Shown here in pieces: positions 1 to 64,000 of a stretch of DNA of 64,000 nt. Origin of the DNA: Bolinopsis microptera. Its lineage: Eukaryota; Ctenophora; Tentaculata; Lobata; Bolinopsidae. The notes under the pieces were generated by a model. It did no database searches, was not told where the DNA came from, and worked only from the letters and a program-made list of their open reading frames with translations. A program made the translations under genes and the position numbers. The DNA is taken from NCBI RefSeq assembly GCF_026151205.1, contig NC_087076.1, positions 5,632,902 through 5,696,901 on the forward strand, given 5' to 3'. Positions within the stretch are counted from its first letter, which is position 1. Each line of letters opens with the position of its first letter.

Positions 1-591
1 AATCGCAAAAATATGAGCCAAAAAAGGTGTATAAAATTGTTCATAACTTTTTTTTTGATCATGATAGGAAAAAATTTTTTTTAAGTGCAAAAAGCTGTAA
101 ATTTTGTGCGCGTCATAAATACAATCTTACGCCGCGCAAGACATTGGGATATGAAATATAAGTGCCAACGCAATTTTGTTTCGCCATTCGCGTTGGATCA
201 TGACACGTATGATTTGTATCATTCCTGCGACTCTTGAATCTTTGCAACGCTAACTTTCTTATCACTGTCAATTGCACTGTTTTTCTTTGTACTTAAACGA
301 TCACATTACCGTATTCAGTTGTTGCTGGCCCGTTCAAGATTTAACTTAGCTAAGAAATATAAATTAGGCTAAAACATATAAGATTGTAATGAATTTGTAC
401 ATGACGTACAGGGTCTTGGACTTCGTTCGGATATAAGGTTTAAATGTCTTGGTCTGTTGAACCACAGTTTTGTGAGACATAACAGATTTTGGATTTACAT
501 GTTTCATTTTCAAACAACCCCACCTAAGAAAAATAACACTTTACTGTGTAACTTGTACATTGTAAGGTAGATCCACATATCTTTAGCTATT
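1..591. other. AT-rich sequence without a recognisable gene
   Basis: No open frame, RNA gene or repeat structure is evident here. The right part may be the tail of the tRNA-derived SINE that reads leftward from about 662. Confidence 0.5.
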
Positions 592-662
592 TGACACTGG
601 GATTCGAACCCTTGACCGTCTATTCAAATGGTGACAGCTTAGCCCACTCGGCCATCTAGTTT
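592..662 (-). repeat. tRNA-derived SINE head (Ser/Leu-like A and B boxes)
   Basis: On the minus strand an A-box-like TGGCCGAGTGGGCTAAG is followed about 30 bases later by the B box GGGTTCGAATCCC, in tRNA order. The would-be acceptor arms do not pair and the anticodon arm is poor, so this is not a functional tRNA gene. The arrangement fits the pol III promoter head of a tRNA-Ser/Leu-derived SINE, whose tail would run leftward. The family was not identified. Confidence 0.55.
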
Positions 663-901
663 TGTTACATAGTGTCTCTTCGTTTTCAACCACAACTAGA
701 ATGGTAGCTTAGGATGTTAGTTTTGACTTCTGATCACGCCTTTCTTACCTTTTGTGACAGATTACATTTAACCGGGTTTACCCTTTCTAGCAAAATGTCA
801 AGCACACCAGATTAACCGATTGGAGAGTTGCGGATCAGTGGCAGCAGACTATCGTCCAATCAGTAAGTATTTATTTTTGTTATTTATTAAGTATTTATTT
901 G

Positions 902-3900
902 CAAGTGTAATTGAACTGAAGTGATAGCTTAGGAACCATAATTCACAACATTCTGCCGACTCAAAACTTTGAAATAGTGACCAGAATTGATCGGTGATTC
1001 AGTTTTGAAGTTTAAAAGTGTAATTGAACTGGAGTGATAGCTTAGGAACCATAATTAACAACATTCTGCCGACTCAAAACTTTGAAATAGTGACCAGAAT
1101 TGATCGGTGATTCAGTTTTGAAGTTTAAAAGTGTAATTGAACTGGAGTGATAGCTTAGGAACCATAATTAACAACATTCTGCCGACTCAAAACTTTGAAA
1201 TAGTGACCAAGATTGATTGGTGATTCAGTTTTGAAGTTTAAAAGTGTAATTGAACTGGAGTGATAGCTTAGGAACCATAATTCACAACATTCTGCCGACT
1301 CAAAACTTTGAAATAGTGACCAGAATTGATCGGTGATTCAGTTTTGAAGTTTAAAAGTGTAATTGAACTGGAGTGATAGCTTAGGAACCATAATTAACAA
1401 CATTCTGCCGACTCAAAACTTTGAAATAGTGACCAGGATTGATTGGTGATTCAGTTTTGAAGTTTAAAAGTGTAATTGAACTGGAGTGATAGTTTAGGAA
1501 CCATAATTCACAACATTCTGCCGTATCAAAACTTTGAAATAGTGACCAGGATTGATTGGTGATTCAGTTTTGAAGTTTAAAAGTGTAATTGAACTGGAGT
1601 GATAGCTTAGGAACCATAATTAACAACATTCTGCCGACTCAAAACTTTGAAATAGTGACCAGGATTGATTGGTGATTCAGTTTTGAAGTAAGAAAGTGTA
1701 ATTGAACTGGAGTGATAGCTTATGAGCTATAATTCACAACATTCTGCCGTCTCAAAACTTTGAAGTAGTGACAAGAATTGATTGGTGATTCAGTTTTGAA
1801 GTTTTGAAGTGTAATTGAACTGGTGTGATAGCTTAGGAACCACAATTCACAACATTCTGCCGTCTCAAAACTTTGAAGTAGTGACAAGAATTGATTGGTG
1901 ATTCAGTTGTGAAGTTTAAAAGTGCAATTGTGGTAATTTCTAACAACTATATAGTAGCTAACTTTATGCTCAAGTTTTATTTACTTACCATGACCACGTT
2001 ATTAGCTTAGGAACCATAATTCACAACATTCTGCCGACTCAAAACTTTGAAATAGTGACCAGAATTGATCGGTGATTCTGTTTTTAAGTTTAAAAGTGTA
2101 ATTGAACTGGAGTGATAGCTTAGGAACCATAATTCACAACATTCTGCCGACTCAAAACTTTGAAATAGTGACCAGAATTGATCGGTGATTCAGTTTTGAA
2201 GTTTAAAAGTGTAATTGAACTGGAGTGATAGCTTAGGAACCATAATTCACAACATTCTGCCGTATCAAAACTTTAAAATAGTGACCAGGATTGATTGGTG
2301 ATTCAGTTTTGTAGTAAGAAAGTGTAATTGAACTGGAGTGATAGCTTATGAGCTATAATTCACAACATTCTGCCGTCTCAAAACTTTGAAGTAGTGACAA
2401 GAATTGATTGGTGATTCAGTTTTGAAGTTTTGAAGTGTAATTGAACTGGTGTGATAGCTTAGGAACCACAATTCACAACATTCTGCCGTCTCAAAACTTT
2501 GAAGTAGTGACAAGAATTGATTGGTGATTCAGTTGTGAAGTTTAAAAGTGCAATTGTGGTAATTTCTAACAACTATATAGTAGCTAACTTTATGCTCAAG
2601 TTTTATTTACTTACCATGACCACGTTATTAGCTTAGGAACCATAATTCACAACATTCTGCCGACTCAAAACTTTGAAATAGTGACCAGAATTGATCGGTG
2701 ATTCTGTTTTTAAGTTTAAAAGTGTAATTGAACTGGAGTGATAGCTTAGGAACCATAATTCACAACATTCTGCCGACTCAAAACTTTGAAATAGTGACCA
2801 GAATTGATCGGTGATTCAGTTTTGAAGTTTAAAAGTGTAATTGAACTGGAGTGATAGCTTAGGAACCATAATTCACAACATTCTGCCGTATCAAAACTTT
2901 AAAATAGTGACCAGGATTGATTGGTGATTCAGTTTTGAAGTTTAAAAGTGTAATTGAACTGGAGTGATAGCTTAGGAACCATAATTAACAACATTCTGCC
3001 GACTCAAAACTTTGAAATAGTGACCAGAATTGATCGGTGATTCAGTTTTGAAGTTTAAAAGTGTAATTGAACTGGAGTGATAGCTTAGCAACTATAATTC
3101 ACAACATTCTGCCGTATCAAAACTTTAAAATAGTGACCAGGATTGATTGGTGATTCAGTTTTGAAGTTTAAAAGTGTAATTGAACTGGAGTGATAGCTTA
3201 GGAACCATAATTCACAACATTCTGCCGACTCAAAACTTTGAAATAGTGACCAGAATTGATCGGTGATTCAGTTTTGAAGTTTAAAAGTGTAATTGAACTG
3301 GAGTGATAGCTTAGGAACCATAATTAACAACATTCTGCCGACTCAAAACTTTGAAATAGTGACCAGAATTGATCGGTGATTCAGTTTTGAAGTTTAAAAG
3401 TGTAATTGAACTGGAGTGATAGCTTAGGAACCATAATTAACAACATTCTGCCGACTCAAAACTTTGAAATAGTGACCAAGATTGATTGGTGATTCAGTTT
3501 TGAAGTTTAAAAGTGTAATTGAACTGGAGTGATAGCTTAGGAACCATAATTCACAACATTCTGCCGACTCAAAACTTTGAAATAGTGACCAGAATTGATC
3601 GGTGATTCAGTTTTGAAGTTTAAAAGTGTAATTGAACTGGAGTGATAGCTTAGGAACCATAATTAACAACATTCTGCCGACTCAAAACTTTGAAATAGTG
3701 ACCAGGATTGATTGGTGATTCAGTTTTGAAGTTTAAAAGTGTAATTGAACTGGAGTGATAGTTTAGGAACCATAATTCACAACATTCTGCCGTATCAAAA
3801 CTTTGAAATAGTGACCAGGATTGATTGGTGATTCAGTTTTGAAGTTTAAAAGTGTAATTGAACTGGAGTGATAGCTTAGGAACCATAATTAACAACATTC

Positions 3901-6205
3901 TGCCGACTCAAAACTTTGAAATAGTGACCAGGATTGATTGGTGATTCAGTTTTGAAGTAAGAAAGTGTAATTGAACTGGAGTGATAGCTTATGAGCTATA
4001 ATTCACAACATTCTGCCGTCTCAAAACTTTGAAGTAGTGACAAGAATTGATTGGTGATTCAGTTTTGAAGTTTTGAAGTGTAATTGAACTGGTGTGATAG
4101 CTTAGGAACCACAATTCACAACATTCTGCCGTCTCAAAACTTTGAAGTAGTGACAAGAATTGATTGGTGATTCAGTTGTGAAGTTTAAAAGTGCAATTGT
4201 GGTAATTTCTAACAACTATATAGTAGCTAACTTTATGCTCAAGTTTTATTTACTTACCATGACCACGTTATTAGCTTAGGAACCATAATTCACAACATTC
4301 TGCCGACTCAAAACTTTGAAATAGTGACCAGAATTGATCGGTGATTCTGTTTTTAAGTTTAAAAGTGTAATTGAACTGGAGTGATAGCTTAGGAACCATA
4401 ATTCACAACATTCTGCCGACTCAAAACTTTGAAATAGTGACCAGAATTGATCGGTGATTCAGTTTTGAAGTTTAAAAGTGTAATTGAACTGGAGTGATAG
4501 CTTAGGAACCATAATTCACAACATTCTGCCGTATCAAAACTTTAAAATAGTGACCAGGATTGATTGGTGATTCAGTTTTGTAGTAAGAAAGTGTAATTGA
4601 ACTGGAGTGATAGCTTATGAGCTATAATTCACAACATTCTGCCGTCTCAAAACTTTGAAGTAGTGACAAGAATTGATTGGTGATTCAGTTTTGAAGTTTT
4701 GAAGTGTAATTGAACTGGTGTGATAGCTTAGGAACCACAATTCACAACATTCTGCCGTCTCAAAACTTTGAAGTAGTGACAAGAATTGATTGGTGATTCA
4801 GTTGTGAAGTTTAAAAGTGCAATTGTGGTAATTTCTAACAACTATATAGTAGCTAACTTTATGCTCAAGTTTTATTTACTTACCATGACCACGTTATTAG
4901 CTTAGGAACCATAATTCACAACATTCTGCCGACTCAAAACTTTGAAATAGTGACCAGAATTGATCGGTGATTCTGTTTTTAAGTTTAAAAGTGTAATTGA
5001 ACTGGAGTGATAGCTTAGGAACCATAATTCACAACATTCTGCCGACTCAAAACTTTGAAATAGTGACCAGAATTGATCGGTGATTCAGTTTTGAAGTTTA
5101 AAAGTGTAATTGAACTGGAGTGATAGCTTAGGAACCATAATTCACAACATTCTGCCGTATCAAAACTTTAAAATAGTGACCAGGATTGATTGGTGATTCA
5201 GTTTTGAAGTTTAAAAGTGTAATTGAACTGGAGTGATAGCTTAGGAACCATAATTAACAACATTCTGCCGACTCAAAACTTTGAAATAGTGACCAGAATT
5301 GATCGGTGATTCAGTTTTGAAGTTTAAAAGTGTAATTGAACTGGAGTGATAGCTTAGCAACTATAATTCACAACATTCTGCCGTATCAAAACTTTAAAAT
5401 AGTGACCAGGATTGATTGGTGATTCAGTTTTGAAGTTTAAAAGTGTAATTGAACTGGAGTGATAGCTTAGGAACCATAATTAACAACATTCTGCCGACTC
5501 AAAACTTTGAAATAGTGACCAGGATTGATTGGTGATTCAGTTTTGAAGTTTAAAAGTGTAATTGAACTGGAGTGATAGCTTAGGAACCATAATTCACAAC
5601 ATTCTGCCGTATCAAAACTTTGAAATAGTGACCAGGATTGATTGGTGATTCAGTTTTGAAGTTTAAAAGTGTAATTGAACTGGAGTGATAGCTTAGGAAC
5701 CATAATTCACAACATTCTGCCGTATCAAAACTTTGAAATAGTGACCAGGATTGATTGGTGATTCAGTTTTGAAGTTTAAAAGTGTAATTGAACTGAAGTG
5801 ATAGCTTAGGAACCATAATTAACAACATTCTGCCGACTCAAAACTTTGAAATAGTGACCAGGATTGATTGGTGATTCAGTTTTGAAGTAAGAAAATGTAA
5901 TTGAACTGGAGTGATAGCTTATGAGCTATAATTCACAACATTCTGCCGTCTCAAAACTTTGAAGTATTGACAAGAATTGATTGGTGATTCAGTTTTGAAG
6001 TTTTGAAGTGTAATTAAACTGGTGTGATAGCTTAGGATTCACAATTCACAACATTCTGCCGTCTCAAAACTTTGAAGTAGTGACAAGAATTGATTGGTGA
6101 TTCAGTTGTTTAGTTTAAAAGTGCAATTGTGGTAATTTCTAACAACCATATAGTAGCTAACTTTATGCTCAAGTTTTATTTACTTACCATGACCACGTTA
6201 TTATA
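902..6205. repeat. Satellite A: 113-bp tandem array
   Basis: About 45 tandem copies of a 113-bp AT-rich unit, each with GTGTAATTGAACTGGAGTG, a GATAGCTTAGGAACC segment, ACATTCTGCCG and GTGATTCAGTTTTGAAG. Variants are ordered rather than random: a unit ending in a distinct segment (GTGGTAATTTCTAAC to GACCACGTTATTA) recurs near 1930, 2556, 4199 and 4825 and again at the right boundary near 6129. Short open frames here are chance products. Confidence 0.95.
905..5442. repeat. 2,269-bp higher-order repeat inside satellite A (two copies)
   Basis: The marker segment occurs at 1930, 2556, 4199 and 4825. The spacings 1930 to 4199 and 2556 to 4825 are both 2,269 bp, and flanking variants (for example TTAGCAACTATAATTC near 3090 and 5359) keep the same offset. 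Copy 1 therefore spans roughly 905-3173 and copy 2 roughly 3174-5442, followed by a shortened third piece. This indicates segmental amplification of a block of about 20 monomers. Confidence 0.8.
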
Positions 6206-7630
6206 TCTACCTAGGATTAGAAAAATGTGCTTGAATGTGCTAGAATTCAACCGAATCTACACGCATTTGATTCGATTTGTCACCGATTTACCTTGGACCA
6301 GCAAATCTAATTAAGTAGGATTGGAGGTACCTACAGCCTTATAATCAAATCATCTTACTGATATAAAACTTTAAAGCTTTTGCGAAATTTTGCCCCATTT
6401 TGCGTTTTGCTCCGACCGAAAACAAGAAATACGGTATTTCTGCAATAGATTACCAATATATGAACAACTTGCTGTGACTTTGGAGGATTGTTTAACAAAT
6501 ATGATAACGCAGTTTTAACAAAATTAATGTTAGTTAGTAAATTTCTCTACGGTCAAATTCTACAATGAGATCGACTACCATTTTGGTCGGCTGGATTCGG
6601 GACCTTTTGAAGTTTGCGCGCGCGTTTTCTTGCCTCTTGGAGTAGGGACCTCAGTGCTGTGTACACAAATTTTCCCGCCTAATTTCAATGCAAGCCCAAC
6701 GGTCATAAAACCATTACACATTACTATTCTACACTTAACTCCATCTTGACATGTACTAATTGGATACCAGTTTAACTGTTTATACTCTGACTTCTCTTGT
6801 TTACACTTTTAACTAATGTCGTACATATTTTCAGTTCCTCTAGTCGTCAACCGTGTGACACTACAGACAGTCAATGGGTGATAATTGAAACCGGAATATC
6901 CCACATTGTATTCCATCAGCAAGCATGGTAAAGCACCAAACGATGATGAATGATGACATGGAAATAATGTTTCTAATTCAGTGAATAACCCACTATGAAG
7001 ATACATCGGACAAATCACTTCTTATAGTTCTCTGCCGAAAAAACTAAACTTTATCTTTTCGTATCAACCAAAGAAACATTTCTTATTACTAAAATGTCAA
7101 AACTGCCAAATATTAATTGTATAATAGAATATTATGCTCATTTGGAGAAATAAAAACTTTATTTGTAGAAATTTGTGTTAAAAACCGACAGCGATTAAGT
7201 GAGATATATTTGCGCAAGATATGTAATATTTTTATCGGCGGACTGATTTCAATATGGTATCTATTGTGATTTAAGACATCAATTTTGAGGAAAAATTTTA
7301 ATATGTACGGTTAGAAAATCATTTCAGCTTTCTACACTTAACTGCACAATTTTTGTATTGTGTCTATCAGCCAAGAAATTGTTTAATGAAGACAAAAATT
7401 ATGGGCGCAAATTCGTTAAATATTACCAAATGCGCGGAGGTTTCTTTTTACGATTTTAACAGATTTTATCCGATTTTTAAAATTCTTTCTGTGTGATCAT
7501 GTGTAAACCTTTATGAATACATTGGTGTACTTCATTTGTCAAATGAAAACGAATAAACACACTAATCAAGCTGTCTAAGAGCGAGATGGCCGTATTTTCC
7601 CAATCTGCGCGTGAAAAGGTCCCTACTCCT
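6206..7630. other. Unannotated AT-rich interval
   Basis: No convincing gene. A short inverted pair, GGGACCTTTT near 6599 and its complement near 7612, with GC-rich sequence inside each end, could be the ends of a degraded DNA transposon. The match is short and no target duplication was found. Confidence 0.3.
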
Positions 7631-7925
7631 TCTGCCGCGGTGCAATTGTGGGTTCACAAATTTTAAAATCTAAAAATGGGACAGATTTTTGAAAATACAC
7701 CTTTTTGTTTTGTTAAGATTTCTGCTGTGAGCTTCCTCCGACCCAAATCAAAATTCTTGTCCCCCAATCCTGTCATTTGCTATCTATAAATATAGTTGAC
7801 TGACTAATTGGTTGCGGGTCAGAAATTCGTTCAAAACTGTAAAATTTCGGCCCTGGAAATTTTAGCTTCAAAAACCAAAAATGGGACAGAGTATGGGAAA
7901 GTATGATTTTTTGTAGGTTTACAAC
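7631..7925 (+). repeat. Solitary monomer of satellite B
   Basis: This stretch matches most of the 366-bp unit found in the arrays at 9.8-24.4 kb: the TTCACAAATTTT block, AAAATGGGACAG twice, GAGCTTCCTCCGACCCAAAT and TAGTTGACTGACTAATTGG. It is an isolated, somewhat diverged copy about 2 kb outside the array. Confidence 0.85.
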
Positions 7926-7987
7926 CTACCAGGACGCGCGCCGAGTTGGACTCGTTGACGAAACAGATATTTTATATATTATACGAG

Positions 7988-8318
7988 TATTTGACCAAAA
8001 CCCATAATCATGGGTAGAGTGAACCGCTGCCAGTGTCTCTCTTTTCCAAACAAAAGAAAATGATATTAATTTGAGGAACCGTCCGCAAATGCAAATTGAT
8101 ACCGAGAATGAAATCGGTCGCTCGCTTTTCCCATTCAATAAGCTTTATTACAATACGTAAGCCGTGAATGAATGGGAAAAGCGAGCGACCGATTTCATTC
8201 TCGGTATCAATTTGCATTTGCGGACGGTTCCTCAAATTAATATCATTTTCTTTTGTTTGGAAAAGAGAGACACTGGCAGCGGTTCACTCTACCCATGATT
8301 ATGGGTTTTGGTCAAATA
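7988..8318. repeat. Perfect 150-bp inverted repeat (hairpin, 31-bp spacer)
   Basis: The left arm 7988-8137 and the right arm 8169-8318 are exact reverse complements by direct comparison, separated by 31 bases. A transcript would fold into a 150-bp perfect duplex. Open frames in both directions across the arms are mirror images. It may be a fold-back or MITE element, a hairpin-RNA source, or a cloning/assembly palindrome. No target duplication was recognised. Confidence 0.9.
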
Positions 8319-9802
8319 TCATCTCTTTTTGATTATAATGTCAGGATAATTTACACAGTCGAAACTTAATAAGGAGGTAATTTCAACGATTTCGAAATTT
8401 TACCTTTGAAAACGTTTCCTTGTGTTTAGGTAGGCATATCTGTCAATAACAGACTGAATATAGCACTTTTTACTCATTCAAGTTGGCATTAAATTCATAT
8501 ATAATGCCATTTTAATATCGTGGGAAAGCAGAATATATTCGAAATCACGAATGAGCAAAATTCTCACCTTTCGCACGTGCAAACTTTGAGCGGACGTTGC
8601 GTGCGCATAAAATATTGAATCACCATAAATTTTTGCATAGTGTTATTTAATATATAGTTTGATAAGCATGAAAAGTTTCAGAAGATTTCAAAAAGAACTT
8701 GGATCACAACGGGACTCCAAAGTTGGTAAAAATCGTGAAAATAACAATTTTTAGTGATTTTAGCTATTTTAAATGAATTTGGGCGTGTCCCCACGTGTGC
8801 AACTTTTCGATTTTCAACTTTAAAACTAACCTATAACACAATTTAGACCTTTAGGAAGCAAAATTGAGCTCCACAACCCAAGGGATGGCCCAACACCAGA
8901 GAATACTAATTCACAACTTTTGTGTTTTTATAAAATTATTCTTCAAAAAAGCACAAACTTCAATAGCGAATATCTTTATGAAGGAGCAAGGTAGGAAAAC
9001 TTTCCGGTAGATTTTCAGAATGCTTGAACAATTATCTAAGATGAAAATGTCCTCAGATTTTGAATAAAATTACTCCTTAATACTTTAAAATCGATTTGAA
9101 AAGTTGTTATTTTGTCAAAAATCAAGTTTTAAAAACACTTAAATTGATGACGTCATCAAGTGATGATGATGACGATAAATTATTTTTCGATATAATGTAG
9201 ACTAAAGTATAAACAATTATCTTTAAAACCTGTGGTTCGAAATGACTGTATCTTTTATACTTTTGAATCTACGGACACTTAAATGTAGGCTACAATTTAC
9301 TGCAAAAGCGTCTATACATATATACATATATATATAATATATATACATATATAGCTTCACGACAATCTGTTGTAAAACAGGGGTTCCAGAAAACCCACTT
9401 CCCGATACTCCTGCAACATGAAATTTTTTTTACAGTCGATTTGGACAAGGTCTAGACGCTCTGCAAAGTTTCAGATCTCTAACTCAATTTTAACATGGTT
9501 TTTAAGGCACCTGAATATGGCGATTTTGGGTTTTTTACCTAATTTCGTATAACATGCTGGCGCGTATTTTGCGCAAATTTCTTAAAAACCTCCACATAAC
9601 TATTTCTTATTCCTGTCATCATTAACATTGAATTAGAATGTTTTGAACTTAAATATACCTGCTGAACTACTTTCGATGAGTCTTAATGCCTGGAAAACAA
9701 TAAAGGGGATATAATAGTATAGGGGGTACATAGTGTTGTGAATATAAGGGCAACGGTTATGCTTGCCAGCATTGTGATCACCCGTTAAATGATTTATCAA
9801 TT
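8319..9802. other. Unannotated AT-rich interval with a TA microsatellite
   Basis: No gene was recognised. A TATATACATATATA-type simple repeat lies at about 9317-9355. The rest is AT-rich with no motif that could be assigned. Confidence 0.5.
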
Positions 9803-12800
9803 CTTTTCGAAATTATGACTACCAGTACCTTAATTTGGTTTCATAACATCATTAATTAACTAACTAATTGGTTTGTGGGCAAAAATTTCAACCAATTAAT
9901 CAGGTTGGTTTCACAATTTTCAAATCTGAAAATGGGACAGACTATTGAAAATACAACTTTTCGTTTTGTTAAGATTTCTGCTGTGAGCTTCCTCCGACCC
10001 AAATCAAAATTTCAGCACCCCTATCGTGTCATTTGCTATCTATAGTTGACTGACTAATTGGTTGCGGGTCAGAAATTCGGTCAAAACTGTAAATTTTCGG
10101 CCCTGGAAATTTCAGCTTCAAAAACCGAAAATGGGACAGATTATGGGAGAATATGATTTTTTAATTTTTTTCGAAAGTATGACTACCAGTACCTCAATTT
10201 GGTTTCATATCATCATTAATTAACTGACTAATTGGTTAATGGGCAAAAATTTCATCCAATCAGTCAATTGTGGATTCACAAATTTTCAAATCCGAAAATG
10301 GGACAGAGTTTTGAAAATACAACTGTTCGTTTTGTTAAGATTTCTGCTGTGAGCTTCCTCCGACCCAAATCAAAATTCCAGCACCCCAAACGTGTCATTT
10401 GCTATCTATAGTTGACTGACTAATTGGTTGCGGGTCAGAAATTCGGTCAAAACTGTAAATTTTCGGCCCTGGAAATTTCAGCTTCAAAAACCGAAAATGG
10501 GACAGATTATGGGAGAGTATGATTTTTCAATTTTTTTCGAAACTGTGACTTCCAGTACCTCAATTTGGTTTCATATCATCATTAATTAACTGACTAATTG
10601 GTTAATGGGCAAAAATTTTATCCAATCAGTCAATTGTGGATTCACAAATTTTCAAATCCGAAAATTGGACAGAGTTTTGAAAATACAACTGTTCGTTTTG
10701 TTAAGATTTCTGCTGTGAGCTTCCTCCGACCCAAAACAAAATTCCAGCATCCCTATCGTGTCATTTGCTATCTATAGTTGACTGACTAATTGGTTGCGGG
10801 TCAGAAATTCGGTCAAAAGTGTAAAATTTCGGCACTGGAAATTTCAGCTTCAAAAACCGAAAATGGGACAGAGTATTGGAGAGTATGATTTTTCAATTTT
10901 TTTCGAAAGTATGACTACCAGTACCTCAATTTGGTTTCATATCATCATTAATTAACTGACTAATTGGTTAATGGGCAAAAATTTCATCCAATCAGTCAAT
11001 TGTGGATTCACAAATTTTCAAATCCGAAAATTGGACAGAGTTTTGAAAATACAACTGTTCGTTTTGTTAAGATTTCTGCTGTGAGCTTCCTCCGACCCAA
11101 ATCAAAATTCCAGCAACCCAAACGTGTCATTTGCTATCTATAGTTGACTGACTAATTGGTTGCGGGTCAGAAATTCGGTCAAAACTGTAAATTTTCAGCC
11201 CTGGAAATTTCAGCTTCAAAAACCAAAAATGGGACAGATTATGTGAGAGTATGATTTTTCAATTTTTTTCGAAAGTATGACTACCAGTACCTCAATTTGG
11301 TTTCATATCATCATTAATTAACTGACTAATTGGTTAATGGGCAAAAATTTCATCCAATCAATCAATTGTGGATTCACAAATTTTCAAATCCAAAAATGGG
11401 ACAGAGTTTTGAAAATACAAATTGGGAGAGTATGATTTTTAAATTTTTTTTCGAAATTATGACTTCAAGTACCTAAATTTGGTTTCATATCATCATTAAT
11501 TAACTGACTAATTGGTTTGTGGGTAAAAATTGCATCCAATCAATCAATTGTGAGTTCACAAATTTTCAGATCTGAAAATGGGACAGAGTTTTGAAAATAC
11601 AACTTTTCGTTTTGTTAAAGTTTCTGCTGTGAGCTTCCTCCGACCCAAATCAAAATTCCAGCACCCCAAACGTGTCATTTGCTATCTATAGTTGACTGAC
11701 TAATTGGTTGCGGGTCAGAAATTCGGTCAAAACTGTAAATTTTCGGCCCTGGAAATTTCAGCTTCAAAAACCGAAAATGGGACAGATTATGGGAGAGTAT
11801 GATTTTTCAATTTTTTTCGAAACTGTGACTTCCAGTACCTCAATTTGGTTTCATATCATCATTAATTAACTGACTAATTGGTTAATGGGCAAAAATTTCA
11901 TCCAATCAGTCAATTGTGGATTCACAAATTTTCAAATCCGAAAATTGGACAGAGTTTTGAAAATACAACTGTTCGTTTTGTTAAGATTTCTGCTGTGAGC
12001 TTCCTCCGACCCAAATCAAAATTCCAGCAACCCAAACGTGTCATTTGCTATCTATAGTTGACTGACTAATTGGTTGCGGGTCAGAAATTCGGTCAAAACT
12101 GTAAATTTTCGGCCCTGGAAATTTCTTCTTCAAAAACCGAAAATGGGACAGATTATGGGAGAGTATGATTTTTCAATTTTTTTCGAAATTATGACTACCA
12201 GTACCTCAATTTGGTTTCATATCATCATTAATTAACTGACTAATTGGTTAATGGGCAAAAATTTCATCCAATCAGTCAATTGTGGATTCACAAATTTTCA
12301 AATCCGAAAATTGGACAGAGTTTTGAAAATACAACTGTTCGTTTTGTTAAGATTTCTGCTGTGAGCTTCCTCCGACCCAAATCAAAATTTCAGCACCCCT
12401 ATCGTGTCATTTGCTATCTATAGTTGACTGACTAATTGGTTGCAGGTCAGAAATTCGGTCAAAACTGTAAATTTTCGGCCCTGAAAATTTCAGCTTCAAA
12501 AACCGAAAATGGGACAGAGTATGGGAGAGTATGATTTTTCAATTTTTTTCGAAATTATGACTTCAAGTACTTAAATTTGGTTTCATATCATCATTAATTA
12601 ACTGACTAATTGGTTTGTGGGCAAAAATTGCATCCAATCAATCAATTGTGAGTTCACAAATTTTCAGATCCGAAAATGGGACAGAGTTTTGAAAATACAA
12701 CTTTTCGTTTTGTTAAAGTTTCTGCTGTGAGCTTCCTCCGACCCAAATCAAAATTCCAGCACCCCAAACGTGTCATTTGCTATCTATAGTTTACTGACTA

Positions 12801-15004
12801 ATTGGTTGCAGGTCAGAAATTCGGTCAAAACTGTAATATTTCGGCACTGGAAATTTCAGCTTCAAAAACCGAAAATGGGACAGAGTATGGGAGAGTATGA
12901 TTTTCAATTTTTTTCGAAATTATGACTACAAGTACCTCAATTTGGTTTCATATCATCATTAATTAACTGACTAATTGGTTTGTGGGCAAAAATTTCATCC
13001 AATCAGTCAATTGTGGGTTCACAAATTTTCAAATCTGAAAATGGGACAGACTTTTGAAAATACAACTTTTCGTTTTGTTAAGATTTCTGCTGTGAGCTTC
13101 CTCCGACCCGAATCAAAATTTCAGCACCTTAATCGTGTCATTTGCAATCTATAGTTAACTGAATAATTGGTTGCAGGTCAGAAATTCGGTCAAAACTGTA
13201 AAATTTCGGCCCTGAAAATTTCAGTTTCAAAAACCGAAAATGGGACAGAGTATGGGAGAATATTATTTTTCAATTTTTTTTGAAATTATGACTACCAGTA
13301 CCTCAATTTGGTTTCATATCATCATTAATTAACTGACTAATTGGTTTGTGGGCAAAAATTTCATCCAATCAGTCAATTGTGAGTTCACAAATTTTCAAAA
13401 CTGAAAATGGGACAGAGTTTTGAAACTACAACTTTTCGTTTTGTTAAGATTTCTGCTGTGAGCTTCCTCCGACACAAATCAAAATTCCAGCACCTTAATC
13501 GTGTCATTTGCTATCTATAGTTGACTGACTAATTGGTTGCGGGTCAGAAATTCGTTCAAAACTGTAAAATTTCGGCCCTTGAAATTTCAGCTTTAAAAAC
13601 CAAAAATGGGACAGAGTATGGGAGAATAAGATTTTTCAATTTTTTTCGAAATTATGAGTACTAGTATCTCAATTTGGTTTCATATCAAAATTAATAAACT
13701 GACTAATTGGTTTGTGGGCAAAAATTACATCCAATCAGTCAATTGTGGGTTCACAAATTTTCAAATCTGAAAATGGGACAGAGTTTTGAAACTACAACTT
13801 TTCGTTTTGTTAAAGTTTCTGCTGTGAGCTTCCTCCGACCCAAATCAAAATTCCAGCACCCCAAACGTGTCATTTGCTATCTATAGTTGACTGACTAATT
13901 GGTTGCGGGTCAGAAATTCGGTCAAAACTGTAAATTTTCGGCCCTGGAAATTTCAGCTTCAAAAACCGAAAATGGGACAGATTATGGGAGAGTATGATTT
14001 TTCAATTTTTTTCGAAACTGTGACTTCCAGTACCTCAATTTGGTTTCATATCATCATTAATTAACTGACTAATTGGTTAATGGGCAAAAATTTCATCCAA
14101 TCAGTCAATTGTGGATTCACAAATTTTCAAATCCGAAAATGGGACAGACTTTTGAAAATACAACTTTTCGTTTTGTTAAGATTTCTGCTGTGAGCTTCCT
14201 CCGACCCAAATCAAAATTTCAGCACCTTAATCGTGTCATTTTCAATCTATAGTTAACTGAATAATTGGTTGCAGGTCAGAAATTCGGTCAAAACTGTAAA
14301 ATTTCGGCCCTTAAAATTTCAGTTTCAAAAACCGAAAATGGGACAGAGTATGGGAGAATATTATTTTTCAATTTTTTTTGAAATTATGACTACCAGTACC
14401 TCAATTTGGTTTCATATCATCATTAATTAACTGACTTATTGGTTTGTGGGCAAAAATTTAATCCAAACAGTCAATTGTGGGTTCACAAATTTTCAAATCT
14501 TCCTCCGACCCAAATCAAAATTTCAGCACCTTAATCGTGTCATTTGCTATCTATAGTTGACTGACTAATTGGTTGCGGGTCAGAAATTCGGTCAAAACTG
14601 TAAATTTTCGGCCCTGGAAATTTCAGCTTCAAAAACCGAAAATGGGACAGATTATGGGAGAGTATGATTTTTTAATTTTTTTTGAAATTATGACTACCAG
14701 TACCTCAATTTGGTTTCATATCATCATTAATTAACTGACTTATTGGTTTGTGGGCAAAAATTTAATCCAATCAGTCAATTGTGGGTTCACAAATTTTCAA
14801 ATCTTCCTCCGACCCAAATCAAAATTCCAGCACCCCTATCGTGTCATTTGCTATCTATAGTTGACTGACTAATTGGTTGCGGGTCAGAAATTCGGTCAAA
14901 ACTGTAAATTTTCGGCCCTGGAAATTTCAGCTTCAAAAACCGAAAATGGGACAGATTATGGGAGAATATGATTTTTTAATTTTTTTCGAAAGTATGACTA
15001 CCAG
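9803..15004 (+). repeat. Satellite B array, left part (366-bp dimeric unit)
   Basis: Tandem units of about 366 bp, seen from the recurrence of CCAGTACCTCAATTTGG near 10186, 10552 and 10918. Each unit is two related halves. Both halves contain ACTGACTAATTGGTT and end at AAAATGGGACAGA. One half carries GGGCAAAAATT and the other GGGTCAGAAATTCGGTC. Some units lack part of a half (near 11400, 14500 and 14800). No coding potential. Confidence 0.95.
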
Positions 15005-15741
15005 TGTTAATGATGATATTATATAATTAAGTACATCATTATTCATTAAATACAATACTAACGTAATTTAATCCATTCTAGGAAAATGATGTGATCTTGG
15101 AGGCTATTCGTCTACTCGACGTTGGTGGTTGCTCTACGGTGTACCAGTGCTGCTAGCCACGCCAGTTGCTGTTGTATGTTGGTGGACTTGTGTTAGGAGT
15201 CGTGTTCGTCGGTGTGACCTGTGTACTATCAGAGTGTACGGTCGGTGTGACCAGTGTGTACTATCGGTGCGAAGATAGATTACAGTATACGGTCGGTGTG
15301 ACCAGTGTGGACTATCGGTGAATATAAGTCAATTGGATTGTACTTAAGATAGATTCCAGTACGAAGAACTCAACAGAAGAACTCAACATATCTCAACAGA
15401 AGACAAGTAATAGTGTCGGTGTATTGTAGAGATCTCAACAGAAGACAAGTAATAGTGACGGTGTATTGTAGTAGAGAAGTTACATTGATTGATAGTGATT
15501 TGGATACTTTGTGTAATTGAAGTGATTGAGTTATTATATATTGAATTACTATTTACCTTTGTTAGTCATTGCAGTGAGAGTGCGTAGTGGAGTGTGTTAT
15601 TCTGTAAAGCAATTGACTAGGAAAGATTCAAGTAGTACGGTATTGTGTATTATCTCATTATCAGTGTTCAAGTAAATAGTATTGTGTATTATCTAAATTT
15701 ACTTATTCCAGTTTTATAATATCGTGTTTATCTTATTATCA
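15005..15741 (+). repeat. 5' LTR of the gag-protease element
   Basis: Begins TGTTAATGATG and ends TTATTATCA, and is repeated at 18811-19547. It includes duplicated GGTCGGTGTGACCAGTGTG motifs and duplicated CTCAACAGAAGACAAGTAATA motifs. Confidence 0.93.
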
Positions 15742-15742
15742 T

Positions 15743-15757
15743 TGGTAGCAGGTAAAG
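15743..15757 (+). promoter_or_regulatory. Primer-binding site, initiator tRNA-Met type
   Basis: One base after the LTR the sequence reads TGGTAGCAGG. The first nine bases match the complement of the usual 3' end of initiator tRNA-Met (TGGTAGCAG), the primer of many LTR elements. The match stops after that, which is short. Confidence 0.6.
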
Positions 15758-15770
15758 AAAAGATAAAGAC

Positions 15771-17828
15771 ATGGGAGGAGACCAACCACCTTTGTTGACA
15801 GAGGGGATGGATTACTTGAAGTGGAAACGTGAAGTCGGCATCTGGGAGTTGGGAACTTCAATAGCAGCTGCTAGGCAGGCTGCGGTGTGTGTCTTGAGGA
15901 TCCAGGATTTCAAGGCAAGAGATTTTGCAACACGCTTAGATGTGACAGAGCTCAAGAAGACTGAAGGTTTGAAGTACTTGATGGCAGAGCTTGATAAGTA
16001 TTTTAAAGAGGATAATACTCAGAGTATATTTCTAGGTATTGAAGATCTAGAAAAGTTTGTTAGACCGGAACAAATGAAAATGGCAGAATATATCGCTGAG
16101 TTCAAGAGACGATTGAACCGGATCGGAGAGTTGTTTAATGACACGAAAGATATTTATCATGATGGGATGTTGGCATACAGGTTGTTAACTCAGGCCAACC
16201 TGACCAAAGACCAACAGATATTGATAAAAGCTGCAATGGGGACTCAAGAGTTGACAAGTAAAGCAATTGAGGAATGTTTGAAGAGGTGTTTCGGTGACGC
16301 TGTATTTTGTCGTAGATCCAGAATGGAGTTAGACACAGTAAAGATTAAGGTAGAACCTGGATCGGATGTGAATTACCATAGGGGTCAGTTTAATGAAAAG
16401 GATACTGACATCAGTGGTGATAACGGAGAATATGCATTCTATCAAGGATACAATAATCGAGGCCAAGGAGGAAGGAAATCGTTCTCTTCTGGCGGTTATA
16501 ACAATTACTCCAATAGCAGATGGAAATCTGGAAATTACAGCAAACCATGGGAAAGAGACAAACAGCTCAATTCAAAAGAAAGGAATAACTCAGACTACAA
16601 AGATGAGTTAAATGCTATCAGTCACAAAACTGGCGATGTAGCAAGATGTTCAATTTGTGATTCGAATAAGCATTTCCGGGCAGATTGTCAACATAATCCC
16701 AATGTTAATGATGTTCGAAAGAAGGATTCGAGCTCAGTGTGTATGTATCAGACGTGCAGGAATGGTAAAGAATCAAACAAAATTGACAATGACTACTGTG
16801 AGACAGTTCTGTTAGTCAATGAGACATTGAACAAGGTGTTGATTGACACTGGGACAACCAATAATGTGTGTGGTGATGTTTGGTTGAACACATTCTTAGA
16901 GTCAATGCCTGAAGAGTTGAAGAAAAAGGTCAGCAAAGTCGAGAGAAACTTGAGTTTTCGTTTTGGAGACGGACGCGCGGTCGAATCTATCAAATGTGTC
17001 ATGTTACCCGTCAAGTTGTGTAACAGAGATTTCATGTTAGAAACATTTGTGGTTCCAGGAGAATTACCATTTTTGTTCTCTAGATGTAGCATGAAGCAAC
17101 TGGGAGTATCATTAGACATAGAGAATGATCAGATTATGATTGGCGGAGAACGGCAACAACTGAAAGTGACCAAATCAGGTCATTATGTGGCAGATATCAT
17201 GTCATGGGAAAATATGAAATCAGAGAAATATACCATTGAACTAACTGGTAGGGAAGAGAGTGTAAGGAAAGAGGAGATTGTTGATAGTGATAGTGACAGT
17301 GAAGATGAATTCTGTCCGAATGAATCAGAGGAAGTAAGCAATGAACCATCAGCAGAAGGAGTGGAAGTTTCGAGTGGAACTGAAACTGCAGTGGAAGAAT
17401 CTGGTAGTGTAGAGACCAGTAGTGAACAAGTGAAGTCAGAAAGTGTCGGTGATGAAAATAGAGACACAAGTGAGCCTGATGAATTTCAGAGTGCTTCTTC
17501 GTCTGATGAGAATCAAGACTGGGTAGATGTAGTAGTCAAGAGGAATAAGGTATTAGACTTTAAGAGTGAGGATGTCATTAGGTATAAATCAGCAGATCAT
17601 ACCAACGATGTGTGGCAGAGAGCAAGTGTAATTGGACCTGAATGGAAAGAAAATTCTGTAAGCAAGGAAAACATCAACGTCTGGAACTTGGTGAAAGAAC
17701 CAGAAGGTACAACAATTCAATTGCGTCTTAGTGAGTGTCAAGTGCAGAAAAAATCACATGATTCTCCAGACACAGAGTCTAGTATTGATACTGTGATAAT
17801 ACCAAAGGAGAGATATGGTGAGGTGTGA
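15771..17828 (+). CDS. Gag-protease polyprotein of the non-autonomous LTR element
   Basis: A 685-residue ORF starting 29 bases after the LTR. The N-terminal about 200 residues are a helical capsid-like Gag region (MDYLKWKREV near the start resembles the W-containing motif of copia Gag). Residues about 205-285 are Gly/Asn/Ser-rich and basic. A CCHC zinc knuckle (CSICDSNKHFRADC) lies at about 293-306. An aspartic protease core with DTGTTNNVC is near residue 358, followed by an FGDG motif. The C-terminal 200 residues are acidic and Ser/Glu-rich, ending in a small segment (VIRYKSADHTNDVWQRASVI) resembling linker domains found after protease in some copia-like polyproteins. The ORF ends without integrase or RT, although both LTRs are intact, so this is a naturally reduced element rather than a simple truncation. 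Confidence 0.85.
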   Translation: MGGDQPPLLTEGMDYLKWKREVGIWELGTSIAAARQAAVCVLRIQDFKARDFATRLDVTELKKTEGLKYLMAELDKYFKEDNTQSIFLGIEDLEKFVRPEQMKMAEYIAEFKRRLNRIGELFNDTKDIYHDGMLAYRLLTQANLTKDQQILIKAAMGTQELTSKAIEECLKRCFGDAVFCRRSRMELDTVKIKVEPGSDVNYHRGQFNEKDTDISGDNGEYAFYQGYNNRGQGGRKSFSSGGYNNYSNSRWKSGNYSKPWERDKQLNSKERNNSDYKDELNAISHKTGDVARCSICDSNKHFRADCQHNPNVNDVRKKDSSSVCMYQTCRNGKESNKIDNDYCETVLLVNETLNKVLIDTGTTNNVCGDVWLNTFLESMPEELKKKVSKVERNLSFRFGDGRAVESIKCVMLPVKLCNRDFMLETFVVPGELPFLFSRCSMKQLGVSLDIENDQIMIGGERQQLKVTKSGHYVADIMSWENMKSEKYTIELTGREESVRKEEIVDSDSDSEDEFCPNESEEVSNEPSAEGVEVSSGTETAVEESGSVETSSEQVKSESVGDENRDTSEPDEFQSASSSDENQDWVDVVVKRNKVLDFKSEDVIRYKSADHTNDVWQRASVIGPEWKENSVSKENINVWNLVKEPEGTTIQLRLSECQVQKKSHDSPDTESSIDTVIIPKERYGEV

Positions 17829-18795
17829 TGTGTAATCAGTTGAAGTGGAAACTATATATTTGTGCTAAATTGAAGAATCAGAGAGAAGCACGGTTCTGAT
17901 GAAAACAATATATTACTATTAATAGATATATACTATGTGTATTTTATACATATTAATTGAATATATACACTTTTGTATTGAGTGTATAAGATTTTCATTG
18001 TATACATTTCTAACACAAGAATATCTCAGATAGTTGTATGATTGAAGAGAGACTATAAGAGGTAAGTATAATCAAGTAAGTGGATTAATACTTGTTTTAG
18101 AGTGTACTTTTCTGTAATGTCAGAGTTTTAGGAATAAATTATTATTTATGGGTAATTGTTCGATGTGAGTTTTTATCACGTCAGTTATCAGTAACTTTTA
18201 TTAACTTTCTTTTTACCGTGGATTTTATATCTTGTACGAATTTCATTTTTTTGCCGTGTTAGAATTTTACAGAGTTAAGTATTTTTAATGATAGATTTCC
18301 GATATTTATAAAGGGAGAGTACTATGTGATAATGTTCAGAGTTGTGTGTTTTTATGCATGTTTTGTCGAGATTTGACTTGAAGGTCATCTAGCGATAGGG
18401 GATTGTCTTTATTTTAACAACAATATAGCATGTTAAGTTTTTGTTAAGCATGCAATGAGGGTTTTTTTTTATTACAGTTAAAGTAAAATGTTTTAATCAT
18501 GTGGGTTTTAAAGAGTGTATTAGAATGTTAAAAGAGTTTATTAGAGCTTTTGGCAGTGTTTTGAACGCTCGCGTGTGTAAGTTTATTGTCACAATGAGAT
18601 TTTAGACGTAAAGGGTCTACTGGAAGTTCAGACGTAACGCGCGATAGGAAGTTTGCAGGAGAATTTTTAATTAGTTACAATCTGTTTGAAGATTTTTGTG
18701 CCGCGCGCACGAGTTTATTTAATTTGCTTGTTAGGATTTTCGGGTTTAAGTTTCGTATTTAATTGGCTTGTCTGACGACGGCAGTTTACTTTTTT
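17829..18795 (+). other. Non-coding 3' internal region of the LTR element
   Basis: About 970 bp between the gag-protease stop and the polypurine tract. It holds no open frame of note. Pol domains would be expected here in an autonomous relative. It probably carries cis-acting sequence for transcription and packaging. Confidence 0.7.
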
Positions 18796-18810
18796 AAAAG
18801 TGGGGAAGAT
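18796..18810 (+). promoter_or_regulatory. Polypurine tract
   Basis: AAAAGTGGGGAAGAT sits directly before the 3' LTR, the expected place of the plus-strand primer. Confidence 0.8.
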
Positions 18811-19547
18811 TGTTAATGATGATATTATATAATTAAGTACATCATTATTCATTAAATACCAAACTAACATAATTTAATCCATTCTAGGAAAATGATGTGA
18901 TCTTGGAGGCTATTCGTCTACTCGACGTTGGTGGTTGCTCTACGGTGTACCAGTGCTGCTAGCCACGCCAGTTGCTGTTGTATGTTGGTGGACTTGTGTT
19001 AGGAGTCGTGTTCGTCGGTGTGACCTGTGTACTATCAGAGTGTACGGTCGGTGTGACCAGTGTGTACTATCGGTGCGAAGATAGATTACAGTATACGGTC
19101 GGTGTGACCAGTGTGGACTATCGGTGAATATAAGTCAATTGGATTGTACTTAAGATAGATTCCAGTACGAAGAACTCAACAGAAGAACTCAACATATCTC
19201 AACAGAAGACAAGTAATAGTGTCGGTGTATTGTAGAGATCTCAACAGAAGACAAGTAATAGTGACGGTGTATTGTAGTAGAGAAGTTACATTGATTGATA
19301 GTGATTTGGATACTTTGTGTAATTGAAGTGATTGAGTTATTATATATTGAATTACTATTTACCTTTGTTAGTCATTGCAGTGAGAGTGCGTAGTGGAGTG
19401 TGTTATTCTGTAAAGCAATTGACTAGGAAAGATTCAAGTAGTACGGTATTGTGTATTATCTCATTATCAGTGTTCAAGTAGATAGTATTGTGTATTATCT
19501 AAATTTACTTATTCCAGTTTTATAATATCGTGTTTATCTTATTATCA
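18811..19547 (+). repeat. 3' LTR of the gag-protease element
   Basis: A 737-bp copy of the left LTR, with about four visible substitutions (three near 18860-18876 and one near 19482). It is followed by ACCAG, the target duplication. Confidence 0.93.
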
Positions 19548-22500
19548 ACCAGTACCTCAATTTGGTTTCATATCATCATTAATTAACTGACTAATTGGTT
19601 AATGGGCTAAAATTTCATCCAATCAGTCAATTGTGGATTCACAAATTTTCAAATCCGAAAATGGGACAGAGTTTTGAAAATACAACTGTTCGTTTTGTTA
19701 AGATTTCTGCTGTGAGCTTCCTCCGACCCAAATCAAAATTCCAGCACCCCAAACATGTCATTTGCTATCTATAGTTGACTGATTGTGGGTCAGAAATTCG
19801 GTCAAAACTGTAAATTTTCGGCCCTGGAAATTTCATCTTCAAAAACCGAAAATGGGACAGATTATGGGAGAGTATGATTTTTGAATTTTTTTTCGAAATT
19901 ATGACTACCAGTACCTCAATTTGGTTTCATATCATCATTAATTAACTGACTAATTGGTTAATGGGCAAAAATTTCATCCAATCAGTCAATTGTGGGTTCA
20001 CAAATTTTCAAATCCAAAAATGGGACAGAGTTTTGAAAATACAACTGTTCGTTTTGTTAAGATTTCTGCTGTGAGCTTCCTCCGACCCAAATCAAAATTT
20101 CAGCATCCCTATTGTGTCATTTGCTATCTATAGTTGACTGACTAATTGGTTGCAGGTCAGAAGTTCGGTCAAAACTGTAAAATTTCGGCACTGGAAATTT
20201 CAGCTTCAAAAACCGAAAATGGGACAGAGTATGGGAGAGTATGATTTTTGAATTTTTTTCGAAATTATGACTACCAGTACCTCAATTTGGTTTCATATCA
20301 TCATTAATTAACTGACTAATTGGTTAATGGGCAAAAATTTCATCCAATCAGTCAATTGTGGGTTCACAAATTTTCAAATCCAAAAATGGGACAGTGTTTT
20401 GAAAATACAACTGTTCGTTTTGTTAAGATTTCTGCTGTGAGCTTCCTCCGACCCAAATCAAAATTTCAGCATCCCTATTGTGTCATTTGCTATCTATAGT
20501 TGACTGACTAATTGGTTGCAGGTCAGAAGTTCGGTCAAAACTGTAAAATTTCGGCACTGGAAATTTCAGCTTCAAAAACCGAAAATGGGACAGAGTATGG
20601 GAGAGTATGATTTTTGAATTTTTTTCGAAATTATGACTACCAGTACCTCAATTTGGTTTCATATCATCATTAATTAACTGACTAATTGGTTAATGGGCAA
20701 AAATTTCATCCAATCAGTCAATTGTGGGTTCACAAATTTTCAAATCCAAAAATGGGACAGAGTTTTGAAAATACAACTGTTCGTTTTGTTAAGATTTCTG
20801 CTGTGAGCTTCCTCCGACCCAAATCAAAATTTCAGCATCCCTATTGTGTCATTTGCTATCTATAGTTGACTGACTAATTGGTTGCAGGTCAGAAGTTCGG
20901 TCAAAACTGTAAAATTTCGGCACTGGAAATTTCAGCTTCAAAAACCGAAAATGGGACAGAGTATGGGAGAGTATGATTTTTCAATTTTTTTCGAAATTAT
21001 GACTTCCAGTACCTCAAATTGGTTTCATATCATCATTAATTAACTGACTAATTGGTTAATGGGCAAAAATTTCATCCAATCAGTCAATTGTGGATTCACA
21101 AATTTTCAAATCCGAAAATTGGACAGAGTTTTGAAAATACAACTGTTCGTTTTGTTAAGATTTCTGCTGTGAGCTTCCTCCGACCCAAATCAAAATTCCA
21201 GCACCCCAAACGTGTCATTTGCTATCTATAGTTGACTGATTAATTGGTTGTGGGTCAGAAATTCGGTCAAAACTGTAAATTTTCGGCCCTGGAAATTTCA
21301 TCTTCAAAAACCGAAAATGGGACAGATTATGGGAGAGTATGATTTTTTAATTTTTTTCGAAATTATGACTACCAGTACCTCAATTTGGTTTCATATCATC
21401 ATTAATTAACTGACTAATTGGTTAATGGGCAAAAATTTCATCCAATCAGTCAATTGTGGGTTCACAAATTTTCAAATCCAAAAATGGGACAGAGTTTTGA
21501 AAATACAACTGTTCGTTTTGTTAAGATTTTTGCTGTGAGCTTTCTCCGACCCAAATCAAAATTTCAGCATCCCTATCGTGTCATTTGCTATCTATAGTTG
21601 ACTGACTAATTGGTTGCAGGTCAGAAATTCGGTCAAAACTGTAAAATTTTGGCACTGGAAATTTCAGCTTCAAAAACCGAAAATGGGACAGAGTATGGGA
21701 GAATATGATTTTTCTTTTTTTTCGAAATTATGACTACCAGTACCTCAATTTGGTTTTATATAATCACTAATTAACTGAATAATTAGTTTGTGGGCAAAAA
21801 TTTCATCCAATCAGTCAATTGTGGGTTCACAAATTTTCAAATCTGAAAATGGGACAGAGTTTTGAAAATACAACTTTTCGTTTTATTAAGATTTCTGCTG
21901 TAAGCTTCCTCCGACCCAAATCAAAATTCCAGCACCCCAAACGTGTCATTTGCTATCTATAGTTGACTGACTAATTGGTTGCGGGTCAGAAATTCGGTCA
22001 AAACTGTAAATTTTCGGCCCTGGAAATTTCAGCTTCAAAAACCGAAAATGGGACAGATTATGGGAGAGTATGATTTTTCAATTTTTTTCGAAAGTATGAC
22101 TTCCAGTAGCTCAAATTGGTTTCATATCATCATTAATTAACTGACTAATTGGTTAATGGGCAAAAATTTCATCCAATCAGTCAATTGTGGATTCACAAAT
22201 TTTCAAATCCGAAAATTGGACAGAGTTTTGAAAATACAACTGTTCGTTTTGTTAAGATTTCTGCTGTGAGCTTCCTCCGACCCAAATCAAAATTCCAGCA
22301 CCCCAAACGTGTCATTTGCTATCTATAGTTGACTGATTAATTGGTTGTGGGTCAGAAATTCGGTCAAAACTGTAAATTTTCGGCCCTGGAAATTTCATCT
22401 TCAAAAACCGAAAATGGGACAGATTATGGGAGAGTATGATTTTTTAATTTTTTTCGAAATTATGACTACCAGTACCTCAATTTGGTTTCATATCATCATT

Positions 22501-24405
22501 AATTAACTGACTAATTGGTTAATGGGCAAAAATTTCATCCAATCAGTCAATTGTGGGTTCACAAATTTTCAAATCCAAAAATGGGACAGAGTTTTAAAAA
22601 TACAACTGTTCGTTTTGTTAAGATTTTTGCTGTGAGCTTTCTCCGACCCAAATCAAAATTTCAGCATCCCTATCGTGTCATTTGCTATCTATAGTTGACT
22701 GACTAATTGGTTGCAGGTCAGAAATTCGGTCAAAACTGTAAAATTTTGGCACTGGAAATTTCAGCTTCAAAAACCGAAAATGGGACAGAGTATGGGAGAA
22801 TATGATTTTTCTTTTTTTTCGAAATTATGACTACCAGTACCTCAATTTGGTTTTATATCATCACTAATTAACTGAATAATTAGTTTGTGGGCAAAAATTT
22901 CATCCAATCAGTCAATTGTGGGTTCACAAATTTTCAAATCTGAAAATGGGACAGAGTTTTGAAAATACAACTTTTCGTTTTATTAAGATTTCTGCTGTAA
23001 GCTTCCTCCGACCCAAATCAAAATTCCAGCACCCCAATCGAGTCATTTGCCATCTATAGTTGACTGACTAATTGGTTGCGGGTCAGAAATTCGGTCAAAA
23101 CTGTAAAATTTCGGCCCTGGAAATTTCAGCATCAAAAACCGAAAATGGGACAGAGTATGGGAGAGTGTGATTTTTCAATTTTTTTCGAAATTATGACTAC
23201 CAGTACCTCAATTTGGTTTCATATCATCATTAATTAACTGACTTATTGGTTGGTGGGCAAAAATTTCATCCAATCAGTCAATTGTGGGTTCACAAATTTT
23301 CAAATCTGAAAATGGGACAGAGTTTTGAAAATACAACTTTTCGTTTTGTTAAGATTTCTGCTGTAAGCTTCCTCCGACCCAAATCAAAATTCCAGCACCC
23401 CAATCTTGTCATTTGCTATCTATAGTTGACTAAATAATTGGTGGCGGGTCAGAAATTCGGTAAAAACTGTAAAATTTCGGCCCTGGAAATTTCAGCTTCA
23501 AAAACCGAAAATGGGACAGAGTGATTTTTCAATTTTTTTCGAAATTATGACTACCAGTACCTCAATTTGGTTTCATATCATCATTAATTAACTGAATAAT
23601 TAGTTTGTGGGCAAAAATATCATCCAATCAGTCAATTGTGGGTTCACAAATTTTCAAATCTGAAAATGGGACAGAGTTTTGAAAATACAACTTTTCGTTT
23701 TGTTAAGATTTCTGCTGTAAGCTTCCTCCGACCCAAATCAAAATTCCAGCACCCCAATCTTGTCATTTGCTATCTATAGTTGACTGACTAATTGGTGGCG
23801 GGTCAGAAATTCGGTAAAAACTGTAACATTTCGGCCCTGGAAATTTCAGCTTCAAAAACCGAAAATGGGACAGAGTATGGGAGAGTATGATTTTTCTTTT
23901 TTTTTCGAAATTATGACTTTCAGTACCTCAATTTGGTTTTATATCATCAATAATTAACTGAATAATTAGTTTGTGGGCAAAAATTTCATCCAATCAGTCA
24001 AATGTGGGTTCACAAATTTTCAAATCTGAAAATGGGACAGAGTTTTGAAAATACAACTTTTCGTTTTGTTAAGATTTCTGCTGTGAGCTTCCTCCGACCA
24101 AAATAAAAATTGTAGCTCCCCAATTGTGTCATTTGCTATCTATAGTTGACTGACTAATTGGTTGCGGGTCAGAAATTCGGTCAAAACTGTAAAATTTCGG
24201 CCCTGGAAATTTCAGCATCAAAAACTGAAAATGGGACAGAGTATGGGAAAGTACGATTTTTCAATTTTTTTCGAAATTATGACTACCAGTACCTCAATTT
24301 GGTTTCATATCATCATTAATTAACTAACTAATTGGTTTGTGGGCAAAAATTTCATCCAATCAGTCAATTGTGGGTTCACAAATTTTCAAATCTGAAAGTG
24401 GGACA
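19548..24405 (+). repeat. Satellite B array, right part
   Basis: Continuation of the 366-bp dimeric satellite after the LTR element. Multi-unit blocks recur nearly identically, for example about 20260-20630 with 20630-20990, and about 21000-21890 with 22090-22990. This points to local higher-order amplification. The array ends abruptly near 24405 in CTGAAAGTGGGACAGACGG. Confidence 0.95.
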
Positions 24406-25805
24406 GACGGCTGAAATGAAGTCCTGGTCATCACATCCCGTCTCCTAATCATCGTCATTAACTCATCTCCCTGACTTTTTACTCGTTTTTAAATTATTAT
24501 ATTCGATTTTTTTCGTGAAATTGTAACGCGATTAATTTTTTCCGTTCACCCTTTTGTAAAAAGGCAATAGTGAAAGGTTACGAATGGACGTTTTTGCAGA
24601 AAAACGTGGATTTTGGAGATAGCAGTAGGTGGGTTTAAATATGGTGTCATTCCATGACAACTAGCGCGCAGTGCAGCTCGCGAGTATTGCTTGCGGAGAT
24701 GTGATGTATTTAGCAAGCCTGTCAATGAATGCGCGGCGCTGGGCGCGAGTGTATTTTAATGTATACTATGCAATGTATAGTATTAGGTTTTAAGCCCAAT
24801 TTGTACGTGGCAAGCGTAGTATAGTGTACTAATGTGTATCAATATTATTATTATGAAGTGAGCTGATTGGAACTTATAATTATAGTTATAGTGAACGGAA
24901 ATCTAGCGTCCGCCAAAACGAAACAACGGGCGCAATTCTTGTTAAATATTAATTTTTATTGCATTCTCTCAATTTTTAGAGTTCTGATCGTCTTTATGAA
25001 TTGCTGTTTTACCAAGACGAGTTCGTTAGTGTTCTCCTTGGTCATTTCATTATAATTCCTGTTTAATCCCTGTTTAATTCCTTCAAAAAATGTTCATGAC
25101 TATTTAATAGTTATTTTTATTTTTCAATACATGATACATCAACATGCTTACAAATACAGTTTATCATAAAAACAACGCAACATTAATTAAATTGGAATAA
25201 CGCAACATAGTCTGACATCGTACTTCTAACAAAAGTTAATACGAGATTAAAATCGTACTTTCTGTATACTCTAATAACATGTCAAAACTAATAAACTAAT
25301 AACTCCAGGGATTGGAAGTATCCAGGTTAGCATGCCAACAATGTGATGCCCTGTCTGTGCTCCTTCATTATTAGAATTATTAGAATTAGAATCAAGTTTA
25401 CACAGCAATACAATAATAATAGTAAATAATTTAGAGATGCTTCAATCTGCTGTGCAGGACATTCAAATCAGTCAAAATGTGTATGGAATGTTGGTGGTAC
25501 AGCTCCCCGTCTATGTTCCACGTGGAGCAGTGTCCATATTCCGTGTCCTTGTCATGAGAGCAGGTGGAACTAAACTCCGTTACTCTGTGCACGTCCACTA
25601 AGTCTCCTGTAAGCTGAGGAGGGTGGGTTAGGAGCGGGAACTGGTATTTATAATGTACTAACTTTTAGCACCTAGCCAGAATAGGTGGGGTCAAATAGTA
25701 ACAACCAAACCTCATTTCGATCGGTAAATGTGCCTAGTTCTTTTTCGAATTTTCTGTGTCATAGATTAAAAGCACAAAATATGTGGTACACATATAAACG
25801 AAAGT
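24406..25805. other. Unannotated interval
   Basis: No gene was recognised. About 24650-24760 is locally GC-richer (AGCGCGCAGTGCAG, GCGCGGCGCTGGGCGCGAG). Positions 25538-25617 carry a segment repeated at 33799-33880. Confidence 0.5.
25538..25617 (+). repeat. Dispersed repeat, copy 1 of 2
   Basis: The segment from GTCCTTGTCATGAGAGCAGG to GTCTCCTGTAAG is shared with 33799-33880, where the second copy has about 12 extra bases inside. It may be part of a larger interspersed family. Confidence 0.75.
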
Positions 25806-26110
25806 TCTAAACCAATAAACTTACAACTGGAGTGTTACTCACTGGTTTACTGAAGAATGCGGTATTGGCGAGGTATTTAAGGTATCTGAGCGGACTGGCC
25901 CGTCTGTGGACTATAAGATCTAAACACCTGTCCCCTATGTGGGCAGCTGGTGAGAGTCCCTGTGGGGAGGCAGTTACTTTATTAGCTATTTGTCTGGGTT
26001 GGGTCAGAGGTCCAATTATGCAGCTCACTGGATTAGGGTAGTACGTTTTCGTGAAAAGCAAGGGTGAGATGTGCCGAGAGCGGGAATTGATCCCACGACC
26101 CATGTGTATT
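25806..26110 (-). repeat. Probable tRNA-derived SINE remnant
   Basis: On the minus strand GTGGGATCAATTCCCGC resembles a degenerate B box, followed by a unique-looking body of about 250 bp. Open frames on both strands here are not protein-like. No clear A box, tail or target duplication was found. Confidence 0.3.
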
Positions 26111-26119
26111 AGCTATTTT

Positions 26120-26395
26120 ACTATATATAAAGCGAGACGATATATATGGATGGATCCGTGCCATTTTACTGACGTCTGACACCACGGCATCAACTTTAAC
26201 GCGACTTTCCGCAAAAACCGTAAAAGATGTACAAATAAATTTTTTTTGACTGGGTCAAATACTTTAATGGCCTTCAAAATCAAATCAGCATACAAAAATA
26301 AAAAATTGGCCAAGGAATAAGAATTTTAGTGCCCAAAAATAGGACTCCCAAGTGGTGTCAAAAACGCGAATTAAATAAGTAATAATTATTTTAGT
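26120..26395 (+). repeat. MITE-like dispersed repeat, copy 1
   Basis: Begins TATATATAAAGCGAGACG, continues through TGCCATTTTACTGAC and ACTGGGTCAAATACTTTAATGG, and ends near GTGGTGTCAAAAACGCG with TAATAATTATTTTAGTCTC. The same sequence occurs reversed at 27880-28170 and forward at 34425-34735. Copies are about 290 bp and diverged from each other. There is no coding capacity. Confidence 0.85.
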
Positions 26396-26567
26396 CTCTC
26401 CAGTCTTGACTTCCTGCAATCCAAGTACGAACGAATATAACTGAATATTACGGTTCCCCTACTAAATATTATTGTATTACCTGTTTAAATTTTTATAAAA
26501 AATCCCGGCCAAATATTTGCATGATCTTCCGTGGGTAAAAAATTGGGCTCATATTATTTTGAAACAT

Positions 26568-26700
26568 TATCACGTGACTTGTGTATTTTAAGGTTTTGCA
26601 ACCGAAAGGTCTTACCTTTGAACTCTAGGTCCCTGAATCGAATATATGTTTTACTAGCATGTCATGTCATCACGTGACCAAAAGATGTCTTGCTTATAAC
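26568..26700 (+). repeat. Local duplication, copy 1
   Basis: Shares CACGTGACTT, TTTAAGGTTTTGCA, CCGAA and TATGTTTTACTAGCATGTCAT in order with 27075-27230. It is an old segmental duplication about 510 bp apart. Confidence 0.6.
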
Positions 26701-27629
26701 CTATCGGGGAAGCGCTTTTAAAATAAAATAAAATTACAGTTCCAACTAACGCCGAGAACCTTATTTTTAAAGAATGTTAATCACATTGAAGGTGAGATTA
26801 CTTCAGTAATTAATAGATTGTTTGTTTTTCTGGTTGCTCACAGAATTATCATATCCGGTCATGAACAATTTAATATATATATTTCTGCAACTTAATTTAA
26901 TTCCGTTTCGTGATCTTCGTGCTATACTTTAATATAAGCTTTACGCTATATTTTCGTTGTGTAATTTAAGGTATGCTCTGCACGAATATGATGTATAATA
27001 TAGAAAACATCATGGCGAAATTTTCTTGGGTAAATTTTGTTATTTATTATGAAATTAAATATTTCGCTCGCCCAAAAATTATCACATGACTTGGGTTTTT
27101 TAAGGTTTTGCAGCCGAACGAAACGGTTTTACCAAAACTCTAACCTCAACCCTTACCGTAACCATACCCCTATCCATAACCCTTAAAAATTGAATGTATG
27201 TTTTACTGGCATGTCATATGACCAAAACAGTTTTTGCGAGCGAACAAATTGTGTAATTTGGAAGATTGTCAGTAAATGTGAAATAATGCAAGTAATAATA
27301 TCTGCGTAAATTTATTTTAAAAATCTCTGGAAAAATAATGAGCGACTTCCTTTCTTTTCTGTAACTATGCTTAAAATTCTGAATTAATAAGTACACTCTT
27401 TGTACTAATACATCTCTAAGTGATAATAATAATTAAATGTTTCGCAGATTGGCAATTGATCGGTGTAGTTGGTGTTGTACACACTGCACCGATAATGATA
27501 TCACGTTGAACGTGTAATGTAAATTTATTGTGGATATATGCGAATATATATTCTAATAAATGATAAATGATATTCCGCACAAAGCATGAAATTGTGCTGT
27601 ATATGAGTGGTGATTTCACTATGAGAATC
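26701..27629. other. AT-rich interval without a gene; second duplication copy inside
   Basis: 27075-27230 is the second copy of the duplication at 26568-26700. It includes a run of degenerate telomere-like hexamers (CTAACCTCAACCCTTACCGTAACC, given here only by position 27138-27183). No gene was recognised. Confidence 0.5.
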
Positions 27630-27706
27630 AGGTTCAGTAGCTCAATTGGTAGAGCAAGATACGCGAAATGTCGAGGTTCTGGGATCATTCCCCAGTTGTC
27701 CCTAGT
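27630..27706 (+). repeat. tRNA-like sequence (SINE head or tRNA pseudogene)
   Basis: The A-box-like TAGCTCAATTGGTAGAGC and the arm CTGGGATCATTCCCCAG are spaced as in a tRNA. The D and T arms fold, but the acceptor arms do not pair and the anticodon loop lacks the U33 expected before an anticodon. It is best read as a tRNA-derived SINE head or a decayed tRNA. Confidence 0.5.
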
Positions 27707-27879
27707 TTTTCAGAATTAATCATCACCTATTATAGACAGCATGAGAGTAGGCCCTGCCATCTCGAAGTGATACTAATATAGCATTGTGATTTAATATCAG
27801 CGTTCCGTTACATCATATTTCGTTATATTCTTCTTCTTTGTAGGGGCTGTGGTCATTATCACTACAAGCAGGAAGGCCG

Positions 27880-28170
27880 TCTAACCCTAAAGTGGTGTCA
27901 AGACTCGAGAGACTGAAATAATTATTACCTATTTAATTCGCGTTTTTGACACCACTTGGGAGTTCAAATTTTGGGCACTAAAATTCTTATTCCTTGGCCA
28001 ATTTTTTATTTTTTCTTGCTGATTTGAAGGCCATTAAAGTATTTGACCCAGTCGAAAAAGTTTCAGTTGCATATCTTTTACGGTTTTTGCGGAAAGTCGC
28101 GTTAAAGTTGATGCCATGGTGTCAGTAAAATGGCACGGATCCATATCGTCTCGCTTTATATATAGTAAGA
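27880..28170 (-). repeat. MITE-like dispersed repeat, copy 2 (reversed)
   Basis: Reverse-complement copy of the family at 26120-26395 and 34425-34735, running from CTAAAGTGGTGTCAAGACTC to CGTCTCGCTTTATATATAG. The GTGGTGTCAA / TTGACACCAC pair forms an internal inverted repeat near one end. Confidence 0.85.
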
Positions 28171-28276
28171 TAGGATAGATCATGACCACTGTAAGATAGA
28201 GCATTGGAGCCCTGTGCTTACCCCGGTAAAATATTTATTAATGCCAATGCAGAGTTAAAGTTTTGTTTTCTCCGCA

Positions 28277-28797
28277 CTAAGTGAATAGTTTTGTTGCTTG
28301 TATGAAGCCGATTATCCTTGGTAGTGAGAACTTGTCCACTATGTCTGTCAAACTAAAGTAGAAGGGGTCAAAGTATCCTCCTCGTTGGAAAGACCACTTC
28401 GGGCACTGACCAACAAAGTGGTTCATTGTCTCCTCTTCCATGAGACAGTGTGGACAAGTTTTAGGGACCGTTGTCGGCTTGAACTTATTAATATGGTAGT
28501 TTAGTTCACAATGTCCAGTAAGCAATTTTGTAGCTGTTCTTGTGCTCTCTTTGCCAAGTTTTGGGATAGATCTAACGAACTTGTGTCTCATACTCGTTCA
28601 AAATGAGTGTTGGGCAACGTTCGCCATCTTTCCCTCATTTTCCTATGACTTATACTCCACAGTGCACTCATGTCAATTGTAAATGTTGAATGTTGATCAT
28701 ACAAAAGAATCATCACCAAATTCTTACCAGTTAACCAGTGCAGTTGCCATCGATGGCGAAATGATGTTGATGATATTTTCGATAATCTCACCATCAA
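28277..28797 (-). pseudogene. C-terminal fragment of a non-LTR retrotransposon polyprotein
   Basis: Frame 28591-28277 (104 residues) contains LLTGHCELNYHINKF followed by TCPHCLMEEETMNHFVGQCP. This is the LTGH...CxxC...H...C pattern typical of the extreme C-terminus after the RNase H domain in Jockey/I/R1-type non-LTR retrotransposon ORF2. A second piece, 28797-28588, in another frame (ending SHRKMRERWRTLPNTHFERV) precedes it, so the reading frame is broken. Everything upstream (endonuclease, RT) is missing, consistent with 5' truncation. It could alternatively be a small domesticated fragment, but the frameshift argues against function. Confidence 0.6.
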
Positions 28798-29114
28798 TGG
28801 CTAATATTCCCGGTGAATTTTCCACTAATAATTACCGAAAAAATAATGGCAATATTTTTGACTTTCGCCCTGGCAAAAAAACCTATGTTGTAATAAAGCG
28901 ACCACGAATTTATCATTCATGATCGATTTCTTAGTTTGTTTAAGTTTTGGCAATTTTATGCTCATAGTCTTATGCTGAGAAAATAAGGCTCTTAGTGTAT
29001 AACTGTATATAGTTTGATTCATTTTATCTGCAGTTCCGTGAACATATTAAAAAACTCCCTCACAACTTCAATAAATGAAAACTTTCACATACTAACCCTA
29101 GGGTGTGTACAATC

Positions 29115-29729
29115 ATGGGTATCGCTGAAAACTGGTTGGCTTTCGTCAACATGTCAAAAGCCAAGGCAGACTCGCACGCAAAAGTGGCACAATACTGGGA
29201 TACCAACCACAACATCTGCAGTATAACCATGATCGTGTTCTCTACACTAACCACCCTCGCAACCCTTCTAGAACTCCCCAGCCCCTACATAGCAACTGTG
29301 CTGGGAGCCGTCACCATTCTGGTATCTGCTATTTCTGGGACTTTGGCACCCAGCAACCGCAGACAGCTGCAGGTGGAGTCAAGCAAGGGTTTCAGAGCGC
29401 TGATGTTAAAGATGATTAGGGTTGAAACAGAGATGGACTATGAGGAAATATGGAGAGAATACAACAAGGAATTATTCGTAGAACCCTTCGTGCCTTTTAG
29501 TTGTATCGTTAAATTGGATACCAAATTCACCAAGACACCCGAGTTTACAATGGTGGTGAAGCAAAAAGAAAGTGAGGTGATGGAAGTTGCTGAGGAGTTG
29601 GGGTTACCGGTCCCTGAGAACAATTATGGTGACATGAAACTCGACACTACCCTGGTGGTACCCAATCCGGAATGGTTATCGAAGAAGGAGTCGATGACAA
29701 GGCAAGGGACTAGGTTTAGTATGGACTAA
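29115..29729 (+). CDS. SLATT-like two-transmembrane protein
   Basis: A 204-residue product when started at the second in-frame Met. That start is chosen because the downstream paralogue has the same leader (AACCCTAGGGTGTG then ACAATCATGGG). The N-terminus is helical (ENWLAFVNMSKAKADSHAKV). Two adjacent hydrophobic segments lie at about residues 34-52 and 57-75. A long amphipathic region follows with the WREYNKE segment, then a charged tail. This order (short helix, 2TM hairpin, helical cytosolic region) resembles SLATT / DUF4231 membrane effector domains known from nucleotide-signalling immune systems of bacteria and from scattered eukaryotes. I infer the family from architecture only. A TTTATCTGCAG acceptor-like site lies about 85 bp upstream in both paralogues, suggesting a spliced 5' UTR. 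Confidence 0.55.
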   Translation: MGIAENWLAFVNMSKAKADSHAKVAQYWDTNHNICSITMIVFSTLTTLATLLELPSPYIATVLGAVTILVSAISGTLAPSNRRQLQVESSKGFRALMLKMIRVETEMDYEEIWREYNKELFVEPFVPFSCIVKLDTKFTKTPEFTMVVKQKESEVMEVAEELGLPVPENNYGDMKLDTTLVVPNPEWLSKKESMTRQGTRFSMD

Positions 29730-30367
29730 CTTTAATACCACTTTATTAACCTTTAGTTTGTAATTTTATCTATTAGATGATATTATGTACGTCAATCTAA
29801 GGTTTTTATTATTATCTTCAGCATGATTGGGCTTATTGGTTTTCGTTATATGCACCTAATAGCTGTAAATTTTAAACTAGCGTGTTTTAATATGTTATGA
29901 AAAGTTATAAAGCCATCAAGATCTTTTGGGCTGGAATTGTTTGTGAGCTTAATTAAATTTATAAAATTCATGTTTTCAAAAAGTTTCATATTCCTGATAT
30001 TAGATTAGAAAAGCGTTTTTCCGTCAGGGATATTTTCACTGCTTTTATTACATTAAAACTTGTATTAATTAAATTGTAAAAATTACTCGAGATTCGAGAA
30101 AATTATATTGAAATTATAAATTCTTGTGAGCGTTGGGTAACGTTGAAAGAAAAATACAAGCCATCAGTATTTTTGTTTAGCCACGGTCGCCCCAAGGTAA
30201 TTAAGTGATAAGTCTTATGATTGAAAGTTGTCATGAGAGCACGAAAACGATTTACTTAATTTTATCTTCTGCAGTTCAGTAAATATAATATGCCTTTTAA
30301 TCCTTCACATTTCACTTTAATAGATGTATATTTTCTTAAATTAGTTAACCCTAGGGTGTGAACAATC
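29730..30367. other. Spacer between the tandem SLATT-like paralogues
   Basis: AT-rich, no ORF. The last about 100 bp repeat features seen upstream of the first copy: CTGCAGTTC, a poly-pyrimidine-rich stretch and the AACCCTAGGGTGTG leader. Confidence 0.6.
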
Positions 30368-30968
30368 ATGGGTATCAACGAAAACTGGCTGGCATTCGTC
30401 CAAATGTCAAAAGCCAGGGCAGACTCTCACGCAAACGTGGCACAATTTTGGGATACCATGGACAACATCCTCAGCATATCTAAGATTATATTCGCTACTG
30501 CAACAACCACTACAACCATGTTTGATGGCAGCAAATATCTACCAGCCAGCCTGGGAGCGATAACAGCTCTAATATCGGCTATTGCTGGTTACTTGGCACG
30601 ACCGAAGGGTGAAGAATACGAAGCCAGGTAACAGTTTCAAGGAGCTCATGTTGAGGATGATCAGGGTTGAAACAGAAATGGAATATGAGGAATTGTGGAG
30701 GGAATATAATAAGGCATCGCTGGGTGAACCTTTCGTGCCGGTCAAATTTGTAGTACAAGAAAACGCAACATTTACCCAGTCACCGGAGTTTGTTGTGCTT
30801 GCGAAGCACAAAGAAGCAGAGGTCAAGGAGTGGGTCAAGGAGGGTGATGCCGCCCTATCGATAGCAATTCCGGAGGGTGATAAGGAGGATCCTGATGAGG
30901 GGGTAAAGCCTGACACTGCCCTGGTGGTAGCCAATCCGGAAGCTGAGGATTGTAAAGTTGCGATATGA
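30368..30968 (+). pseudogene. Second SLATT-like paralogue, frameshifted
   Basis: Frame 30368-30631 encodes the N-terminal helix and both hydrophobic segments (NENWLAFVQMSKARADSHAN onward). It then stops, and the homologous C-terminal half (from NSFKELMLRMIRVETEMEYE) continues in a different frame to 30968. The break falls near 30625, just after the second membrane helix. It could be a real frameshift, a sequencing error or an unrecognised tiny splice difference. Strong similarity to the first copy over both halves, including the conserved start context, shows a tandem duplication. If the shift is real only a 2TM fragment would be made. Confidence 0.6.
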
Positions 30969-31412
30969 GCTAACTGGGCTGTATTTTAATCCGTAGGATG
31001 ATGTAGGATGTAGGATGATATGCTATCAAGTAAGGTAACAATTAACTACGTTAGGTACATATTTTGAGATATTATCTAGAAATTACTGTGTTCGGGAAAG
31101 TTAAAAAACGAAATGGTTGAAGAAAATTCACGATTTTATCACATTATTTTTGTTAACATATTAAATTCGATTGATCTATGATAATATTCTATATCCGCAT
31201 TCAACTTTATGGAGGGCGCGAAATAATGTGTCAAACGGATTTTTATTTTCAAATCAGTTTTTTTAGAATAGTTCGTAGGACGGGTATACGGCTAGTATCT
31301 TTAGTTGTTGAAGGAAGCCCCAAAAAAGGAAGGGACTCAGGTCACTCTTACTCTGTTATGGGTTGTGTGTGACAGTACACATCACTAGGCCTGTACAAAT
31401 ACAATACTGTTA
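30969..31412. other. Unannotated interval
   Basis: AT-rich. The 64-residue frame at 31178-31372 has no recognisable domain and is not supported. Confidence 0.5.
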
Positions 31413-31449
31413 AGTCTTTAGCCCTCTATACTATAGAGGGCTAAAGACT
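31413..31449. repeat. Near-perfect palindrome
   Basis: AGTCTTTAGCCCTCTATA is followed directly by its inverted copy, giving an 18-bp-arm palindrome just upstream of the tandem CCAAT repeats and the lectin gene. It may be a cruciform or a binding site; its role is unknown. Confidence 0.85.
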
Positions 31450-31590
31450 GCTCCAGTCTAACCCAATGAAAAGCTTAGAATTGATCACATGACCTGAGTG
31501 CAGCCAATGAAAAGCTTAGAATTGATCACATGACCTGAGTGCAGCCAATGAAAAGCTTAGAATTGAACACATGACCTGAGTAGGGCCAAT
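31450..31590 (+). promoter_or_regulatory. Three tandem about 45-bp repeats with CCAAT and TCACATGA motifs (putative promoter)
   Basis: Three copies of a unit beginning CCAATGAAAAGCTTAGAATT and continuing with ATCACATGACCTGAGT; the third copy has AACACATGACC. Each holds a CCAAT box and a CACATG E-box (TCACATGA resembles MiT/TFE sites). The repeat ends about 120 bp upstream of the lectin start codon, so it is a plausible proximal promoter. Confidence 0.5.
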
Positions 31591-31711
31591 AGAATCGTTG
31601 TTTTAAAACGTGTGTGGAATTGCTCCAGGAACTGCTTCGTTGCTTCAACTAATGTTTATTTCCAGGTTACTACTGCGTTACTTTTACTGATAGTAAATAC
31701 ACGTTTCTTTC

Positions 31712-32558
31712 ATGAACAGATTGCCAATGTTTTGGTTGAGCCTTGCCAGAATTCTTGTTGTCTCTCTGATGATTAATACAATGAACCTCGCTTACTGTAC
31801 TTGCCAGGGAGGTAAGAGTAAAGAGTATTATTTTATCATGTATCTATTCATAAAATATGACAAATATGTTTAACCTTGACAAGATTTACTAAACCATGTG
31901 ATTCAGTAGATCTCCTCATTCTTAGCTTTTAGATGACTTTCTTCCGGACTACAGGATGAACACATATGCGAATAAGTGCGGTACTATACCCAGCAGTTGG
32001 TACAGTAAACCAGTTTTTACTATGAAATAAATTGATGTAAAATCTGAACAATTTAATTGAATATCTCGATCAGGAACTAATTGGGAGAACATAGCCAGAC
32101 ATGGGACAGCCAGTCAGATTGATACTTACATAGAAAATGACGGATCAAAGTTCAGATTCGCTCATTATGCGATAGATGGAATTATAAATTCACAAAACGG
32201 GTAAGTGTGCTTTTGAATCTTATCATTGCTTTACTGTGGGGTCGATAAAACTTCAGACAGTTCACGGTTTTCAATTTCAATGATTGACTCAGCCACCTTA
32301 ATATTTTCTAACCTCAGGAAATTTGCTCTGACTAACTCAAAAGGAGGCTGGTGGAAACTAACGCTTCCCGAATGCTACTTCATCCATTCAGCCACCATCT
32401 ACGGCCGAAGTAACTACTTTTTGCGTAGAATTGACGGTGTCAAGCTATTTGTAGATGGTAGCTTGATCGGAAAAATAGAATATGAGGAGAAAGCGTCGCA
32501 GAAATATATCTTCGATAAGATCTGTATAGGGCCTGTCGTGATATCATGGATCGCTTAG
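31712..32558 (+). CDS. Secreted fucolectin-like (F-type lectin) protein, three exons
   Basis: Exons inferred from splice sites: 31712-31811 (donor GTAAGAG), 32074-32200 (acceptor after CGATCAG, donor GTAAGTG) and 32318-32558 (acceptor after CTAACCTCAG). The joined length is 468 nt, an exact multiple of three. Exon 1 encodes a hydrophobic signal peptide (MNRLPMFWLSLARILVV). Exon 2 begins with NWENIARHGTASQ and contains AHYAIDGIINS, and exon 3 has GGWWKLTLP and YGRSNYFLRRIDGVKLFVDG. These match the fucolectin/tachylectin-4/pentraxin-1 fold (N-A...AIDG...WW.V.L...R). The protein is expected to bind fucosylated glycans outside the cell. The frame stops after ISWIA, a little short of the usual last strand. 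VPPGSGSPHNSA-like sequence follows in another frame, so the 3' end may be frameshifted or use another exon. Confidence 0.7.
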
Positions 32559-32843
32559 GTTCCACCAGGATCTGGTAGTCCTCATAATTCTGCGGCCTCT
32601 ATGTGTCGTCATCTCGCACAACTCCGAAAAACCGTTGTGAGTTTGGCATGTGAAAATTTGCAGCCTTCCAAACATCTTAGATCTGTATGTTTGCCAAAGA
32701 GGTGGAGGTCACTGCAGCGTCATCTGAATATCTCCAACTGGAAGAAGTAATGCTTTTCGGAAATATGTTTCACAAGGAATGTGTTGGTAAGTAGCAAGTG
32801 GTGTCAGGTGGTTGTAGAGGGTCAGAACCCTGGCTAATAAATA
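32559..32843 (+). other. 3' flank of the lectin gene
   Basis: No independent gene. It ends in one partial unit of the 78-bp minisatellite (AACCCTGGCTAATAAATAAA) directly before the telomeric repeats. Confidence 0.5.
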
Positions 32844-33287
32844 AACCCTAACCCTAACCCTAACCCTAACCCTAACCCTAACCCTAACCCTAACCCTAAC
32901 CCTAACCCTAACCCTAACCCTAACCCTAACCCTAACCCTAACCATAACCCTAACCCTAACCCTAACCCTAACCCTAATTCTAACCCTAACCCTAACCCTA
33001 ACCCTAACCCTAACCCTAACCCTAACCCTAACCCTAACCCTAACCCTAACCCTAACCCTAACCCTAACCCTAACCCTAACCCTAACCCTAACCCTAACCC
33101 TAACCCTAACCCTAACCCTAACCCTAACCCTAACCCTAACCCTAACCCTAACCCTAACCCTAACCCTAACCCTAACCCTAACCCTAACCCTAACCCTAAC
33201 CCTAACCCTAACCCTAACCCTAACCCTAACCCTAACCCTAACCCTAACCCTAACCCTAACCCTAACCCTAACCCTAACCCTAACCCT
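32844..33287 (-). repeat. Interstitial telomeric repeat (TTAGGG)n
   Basis: About 74 copies of CCCTAA on the plus strand, with only two visible variant units (near 32942 and 32980). This is the animal telomere sequence. It is embedded within unique and minisatellite DNA on both sides, so it is an internal array, not the chromosome end in this assembly. Confidence 0.97.
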
Positions 33288-33745
33288 GGCTAATAAATAA
33301 ACAAATTTAAAAGTTAACTTAGATATCTTTAATTAAGTCAGCTGGTTATTGATACTCGGAACCCTGGCTAATAAATAAACAAATTTAAAAGTTAACTTAG
33401 ATATCTTTAATTAAGTCAGCTGTTTATTAATACTCAGAACCCTGGCTAATAAATAAACAAATTTAAAAGCTAACTTAGATATCTTTAATTAAATCAGCTG
33501 TTTATTAATGCTCAGAACCATGGCTAATAAATAAACAAATTTAAAAGTTAACTTAGATATCTTTAATTAAGTCAGCTGGCTATTGATACTCAGAACCCTG
33601 GCTAATAAATAAACAAATTTAAAAGTTAACTTAGATATCTTTAATTAAGTCAGCTGGTTATTGATACTCAGAACCCTGGCTAATAAGTAAACAAATTTTA
33701 AAAGTTAACTTAGATATCTTTAATTAATTCAGCTGGTTATAATTG
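33287..33745 (+). repeat. 78-bp minisatellite, about six copies
   Basis: Unit TGGCTAATAAATAAACAAAT continuing through TAACTTAGATATC, TTTAATTAAGTCAGCTGG and CAGAACCC, with starts at 33287 and 33365 and so on. The telomeric array sits inside this repeat: a partial unit precedes it at about 32826-32845. Confidence 0.95.
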
Positions 33746-34424
33746 TGGCCATGACTAACACTATCCACAAAATTAAAATTTGCACGGTATTCAAAATGTC
33801 CTTGTCATGAGAGCAGGTGGAACTAATATAACTATGAACTCCGTTACTTTGTGCACGTCCACTAGGTCTCCTGTAAGCCTAACATCTTTTTAGTTGTAAT
33901 TGAACGGTAATTCTGATCCAGCTTATTTTACCTAGACTTTCCACCGATAAGCAGACACATGACGTTTAATTCCGTTTAATTCCGTTTAATTCCATGACAC
34001 GCTGCTGACACTACAAGTTTCATGTAGGATTGGATAGCTCTTACGAACAAGCAGTGGTCGTTTGTTTAACCTCTATAGTTATAAGGGCTGCAGGGAATTT
34101 TTTTTGCGTTTCTGCACAAAATCTTCACCAAATGATTTTTGACCCAGGTGTCCCAATAGTATGAATATATTATATACTGTAATATAAAAATATAAGAGTC
34201 CCTAGCTGCACCACCTTTCTGGGGGTAAACAAAGGTATTATTATTAAAAACAACCTTAAAAAGCACTTGCTATCCCTCCAAAATTGAGATGATCCTAATA
34301 CATGGTAACTAATCTATACTATATCTCAAATTCTACATCCGGTACGGCTCCCTACTAAATCGATAAATATGTTATGTTTTTTTGCTTTTACTAAGCTATG
34401 TTGATATTTCTACTTCATCTTACT
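33746..34424. other. Unannotated interval with a dispersed repeat copy
   Basis: 33799-33880 is the second copy of the dispersed repeat at 25538-25617. TAATTCCGTT is repeated three times near 33968-33990. No gene was seen. Confidence 0.55.
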
Positions 34425-34735
34425 ATATATAAAGCGAGACGATATATATATATATATATATGGTTCCGTGCCATTTTACTGACACCATGGCATCAACTTT
34501 AACACGACTTTTCGCAAAAACCGTAAAAGATATACAACTGAAACTTTTTTGACTGGGTCAAATGCTTTAATGGCCTTCGAATCAGCATGAAAAAATAAAA
34601 AATAGGCCAAGAAATAGGAGTTTTAGAGCCCAAAATTTGGACCACCAAGTGGTGTCAAAAACGCGAATTAAATAGGTAATAATTATTTTAGTCTCTTGAG
34701 TCTTGACACCACTTTAGGGTTAGACGGGTTCCTGC
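34425..34735 (+). repeat. MITE-like dispersed repeat, copy 3
   Basis: Third copy of the family at 26120-26395, with an expanded TA run near its left end. It extends to GAGTCTTGACACCACTTTAGGG, which pairs with the internal GTGGTGTCAA. Confidence 0.85.
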
Positions 34736-35449
34736 TAGTAATTATAATTAGAAATCCTAATTAGCGGTGCAGTATGTATTTATATTGTATAATGGCATCA
34801 TAGGCATTTGAAACGTATCGTTTTTAATTACAATACAGTAGTAAAATACTGACCGGTGAATATCAGTATTCTTCTTATCATATAAGAGACAAAATCAAAG
34901 CTTTGGGGTGCAAGTAAAAAACATAATATACTCCAGAAGTGAAATCGAGCACTTTGGTGTCTACAATTTTTTCTAGGCACAGGGTCCTTTGCAAGGACAG
35001 AAGGAAATCGCGGCATGTGCTGAATCGCGATCCGTTCAGTTCTCCGCGACAAATCGCACATTCTCCTTCAAATCTTAGGGTCAAATAACACATTCTCTAT
35101 AAGTATGTATAAGCAATTTGAGTTATTTAAGTATTAGTTCAAAGTTCAAACCATGGCAAGTTGGTAGAGCTGCAGGCACAGTTTGTGGTCCAGCTATACC
35201 TCTGACGATGTTGTCGTAATTCTTTCTGTAACCTCGCTTACAAACAATCTCTATTGCTTCTCCTCGGAGATTTAAGAGATTAACTCATACGGTTCTTTTG
35301 CGATAGCCTAACGCGCTAATTAGCGTTACCTATCGTCAGCTAGTGCAATCTAGCGGTATGTGGCGCTAATAAGCGCAACGTGATAGTTAGCGCTGTAAGT
35401 GCTAGTGGGTGTTAGTTAGCGTTAGATTGTGCTAGCTATTGATATGTAA
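34736..35449. other. Unannotated interval; GTTAGCG-rich stretch
   Basis: The minus frame at 35093-34878 (with CAICRGELNG) has no convincing domain. About 35305-35470 is rich in GTTAGCG / CGCTAA motifs in both orientations, giving weak local hairpins. Confidence 0.4.
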
Positions 35450-35771
35450 TGTTAGTTAGCGGTAACACGAGTAAGTCTTTCTGTTTTCTTCATTCTTTCT
35501 AGATGAGGAGAGGAAGTTTTAGTAAAATATGTTTTATAACTCTCTCACAAATGACAACACAAATTTTGACACATAATTTCGATAACCGAAAACATAATCA
35601 AGGAGATGGAGTTAGTTAGCGGTAACACGAGTAAGTCTTTCTGTTTTCTTCATTCTTTCTAGATGAGGAGAGGAAGTTCTAGTAAAATATGTTTTATAAC
35701 TCTCTCACAAATGACAACACAAATTTTGACACATAATTTCGATAACCGAAAACATAGTCAAGGAGATGGTC
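35450..35771 (+). repeat. Tandem duplication of about 162 bp
   Basis: GTTAGTTAGCGGTAACACGA through ATCAAGGAGATGG is followed by a second, almost identical copy (35612-35771) with only a few substitutions. Confidence 0.9.
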
Positions 35772-36248
35772 AGCAGATTGGGTGATGACAGTTAAGATGC
35801 CTACTTCTAATCTTTAATCTTATTAATAGGTTCACTAGGTTTAGGCTAATTATGTTTTTAATTAGGGCACTATAAATCTATCCACAATGTATTATCCGAG
35901 CCGGAGTGCCAGTGCTTTATTGTGGCCTTTTATTCGAGATCTCTACCGATGTTTGATGCAGCCAATAAGATTCCATAGGGTTCAAGGGTTGCAACTTTTC
36001 TCCGTGTAGTTTTAGTTTTACGAAAAATAACGCAGTTTCTGTATGCGCTTACAATTTTTTAACACATCAACTTTCACCTATTATTTATCAAATGTTTCTG
36101 TATGACTGAGATTTAAAGCATCTTCAGATCCGTTATAATTCAGAAGCTTTTTTCCCATTCACAATAATATTGAGTGATGATAAATATTGAAAACTAAGAA
36201 ATTTTCTTTAAAATTCAACCTTGAAGGAAGAATAATCAGCTTCTTCTA
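35772..36248. other. Probable promoter/5' flank of the coiled-coil secreted protein
   Basis: AT-rich, no ORF and no clear TATA or other element. Confidence 0.4.
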
Positions 36249-37236
36249 ATGGCCGCTCCAGTAAACATGATACTTGGATTTATGTTCTTATTAGCTTCAG
36301 CATCAAGTACTAACAACTCGCCCAGAAATAACATCATAGTAAGTTAGATATCAAACTTATTATGGTTTCTTTACTAGTAGTTCCAAATATAAAAGCGAGT
36401 TCTTCGTTAAATAGCTAATATCTCGTTTTCTTGTCACTACCTTGGTCACTAACAAGTTCTTCAAATCTAACCATGAATTGCCTCTAAAACCTTGTTTAAT
36501 CCTAGTCAAATTTCAGGACGAAGACGATGTGGCTGACCTCAAGGATTTACTCCACTCATCGATGCAGAGCATAATTTTACTAAACGACCTCGTTACTAAG
36601 CTCACGGAAAAAGTTTCTGATCTGACCATCTCATTTGCTGATACCAAAGCCGATATGCGAAACCTGAAGACCACAGTTGAGGAAGAGAGGGCGAACCTGA
36701 AGACCTCCGTTGAGGAAAAGATGACCAACCTGATGACCTCAGTCGAGGAAGATATGGCTGACTCGAAGACTTCAGCTGAGGAAAAGATGGCGAACCTGAA
36801 GACAACAGTTGATAGTGAAATGGCGAACCTGAAGACCTCAGTTGAGGAAGATATGGCGGACCTAAAAGCTAGCCCTAGGGAGGTGATGATAGTGAGTGGG
36901 GAGGAAGAAGCAGGTGAGGCTGGATGTGCTAGAGTATGTTCTGGAACCACTGGTCGAGGCACCACCACTTGGATTGATTATGGTTCTACCAGAGTCAAGT
37001 TGAGTGTGGACATCAGCGACTGCGGGTTTGTCAAGGTACCAACTGTCACCATCTCGGTTGAGGGAACTGGTTATCAGTTATATAAAGCTATCGGTCTTGC
37101 TGCAGTCCACGACACAACCACAACATCTTTTAGTATCGTTGTAGGTGGACCATCATCAATCTATTATCCAGTTGGAGGAAGGGCTGCGTCCTGGCGTTGG
37201 AATGTAGAATGGATATCGGTTGGATACATCTGCTAA
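36249..37236 (+). CDS. Secreted hendecad coiled-coil protein with C-terminal H-type-lectin-like domain
   Basis: Two exons inferred: 36249-36338 (signal peptide MILGFMFLLASAS inside; donor GTAAGTTAG) and 36517-37236 (acceptor after AAATTTCAG), joined in phase 0 to give 269 residues. A plain start at 36442 gives a less plausible N-terminus without a signal. After an acidic start come seven 11-residue repeats of the type MANLKTSVEE (33-bp DNA repeats), predicting a right-handed coiled coil that would oligomerise the protein. The C-terminal about 100 residues (from GCARVCSGTTG to WNVEWISVGYIC) are beta-rich, with FVKVPTVTISVEG and a terminal W-x-V-x-W motif. This recalls H-type lectins, which assemble through a coiled coil. 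The lectin assignment is inference; the secretion and coiled coil are clear. Confidence 0.6.
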
Positions 37237-38597
37237 TTCAAACTGATAAGAACAAACTAGACTTCTTCTGGTGGGACTGTTTGATTATTGACTTGGCGAA
37301 TATTCTGATAAAAAGGGTTTTTGATCGTGTTTCTTTCTTGCATGATATAATCTATGGGGCCATGACCTATCTTCTTTTATATATAATACTATAACTATTG
37401 CTGGATAAAAGTAATTACTGGCCAAGTCGTCACGTTTAATTCCTTGTAATCGCCCTCATCGTTTTAAGAATATCATGTTTTTATTTAACGGTTGATAATT
37501 TGTTGATATTTTAGCTAGGAGAAAGCACAACACACTTTTAGAGCCGATGTTAAGCATTTAAAGTGAATTCTACTGGAAGTTTATTCATACGAATAAGTTT
37601 AACTGGCGATGGTTCCAGCGCTAATCAATTAAATTCTGTTAGTCATCTAGTTAAAGTGGTTTTATTGTGTTATCCGTTATTGTACAAGTTTGAAGATTTG
37701 CAATCCGATGACTTGATCAGAAAAAGTGAAGTGAAGAGTATGTTAAGAGAGTGGTAAGTGGTAGTACCAGTGGTTAAAAGAGTTGAAGGATAGATTGAAA
37801 ACTATATCCTGAATAGAAGAGACGGATAATATCTGCATCTACCTGGCTTATAACTTCTAATGTGTAGATTTGTGGAGTTCTCGACAGCCCCAACTGCACA
37901 GTTACTGGCTGAAAACAAAACCATAAAATTACATACATGGAACTGAAACTGGAAATCAATCTAACCTTCGAAATTTGTAAATTTATTTCTGAATTTGGGT
38001 CCACTAACTTAGGAAAGTGCAAGGTTTCCAAACAAATTAGATGTAAACTCACGTAAACACCGCGGTAGTTGCTAAAAGAACGTGTTCTTAGTAACACATG
38101 TGAGGTGGTAAGAGTGGGAGGGGTAATAGTCTCGGTCACACGACACCCTGACCCTATCTCCTGGTTCCACGACAGTTCCTGGCATTACCGTTCCGTGGTC
38201 CACGTGCTGACCAGGACATGGCTGGGCTGGATAATTATAATTTCAATGAAATATAACTTTTGTTTTTGAATTTCCAACTAATTTCATCCTGCCGCCAACA
38301 ACAGAACGACATCAACCCAAACAAACATAACTTATAACAAGAGTTTGACGTTAATTTTATATTTCTATAGTGTCTATTCCCGTTTCCAATATCCATTTAA
38401 ATTCTATACGACACACTGAAAGTAAATTCTATCCAGGTTGATCCGACCCGACACATCGTGTAGTTTCCCGGGCAGTCTCCAATTCCATAATCTAAAGAAC
38501 CGTGACTAAGTAAGTGTAAACTGGTTAGCAGAATATACATTGTAAAACATCCCATTGATTAATATTTCACTTGTTTTAGATAAAATATCCTTCATAA
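37237..38597. other. Unannotated interval
   Basis: Several frames of 60-120 codons on both strands, none with recognisable protein character. About 38100-38220 is GC-richer and could be an exon fragment, but no splice context supports it. Confidence 0.45.
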
Positions 38598-38621
38598 TTG
38601 CTTTATGTTTTACCATATTGG

Positions 38622-39667
38622 TTCTTTCTTAGTTGTGCATATGTTAATTGGTTCCTAAACTTTCTTAGTTGTGCATATGGTAATTGGTTCCTAAACTTTC
38701 TTAGTTGTGCATATGTTAATTGGTTCCTAAACTTTCTTAGTTGTGCATATGTTAATTGGTTCCTAAACTTTCTTAGTTGTGCATATTTTAATTGGTTCCT
38801 AAACTTTCTTAGTCGTGCATATGTTAATTGGTTCCTAAACTTTCTTAGTTGTGCATATGTTAATTGGTTCCTAAACTTTCTTAGTTGTGCATATGTTAAT
38901 TTGTTCCTAAACTTTCTTAGTTGTGCATATGTTAATTGGTTCCTAAACTTTCTTAGTTGTGCGTATGTTAATTGGTTCCTAAACTTTCTTAGTTGTGCAT
39001 ATGTTAATTGGTTCCTAAACTGTCTTAGTTGTGCATATGTTAATTGGTTCCTAAACTTTTTTAGTTGTGCATATGTTAATTGGTTCCTAAACTTTCTTAG
39101 TTGTGCATATGTTAATTGGTTCCTAAACTTTCTTAGTTGTGCATATGTTAATTGGTTCCTAAACTTTCTTAGTTGTGCATATGTTAATTGGTTCCTAAAC
39201 TTTCTTAGTTGTGCATATGTTAATTGGTTCCTAAACTTTCTTAGTTTTGCATATGTTAATTGGTTCCTAAACTTTCTTAGTTGTGCATATGTTAATTGGT
39301 TCCTAAACTTTCTTAGTTGTGCATATGTTAATTGGTTCCTAAACTGTCTTAGTTGTGCATATGTTAATTGGTTCCTAAACTTTCTTAGTTGTGCATATGT
39401 TAATTGGTTCCTAAACTTTCTTAGTTGTGCATATGTTAATTTGTTCCTAAACTTTCTTAGTTGTGCATATGTTAATTGGTTCCTAAACTGTCTTAGTTGT
39501 GCATATGTTAATTGGTTCCTAAACTTTCTTAGTTGTGCATATGTTAATTGGTTCCTAAACTGTCTTAGTTGTGCATATGTTAATTGGTTCCTAAACTTTC
39601 TTAGTTGTGCATATGTTAATTGGTTCCTAAACTTTCTTAATTGTGCATATGTTAATTAGTTCCTAAA
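38622..39667 (+). repeat. 36-bp minisatellite, about 29 copies
   Basis: Unit TTCCTAAACTTTCTTAGTTG + TGCATATGTTAATTGG. Because the unit is 12 codons long, one frame stays open for 353 codons (NWFLNFLSCAYV repeated). There is no start context, no conserved flanking coding sequence, and substitutions occur at all codon positions, so I treat it as non-coding DNA. Confidence 0.93.
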
Positions 39668-39725
39668 TGTCAAAAATATCAAATAACGGAGTAGTTCGCT
39701 GTTTATTAGTCTCATGATTGAAATA

Positions 39726-39935
39726 CTGATATCTGGATATTATCCGGTTGGAAGAGACAAGGACAAGTGAAACAAGGAAGTTAGGAGTAAGGGCAAATTT
39801 TCGGCGTCAACGCCATCTTCAGGCTCAAATTATTTGTTATATAGTAGTGTTGAAAGTATTAAAACAGTATTAATACTTTCAACACTACTATATAACACAA
39901 AACTATATAACAACCGGATAATATCCAGATATCAG
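39726..39935. repeat. Nested inverted repeats (MITE-like fold-back)
   Basis: Outer arms 39726-39749 and 39912-39935 are 24-bp exact complements. Inner arms 39836-39861 and 39871-39896 are 26-bp exact complements with a 9-bp loop. ATGTCAAAAATA occurs both just left (39666) and just right (39937) and may mark the ends of an inserted element. Confidence 0.85.
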
Positions 39936-40532
39936 AATGTCAAAAATACTTTAACTTCCCACGATAGCTTGCACGTTAATCAATAATCATCTCTTAATGA
40001 CGTATATGGTGGTCAGATCGCTGAGTCCCCGAGTATATGAATAAGGAATAGTAGTAGCTAGTAACCATGGTAACTAATAAGGAATAGGACGATCCCTTAT
40101 AAGTTGGAAAAAGGTAAGTTTCTAGAAAGTAAAACGGATTTTTCTGCTTTTGAAAGATTTTAAAGATATGGATTCGACAATATTTGCCATTTTTGATTGC
40201 CTACAAATTGTTAAATCCTTTTCAATAAATAAAAATCAAAATATGCAGCGATTTTGTGCATTTCAATCCCAAAGAAAAAGGTATAGTGACAGAACCAATC
40301 ACAAAACAATATAAAATGAAATAAGAGTTCAATCCACCAAGTCTCTGCGTATTCCTGTTGAATTTCACCACAAATGTCATATTGCAAATTCCTTTCCTCA
40401 AAAATGGCTCCCCCACCCCCACCCAAAGTGAAAGCGTATCTTTGTAATCTGTAAAGCATACCAAAACCAAATGGATCAAATGTGAATGGATGCATAGATC
40501 AAATGAGATCGCAGAGGACTCATCCCACTTAA

Positions 40533-43500
40533 TTAAACATCAGATATGTCTTTGGTGCGTTTACCCGGAGTCTGTTTACTTTCTTCGGCAATACCCTGGA
40601 AGTTTTTACATGCCCTTCGAGCCATCTCCATATTATTCGGTTTATTTGAAGGGCCTGGGAGCTCCTCTGCTGTGATGCAACCAGCATTTGGTACTTTTTC
40701 ATCATTATCTACTTTTTTTAAGTTAAGCGATGTAAGTGTTGCCCAAGATTTTCCAGATCGTGACACACTTTTCACACTAGCAGAGACTTTTGTTGTCAAG
40801 GTGTTGTCGTACAGCAGGGGGTTTATCACTGAATTGATTGGCAGCACCAAAATTGAAAACAGAGCATACCATGGGCTGGCGTCTATAACACCAATAGTGT
40901 GCAGAGCACACGTACCAATAAAAGGTATCCAACAGCAAAAGTCAGTGAAGATGATGATTGCTACTTTGCGGTTCATTTTCCGGTTTCTGTGCCTGACCAT
41001 AGTGTTTGATTTGTTCTTTGTAAGACTTTTGGAAGATCTGGTTGATGTCACAGCAATAACAATGTATGACAGTGATATCACCATGAAGCAAACGCAGTTG
41101 ATCATCAATATAGCCCAAACATACCGTTTTTGCGGATCATCAGCTCCAACGAAGTATTTAAAAAGGCAGACACCGTCGTTGCCATAGAAACCGGCTTCTG
41201 TATGAGTAAGTCCACCATAATTCGACGTAAACATACTGTTCATTAGATCGATTATCACTTTCCAAGAAAGATCCCGATCTTTCATTCTCCCATAGTAAGC
41301 CTTAAGCACACTTTTGTGTTTATTTTTGTCAGGAAAGCCAGCAAAAAGCGGAATATTAGTGCTGTATGATAAGCCATTCACAAAGTAGTCACCCAAGGAA
41401 GGGTGGAGCGGGATCATTGCTATTGCAAAAGATGCAATAATAACTGTGAGGATGATGACAATGTTTTTGAGCACGCCAATCTTTGACAAGTGACCACCCA
41501 ATTTCATTGCATTCTTGATTCCGTACATTCTAGCAATGCTCAGTATAGTCATCGAGAAGAGAGAGAACTGGGAACCAACAGTGCTGACAACACCTAGCAC
41601 CGAGCAAGATGTGCTTGTCAACCAGGCCTTTTGAGTTTGGCAATACTGGTCACCCTTGACATGATCAACAACAGAAATTGTTAGCAGGTATCCTCCGACT
41701 AGGAAATCCCCCAGGCTTATAAGCATGATGAGGAGTTTATTGAGCAATGACATAGCTGTAGAACACTTTTTAAAGGCAGTTATGCTTTGAATCAAAACTA
41801 CACAGTTTAGAATGACTGCCAAGATTCCAATCGCCCATGAAACCCCCTTAAGAATTTTATCTTCGATAATGTTTTTGCCACAGCGTTCATTACACTCATC
41901 AGAAAGGTCCATGCAGTCAAATACTCCATCACACTGCTGCGTCATTGCGATCAGGCTAGCTTTACTATCTTTACATCGAAAATGATTCGTGCACAATATT
42001 TCATCACTTCCATCTCCACAGTCATCAACTAGGTCACAGACTTTGTCAAAGGTCACACAACGATTGTTTTCACATACGAATATATCACTGCTGTACGATT
42101 CTTCAGTGTTTATCAAAAATGTCAGTTGATCATTATCGACTACCGTATAAACTCGATCGGGAAACTGTCCCGGACAGGAATCATGTCGAACTGGCTTTAC
42201 CAGTGGACATTTGGCATCATTACTGCATTTCCCTTCACAACTCATGTAAATGTACAGTTCTCCATGCAAATATTCGCAGTTGAATATACTTTTGGGCAGA
42301 AATAACTTTTTTCTTTCCGTCAACCCAAAAACATTCCCCTTTGGATAGTTAAAATTCCTTGGATTACATTTTGAGGCGAGCTTTTCCAATGTCGTTAGTC
42401 CTTTAAGACAATAAGATATTTGGACGGTATCTGTTGATGACATCGTAGCATGCATTCCATGAACATCAGGCTTGTCTCGCGATAGTTTGCATACAGCATT
42501 TTCATTTCCACATGTATCTACTCCGTCACAGAATTCATCCATTCCGATGAACTTTTTGTCTCCATGTAAGCAGATGTAGTCATCTGTACAAGATTTTATA
42601 TCGCTATGGGTCACAAAACGAACAGTTTCGCCCATTCCACAAGTTGGCCATTCGTTCAGTTCGTCTTCCCCATCTTTACAATCTTTTACGCCATCTTTTA
42701 ACCAGGCAAGTGGTATTTTCAAATCTTTGTCACCAACTCGTCGACGACAAGTATCCTCAGTGAGTAGCGAGCAGATGATGTTTTCTTCATCACTTTCATC
42801 ATAACAGTCTGAAGTATTGTCACACATTTTATGTTTGTGTATATTGCTACATGTGGATGAAAGATCAACGCACACATTTTCTATTCCATCACTACATAGG
42901 CTCATATCTTTTATTCCATGACACAACATCTGTTCCGAAACGGTCGCCTGATATCCATTGACTCTGCAAGATAAACCAACTTTGGAGGGGTCGGAACAGT
43001 TTGTTTGATCTAGATAGTCTTCACAATATGGACTGTATGTTTGATTTAACCAGAAAGCTTTGTCAATAGCTGCTTGTGTATACTTGAAGGGGCTGCATCT
43101 GGTGTAGTTCAGAATAGGGACTGGGAGTGGGGATTCATCTTCCAGCCCGATGACATCCGAAATCGAGTATGGTTTGAGAAAGTGATTGCAACTATGAATG
43201 GTAAGATTAGTTTCAAATATTTCCCTAAATGCGCCAAAAGTTGTCATATTCTTTGTCAATGAAGCGGTATTCTGATGATCCTCCAGTCCCACCAGATTAG
43301 GAGGACAATAGTGATCTCCGCAGTTTATTCCATAGCGGTATCCATTGCATTCTAATTCATCCTCACAGTATTCTATGTCACAATATCCATCACATATTTT
43401 TGATCGAGTTAAATTTGTCCCACTGTATTGCGTGCAGTTAGCTTCGTCCAAGTCAGTGTTAACACACTCGCTCTCCTTGTTGCACGAGTAAGAAATGTCA

Positions 43501-44969
43501 GCCTTGTATCCACTGGTGAATATTCCATTCTTCTCTTGGCAGATATAGTACCCGCAAAAGAAGTTGTCATCGGACTTCAGCTCTTCGTTGTGTCCTGCAC
43601 CACATGTTTGATAGAACTTAGGATCATTTTCACACAACTCACTAAACTTACTCCATCCAGGCAAAGCTGCTTCGATACTGTAAAACGTCTCAGACTCCAG
43701 ACATTGGAAGTATTTATTTCCATTGTAGTCTGTGCAGATGTTTTTCAAGAAGCTGTTGTGTTGTGAAATCTTACAGGTATCTGGAAAGTTCGTGTGCATT
43801 CAAATAAATTAAGGTGTCAAAAGAAACGATTTAAAAGTTTTTTAAAATATTTTTAATCGAATTTTTGTGGAATATAGATACCTTTATTTAGCCTTAAAGG
43901 TCGAAATTTGAATATGCTTCAATGCCTACCTTTGTTTGAAAAGCAAGTCAGGAATACGTCTTGATGATGATTGCAAACAGATGCGTTCAGGGTTTTATAA
44001 GCACATTCTCTGAACGTTTCGTTATCTTCGTCACAAACCACTTCAGACAACATTGTTTCGTAATGTTTTTGTACGTTCCAATTTTGACCTATTGTCCAGT
44101 TTTCAGCTCCTCTGTATCCCATTTCTTGACAAATCAGATTAGCTGATTTGTCATTGAAGTTCTGTCCGCAAACTACTCCAGCCTGAGTGTTGAAACATTA
44201 ACCTGGTAACCTGGTAACCTGGTAACCCGGTAACCAGGTAACCAGGTAACCAAGTTACCAGGCAGACTAGCTGATTTGTCATTGACGTTCTGTCCACAAA
44301 CTACTCCTGACTGAGTTGAAAAAATAAAATATCAGCTGTTATCAATAAATTACTGTTTGAAGTGCTTATATTAGGTTCGGGCGTTGACGAATTCAAAATT
44401 TAATTTTACAATACAGCTATTTTTATAATAGTCCCTTTTAATGGGAAAATTTTCAGATTATCCTTCACCGTTGGTTGGCAAACATATATTTCAGGCAATG
44501 TTAAACTTGTGAAGTACATTTTAGTATTGGTGGAAATTATTAGATCTATAGTCATTCAGCAACTTACCTTGGAGTATCCAGCTCGGTTTGCAACAAGAAG
44601 ACCGGCATTTTGTCCTAATCTTATATTTTTATTGTGCTTATCTATTAAGCTGAATAGAAATCCCCCTGATTGAAGATTTTCCATTATTGTTGAAAATAAT
44701 GTACTGAACGTTTAAACGTCAAAAAATCTAACTATCTTATTAAATACTGATTATAACTCACAATCAAGGGATTATATGGAATTTCGATTAATTTGAAGAA
44801 ACGGTTGAGTTTATTTATTTTAGACAAAATATAGCAAAGGTGCTTTAAATTAATGCAATACAAAATAAAAACAAAATTACCTCCGTTTGTCATGTAACTT
44901 CTATTTGTAAGAATATGCATGCACTTTCCATAGTATTTTATCATCATCCCTTTGTATTTTCGTAATCTA
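40533..44969 (-). CDS. Multi-exon GPCR with SRCR and LDL-receptor class A ectodomain (GRL101/LGR-like)
   Basis: Exons inferred on the minus strand, all phase-compatible: an open stretch ending at 44881 (donor GTAATT), 44665-44568 (donor GTAAGTTG), 44182-43930 (donor GTAGGC) and 43780-40533 (terminal). The two middle exons form an SRCR domain (RLGQNAGLLV ... GVVCGQNFNDKSANLICQEM ... DVFLTC). The long last exon encodes a Cys-rich ectodomain with several LDLa modules; the best are CDLVDDCGDGSDEIL and CDGVFDCMDLSDEC. Seven membrane helices follow: TM3 ends SIARMYGI, TM6 carries FCCWIP, and TM7 has NPLLY, a variant NPxxY. A Ser/Lys-rich cytosolic tail ends the protein. This is a rhodopsin-class receptor related to LDLa-GPCRs such as the snail GRL101; the ligand is unknown. 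The true 5' end is not identified, and no signal peptide is visible before the retroelement boundary at 44970. Confidence 0.85.
44193..44262. repeat. 8-bp tandem repeat CCWGGTAA inside a GPCR intron
   Basis: About eight copies. The left copies read CCTGGTAA and the right copies CCAGGTAA, so the array switches variant in the middle and is nearly palindromic. It lies between the functional SRCR exon and a duplicated piece of the same exon. Confidence 0.9.
44263..44316 (-). repeat. Duplicated 5' edge of the SRCR exon
   Basis: On the minus strand, TTCAACTCAG followed by a block matching the first about 45 bp of the SRCR exon at 44182 (GGAGTAGTTTGTGGACAGAA versus GGAGTAGTTTGCGGACAGAA). It includes its own splice acceptor. 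The copy ends at the 8-bp repeat. Which acceptor is used cannot be told. Confidence 0.8.
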
Positions 44970-45895
44970 TGTAGGAACCTCCCGTGGGAGTAACTACTAA
45001 CTAGTCACTAGGTCTACGCAATTTATAGGGCTCCATCCTATAAGAACCAGTATAGGATCTAACTACGCCTGGTATATAGTACTGACTACAAGTCTTAATA
45101 ACTTGCGGTCTAACTACTAGTAGCTAGAGCGCTCTAATGATGACTAGCTTGAGGGTCTTCGGGATCGATAGTCTCCACCAGTATGGTGTTACTCTAATTC
45201 GCCAAGAACTTGTATCCTCCTTAGGATGAGTGGGAGGGGTGGACAGTTGAAGAGCTGGTTCTCTAATCTGCATATCGCCACCGCAGCTTAAAGAGTCGAC
45301 TTCCCTCAACAAGTCCGGAGATGAGTCTGATCGCTGGCCGGAGATGAGTCTGATCATCTTCAGTCGCACGGAGGCAGAATCAGGGCGTCATCTTAGGGAT
45401 AAGGGCAGGAACAGAGTAGAAGTGAAGGGATCCAGAGGGTCAGTGTCGGAACGATCGGAGGCCGAGTGACCAACTCGAAGTTGGAATAATGGAACTGAGT
45501 AGAAGTGGGGAGAAGTCCAGGTCGTCATCTCGAATAGTCTCCCAGGTTCTGTTAATTTACCGTTTAGACTCAGAGGTCCGCTAATTAATTGGTCGTATCA
45601 GCTCGGTTTGTCTCGTCCTGTCCCGGTGCACTGAAATATGAGATTTCGCCGTCAGGACACCGGTTCGGGGGCTCCGTGATTGGTTGCTATTCGTACGGTT
45701 GCTACGGTGATTGGCGCGCTCCACAGTTTGATGGGAGCCTCATTACTGCAACTCTTAATGAGTTTTCATTCGCTCCTAGGCAGGTGTCCCGTCCGGTCCA
45801 TCACGGTATGAACTAGGTATGAAGTGTAAGTGTCAACTCCCAGTGCTCAGTTATTAACTGAGCGACAAAAAGAATAGGGGGCCGAGGTTCTTACA
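44970..45895 (-). repeat. 3' LTR of the giant element (926 bp)
   Basis: Plus strand begins TGTAGGAACCTC and ends GAGGTTCTTACA, an imperfect 12-bp terminal inverted repeat with TG...CA ends. The first 353 bp equal 63648-64000 with no difference seen by eye. A short direct repeat, CCGGAGATGAGTCTGATC, lies near 45315-45355. Confidence 0.93.
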
Positions 45896-45915
45896 CGTCC
45901 CTTTCTTCCAAACTG
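45896..45915 (-). promoter_or_regulatory. Polypurine tract of the giant element
   Basis: Sense (minus) reads GGAAGAAAGGGACG directly before the LTR start TGTAAGAACC. This purine run at the LTR edge fixes the LTR boundary. Confidence 0.8.
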
Positions 45916-46670
45916 GCGTCCCGCCATGAGTCTATCTGCTTTTTTGGAATCGGGGAGTTGACATGGAGAATGGAGGTTGACATCAAGGGTTGCTTGGGAG
46001 AGAGATCCACGATGGTTAGGAGTTGTTGGCCCGGTTAACCTTGGTCGATACATTAATACACTTCTAAAAACGTGGTTTCGCCGCAATAATTTAAGTTAAC
46101 CCGGTTGTAAATAGTTAAAATAAAACTTGTTTTTTTTTTTCTTTACAACAAACATTTCGCCAATTATCTTTTACTTTAGTTCGTAAATAGTTTTCGGCAT
46201 TAGGCCAATGGTTATTGATGAATGGAGCTGTGCGGTGTTAAGTGTATGACTTTGAATGACTAACAATATCGCCAACATTTGTTAGAAAAGAAAAGTTACA
46301 ACTGCAAGTACTAAGGCACGGTTTGTGAAAAGCTTCTTCTTCCTCATTTATTCAAGCCGAGGGTTGCGACTGGGTGATCGCAGGTAGAGGGTTCCCATGA
46401 TTGGGAGACCATAACCTGCTTTCTTCGGGCGGACCAGCACTCGCCCACTCGGCAGAACCGAGATTTTAGTGAGTTTGTGAGTGAGTGTGACCTAAGGTTC
46501 GACGGTAAAGGAGAGAGGCAGAGAAGGGAAAAGAGGGAATTGGTTTTATCATGGAACGCCTATGACCAGGTCGTATCCAGACATCTACTCAGAGGTTTGG
46601 AAATACCACCATTTTAAAGAAAACTACCTCCTATTTATAAAAGTCACACTACTATACTCACGCGCCGCCA
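45916..46670 (-). other. 3' untranslated region of env in the giant element
   Basis: About 750 bp between the env stop and the polypurine tract; no ORF was recognised. It includes a T-run near 46129-46140 (A-run in sense). Confidence 0.7.
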
Positions 46671-48800
46671 TTACTGGAAAGTTCGTTCTTCGTCCTGTAA
46701 GCCAGGGTAGACTGGATGATATCCGCTTGGGTACCTGTATTGTGATGCGTAAGGTCCGGGTAGTGTGCCATCTTGCTGTTCTGCTTGTCCGATGGGTGCT
46801 GTCGGTTTAGGGGCTTCCCCTGCATTTACCACTAATGATATGTGGCTCTCTGATCTCGGTAAGGTACTGCATCGTTCTTCGCCATATCTTTCTAAGCCGG
46901 GGTCTCGGAAGTGCACTCTGGTTGAGTTTCGCCTGCACTTGCAACACGGTGGGGGACACATATTAGTGTTAGGAGCGACAAAGTCTTTGATCATTTTCAA
47001 TACCACAAATACCAGCAGTGTGACCCCTACGATGCATGCCATTTTAAAGTACTTGGGGATCATTTTTATATTTTGTATGGTGTCTTTAATTATTGGTTGT
47101 GCACTCTGCATGGTGGCAATCCCCTTTTGTCCTTCTTTCAGCTTCTGTAAGTCCTCCTGGAAGTTTTGCACGTCTCTCGCCAAGCTCTCTGCTCCCAGCC
47201 CCGGAATTTTGATCATATCCTCTCGATCTATCATTGGCGCCAGTAGAGGTGGTTTTCGGTACATGATACTGTTGGGCGCCGCATTCTCGGGACTGTGTAT
47301 CACTATGTTACCGAAGCTAACACTCGTGGTATTTCGATCCCATTTCACAAATGTCACTTGATGCTCCGGCATTATTCTTTCCGCCACTGATGATGTGGTT
47401 TGCATGTGTGGGTGGGAAGTACCTTGTTCCGAGGATTTGTGGGACACTATCTTTATCGCCGTCGAGTTGGTTCGTAGGAGTAGTCCAGCTGGTGTTGAGA
47501 TATACGCGTCAGTGTTACATGCCACCAAGGGGCAGCTGGAGGTCTTGGTTCGCCGGGAGTTGAGACAGTCGTCAAACTGTACAAGTTCGTATTGAGTTTC
47601 TTGGCAGATCATTGCCCTCGCGAAGACAGGACACTGCTTTGGGGTTCTTAAAACATACCATTTGCCGTCCTGGAATGTTGCATAAGGTGGTGACTTAAAA
47701 GCGAGGCAGTGGGTGCTGTTGTCATAGGTAGTTCGAGCGACGAATCCAGTTTGTCGTATAGCAAAGAACGCCGAGAGTTGTGCTGTGTCCATGTCAGGAA
47801 ACAGGAGTACAAATCTAAATTGTAGATTTTCAAAATCTGCCTCGATCAATGTCGCTGTAGCCGTTTGATACAGAAGATGGGGAAATTCTGCGAAGAATTT
47901 TGAGGTCTTGGCCAGTTGCCCAGTTGCTAGGTGTCTCACTTCGTCTACACTGAGAAGGGAAGGAGTCAGTCGTCCCGACAGTTGACCGTTCAGCACAAAC
48001 TGGAGCAGATCTTTCAGTTGGTCGATCGATTCTTTCGCTAATGCATATGCATACGCTCCCACTTGGCAGTTTAGCACCCTGCTGAGACCAAAGAATTGTT
48101 TCTGCAATGCTCGTGTGTATCCAAACAGCTTTGTTGTTGCTTCTGCCAACTTCTGATTGAAGTCATCCTCGTGTTTTATTCTCGCCGCTAGGGAAGCCTT
48201 TATTTTGCCGATTGAGTTTTCTTGTTCAGTTAACATCTGTTGGATCTTTTTAATTGTTCTTTCGTTTTGAACACTAAGGTCCAGTGCCGTTGCAGCTGTC
48301 GCTATTGCAGCGACCCCCACGAGGAATCGCCGTCTCCTGTGTGGAAGTTTATGGCACCTAGCGTCGGTGATGTTAAAGGTTTCGCAGAGCCTTGCCGATT
48401 TGAGCTGGTATTCCGACAAATAGATAGCTTCATATGCCGCCGATAAAGCATTTATCTCTAGTTGGTAATTCGCCTCCGCCATTTCGGTTCTTTGTCTAGT
48501 GTGTAGTCCGCAATGTAGCCCTTCAGTTAGTGCCGAAATATTGGCCTTCTGGAGTTGTATGACTATGCTGGACACTTGGTATCCAGCATGGGTGATGAGA
48601 GTGCCTGTCCTTTCCATTAACACTCCTCGTGATGGTAAACTCACGAATCCTGTTCCGTCTCGCCCAATATCTAAAGGTAGAACTTCTGGTTCGGGAGGAT
48701 CGCCTAGAGATTCGCCGTCTACTGTTCCGAAGATTGCCAAGTTCCATATGGTTGTCAGGGTGGTGATCCAGAGCAGTATCCTCCATAGTTCGGTTGACAT
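46671..48800 (-). CDS. env: Envelope glycoprotein, F-protein / errantivirus type
   Basis: 709 residues. There is an N-terminal hydrophobic signal (residues about 5-24). A basic furin-like site RRRR at 155-158 is followed at once by a hydrophobic fusion-peptide-like stretch (FLVGVAAIATAATALDL) and a long heptad-rich helical region to about 260. A Cys-rich middle follows. A second helical segment about 540-585 precedes one membrane anchor at about 587-608. The cytoplasmic tail has a Cys cluster (CPPPCCKC) and is Pro/Tyr-rich. This layout (cleaved class I type, fusion peptide right after the furin site, terminal anchor) is that of baculovirus F proteins and insect errantivirus env. An AAAAG acceptor-like site lies four bases before the ATG, suggesting a spliced env mRNA. 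No internal stop is present, so entry function may be retained. Confidence 0.85.
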   Translation of the reverse strand: MSTELWRILLWITTLTTIWNLAIFGTVDGESLGDPPEPEVLPLDIGRDGTGFVSLPSRGVLMERTGTLITHAGYQVSSIVIQLQKANISALTEGLHCGLHTRQRTEMAEANYQLEINALSAAYEAIYLSEYQLKSARLCETFNITDARCHKLPHRRRRFLVGVAAIATAATALDLSVQNERTIKKIQQMLTEQENSIGKIKASLAARIKHEDDFNQKLAEATTKLFGYTRALQKQFFGLSRVLNCQVGAYAYALAKESIDQLKDLLQFVLNGQLSGRLTPSLLSVDEVRHLATGQLAKTSKFFAEFPHLLYQTATATLIEADFENLQFRFVLLFPDMDTAQLSAFFAIRQTGFVARTTYDNSTHCLAFKSPPYATFQDGKWYVLRTPKQCPVFARAMICQETQYELVQFDDCLNSRRTKTSSCPLVACNTDAYISTPAGLLLRTNSTAIKIVSHKSSEQGTSHPHMQTTSSVAERIMPEHQVTFVKWDRNTTSVSFGNIVIHSPENAAPNSIMYRKPPLLAPMIDREDMIKIPGLGAESLARDVQNFQEDLQKLKEGQKGIATMQSAQPIIKDTIQNIKMIPKYFKMACIVGVTLLVFVVLKMIKDFVAPNTNMCPPPCCKCRRNSTRVHFRDPGLERYGEERCSTLPRSESHISLVVNAGEAPKPTAPIGQAEQQDGTLPGPYASQYRYPSGYHPVYPGLQDEERTFQ

Positions 48801-49233
48801 TTTGCTTTTAAAAGTTGAGGTTAGTGGGCGTTTATCACTTATGTGTTATGGTTCAACACTACTGGGGTGCTCTGAGACTGTAATATCGTTACCAAATTGA
48901 GTTTATCACTCCAATAGTGCGGAACCACATGCAAATAACACATATTTACAGATAACATAGAAATTTCAAGCACAATTTAGGTTTGTGAAATCATATTAGT
49001 CTGGTAATTAAACACGCAAATATGTGATTAACGGTATTCAATTCATCAATTCCAATTCCACTACATCTCATTCAATCAAAAATTTTCAAAATGTTCCCTA
49101 AAAATGTCGTCGTTCTGGAAAGAAACACTTAAAAGTTACACTTCTTGAAATTTCGTCAATGATATTCTTATCTGGAAAATTTCGAAAAAAATCGCCTTAA
49201 CTTAAAATCACACGTGCGTATTACAAATTCATT
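48801..49233 (-). other. pol-env spacer
   Basis: About 430 bp without an ORF. It contains the putative env splice acceptor (AG at 48806-48805), preceded by a weak pyrimidine tract. Confidence 0.6.
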
Positions 49234-52200
49234 CTACGCTAACCATTTTCGCCTTCTAATACGTGCTGTAAAACAACAATTCACATTATATCGTACAGGT
49301 GGTCTGCTCGCCAATCTAGCTGACCTTCGTACTGTAAGTTCAGTTTGCTCTGCTTCTAGAGCTGTGTCCGCCTGAGGAGCTTCTGCTGGTCCTTGTGGTT
49401 CGTCTATTACATCTAAGTCAGCTGTCGGTTGCAATACCAGTATCTGTTCTTCTTCTTCTTCGCCTTCTGATTCAGGATTGAGAAATGAGGCTGTGTCAAC
49501 GCCGATGTCGCTATTCTGCATTTCTCGAGTGTTGATCCTTTCTTGTATCATCGTATCCAGAGCTTCTAGTGTCGCCGCGGGGAGGTTGCATTTCTTTAAC
49601 CTATTGAAATGCGCTCTGAATTCTTTAAACGGCTCTTTGGTTGTCTGAAGAATGTAGGTGGTATTACTCAATCGTTCTTTGATTCGGTAGGGACCTGTGT
49701 AATTTCGAGAGAATTTTCTTGAGCCCTTCTCGAATGCGCCTTTCATCATCCAGACGTAGGATTCAGGTTCTAGTGGTTTTCCAAACTGTTTTCGATCCGC
49801 ATAATCTTTAATACTCTGCATATTCGCCTGCAATTTCGTTCGAGCATGATGCTCGATTTGGTAGAGTACTTCTTCTAAGTAGACATTATATTCAAATTCT
49901 GGGGGATCTTCCGCCAGAGGAGGTTGCCCGAATATAAAATGGACCGGCAATCGCGCGTTAGCGCCGAACATTATTTTGAAAGGTGCGATCCCGGTCGAGT
50001 TTGATGCTTGCGTGTTGTACGAGAGGACCGACAGGCTGAGATATCTGTCCCAGGATCGTGGTTTTAAAGCTGCCCAGTGTGCTATTGAGTTTTCTAGAGT
50101 CCTGTGAACTCTTTCCACGATTCCGTTGCATCTTGGGACCCAGGGGAGACTCCACTTCTGTTTTACGCCAAGGATCAGGTGGAGTTCCTGCATCGTTTTT
50201 GCTATTAGCTGGGAGCCAGCGTCACTCTGAATCTGTAGAGGTAATCCAAAAACGCTGAAAATGTGGGTAACTAGAGTATCTGCTATTGTGTCGGAAGTTA
50301 TTCTGCTGAGTGGAAACGCCCAGGCAAATTTTGAGAAACAATCCAACACGCTGAGGAAGAAGATATTTCCCTTTTTGGTTCTTGGTAGTCGCCCAACTAT
50401 ATCTATAGAAATTTTCTGGAGTCTGCATGATGTTCCAGTCATGGTAAGTGCTGCATTGGGCCTCCTAGGGGGTCGTTTCAGTGACCCACAGCTGGCACAG
50501 TTTTTCACGAAAAGATCGGCATCATAACGGAAGGATTTCCAGTGAAACGAGTGGTCTAAAACCGAAATTATTTTCGCCGCAGATCGGTGACCACCCGTGG
50601 GGTCGCTATGTACTGCTTTGAGGACCTGGAGTCGTTTATGGTGGGGTACCAGCATTCTTTTATCGCCACTTTTATTGGTGTACACCATCACTTTACTATC
50701 TTTTAACGTTGTTATTTTGTCGCGTTTATGATAGTAGAATCTGGTAACCGGAGGTTCCAGGTCTAAAGCCATAGCCTTATTTTCGAACAGGATCTCGTAC
50801 AGTCTTTTGAGCGCTGGGTCTTTCATCTGTTCTTGTCCCAGTATATCAGACAGTTTTTCGCCATCTGTCTGCTTTTCTGGTGCAGTTATGTCCACTGGTT
50901 CTTCACCAAGCTCAATGTCGATAGTAGCTTTTGGATCTCTTTTATCGGAGATGAGGTTGATTTGAATCTTTGATCGCCCGAGGGTGGAGTGTTCTGAAGG
51001 AGGAAGTGCAATGCGCGAGAGAGCGTCCGCTGCTTTGTTCTCTGATCCGGCTCGGTACACGATAGTGTAGTGGAACTGTGAAAGTAACTCGCACCATCGC
51101 GAGATTATACTTGGTGGATCGTGGAAGGAAGCTAACCAGGTAAGGGGGCGGTGATCTGTTTCAAAGATTACTGTTGGTTGACCCAGTATATAGAATTTGA
51201 ACGCTTGTGCAAAGTAAACTATCGCCAGAAGTTCACGTTTTGTTGCTGAATATTTAGACTGAGCCGTATTGAGCAAGTGACTTCCAAAACACACAGGATG
51301 ACGTAGTCCCTCCCGGACAACTGACAGGACTCCTCCGACAGCCGTTTGTGAGGCATCCGTGGTTAGAACAAGTTGTTCGCCAGATCTTGGATTAACTAGT
51401 GTTGGTGCTGATGTTAGTCTTTTGATTAGTTCTTGGAACGCCTTCTCACAGTCTGAATCCCATTCGAACACAGCCGATTTAGAAGTTAGATTGTGGAGTG
51501 GCTTGGCAATAGCACTAAATCCTTTTACATGTCGCCTGTAGAAGGAAAATAGTCCCAGTGCTTGTCTCACTTCTTTCACGGATGTCGGGGTGGGATAGTT
51601 TCTGATCGCCTCTACTTTTGCGTCTTCACACTGTATTCCTTCGGCAGACACTACAAAGCCGAGAAAGGTCAGCTTTTTCCTGAAGAGATCACACTTGGAG
51701 CTTTTTATTTTTAGATTTTGTTCCCATAGGATTTGTAGTACTCTCTCTAGGATTTCCAGATGTTGTTCCTCTGTGATTCCTTGGCAGAGGAGGTCGTCGA
51801 GATATTTCGCCAAATCGAAAATGGAGATCGGCGCAAAGATTTTGTCGATAGTTCTTTGAAACGTTGCAGGACTATTTTTCATTCCGAAGGGCATAACCCT
51901 AAAGCAGAAGAGACCATTTGGCACTGCAAATGCGGTCTTTAGTTTGTCTTTTTCGGCCATTTTTATTTGTAGATATCCACTACATAGATCTAGGGTGCTG
52001 TAGATTGGTGAAGCTTGTATGGTGGCGAGTAGGTGTTGGGCGTTGGGCAGGGGATAGCTATCTGCAACTGTCTCTTGGTTCAGCCTACGATAATCTATAG
52101 TAATCCTAAGAGTGGAGTCTGCTTTCTTAACAAGTACTATTGGACTGGACCAGGGACTGGTTGTTTCTTCGATCAGGTTTCTTTCCAATAAGTCATTAAT

Positions 52201-53289
52201 GATCTTCTCAAGCTCCTCTCTATGTGCTGGTGGTACTGGTCGGGGTTTTTGCTTAATTGGTGTATCTGTGGTCAATTCGACCGTATGAAAGACTTGATCA
52301 CACAGACCCCATGGTTCGCCTTTGAGGTTAAACAAAAACCTGTACTTGTATAGCATCTCTAGGGCTTTCGGCCTCAGTTCATCATTAAGCTGCCACTTGT
52401 CTTCTTTTAGAGCCTTTAGGAGTGTGAGCCATCTTTCGCCGTCTTTTTCAGGTGAGATGTTTAGTGGTTTTACTTCATTGATCTGCTCCGCCGTTGAGCA
52501 TGATCTCAAGTACTTTACATCTGATGGAACCGGTCCCTCGGTTAGGTGCCCTATGTCATCATATTGGTCGATCAATATTGGTTCGTCGTGTAAGTTATTG
52601 ATCACAATGTTAACTGTGTTCTCAGTCTTCTTTGTTTGGCAGATATGGGGCAGGATGGAACAAGAGAAGTCGAAGTCATCATGTGGTACGAACATGGTTT
52701 CTTCCGCTGATGAGAGTTCAGGAGGGAGCTGGAGGGGGAGTTGCTGCTGTTGTCCTGGGTTAATGACACACGTTATAGCTGCTAAAGCTGGATACTGGTG
52801 ATCATTTTGTTTCTGGGTAACTGTCATTACCCTCACCGTGTTTCCTGTTTGTGTGCTTAGACTTTGCTTGTCAAAGTCCAACACCATTTTATGCTGACGA
52901 AGGAAATCGTTGCCAAGAATGAGGAGCTGTGATATGTTCGCCACTATTACATTCGTTGTATAATTGTCGGATCCGATTGTTACCTGGAGTTTTGTTTTAC
53001 CAAACGTTTCTATTTCGCTATCGTTTGGTCCAACTAGTCTTGTGTCATCGGGATCAATTTCCAGGTTGAGAGGTTGGTTGTTGATCAAAAATGAATGTTG
53101 TATTATCGATGCAGCAGCGCCAGTGTCTAGGAGGGCCTTTATTGGGACATCGTTGACGGTCAATGCGACATAAGGCAATGGAGGGGTGGTAATGTTCTGA
53201 CAAGTTACCACGTGGTCGGACTTTGTTTCTGCACAATACTCCTCTAAGTCGTCTAGGTGGCCCCAAGTATCTACTGGGGCCGTGAGGAG
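49234..53289 (-). CDS. pol: Pol polyprotein (protease, RT, RNase H, integrase), -1 frame to gag
   Basis: The open frame begins in gag and is entered at the slippery site 53289-53295; there is no ATG at its head (the first obvious candidate, at 53211, is GTG). It gives about 1,351 residues from the shift. In order: retropepsin-like protease with LLDTGAAASII (near 53125); RT with FRVMPFGMKNSP and KYLDDLL (near 51790); RNase H with TTDASQTAVGG (near 51355); integrase with an HHCC zinc region (H...H...C..C, near 50480-50600) and a catalytic D-D-E triad (IDIVGRL near 50405, QSDAGSQ near 50220, GIVERVHR near 50110); and a GPY/F-like module (TGPYRIKERLSNTTYIL). The RT-RNaseH-IN order is Ty3/Gypsy. 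All catalytic residues checked are present. The C-terminal about 120 residues are acidic and not recognised. Confidence 0.93.
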   Translation of the reverse strand, partial: LLTAPVDTWGHLDDLEEYCAETKSDHVVTCQNITTPPLPYVALTVNDVPIKALLDTGAAASIIQHSFLINNQPLNLEIDPDDTRLVGPNDSEIETFGKTKLQVTIGSDNYTTNVIVANISQLLILGNDFLRQHKMVLDFDKQSLSTQTGNTVRVMTVTQKQNDHQYPALAAITCVINPGQQQQLPLQLPPELSSAEETMFVPHDDFDFSCSILPHICQTKKTENTVNIVINNLHDEPILIDQYDDIGHLTEGPVPSDVKYLRSCSTAEQINEVKPLNISPEKDGERWLTLLKALKEDKWQLNDELRPKALEMLYKYRFLFNLKGEPWGLCDQVFHTVELTTDTPIKQKPRPVPPAHREELEKIINDLLERNLIEETTSPWSSPIVLVKKADSTLRITIDYRRLNQETVADSYPLPNAQHLLATIQASPIYSTLDLCSGYLQIKMAEKDKLKTAFAVPNGLFCFRVMPFGMKNSPATFQRTIDKIFAPISIFDLAKYLDDLLCQGITEEQHLEILERVLQILWEQNLKIKSSKCDLFRKKLTFLGFVVSAEGIQCEDAKVEAIRNYPTPTSVKEVRQALGLFSFYRRHVKGFSAIAKPLHNLTSKSAVFEWDSDCEKAFQELIKRLTSAPTLVNPRSGEQLVLTTDASQTAVGGVLSVVREGLRHPVCFGSHLLNTAQSKYSATKRELLAIVYFAQAFKFYILGQPTVIFETDHRPLTWLASFHDPPSIISRWCELLSQFHYTIVYRAGSENKAADALSRIALPPSEHSTLGRSKIQINLISDKRDPKATIDIELGEEPVDITAPEKQTDGEKLSDILGQEQMKDPALKRLYEILFENKAMALDLEPPVTRFYYHKRDKITTLKDSKVMVYTNKSGDKRMLVPHHKRLQVLKAVHSDPTGGHRSAAKIISVLDHSFHWKSFRYDADLFVKNCASCGSLKRPPRRPNAALTMTGTSCRLQKISIDIVGRLPRTKKGNIFFLSVLDCFSKFAWAFPLSRITSDTIADTLVTHIFSVFGLPLQIQSDAGSQLIAKTMQELHLILGVKQKWSLPWVPRCNGIVERVHRTLENSIAHWAALKPRSWDRYLSLSVLSYNTQASNSTGIAPFKIMFGANARLPVHFIFGQPPLAEDPPEFEYNVYLEEVLYQIEHHARTKLQANMQSIKDYADRKQFGKPLEPESYVWMMKGAFEKGSRKFSRNYTGPYRIKERLSNTTYILQTTKEPFKEFRAHFNRLKKCNLPAATLEALDTMIQERINTREMQNSDIGVDTASFLNPESEGEEEEEQILVLQPTADLDVIDEPQGPAEAPQADTALEAEQTELTVRRSARLASRPPVRYNVNCCFTARIRRRKWLA

Positions 53290-54642
53290 TTTAAATTGTT
53301 TGCAGTATTGGAGATGTGTTGCCTTTCTACGTCTTTGATTCGCTTTACTACTTCTTCAATCCAGCTTTCTGGTGGTTGTGAGTTGGAAAAGTTGGTTCGC
53401 CGATTGAAGTTTCCTTGTGGTCTTTGTTGTGGTACATAACTTTGTTTTCCTCGTTGACCCTGGTTTGGGTTTCTTGGTCTCTGCTCTTGGTATCTTTGGT
53501 TTGGGTATCGATATGTTGTTCTGTTGAAGTTTCGTGGGCCTGCATTATATTGGTAAGTTTGCCTAGGTCTCGGTCTCCATTCGGTAGGGGCAAATGAGTC
53601 GCGTGGTCCATCATATCGATAAGATGGTGGTTGATACGCCTGCTTGTCCTGATGTGATGTTGACTCGGGTTGCCTGTTGTTGTAGATTTGGTTGACTGCC
53701 AGTTGGTCTAGTCGGAGTGATAGCTCGTCCAATCGAGATGTCACATCGTACTCTCTTGGTTTGGGTTCTTCTTCTGCAACAAAGTTCACTGACCGTGATG
53801 ATGCCGACTGACAGCCGTGTAGCATGATCGCCGCATCTAGTAAACGCTCCATATCCACCTCCTGTAGTTCCCGTAGTCTTGACGCTATGTACGGGTCCGA
53901 GATGTTGGCAATGAACGACTCTCGGAGAGAGCCCTCTCTCATAGCCACGTTGTCGGGGTACGCTTTACCACTGAGCTTCTGAAGTGCCAGGAAATATTCC
54001 CAGATACCTGTTGATTTTTCATGATAAAATTAAATAGATTATTCCTAATAGTTACGTGTAGGTTCACATTTATTGTTACATTTAAAACTTTAATTTGATC
54101 ACTTCGAACTTACGCATACACTCACGGACGCACGTGTAACTTTATATAGTCATTCGCCTACACACTTTTTCACACGTGACTTACTACGTACGTTTCAAAT
54201 TTCGACTTTAGAGTTAACTACCTTCAGTTTTTAGACGTCGCCTATTTCTAAGTTCCGCGACATACTTCTCACTATTCTGGTTGTACCCTTCTGCTCTCCT
54301 TAGTTGTGTTACTACATCGTCCAGGTCGTAGTCTTCGCCATCTGCTAATAGTCGAGTGAGGCTGCTTAGTGCCTTATCGTCCAGTAGACTGATGAGTAAA
54401 TCCGCCTGTTCTTCATTAGGGCAGTTTGCTGACCTTGCATAAGCCTGGAACCGCTGTAAGTACAATTCCAGATCAGATCCACTTTTGAATTGAGGTGGGG
54501 CCCTCACATAGAGTGGATGCAGTGGCATTCTGGGCTGATATGCTGGTGGGTGTTGGACTCCTGGAGCCGCCGCCGCCGCTGCTGCTGCAGCTGCTGCAGG
54601 TGCCGCCGCTGCCGGAGGTCGCTGCCGTCCGTCATTGTTCAT
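53271..54642 (-). CDS. gag: Gag protein, two exons with a 214-bp intron
   Basis: Exon 1 is 54642-54222 and exon 2 is 54007-53271. The donor after CTGAAG (GTAGTT) and the acceptor after ATCAACAG join in frame, giving 385 residues. Without splicing, exon 1 stops three codons past the donor. The N-terminus has a long alanine run (about residues 10-27). The middle has the helical retrotransposon-gag pattern (FKSGSDLELYLQRFQAYA and, around the junction, WEYFLALQKL with a downstream RESFI). A short coiled coil (SRLDELSLRLDQLAV) follows, then a basic Arg/Asn/Gln/Gly-rich tail instead of a CCHC zinc knuckle. The last codons overlap pol at the frameshift site. An AG acceptor-like site precedes the ATG by five bases. 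Confidence 0.8.
53289..53295 (-). promoter_or_regulatory. -1 ribosomal frameshift slippery site UUUAAAC
   Basis: On the sense strand the zero-frame codons TTA AAC are preceded by T, giving the canonical X XXY YYZ heptamer. It lies 16 bases before the gag stop (53273-53271), and slipping back one base enters the pol frame exactly. No test of a downstream pseudoknot was possible. Confidence 0.8.
54008..54221 (-). other. Intron inside gag
   Basis: 214 bp, GT at 54221-54220 and AG at 54009-54008 on the minus strand. It is AT-rich with in-frame stops, and the flanking coding halves are in phase. Confidence 0.75.
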
Positions 54643-55566
54643 GGTCCCTGTTTACGGTGAGTTTTTGTGTTTAGAATAGTGGAATACAACGTACTTAGGT
54701 GCAATACGATTTAACCCTTACATGCGGATAATACTATATCGCTTAGCAATGAAATTGATAACTTTCAAGGACAGAATTTTATACTTTTCATGGTTGTTGA
54801 ACTTCATAGCCAGTTATTAAAACGCCGTTGGTCAGTTGTAATATGTTGTATTTAAATAGTATAATAAAAAAAAAAAAAATACCCTGGTTATATCTTGAGT
54901 ACAGTTGCCATATACAATTACCCATATAATAATGAAATTCGCCCATAAAGTAGATAAGTTTGTCCCAGAGTTGAAAAATACGTATTCTACGAATTTTATA
55001 AAACATCAAAAATACGTCAAATACGGAGCATTTTATTTCGTTGAATAAAATACGTTAAAAGTGTTATTGTACCATTGATAGCTCCAATAAAATAATAAGT
55101 ACTATTGCTTTATATAAATTTACGATTTTATCAAAACTCGCGTAGCTCTGTCGTTTTTCACCTCGCATATGACTTCAGAGTTCTGGGCACGTGCTATACC
55201 AAAGCATTAAAGCGTTGAAGTTAAATAGAACTGTGTCTGAAAAAAATGCAAACGAACGACATAACTTTAGTGACTAAAGTTAGTCTTTGAATGAAATTTT
55301 TTTTAAAAACACGTAGTTTAACGTATTCCTGACGTATTTTATTTCTAAGCAAAAATACGCAAAATACGGCGCATTTAAAAATTATCTCACGTACTTTTCA
55401 ACTCCGGTTTGTCCATAAAATACATAAGGTTGTCCTTAAAATACATAAAGTCGCCCATCAGATAAATAAGATTACCTATAAATATAATAGTTCCCATGAT
55501 AATATTACTTGTCTTAGCCTTTCGACCCAGGTTAAGGTTATAATTCGCCGAAAAAACTTGAAACTG
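54643..55566 (-). other. HSP70-gag intergenic region
   Basis: Non-coding. About half of it is the hAT-type MITE at 54966-55406. A poly-A run sits near 54866-54880 (plus strand). The putative gag splice acceptor lies at 54649-54648. Confidence 0.6.
54966..55406. mobile_element. Non-autonomous hAT-type MITE (441 bp) inside the retroelement
   Basis: Terminal inverted repeats CAGAGTTGAAAAATACGT and (complement) CGGAGTTGAAAAGTACGT are flanked on both sides by the 8-bp duplication GTTTGTCC (54958-54965 and 55407-55414). The 8-bp duplication and CAGAG-type ends are hAT hallmarks. There is no transposase ORF. Internally there are two ATACGxxAAATACGG-like blocks. Confidence 0.88.
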
Positions 55567-57060
55567 CTACGATATTTCCTGCGCCGCCGCCTTCTCCGCT
55601 TTTGCCAAGCAAATACTCATTTCTTCTTTAGTAAGATTCCTGTCCCCAGTCTTTTTTATGCAGACTGTCTTCTTTCTGCGTAAACCACCATCTTCTGTCG
55701 CCACTACTGTCAATATGTTGTCTACTGACATCTTAAATGTTACAAAAACTGTCAGTTCGCCCCGTGGCATTGGGAGTACCTCCATATGAAACACGCCCAG
55801 CAGCCTGTTGTTGGACGCCCAGCAATCATCGCCTGCCTTTACCTCTATCAGGACTTGGCTTTGAAAATCCGCCGACGTCTTGTACGGTAGGGTTCGTGTC
55901 GCCGGTAGGGGTGTGTTCTTCCAAAGGATTGGGGAGAACACATCGCCAAGCGTGCCCACTCCGATCGTCTCTCCTGCTATTTCGGTTACCATTACTATTC
56001 CGGTCGCCTCAGGAGGTGCTGTGAGGGCCCTTAAACGATGCGCCGCCCCAAGAGCGATTGCTTCGTCCTCATCGACGCCGTTCATGATCGATGCCTCCGG
56101 CAGCTCTTCTGCCACGATTTCTCGCAACACCCTCACTCGGCTCGTTCCGCCCGCCAATATCACAATATCCACGTCTTTTCTTGTCCATTCTGCCAGTTCT
56201 AACGTATTATCGATGTATGTGTTTATTCTGGTGAGGAATGGCCTCACCAGGCGTTCAAACTCCACCAGCGATATCTTGACCTTTTCGCCCAGTATTTGGA
56301 TTTCCGTTTGATCCTGGGTCGTCAATAAGTGTTTTGCCCGATTGCAATCTTCTAGCATCTTCGCCGTCACAGTCGTCGTTTTCTTCTTTGTTTTCTTTAG
56401 TGCCCAGTTCGCTAGCATTCGGTCGATTTGACGGCCGCCCATGTGGGGGTCGCCGGACGTCGCCTCGACTTTCAGCTTGTTGTCGGTCTTGGTAATCGCT
56501 GAGATGTCAAGTGTGCCGCCGCCTACATCACACGTGAGGATCTTCGCCCCAGATGGAACTAGATCTGTGTAGGTAAGTGTTGCCGCTGTGGGTTCATTGA
56601 GAAGTTCGTGCACTTTGATACCTGCTAATTCAGCCGCATCTTTGGTTGCCTGACGCTGAGCGTCTTTGAAGTATGCAGGTACTGTAATGATTGCCTCTAC
56701 CTGCTTGCCTGGAAAGTTCGCCTTAACTTCTTTTAGTAACGCCGCCGACAACTCTTCTGGTCGCGTCTTCGTTTTGTCTGTCCCGACAAACATGTTACCA
56801 TCCATCTTGTATGGGTGATGGGCTTCTTTGGTGATGGTCGCCGCCTCGACCGCCGTCGCCCCCATGTATTTCTTTGCTTCGTAGATTATGTCTTGCGGTT
56901 TGCCGTCAATCTTTGCTTTCTCGCCGACCTTGTTTGTGGACAGGTTTACGATTGCCGGAAACTGTTGGCATACCTTTGGCACTTCTCCCTCCGTTGTTGC
57001 TACCACCACGACCGTTGTCCCTAAGTCAATTCCTATTCTAACTATGTCTGACTCTGTCAT
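55567..57060 (-). CDS. HSP70 homologue carried by the retroelement (C-terminally truncated)
   Basis: 497 residues. The nucleotide-binding domain is complete: phosphate-1 motif IGIDLGTT (residues 8-15), connect-1 region (VPAYFKDAQRQATKDAAELA), ELLNEPTAATLTY, phosphate-2 motif DVGGGTLDIS and adenosine motif ILAGGTSRVRVLREIV. A substrate-binding beta domain covers about 350-465. The protein ends just into the first lid helix (LTKEEMSICLAKAEKAAAQE), so most of the helical lid and any EEVD tail are missing (canonical HSP70 is about 640 residues). It should bind ATP and client peptides with weakened lid control. An acceptor-like CTCCCAG lies one base before the ATG. No introns are visible. It lies between the small helical ORF and gag. 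Closteroviruses also carry a diverged HSP70, used in virion assembly; a similar role here is only analogy. Confidence 0.92.
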   Translation of the reverse strand: MTESDIVRIGIDLGTTVVVVATTEGEVPKVCQQFPAIVNLSTNKVGEKAKIDGKPQDIIYEAKKYMGATAVEAATITKEAHHPYKMDGNMFVGTDKTKTRPEELSAALLKEVKANFPGKQVEAIITVPAYFKDAQRQATKDAAELAGIKVHELLNEPTAATLTYTDLVPSGAKILTCDVGGGTLDISAITKTDNKLKVEATSGDPHMGGRQIDRMLANWALKKTKKKTTTVTAKMLEDCNRAKHLLTTQDQTEIQILGEKVKISLVEFERLVRPFLTRINTYIDNTLELAEWTRKDVDIVILAGGTSRVRVLREIVAEELPEASIMNGVDEDEAIALGAAHRLRALTAPPEATGIVMVTEIAGETIGVGTLGDVFSPILWKNTPLPATRTLPYKTSADFQSQVLIEVKAGDDCWASNNRLLGVFHMEVLPMPRGELTVFVTFKMSVDNILTVVATEDGGLRRKKTVCIKKTGDRNLTKEEMSICLAKAEKAAAQEIS

Positions 57061-57431
57061 CCTGGGAGTGAGTTGGTTAATTTTAATTTAACTTTGTTTG
57101 TAAAGTTTTGTTGATTGTGTACTACAGTAAAGCTTCAATTTCAATCAGGGTGCCGCAGTAAAATTGTATTTTGGTTGATAAAAGAACGTGTGATTGCACT
57201 AAGATTGATTGGATCTTTACCGTAGTGTTGAGACATTGTTATTTAGTACACCATGAATTTCAAGGACCCTTTTATACAACGGTTAATTTTTTTTTAGTGA
57301 GTCTACAGCAGTGTTTTGAACTTTATTTTAAAGGTACGCTTATTACAGTTTAATACAATTTCACAACAATAATATATAATATCGAGGGACGTGCTTATCC
57401 ACCCATCGCCGTGCCATGCTTGGTCGCCACC
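57061..57431 (-). other. Spacer between small helical ORF and HSP70 gene
   Basis: About 370 bp, AT-rich, with the putative HSP70 splice acceptor (AG at 57063-57062). No gene. Confidence 0.5.
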
Positions 57432-57827
57432 TCAGATGTCGAGCTTTTCGCCTAATTGTACCGCTTCTCGGACTCGCCGCTCCACATCCTCCGGCTGATA
57501 TTTCGCCGCCAATGTGATTTTCCTCATTCGGTGGCGAATCGCAGCTCGCCACTCTTTCCCAGCGTGAAAATCGCCAAGGTCTTCGGTGCACGCCCTAAAG
57601 ACGGCGTGCTCTATTCGTGCCAACGCCTCTTGAGCCGTCTTTGCCACGGCGTCGTAGTCTGTCGCCCCCTGCACCTCAAGGATAAGTAGGAGGGGCGCCA
57701 CCTCTTTTAATATGATTTGTTTTAAGGCTATCTTTCTTGCTGTTGCCACCCTGCTTGTCGGTTGACTAGTTCGTTTCTTAATTTTCTGGATCACCTCAAG
57801 TGTATACTCGTCTATGAACTCAGCCAT
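57432..57827 (-). CDS. Small helical cargo protein, weakly resembling the TFIIS central domain
   Basis: 131 residues, almost entirely predicted alpha-helix and charged. The stretch ALARIEHAVFRAC ... KEWRAAIRHRMRKIT, followed by a shorter helical end, recalls the TFIIS_M pattern (acidic IE-h-hh, then Yk-R-R-h-hNL). The N-terminal RKIALKQIILKE could match the first helix of that fold. The key Leu/Asn-Leu signature of true TFIIS_M is not conserved, so the assignment is tentative; a generic helical bundle or accessory structural protein is as likely. The GC-rich, element-like codon use (GCC, GGCGA motifs) and the position between the KH ORF and HSP70 support it as a genuine gene of the element. 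Confidence 0.55.
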   Translation of the reverse strand: MAEFIDEYTLEVIQKIKKRTSQPTSRVATARKIALKQIILKEVAPLLLILEVQGATDYDAVAKTAQEALARIEHAVFRACTEDLGDFHAGKEWRAAIRHRMRKITLAAKYQPEDVERRVREAVQLGEKLDI

Positions 57828-58916
57828 GTTATCTAATTGGGGCTTTACATTAGTTGGGTCATGTTCGTAGCTTTAAAAATAATATCGTAGCTTTTTAAAA
57901 TAATATCGTGGCTTTTAAATAAAAAAAAAAATAATAACCAGTGCGTATTTGAGTGTGTCATGACAGCCTGTATCCGGTCACCCTTGCTCACCTTACTACT
58001 CTCCTTTTTTTTTTTTTTTTCGTTTTATATATAATAACGGCCCAGTGCCCATATTGTTATACTTATATAATATTTCATTAAATTAGGCGCCAACTACCGC
58101 TTATTTATCATTATAAATATCATCCCGCTTCAATATTAACTTGGCTATTTCTATACCGCCGCATGCTATTTATATCGCGCCGCAAAACGTGCTTTAATTA
58201 TCATCGATCTTCTCACTTTTGGAGGAATAAAATAACCGGTCAACCTTTATATACATAAACACATCTCCATTTTTTATACCGGTGAGCATCATCATTTATA
58301 TAGCGCTTTATCGGAATATCATTTATATAGCGGTTCATATGCACGTGCATTTTATATAGCGGCGAATTTCAACTTTAAAATGTAGGCGGTTAATCATCAG
58401 TTCTATTCTAAGAGCTCTATTCATAAAAGTGAGGTTGCTTTACTACAGTTGCCTAATGAAACCTTTTACCTGGTGAAATGAATGGTGAATGAGTGAATTG
58501 ATAAGTGAATGAATTTGATGTACCTGATGATTACCTCCTGTAGCTTAAGCTGGCCACTGTAGTACTGTGCGCCCTCACTTATCCTTACCTTACGTTAATA
58601 TAAGTATTTATAGTATATAGGCCGGTACCGTTGTCGGCCAGGATCGCCGTATTTAAGTAGTATATAAATTAATTGGTGGTGATTTCATGGTTATCTTATC
58701 CACTTATAGTTATACCTTTGGTGACCGGATTGGTGAGTGTGCTGCATGCTTTGTGAAAACACACATGTTGTTTTATACAATTAAACAAGTGTAGGGATGT
58801 ATTCAAACTTGAAATAAATAAATTATATAATACTGGCATTTACTGCCAGTCCGCCCTAACTTGTTCGCCACTATATTGTTCGCCACTCTTACTCTGCCTT
58901 AACAGTTTACCTTATC
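57828..58916 (-). other. Non-coding interval between KH ORF and small helical ORF; putative internal promoter
   Basis: No ORF. It contains the TATA-box cluster (58275-58362), a poly-T run near 58006-58020 and AT-rich sequence. It may serve as promoter and 5' UTR for the two downstream cargo genes. Confidence 0.5.
58275..58362 (-). promoter_or_regulatory. Four TATA-box-like motifs with an E-box (putative internal promoter)
   Basis: In the sense direction CGCTATATAAATG occurs twice, CGCTATATAAAATG once and GGTATAAAAAATGG once within about 90 bp, with the palindrome TGCACGTGCA between them. Repeated canonical TATA boxes upstream of ORFs on the same strand suggest a core promoter, but no start site can be assigned. 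Confidence 0.4.
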
Positions 58917-59408
58917 CTACCAGTCGGTTTCGCCTACCGTGACTGATACGTTTAACAGCGTGAGCGCCGCTACCTTCTGTATGTCGACCAGAGCCTGGCT
59001 CTGTCGCTTATTGAGAGTTAAGCCTGGCGCTTCTGGTCGCCATCCACGATCTAAGGTCGCCACTTCAATGCTTTCCCCCAACTCCTTCACGAATGGCGCC
59101 ATCAGGATTTTCTTTAAAATCTTAAGGGCGCCCAATAAAGCTGACGCTGGCCCCGTCATGGTCAGGCGCCTTACTGAGTTATTCGTGAAACTGCTGATCC
59201 TACTTGCTTCGACCGCCACACCACGGGATTCAATTATCTTTACTATGCTCCTCGGGAGCTGGTTGCGGTTCGCCGGTGATGCCTTTCGTTGGCCGTTGCC
59301 TAAAACTAGACCGACGAATTCGCTCGATAAGAAAAATGTTATCTGCCGTTTCGCCATCGACAGGTCCGTTAGTGCTGAATCTTCAGATTGGAACGGAGGA
59401 GAGTTCAT
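58917..59408 (-). CDS. KH-domain-like RNA-binding protein carried by the retroelement
   Basis: 163 residues when started at 59408; the frame is open to an earlier ATG at 59480. The later start is preferred because an acceptor-like ACATTACAG lies 9 bases upstream and the domain begins soon after. Residues about 20-103 follow a type I KH fold: ITFFLSSEFVGLVLGNGQ (strand, helix and a GxxG-like loop, with GNGQ in place of GxxG), then VKIIESRGVAVEAS, then SVRRLTMTGPASALLGALKI (strand and C-terminal helix). The last Gly of the GxxG loop is replaced, so RNA affinity may be altered. The C-terminal 60 residues are not recognised. It would bind RNA, perhaps the element's own transcripts. Confidence 0.65.
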   Translation of the reverse strand: MNSPPFQSEDSALTDLSMAKRQITFFLSSEFVGLVLGNGQRKASPANRNQLPRSIVKIIESRGVAVEASRISSFTNNSVRRLTMTGPASALLGALKILKKILMAPFVKELGESIEVATLDRGWRPEAPGLTLNKRQSQALVDIQKVAALTLLNVSVTVGETDW

Positions 59409-59416
59409 ATTTACTT

Positions 59417-59665
59417 TCTGTAATGTGTGCATTTTAGTTATATTAGTGTGATTACACAGCCCAAGCGATTTTGTGCACACACCAAGCCCGCGCTGCTAGC
59501 CGCCGCAGAACCAAAAGCAGGATTAGTTGCTCCCGGGCGTAGATCGAGCCGACTGATCCCCAATCCGCTTTCCGGGAGAATTAGCGCATTCATGAGGAAT
59601 ACTCGCACCATCATCCTGTGCCCAACAATCTGTTTTAACAGAATTGCCGCTGACCCATCGGTTCG
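59417..59665 (-). other. Putative 5' exon of cargo transcripts with splice acceptors
   Basis: On the sense strand CTGTCTCCCTGTGTTTCAG ends at 59666, a strong pyrimidine-tract acceptor. Downstream are short upstream ORFs (7 and 58 codons from the first ATGs) before the KH ATG. A second acceptor (ACATTACAG, ending 59418) would bypass them. Confidence 0.5.
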
Positions 59666-60745
59666 CTGAAACACAGGGAGACAGGTACACTATAGCACTA
59701 GCTAAGCGTTTATAGGGTGCTCTCAACTATCCCCCTTTTGCTCCCGCGGCAACCAAGCCGCACCAACTCAGCTGGGCCCACAGATCGATTAGAGGCTGTT
59801 GTGACTTATAGTTTAACAATATAAAAGATGTGTAAATTTAGTACGATCGTATAGCTAGTCCACATAGATCACAGCACTAGAAATATTCCATTTTTCGGGG
59901 TTTATGCCCTGTTTCGTGATGAAAATATTTTAAATTAGCTTATCTTGTCCAACATTGGATCTAGTATGCTGTACTTGGAGACGTTGGGACTTTGTTTGAA
60001 AAGCATTAATACACTAATAATATATATATTATTGCTGTTGGAGGTCTAATGGGATGACAGTACATCATGCCAATAATTAGGCAGCTCTACACATTTGGTA
60101 CGTGGGTCGCCTTGGTAGTGATTTACACTGTGTGGTGTCACGTGACTTTATGTGCTGATTCGGTACCAGGTCTTTTTTACTGAGCGGGTCAGGGTCGCTT
60201 GCACCCTGCAGGTTTTGAGTCAATACTCACAATCGCCATTACTCACCAGTTAAACTTGTGCCACACTTTGACACATTGAGTGTTTGCTCATGAACGCTAC
60301 ACTACTTATGTTAGACAGGTGCTCATTTGGTACGCCTCTTACGTGATGTAACATTTATTGAAAAGATTAGGTCCTGTCTGACCCTGTGTCACGTACGTTC
60401 GGCCCATGCATGAGCACTTAAATGCGCTATGCGTGCTCGTTAACACCTTAGATTCTAGATGACTTCGATATTTAGTGTAGGCGGACTCTTAATTGGCCCG
60501 GCTGCTGTCAGCAAGGTTGCTGTTATAAATATCTCCGGGATTTCGACGCGGGATCATATTATCACTCAGCCCGGCCCGCTGTTAGATAAACATCTCAAGG
60601 TGATATCATCCCGCCCCGGAAATTTGTATAAACCCGGCCCGCTTTTTAGTCGTAACTGATGTTTATCATTCAATCCTCCGACTTACAATAATCAATGATA
60701 CTGCTGATTAGAACTCGATAATAGTAGAACAGTTAGACGCGCGAT

Positions 60746-60832
60746 CACGTGGGCGCGTCACGTGCGTACCGCGTGCCACCAATAGCTGCATACGCCGAGT
60801 CTATACCACGTGACACGAAAGCGCACCACGTG
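60746..60832. promoter_or_regulatory. Cluster of four CACGTG E-boxes with a CCAAT motif
   Basis: CACGTG at 60746-60751, 60759-60764, 60807-60812 and 60827-60832, and CCAAT near 60779. Further CACGTG and ACGTGA motifs occur at about 60139 and 60340. A bHLH-factor-responsive enhancer or promoter is plausible. Confidence 0.45.
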
Positions 60833-61176
60833 ATATGAAACATCGTAACCGTCCACTTCTTTTACACGCAAATTCCTGGGAACGTTGCCAAAGCAGCTAA
60901 TTCTTGGAATTTCTCCAACGCGTGGCGTGAGAAGTTGGCGACTAGCCAGCTACCCTTGTCCGTGCCCTAAAAATAGTATTGTTTTGCTTGCTCTCCTTCC
61001 AGCTCTTGTTCCTGCTAACGTTCAAGCTATTGCTCCACTATGACAGATCGGTTTGACATTCAGATTGATTAAAAACTATTTTATCACTCTCTTCTAATAT
61101 ATAAAGTATAAATCCCTTTTCGAAATCGCCGGAGATAATTATAATCCATAAACACTTCACGCTCAGGGCTAAATTA

Positions 61177-61314
61177 ATGTAATCCCTCAGCTGGCGCTTC
61201 GGGATTACATATTAACACAAAACTCGTGCGCTGCGCGCACTCGTATGTGTTTATCAGATCATCCCGCTAGCGCGGGATGATCTGTTATATAAACCCTTTG
61301 CGTGGCGGGTTTAT
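61177..61314 (-). promoter_or_regulatory. Cluster of four stem-loops (candidate packaging or RNA-control element)
   Basis: Stem 1: 61177-61186 with 61201-61210 (10 bp). Stem 2: 61226-61231 with 61235-61240. Stem 3: 61255-61267 with 61272-61284 (13 bp, 4-base loop). Stem 4: 61289-61296 with 61307-61314 (8 bp). All are exact complements within 140 bp. They could equally be protein-binding palindromes in DNA. Confidence 0.5.
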
Positions 61315-63137
61315 GTTATTATTAATTGATCCAGCCTGGAGCTGTTCTACGGCGCTCCATTATGATGACACTGTTTCCAGGGTGCGACACACGGTTTAAT
61401 CTACTAATTACTGCCGTTATCGGATATGGTTATGAAGGAGTTCGCCAGATGATATAATTAGCCCGTCCAGTTTCAATATAATTATACTAATGCTGATAAT
61501 TTTTAAAGAGGTGTCCTGAAATATTTTGAAAATTTCAGGATTAATGACCTGTGATATTCGCCAGTCACTTGAGTGTTTCTAATTTCAGCCGAGGACTAGT
61601 ATGCCCGGAATTCTATGTGTTACTAGAAACAATAATATCGGAGCTGACTGATACAACCATGTTATACGTGCCTAGATACTGCCGTGCTTGATCGTGATTT
61701 CTCACCTGCACCATCATACATTCACCGTAAGCAAGTTTAAGTATTTTGACACAAGTATTTACGTGATCTTAATTTCATAATATGCAAGTATCAAAAATTT
61801 TTTTTAGGTTGGCCGACTGAAAATTGACTGATTTCACGGTCGCGCTTGTGGCCCTGCTTGCTTTACTAACGTGAGTTGTCAACGACTTTTGTTAGATTAT
61901 GGTATTAATCGTAATGTGATGTCATACAGTTTATAATACGGAATGTGGAATTGACGAGTTATCTCAAAAGTGCTGTATAAATCTGCTGGATCAATAGGGG
62001 GGGTTCGTAGAATGTAATTCGCCCAAAAAAAAAACATATAATCCGCGTGTTAAGCTGTTAATAGTAGTCTCACCAAGTGGGAGCTACTGTGTAAACTACG
62101 CAAACTAAGGCCATGCAGAATTAATGACTACATGGTCATCAAGTGGGTGCTCGCCTTCGTCTTTGTCAAGGAATTTAAAGAAAATTAAAGGAATATTTTA
62201 ACCTGTTTAAAAAAAGTACAGAGATTTAAGGCCATGCAGACTTACCACTGCATGGTCGTCAAAATCTTTCGGCCAGTTCTGCATACAGCCGCCTTTTTCA
62301 TTAAACTAACGGCGATCTATATAATTTAGTAGTGTTATTGGTGTTTTATGGTAAAATGTAAGAATGTCCGCAGTTGTTTAACCACGGACACATCACGCCT
62401 ATTTAAGTCTAGTTGCAAATAATGGCCGTAAAATATTCGGATAAATAATGTAAAAATTCCGCGTTAATCAGTAGGCTGGCATTTGACACAGTGCTTTGTC
62501 TCTTTGATTGAGACGGGTTCGACGTGATGAATATTGATTTATGAGTAAAATAAAAATAGTGGAGTGAGCTGAGCGTGAGTGAATTAATAAGTTTGGCTTA
62601 AGCTGGTCCACTCGGTAACCGTGGTTTGTATTGGTGCCGTTAATTTGAATATGAGCCATATTCGATCTCAGAATTTTTTGTGTAGTTACTTTAAAATGCT
62701 GGCATTCTGGGGCGTTACAAAAGGTTTGCCTATGGCCTCTCTTTTGCACATACGACAAAATGTGCCTTCCCAGCAGTAACCACGTAGCCTGGCCTTTGGT
62801 TACCATAGTGTATCAACTCTCGCTTCATTACACATACAATTATTATCAGAAATTATTGTCGTCAAAAAAAACTGAATAATTGGAAAATTCAATCACATTG
62901 GCCTTCGCCCTGTATTAAAATGTTGCTTTCTTTCTAGAAAGTTCGATTTCGCCATATATGGGCGTGGAACATTTTATAAACTTATAAAATTAGCCTCGAT
63001 GCTACTGCCTACATAACTTAAAATATTAAATTAACATACTTGTAACGATGAGTTGTGATGTGGATAATATATTGACGCAATTACTGACCAGCACGGTAAC
63101 ACACAACTTATACAGTACAGTTACTCCTCAGGGCTCT

Positions 63138-63363
63138 ATTTCTTAGTTACTGATTTAGTAACGCCATGTATGGCCCGTTATATTTCATTATGTTCTATCA
63201 TATTTCGCCAAAAATTTTCCGCCAGAAGTAGCACATTTAGCTTACAATTCGTTACTTAGTTACTAATTTAGTAACGCCATGTATGGCCCGTTATATTTCA
63301 TTATGTTCTATCACATTTCGCCAAAAATTTTCCGCCAAAAGTAGCACATTTAGCTTACAATTC
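63138..63363. repeat. Tandem duplication, two about 113-bp units
   Basis: TTAGTTACTGATTTAGTAAC through TAGCTTACAATTC is repeated immediately with a handful of substitutions; each copy carries one TTCGCC. Confidence 0.9.
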
Positions 63364-63406
63364 TTTACTAGTGCAAACTGAGCGCTTTTATGGAACGACA
63401 ACTCTT

Positions 63407-63647
63407 ACCTTGGTGGCCTGCAATGCCTCTTCTTGGGAGTTGTCCTCTTCTTATCCACTTTGTCGCCGTAATGTGGAGTAGAGATCTTTTGAGTTTGTCT
63501 TGTCTTGCTTCTGAGGTATTCTCTCTGTCCTTCTCGGAGTTCGTCAGAGAGATAGCCGTCTGTAGGATTCGTCTTCCTTGATTGTCTTAACTCGTTACTG
63601 TTTGGGAAAGTTCTTTTAGAATCAGAGTCTCGTTTCAGTCTCCAATT
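63407..63647 (-). promoter_or_regulatory. ATG-free leader exon and splice donor of the giant element
   Basis: From the LTR edge to 63409 the sense strand has no ATG over 239 nt. It ends CCACCAAG with GTAAGAG following (GT at 63408-63407), a near-consensus donor. This suits a common 5' leader for several spliced mRNAs. Confidence 0.65.
63627..63644 (-). promoter_or_regulatory. Primer-binding site of the giant element
   Basis: Three bases inside the LTR the sense strand reads TGGAGACTGAAACGAGAC. The plus strand reads as a tRNA 3' end: GAGT (T-loop positions 57-60), CTCGT, TTCAGTC, T, CCA. The tRNA species was not identified. Confidence 0.7.
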
Positions 63648-64000
63648 TGTAGGAACCTCCCGTGGGAGTAACTACTAACTAGTCACTAGGTCTACGCAAT
63701 TTATAGGGCTCCATCCTATAAGAACCAGTATAGGATCTAACTACGCCTGGTATATAGTACTGACTACAAGTCTTAATAACTTGCGGTCTAACTACTAGTA
63801 GCTAGAGCGCTCTAATGATGACTAGCTTGAGGGTCTTCGGGATCGATAGTCTCCACCAGTATGGTGTTACTCTAATTCGCCAAGAACTTGTATCCTCCTT
63901 AGGATGAGTGGGAGGGGTGGACAGTTGAAGAGCTGGTTCTCTAATCTGCATATCGCCACCGCAGCTTAAAGAGTCGACTTCCCTCAACAAGTCCGGAGAT
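63648..64000 (-). repeat. 5' LTR of the giant element (partial, continues past the window)
   Basis: Starts TGTAGGAACCTC on the plus strand and matches 44970-45322 without a visible difference. The remaining about 570 bp would lie outside. Confidence 0.95.

What the first reader, a model, noticed from the sequence alone, without database searches (positions are those of the whole stretch)
44970..64000. A ~19.6-kb env-bearing Gypsy-like element with three cargo genes upstream of gag
Seen: identical LTR ends, PBS, PPT, gag-pol-env all open, and in the same orientation three additional ORFs (KH-like, small helical, HSP70) between the 5' LTR and gag. Known: Ty3/Gypsy elements normally have gag directly after the PBS, and extra ORFs usually sit 3' of pol. 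Inference: a retroelement lineage that captured a chaperone and RNA-binding proteins, perhaps for virion assembly or RNA handling. I do not know of a described family with this gene set.
Basis: partly seen in the sequence, partly recalled or inferred. Interest (0 to 1): 0.92.

Follow-up and report, generated by a model that had tools for sequence, protein, structure and literature searches.

The report
Retrovirus-like element with its own chaperone
A recently inserted retrovirus-like mobile element in an animal genome carries, ahead of its usual genes, a heat-shock chaperone, a probable RNA-binding protein and a small helical protein, and older relatives in the same genome suggest that such genes have long travelled with this lineage.

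Summary
Largely confirmed, with corrections. The minus strand carries a complete Ty3/Gypsy-type element of 19,604 bp (44970 to 64573, 573 bases past the window), with 926-bp identical LTRs and a 5-bp target duplication. Order: 5' LTR, candidate PBS, 4.2-kb leader, KH-like ORF, small helical ORF, lidless HSP70, gag, pol, env, purine tract, 3' LTR. Gag is not one open frame. The cargo is not trapped host DNA: 10 of 34 cargo-gene relatives elsewhere lie within 20 kb of gag or env relatives, always same strand and order (0.14 expected). HSP70 and KH comparisons suggest purifying selection. No second copy of its RT was found (next best 44 percent; 150 of 262 candidates scored). Eight paired-LTR relatives lack the cargo, gag and most of pol but keep env sequence; 7 of 8 have identical LTR pairs: recent mobilisation in trans. 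Two gag-pol-env cousins show no detected cargo. Best reading: a complex env-bearing metavirid lineage with its own RNA-handling and chaperone genes; those roles are inferred. The searches listed no such gene set; single ORFs before gag have plant precedents.

The parts
63648..64000 (-). 5' LTR (continues to 64573, outside the window)
   Evidence: 926 bp identical to the 3' LTR
63626..63644 (-). candidate primer binding site, starting TGG
   Evidence: exact in 7 of 8 related copies; tRNA not identified
63408..63647 (-). leader without ATG, ending in a consensus-like splice donor AAG|GTAAGA (exon end 63409)
   Evidence: donor exact in 7 of 8 related copies; one of those (L041) does have an ATG
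59524..59681 (-). conserved leader segment, probable cis element
   Evidence: 82 percent identity at C10, C6, C2 and C13 loci; indels not multiples of three
58917..59480 (-). KH-like ORF, 187 aa
57956..58741 (-). segment between KH-like and small ORF that the deletion relatives keep
57432..57827 (-). small helical ORF, 131 aa
55567..57060 (-). HSP70 ORF, 497 aa, C-terminal lid missing
   Evidence: Pfam PF00012 4.8e-84, profile 2-521 of 599
54214..54651 (-). gag, N-terminal frame
   Evidence: relatives in 39 other matches; no Pfam match
53271..54029 (-). gag, C-terminal frame
49234..53211 (-). pol: protease, RT, RNase H, integrase; 1325 aa
46671..48800 (-). env-like ORF, 709 aa, RRRR site at 155-158, hydrophobic stretch at 159, transmembrane-like stretch from about 580
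45896..45909 (-). purine-rich tract before the 3' LTR
44970..45895 (-). 3' LTR, 926 bp

Best explanation
It is a recently inserted Ty3/Gypsy-type (Metaviridae-type), env-bearing element whose lineage carries a 5' accessory block (KH-like protein, helical protein, lidless HSP70) before gag. Shown: boundaries, identical LTRs, gene order, recurrence of cargo relatives beside gag or env relatives, low dN/dS for HSP70 and KH where measurable. Inferred: the leader with its donor gives spliced subgenomic RNAs, as in complex retroviruses; the KH-like protein binds genomic RNA and helps its export or packaging (about 0.45); the HSP70, perhaps with the helical protein, assists assembly or remodelling of Gag or Env (about 0.4). 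The deletion relatives are mobilised in trans by this or an unseen intact copy.
For: Identical LTRs and 5-bp duplication. Pol with PR-RT-RH-IN; nearest solved RT is Ty3 (2.5e-79). Cargo linkage 10 of 34, all same strand with gag or env downstream, against 0.14 at random. HSP70 pieces 1.1 and 1.6 kb before gag pieces at two C11 loci. dN/dS: HSP70 0.11 and 0.14; KH 0.27, 0.12, 0.14. Leader donor exact in 7 of 8 copies. 7 of 8 deletion relatives have identical LTR pairs and 8 of 8 a 5-bp duplication.
Against: 24 of 34 cargo loci have no gag or env match within 20 kb, and 4 of the 10 that do are one cluster. At C12:11.98 Mb and C12:13.03-13.04 Mb HSP70 pieces lie upstream of KH, the reverse of the window order. 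No second intact block was found. KH model pLDDT is 47.5 and no Foldseek match reaches 0.001. Strong splice acceptors before the accessory ORFs were not found (2 sites, both in env; 1.25 expected; [quoted passage not shown] Gag is interrupted, so this copy may not be autonomous. No RNA or protein data.
Confidence: 0.72

Rival explanations
1. The three ORFs are host DNA trapped between two LTRs, or a one-off transduction in this single copy.
For: Only this copy holds all parts; HSP70 is a common host gene family; the 8 paired-LTR relatives lack the cargo.
Against: Identical LTRs with matching duplication; cargo relatives linked to gag or env elsewhere; the element-type HSP70s at C12, C2 and C11 are 40-55 percent identical to the window's against 30-31 percent to two host-like ones; the deletion relatives keep the segments flanking the KH-like ORF in place.
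Confidence: 0.04
2. The cargo is a separate mobile or satellite unit nested in the leader of an ordinary gag-pol-env element.
For: KH loci at C13 look like a small unit of their own with shared flanks; cousins at C8 and C13 show no cargo.
Against: Same orientation and order with gag or env at 7 clusters; the conserved leader segment sits upstream of gag relatives at C10, C6 and C2 as well as beside a KH ORF at C13.
Confidence: 0.08
3. The block is lineage-wide but acts on the host (silencing, stress or cell-death control), not on genomic RNA or particles.
For: Giant planarian Burro elements carry apoptosis and ubiquitin-related domains (PMC6431247 passages); a lidless HSP70 need not be a normal folding chaperone.
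Against: A probable RNA-binding protein and a chaperone before gag fit RNA and particle functions at least as well; nothing here separates the two.
Confidence: 0.3

Closest known systems
Env-bearing Ty3/Gypsy elements (Metaviridae; errantivirus-like)
   Same: LTR structure, PR-RT-RH-IN order, RT nearest to Ty3 among solved structures, env-like ORF after pol
   Different: Three extra genes and a 4.2-kb leader before gag; RT tree with named references not made
Burro (planarian giant Gypsy elements)
   Same: Giant Gypsy-like element with env homology, extra domains and, in one species, an upstream accessory ORF (PMC6431247 passages)
   Different: Burro fuses most domains in one huge polyprotein; the passages name no HSP70 (0 occurrences in that paper)
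Ogre and other plant Gypsy elements with additional ORFs
   Same: An extra ORF between LTR and gag and a long 5' region (PMC1142308 passages)
   Different: One ORF of unknown function in plants; here three ORFs, one a clear HSP70
Bdelloid rotifer LTR elements with ORF3
   Same: Captured enzymatic or env ORFs (PMC5408684 passages)
   Different: Captured ORFs are ORF3; no HSP70 or chaperone in that text (0 occurrences)
Cer1 of C. elegans (CERV)
   Same: LTR element with its own factor for export of genomic RNA, from a spliced mRNA (PMC10309623 abstract)
   Different: Analogy only; no similarity between CERV and the KH-like protein was tested
Closterovirus HSP70 homologues
   Same: A virus-encoded HSP70 relative linked to virion assembly (search listing; role otherwise recalled)
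   Different: Plant positive-strand RNA viruses; no relation of the sequences was tested

Membership tests
Ty3/Gypsy (Metaviridae) | Pol domain order protease, RT, RNase H, integrase | tested here: met
   Pfam positions 13-111, 361-520, 584-713, 931-1023 of one ORF
Ty3/Gypsy (Metaviridae) | RT closest to Ty3-type enzymes | tested here: met
   Among solved structures Ty3 2.5e-79, next 3e-53; no tree with named references was made
Ty3/Gypsy (Metaviridae) | LTRs TG...CA with short target duplication | tested here: met
Ty3/Gypsy (Metaviridae) | PBS complementary to a host tRNA | tested here: inconclusive
   Pattern search: 11 hits, 9 at copies of this element family, 2 unread
Errantivirus-like element | Env ORF after pol with cleavage site, hydrophobic stretch and membrane anchor | tested here: met
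   RRRR at 155-158, hydropathy peaks at 159 and 580-592; no Pfam or PDB env match
Errantivirus-like element | Phylogenetic position within the genus | not tested
   No named references at hand
HSP70 | HSP70 profile over nucleotide- and substrate-binding domains | tested here: met
   4.8e-84, profile 2-521 of 599
HSP70 | C-terminal helical lid | tested here: not met
   ORF ends at profile position 521 of 599
HSP70 | ATPase and peptide binding | not testable with these tools
   needs purified protein
KH domain, type I | beta-alpha-alpha-beta-beta-alpha fold with GxxG loop | tested here: inconclusive
Complex retrovirus-like expression | Spliced subgenomic RNAs from a leader donor | not testable with these tools
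   Donor candidate at 63409 only; needs RNA

The most novel reading that the evidence does not exclude
A lineage of complex, retrovirus-like animal metavirids that brings its own chaperone system (HSP70 with a helical partner) and its own KH RNA-export or packaging factor, expressed by splicing from a 5' block ahead of gag, and that supports a swarm of env-keeping satellites without gag or RT, copied in trans.
Probability: 0.4. Interest if true: 0.85.

Novelty: new variant of a known kind. Interest (0 to 1): 0.72.

Why it matters
Reverse-transcribing elements are generally thought to borrow host chaperones and export factors (recalled). A lineage that keeps its own HSP70 and a probable KH protein under apparent purifying selection would make the need for such factors directly testable, and would add an animal retroelement to the virus groups known to encode an HSP70. 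The satellites that keep env sequence but have lost gag and RT are a natural case of helper-dependent mobilisation.

Tried and rejected
Trapped host DNA: rejected on identical LTRs, duplication and linkage. Assembly artefact: both LTRs and both flanks lie in one contig; reads were not available. A named fold for the small ORF: only generic helical bundles matched, so none is assigned; absence from the list excludes nothing. RNA families in 44000-64000: one match, E 0.85, outside the element. PBS tRNA: see membership test. KH-like and env relatives in IMG/VR: none confirmed. Pol in phage records: none. Loss of an HSP70 catalytic lysine was considered and dropped, because the alignment is ambiguous there. 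Splice acceptors: only 2 strong sites by my cutoff, both in env, against 1.25 in shuffles; one TTTCAG near 59668 is conserved but fell below that cutoff. Host identity: contigs C1-C13 sum to 97.5 percent of 264.65 Mb (my sum of lengths), which suits a ctenophore such as Bolinopsis microptera (13 scaffolds with 97.23 percent, about 254 Mbp by k-mers; PMC10232365 passages), but the figures differ and nothing here proves it. The own-genome search with PF00012 did not complete, so the host HSP70 set is incomplete.

Full report
What is there. The window lies in a 264.65-Mb animal assembly of 232 contigs ('animal' is my inference from the 7tm_1, LDL-receptor and SRCR host exons beside the element). 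On its minus strand is an LTR element of 19,604 bp. The LTRs are 926 bp and differ at no position; ATCTA flanks both sides. Pfam finds protease, RT, RNase H and integrase in that order in one 1325-aa ORF; the nearest solved RT is that of Ty3. Downstream is a 709-aa ORF with an RRRR site followed by a hydrophobic stretch and a C-terminal transmembrane-like stretch, 28-29 percent identical to ORFs of 674 and 673 aa that follow RT in two other elements. Upstream of gag, in the same orientation, are a KH-like ORF (187 aa), a 131-aa ORF and a 497-aa HSP70. Between the 5' LTR and the KH-like ORF is a 4.2-kb leader.

Gag is split: an N-terminal frame (54214-54651) and a C-terminal frame (53271-54029) are separated by roughly 0.2 kb that holds stops and is bounded by GT and AG, while 9 of 9 fetched relatives (L052-L060) have one open frame of 236-365 aa covering both parts. 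The gag label rests on position and on these relatives; Pfam recognises neither the window frames nor the two relatives tried. The element ends at 64573, outside the window.

Is the cargo part of the element? Element proteins were searched against the own genome: HSP70 31 matches, KH-like 10, small ORF 4, gag N-terminal frame 40, env 69, each counting the window. Ten of 34 have gag or env within 20 kb, and 10 of 10 have it on the same strand and downstream, as in the window; placing the cargo at random on the same chromosomes gave a mean of 0.52 (any, maximum 5) and 0.14 (ordered, maximum 2) in 2000 trials. The ten fall into seven clusters; four are in one cluster at C12:13.02-13.04 Mb. Against this, 24 of 34 show no such neighbour, and at C12:11.98 Mb and C12:13.03-13.04 Mb HSP70 pieces lie upstream of KH, the reverse of the window. 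The 34 include host HSP70 genes, which should have no such neighbour. At C11:753k and C11:924k HSP70 pieces lie 1.1 and 1.6 kb (midpoints) before gag pieces 69 and 66 percent identical to the window's. Three element-type HSP70 pieces (C12, C2, C11) are 55, 47 and 40 percent identical to the window's, and C2 and C11 58 percent to each other; the window's is 30-31 percent identical to two host-like HSP70s, which are 48 percent alike. The gap is not clean: C2 is 38 percent identical to one host-like HSP70 over 126 aa. I read this as an old association.

Selection. By a simple Nei-Gojobori script: HSP70 against two 105-codon fragments, dN/dS 0.11 and 0.14; KH against three loci 0.27, 0.12 and 0.14 (the last two with saturated dS); env against six related copies, five at 0.11-0.18 and one (L040) at 0.38. 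The two C13 KH copies against each other gave 1.02, as for relics. The small ORF, gag, pol and the remaining HSP70, KH and env comparisons were saturated. Some partners are broken copies, so these ratios mix functional and decaying branches.

Other copies. The LTR search gave 71 matching pieces. Eight copies with both LTRs were fetched (L038-L045). By blastn 8 of 8 keep leader pieces between 63647 and about 61911, 52 bases at 60215-60266, the segment from 57956 to about 58728, and pieces from about 49447 through env to the 3' LTR, and have no match to the KH-like ORF, small ORF, HSP70, gag or most of pol. One (L038) keeps a 722-aa env frame, 99 percent identical. Their LTRs are 1195-1235 bp, with about 270 bp that the window's LTR lacks. 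Seven of 8 LTR pairs are identical, the eighth (L043) has 12 mismatches and 5 gap columns, and 8 of 8 show a 5-bp duplication. Copies without RT that share one deletion pattern and have identical LTRs must have moved with proteins made elsewhere. The RT search scored 150 of 262 candidates; the next best RT is 44 percent identical, so no other source of this RT was seen in this assembly. A probable further paired copy at C12:3.457-3.478 Mb was not fetched whole.

Cousins without cargo. C8:11.637-11.646 Mb (RT 44, env 28, gag 34 percent) and C13:1.442-1.451 Mb (RT 43, env 29, gag 35 percent) have gag, RT and env in order in long open frames and no HSP70, KH or small-ORF match nearby. Their 5' regions were not read, so diverged cargo is not excluded. 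The simplest history is that the block was gained after these lineages split.

Signals in the leader. The first 236 nt after the LTR hold no ATG (96.6 percent of 1000 mononucleotide shuffles do) and run into AAG|GTAAGA, exact in 7 of 8 related copies, one of which (L041) does have an ATG. The segment 59524-59681 is 82 percent identical at C10:4178297, C6:20699657, C2:2308376 and C13:4704840; the first three lie 2.0-3.3 kb upstream of gag relatives, the last about 0.2 kb upstream of a KH ORF that is 43 percent identical. Its indels are not multiples of three, so it is probably a cis element.

Mechanism. I think a full-length RNA is both genome and precursor; splicing from the leader donor yields messages for the accessory ORFs and env. 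The KH-like protein would bind unspliced RNA for export or packaging, by analogy with CERV of Cer1 (PMC10309623, abstract). The HSP70 would assist Gag or Env assembly, by analogy with closterovirus HSP70 homologues (search listing; otherwise recalled). These steps are inference.

Novelty. Passages of PMC6431247 say that LTR elements can capture ORFs downstream of pol; but Ogre has an ORF before gag (PMC1142308 passages), a Burro-like element has an upstream accessory ORF, and plant additional ORFs occur upstream or downstream of gag-pol (PMC7264820 passages). Eight searches combining ctenophore, retrotransposon, envelope, HSP70, KH domain, captured and additional-ORF terms listed no paper whose title or shown abstract describes this gene set; I did not read most of the listed papers, and the library holds open-licence papers only. 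Protein homologues outside this genome could not be searched.

Noticed in passing
44965-44969 and C5 bases after 64573 (L009:1074-1078): The empty site reads as one open frame with weak galectin similarity (Pfam E 0.09, below cut-off), so the element may sit in a host coding exon.
   Followed up: partly
15005-19277: Direct repeats 99 percent alike, 3806 bp apart (15005-15304 and 18811-19110; further repeats to 15471 and 19277), around a 685-aa ORF without clear Pfam match, set in satellite DNA: perhaps a compact LTR element.
   Followed up: partly
32844-33740: An interstitial AACCCT array of about 74 units runs into a 78-bp satellite that begins with the same hexamer.
   Followed up: no
57956-58741; C12:9196679-9197284: This segment is 91-95 percent conserved in the 8 deletion relatives and 92 percent at C12:9.197 Mb, beside a KH ORF of only about 56 percent identity; a cis element or recombination could explain it.
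   Followed up: partly
L038-L045, after LTR position 252: Their LTRs hold about 270 bp that the window's LTR lacks; more diverged copies also show the gap, so the window's LTR is probably a deleted form.
   Followed up: partly
40533-44197, minus strand: Host exons for a 7tm_1 receptor with LDL-receptor class A repeats and an SRCR domain lie next to the insertion.
   Followed up: no
L013, L014, L047 (C13:4.704 and C13:8.160 Mb): Two KH loci share about 2.3 kb of similar flank, with a 190-bp repeat at two places in one of them, as if they were a small KH-bearing derivative.
   Followed up: partly
903-6129 and 9789-24407: Large satellite arrays with units of 113 and 366 bp.
   Followed up: no
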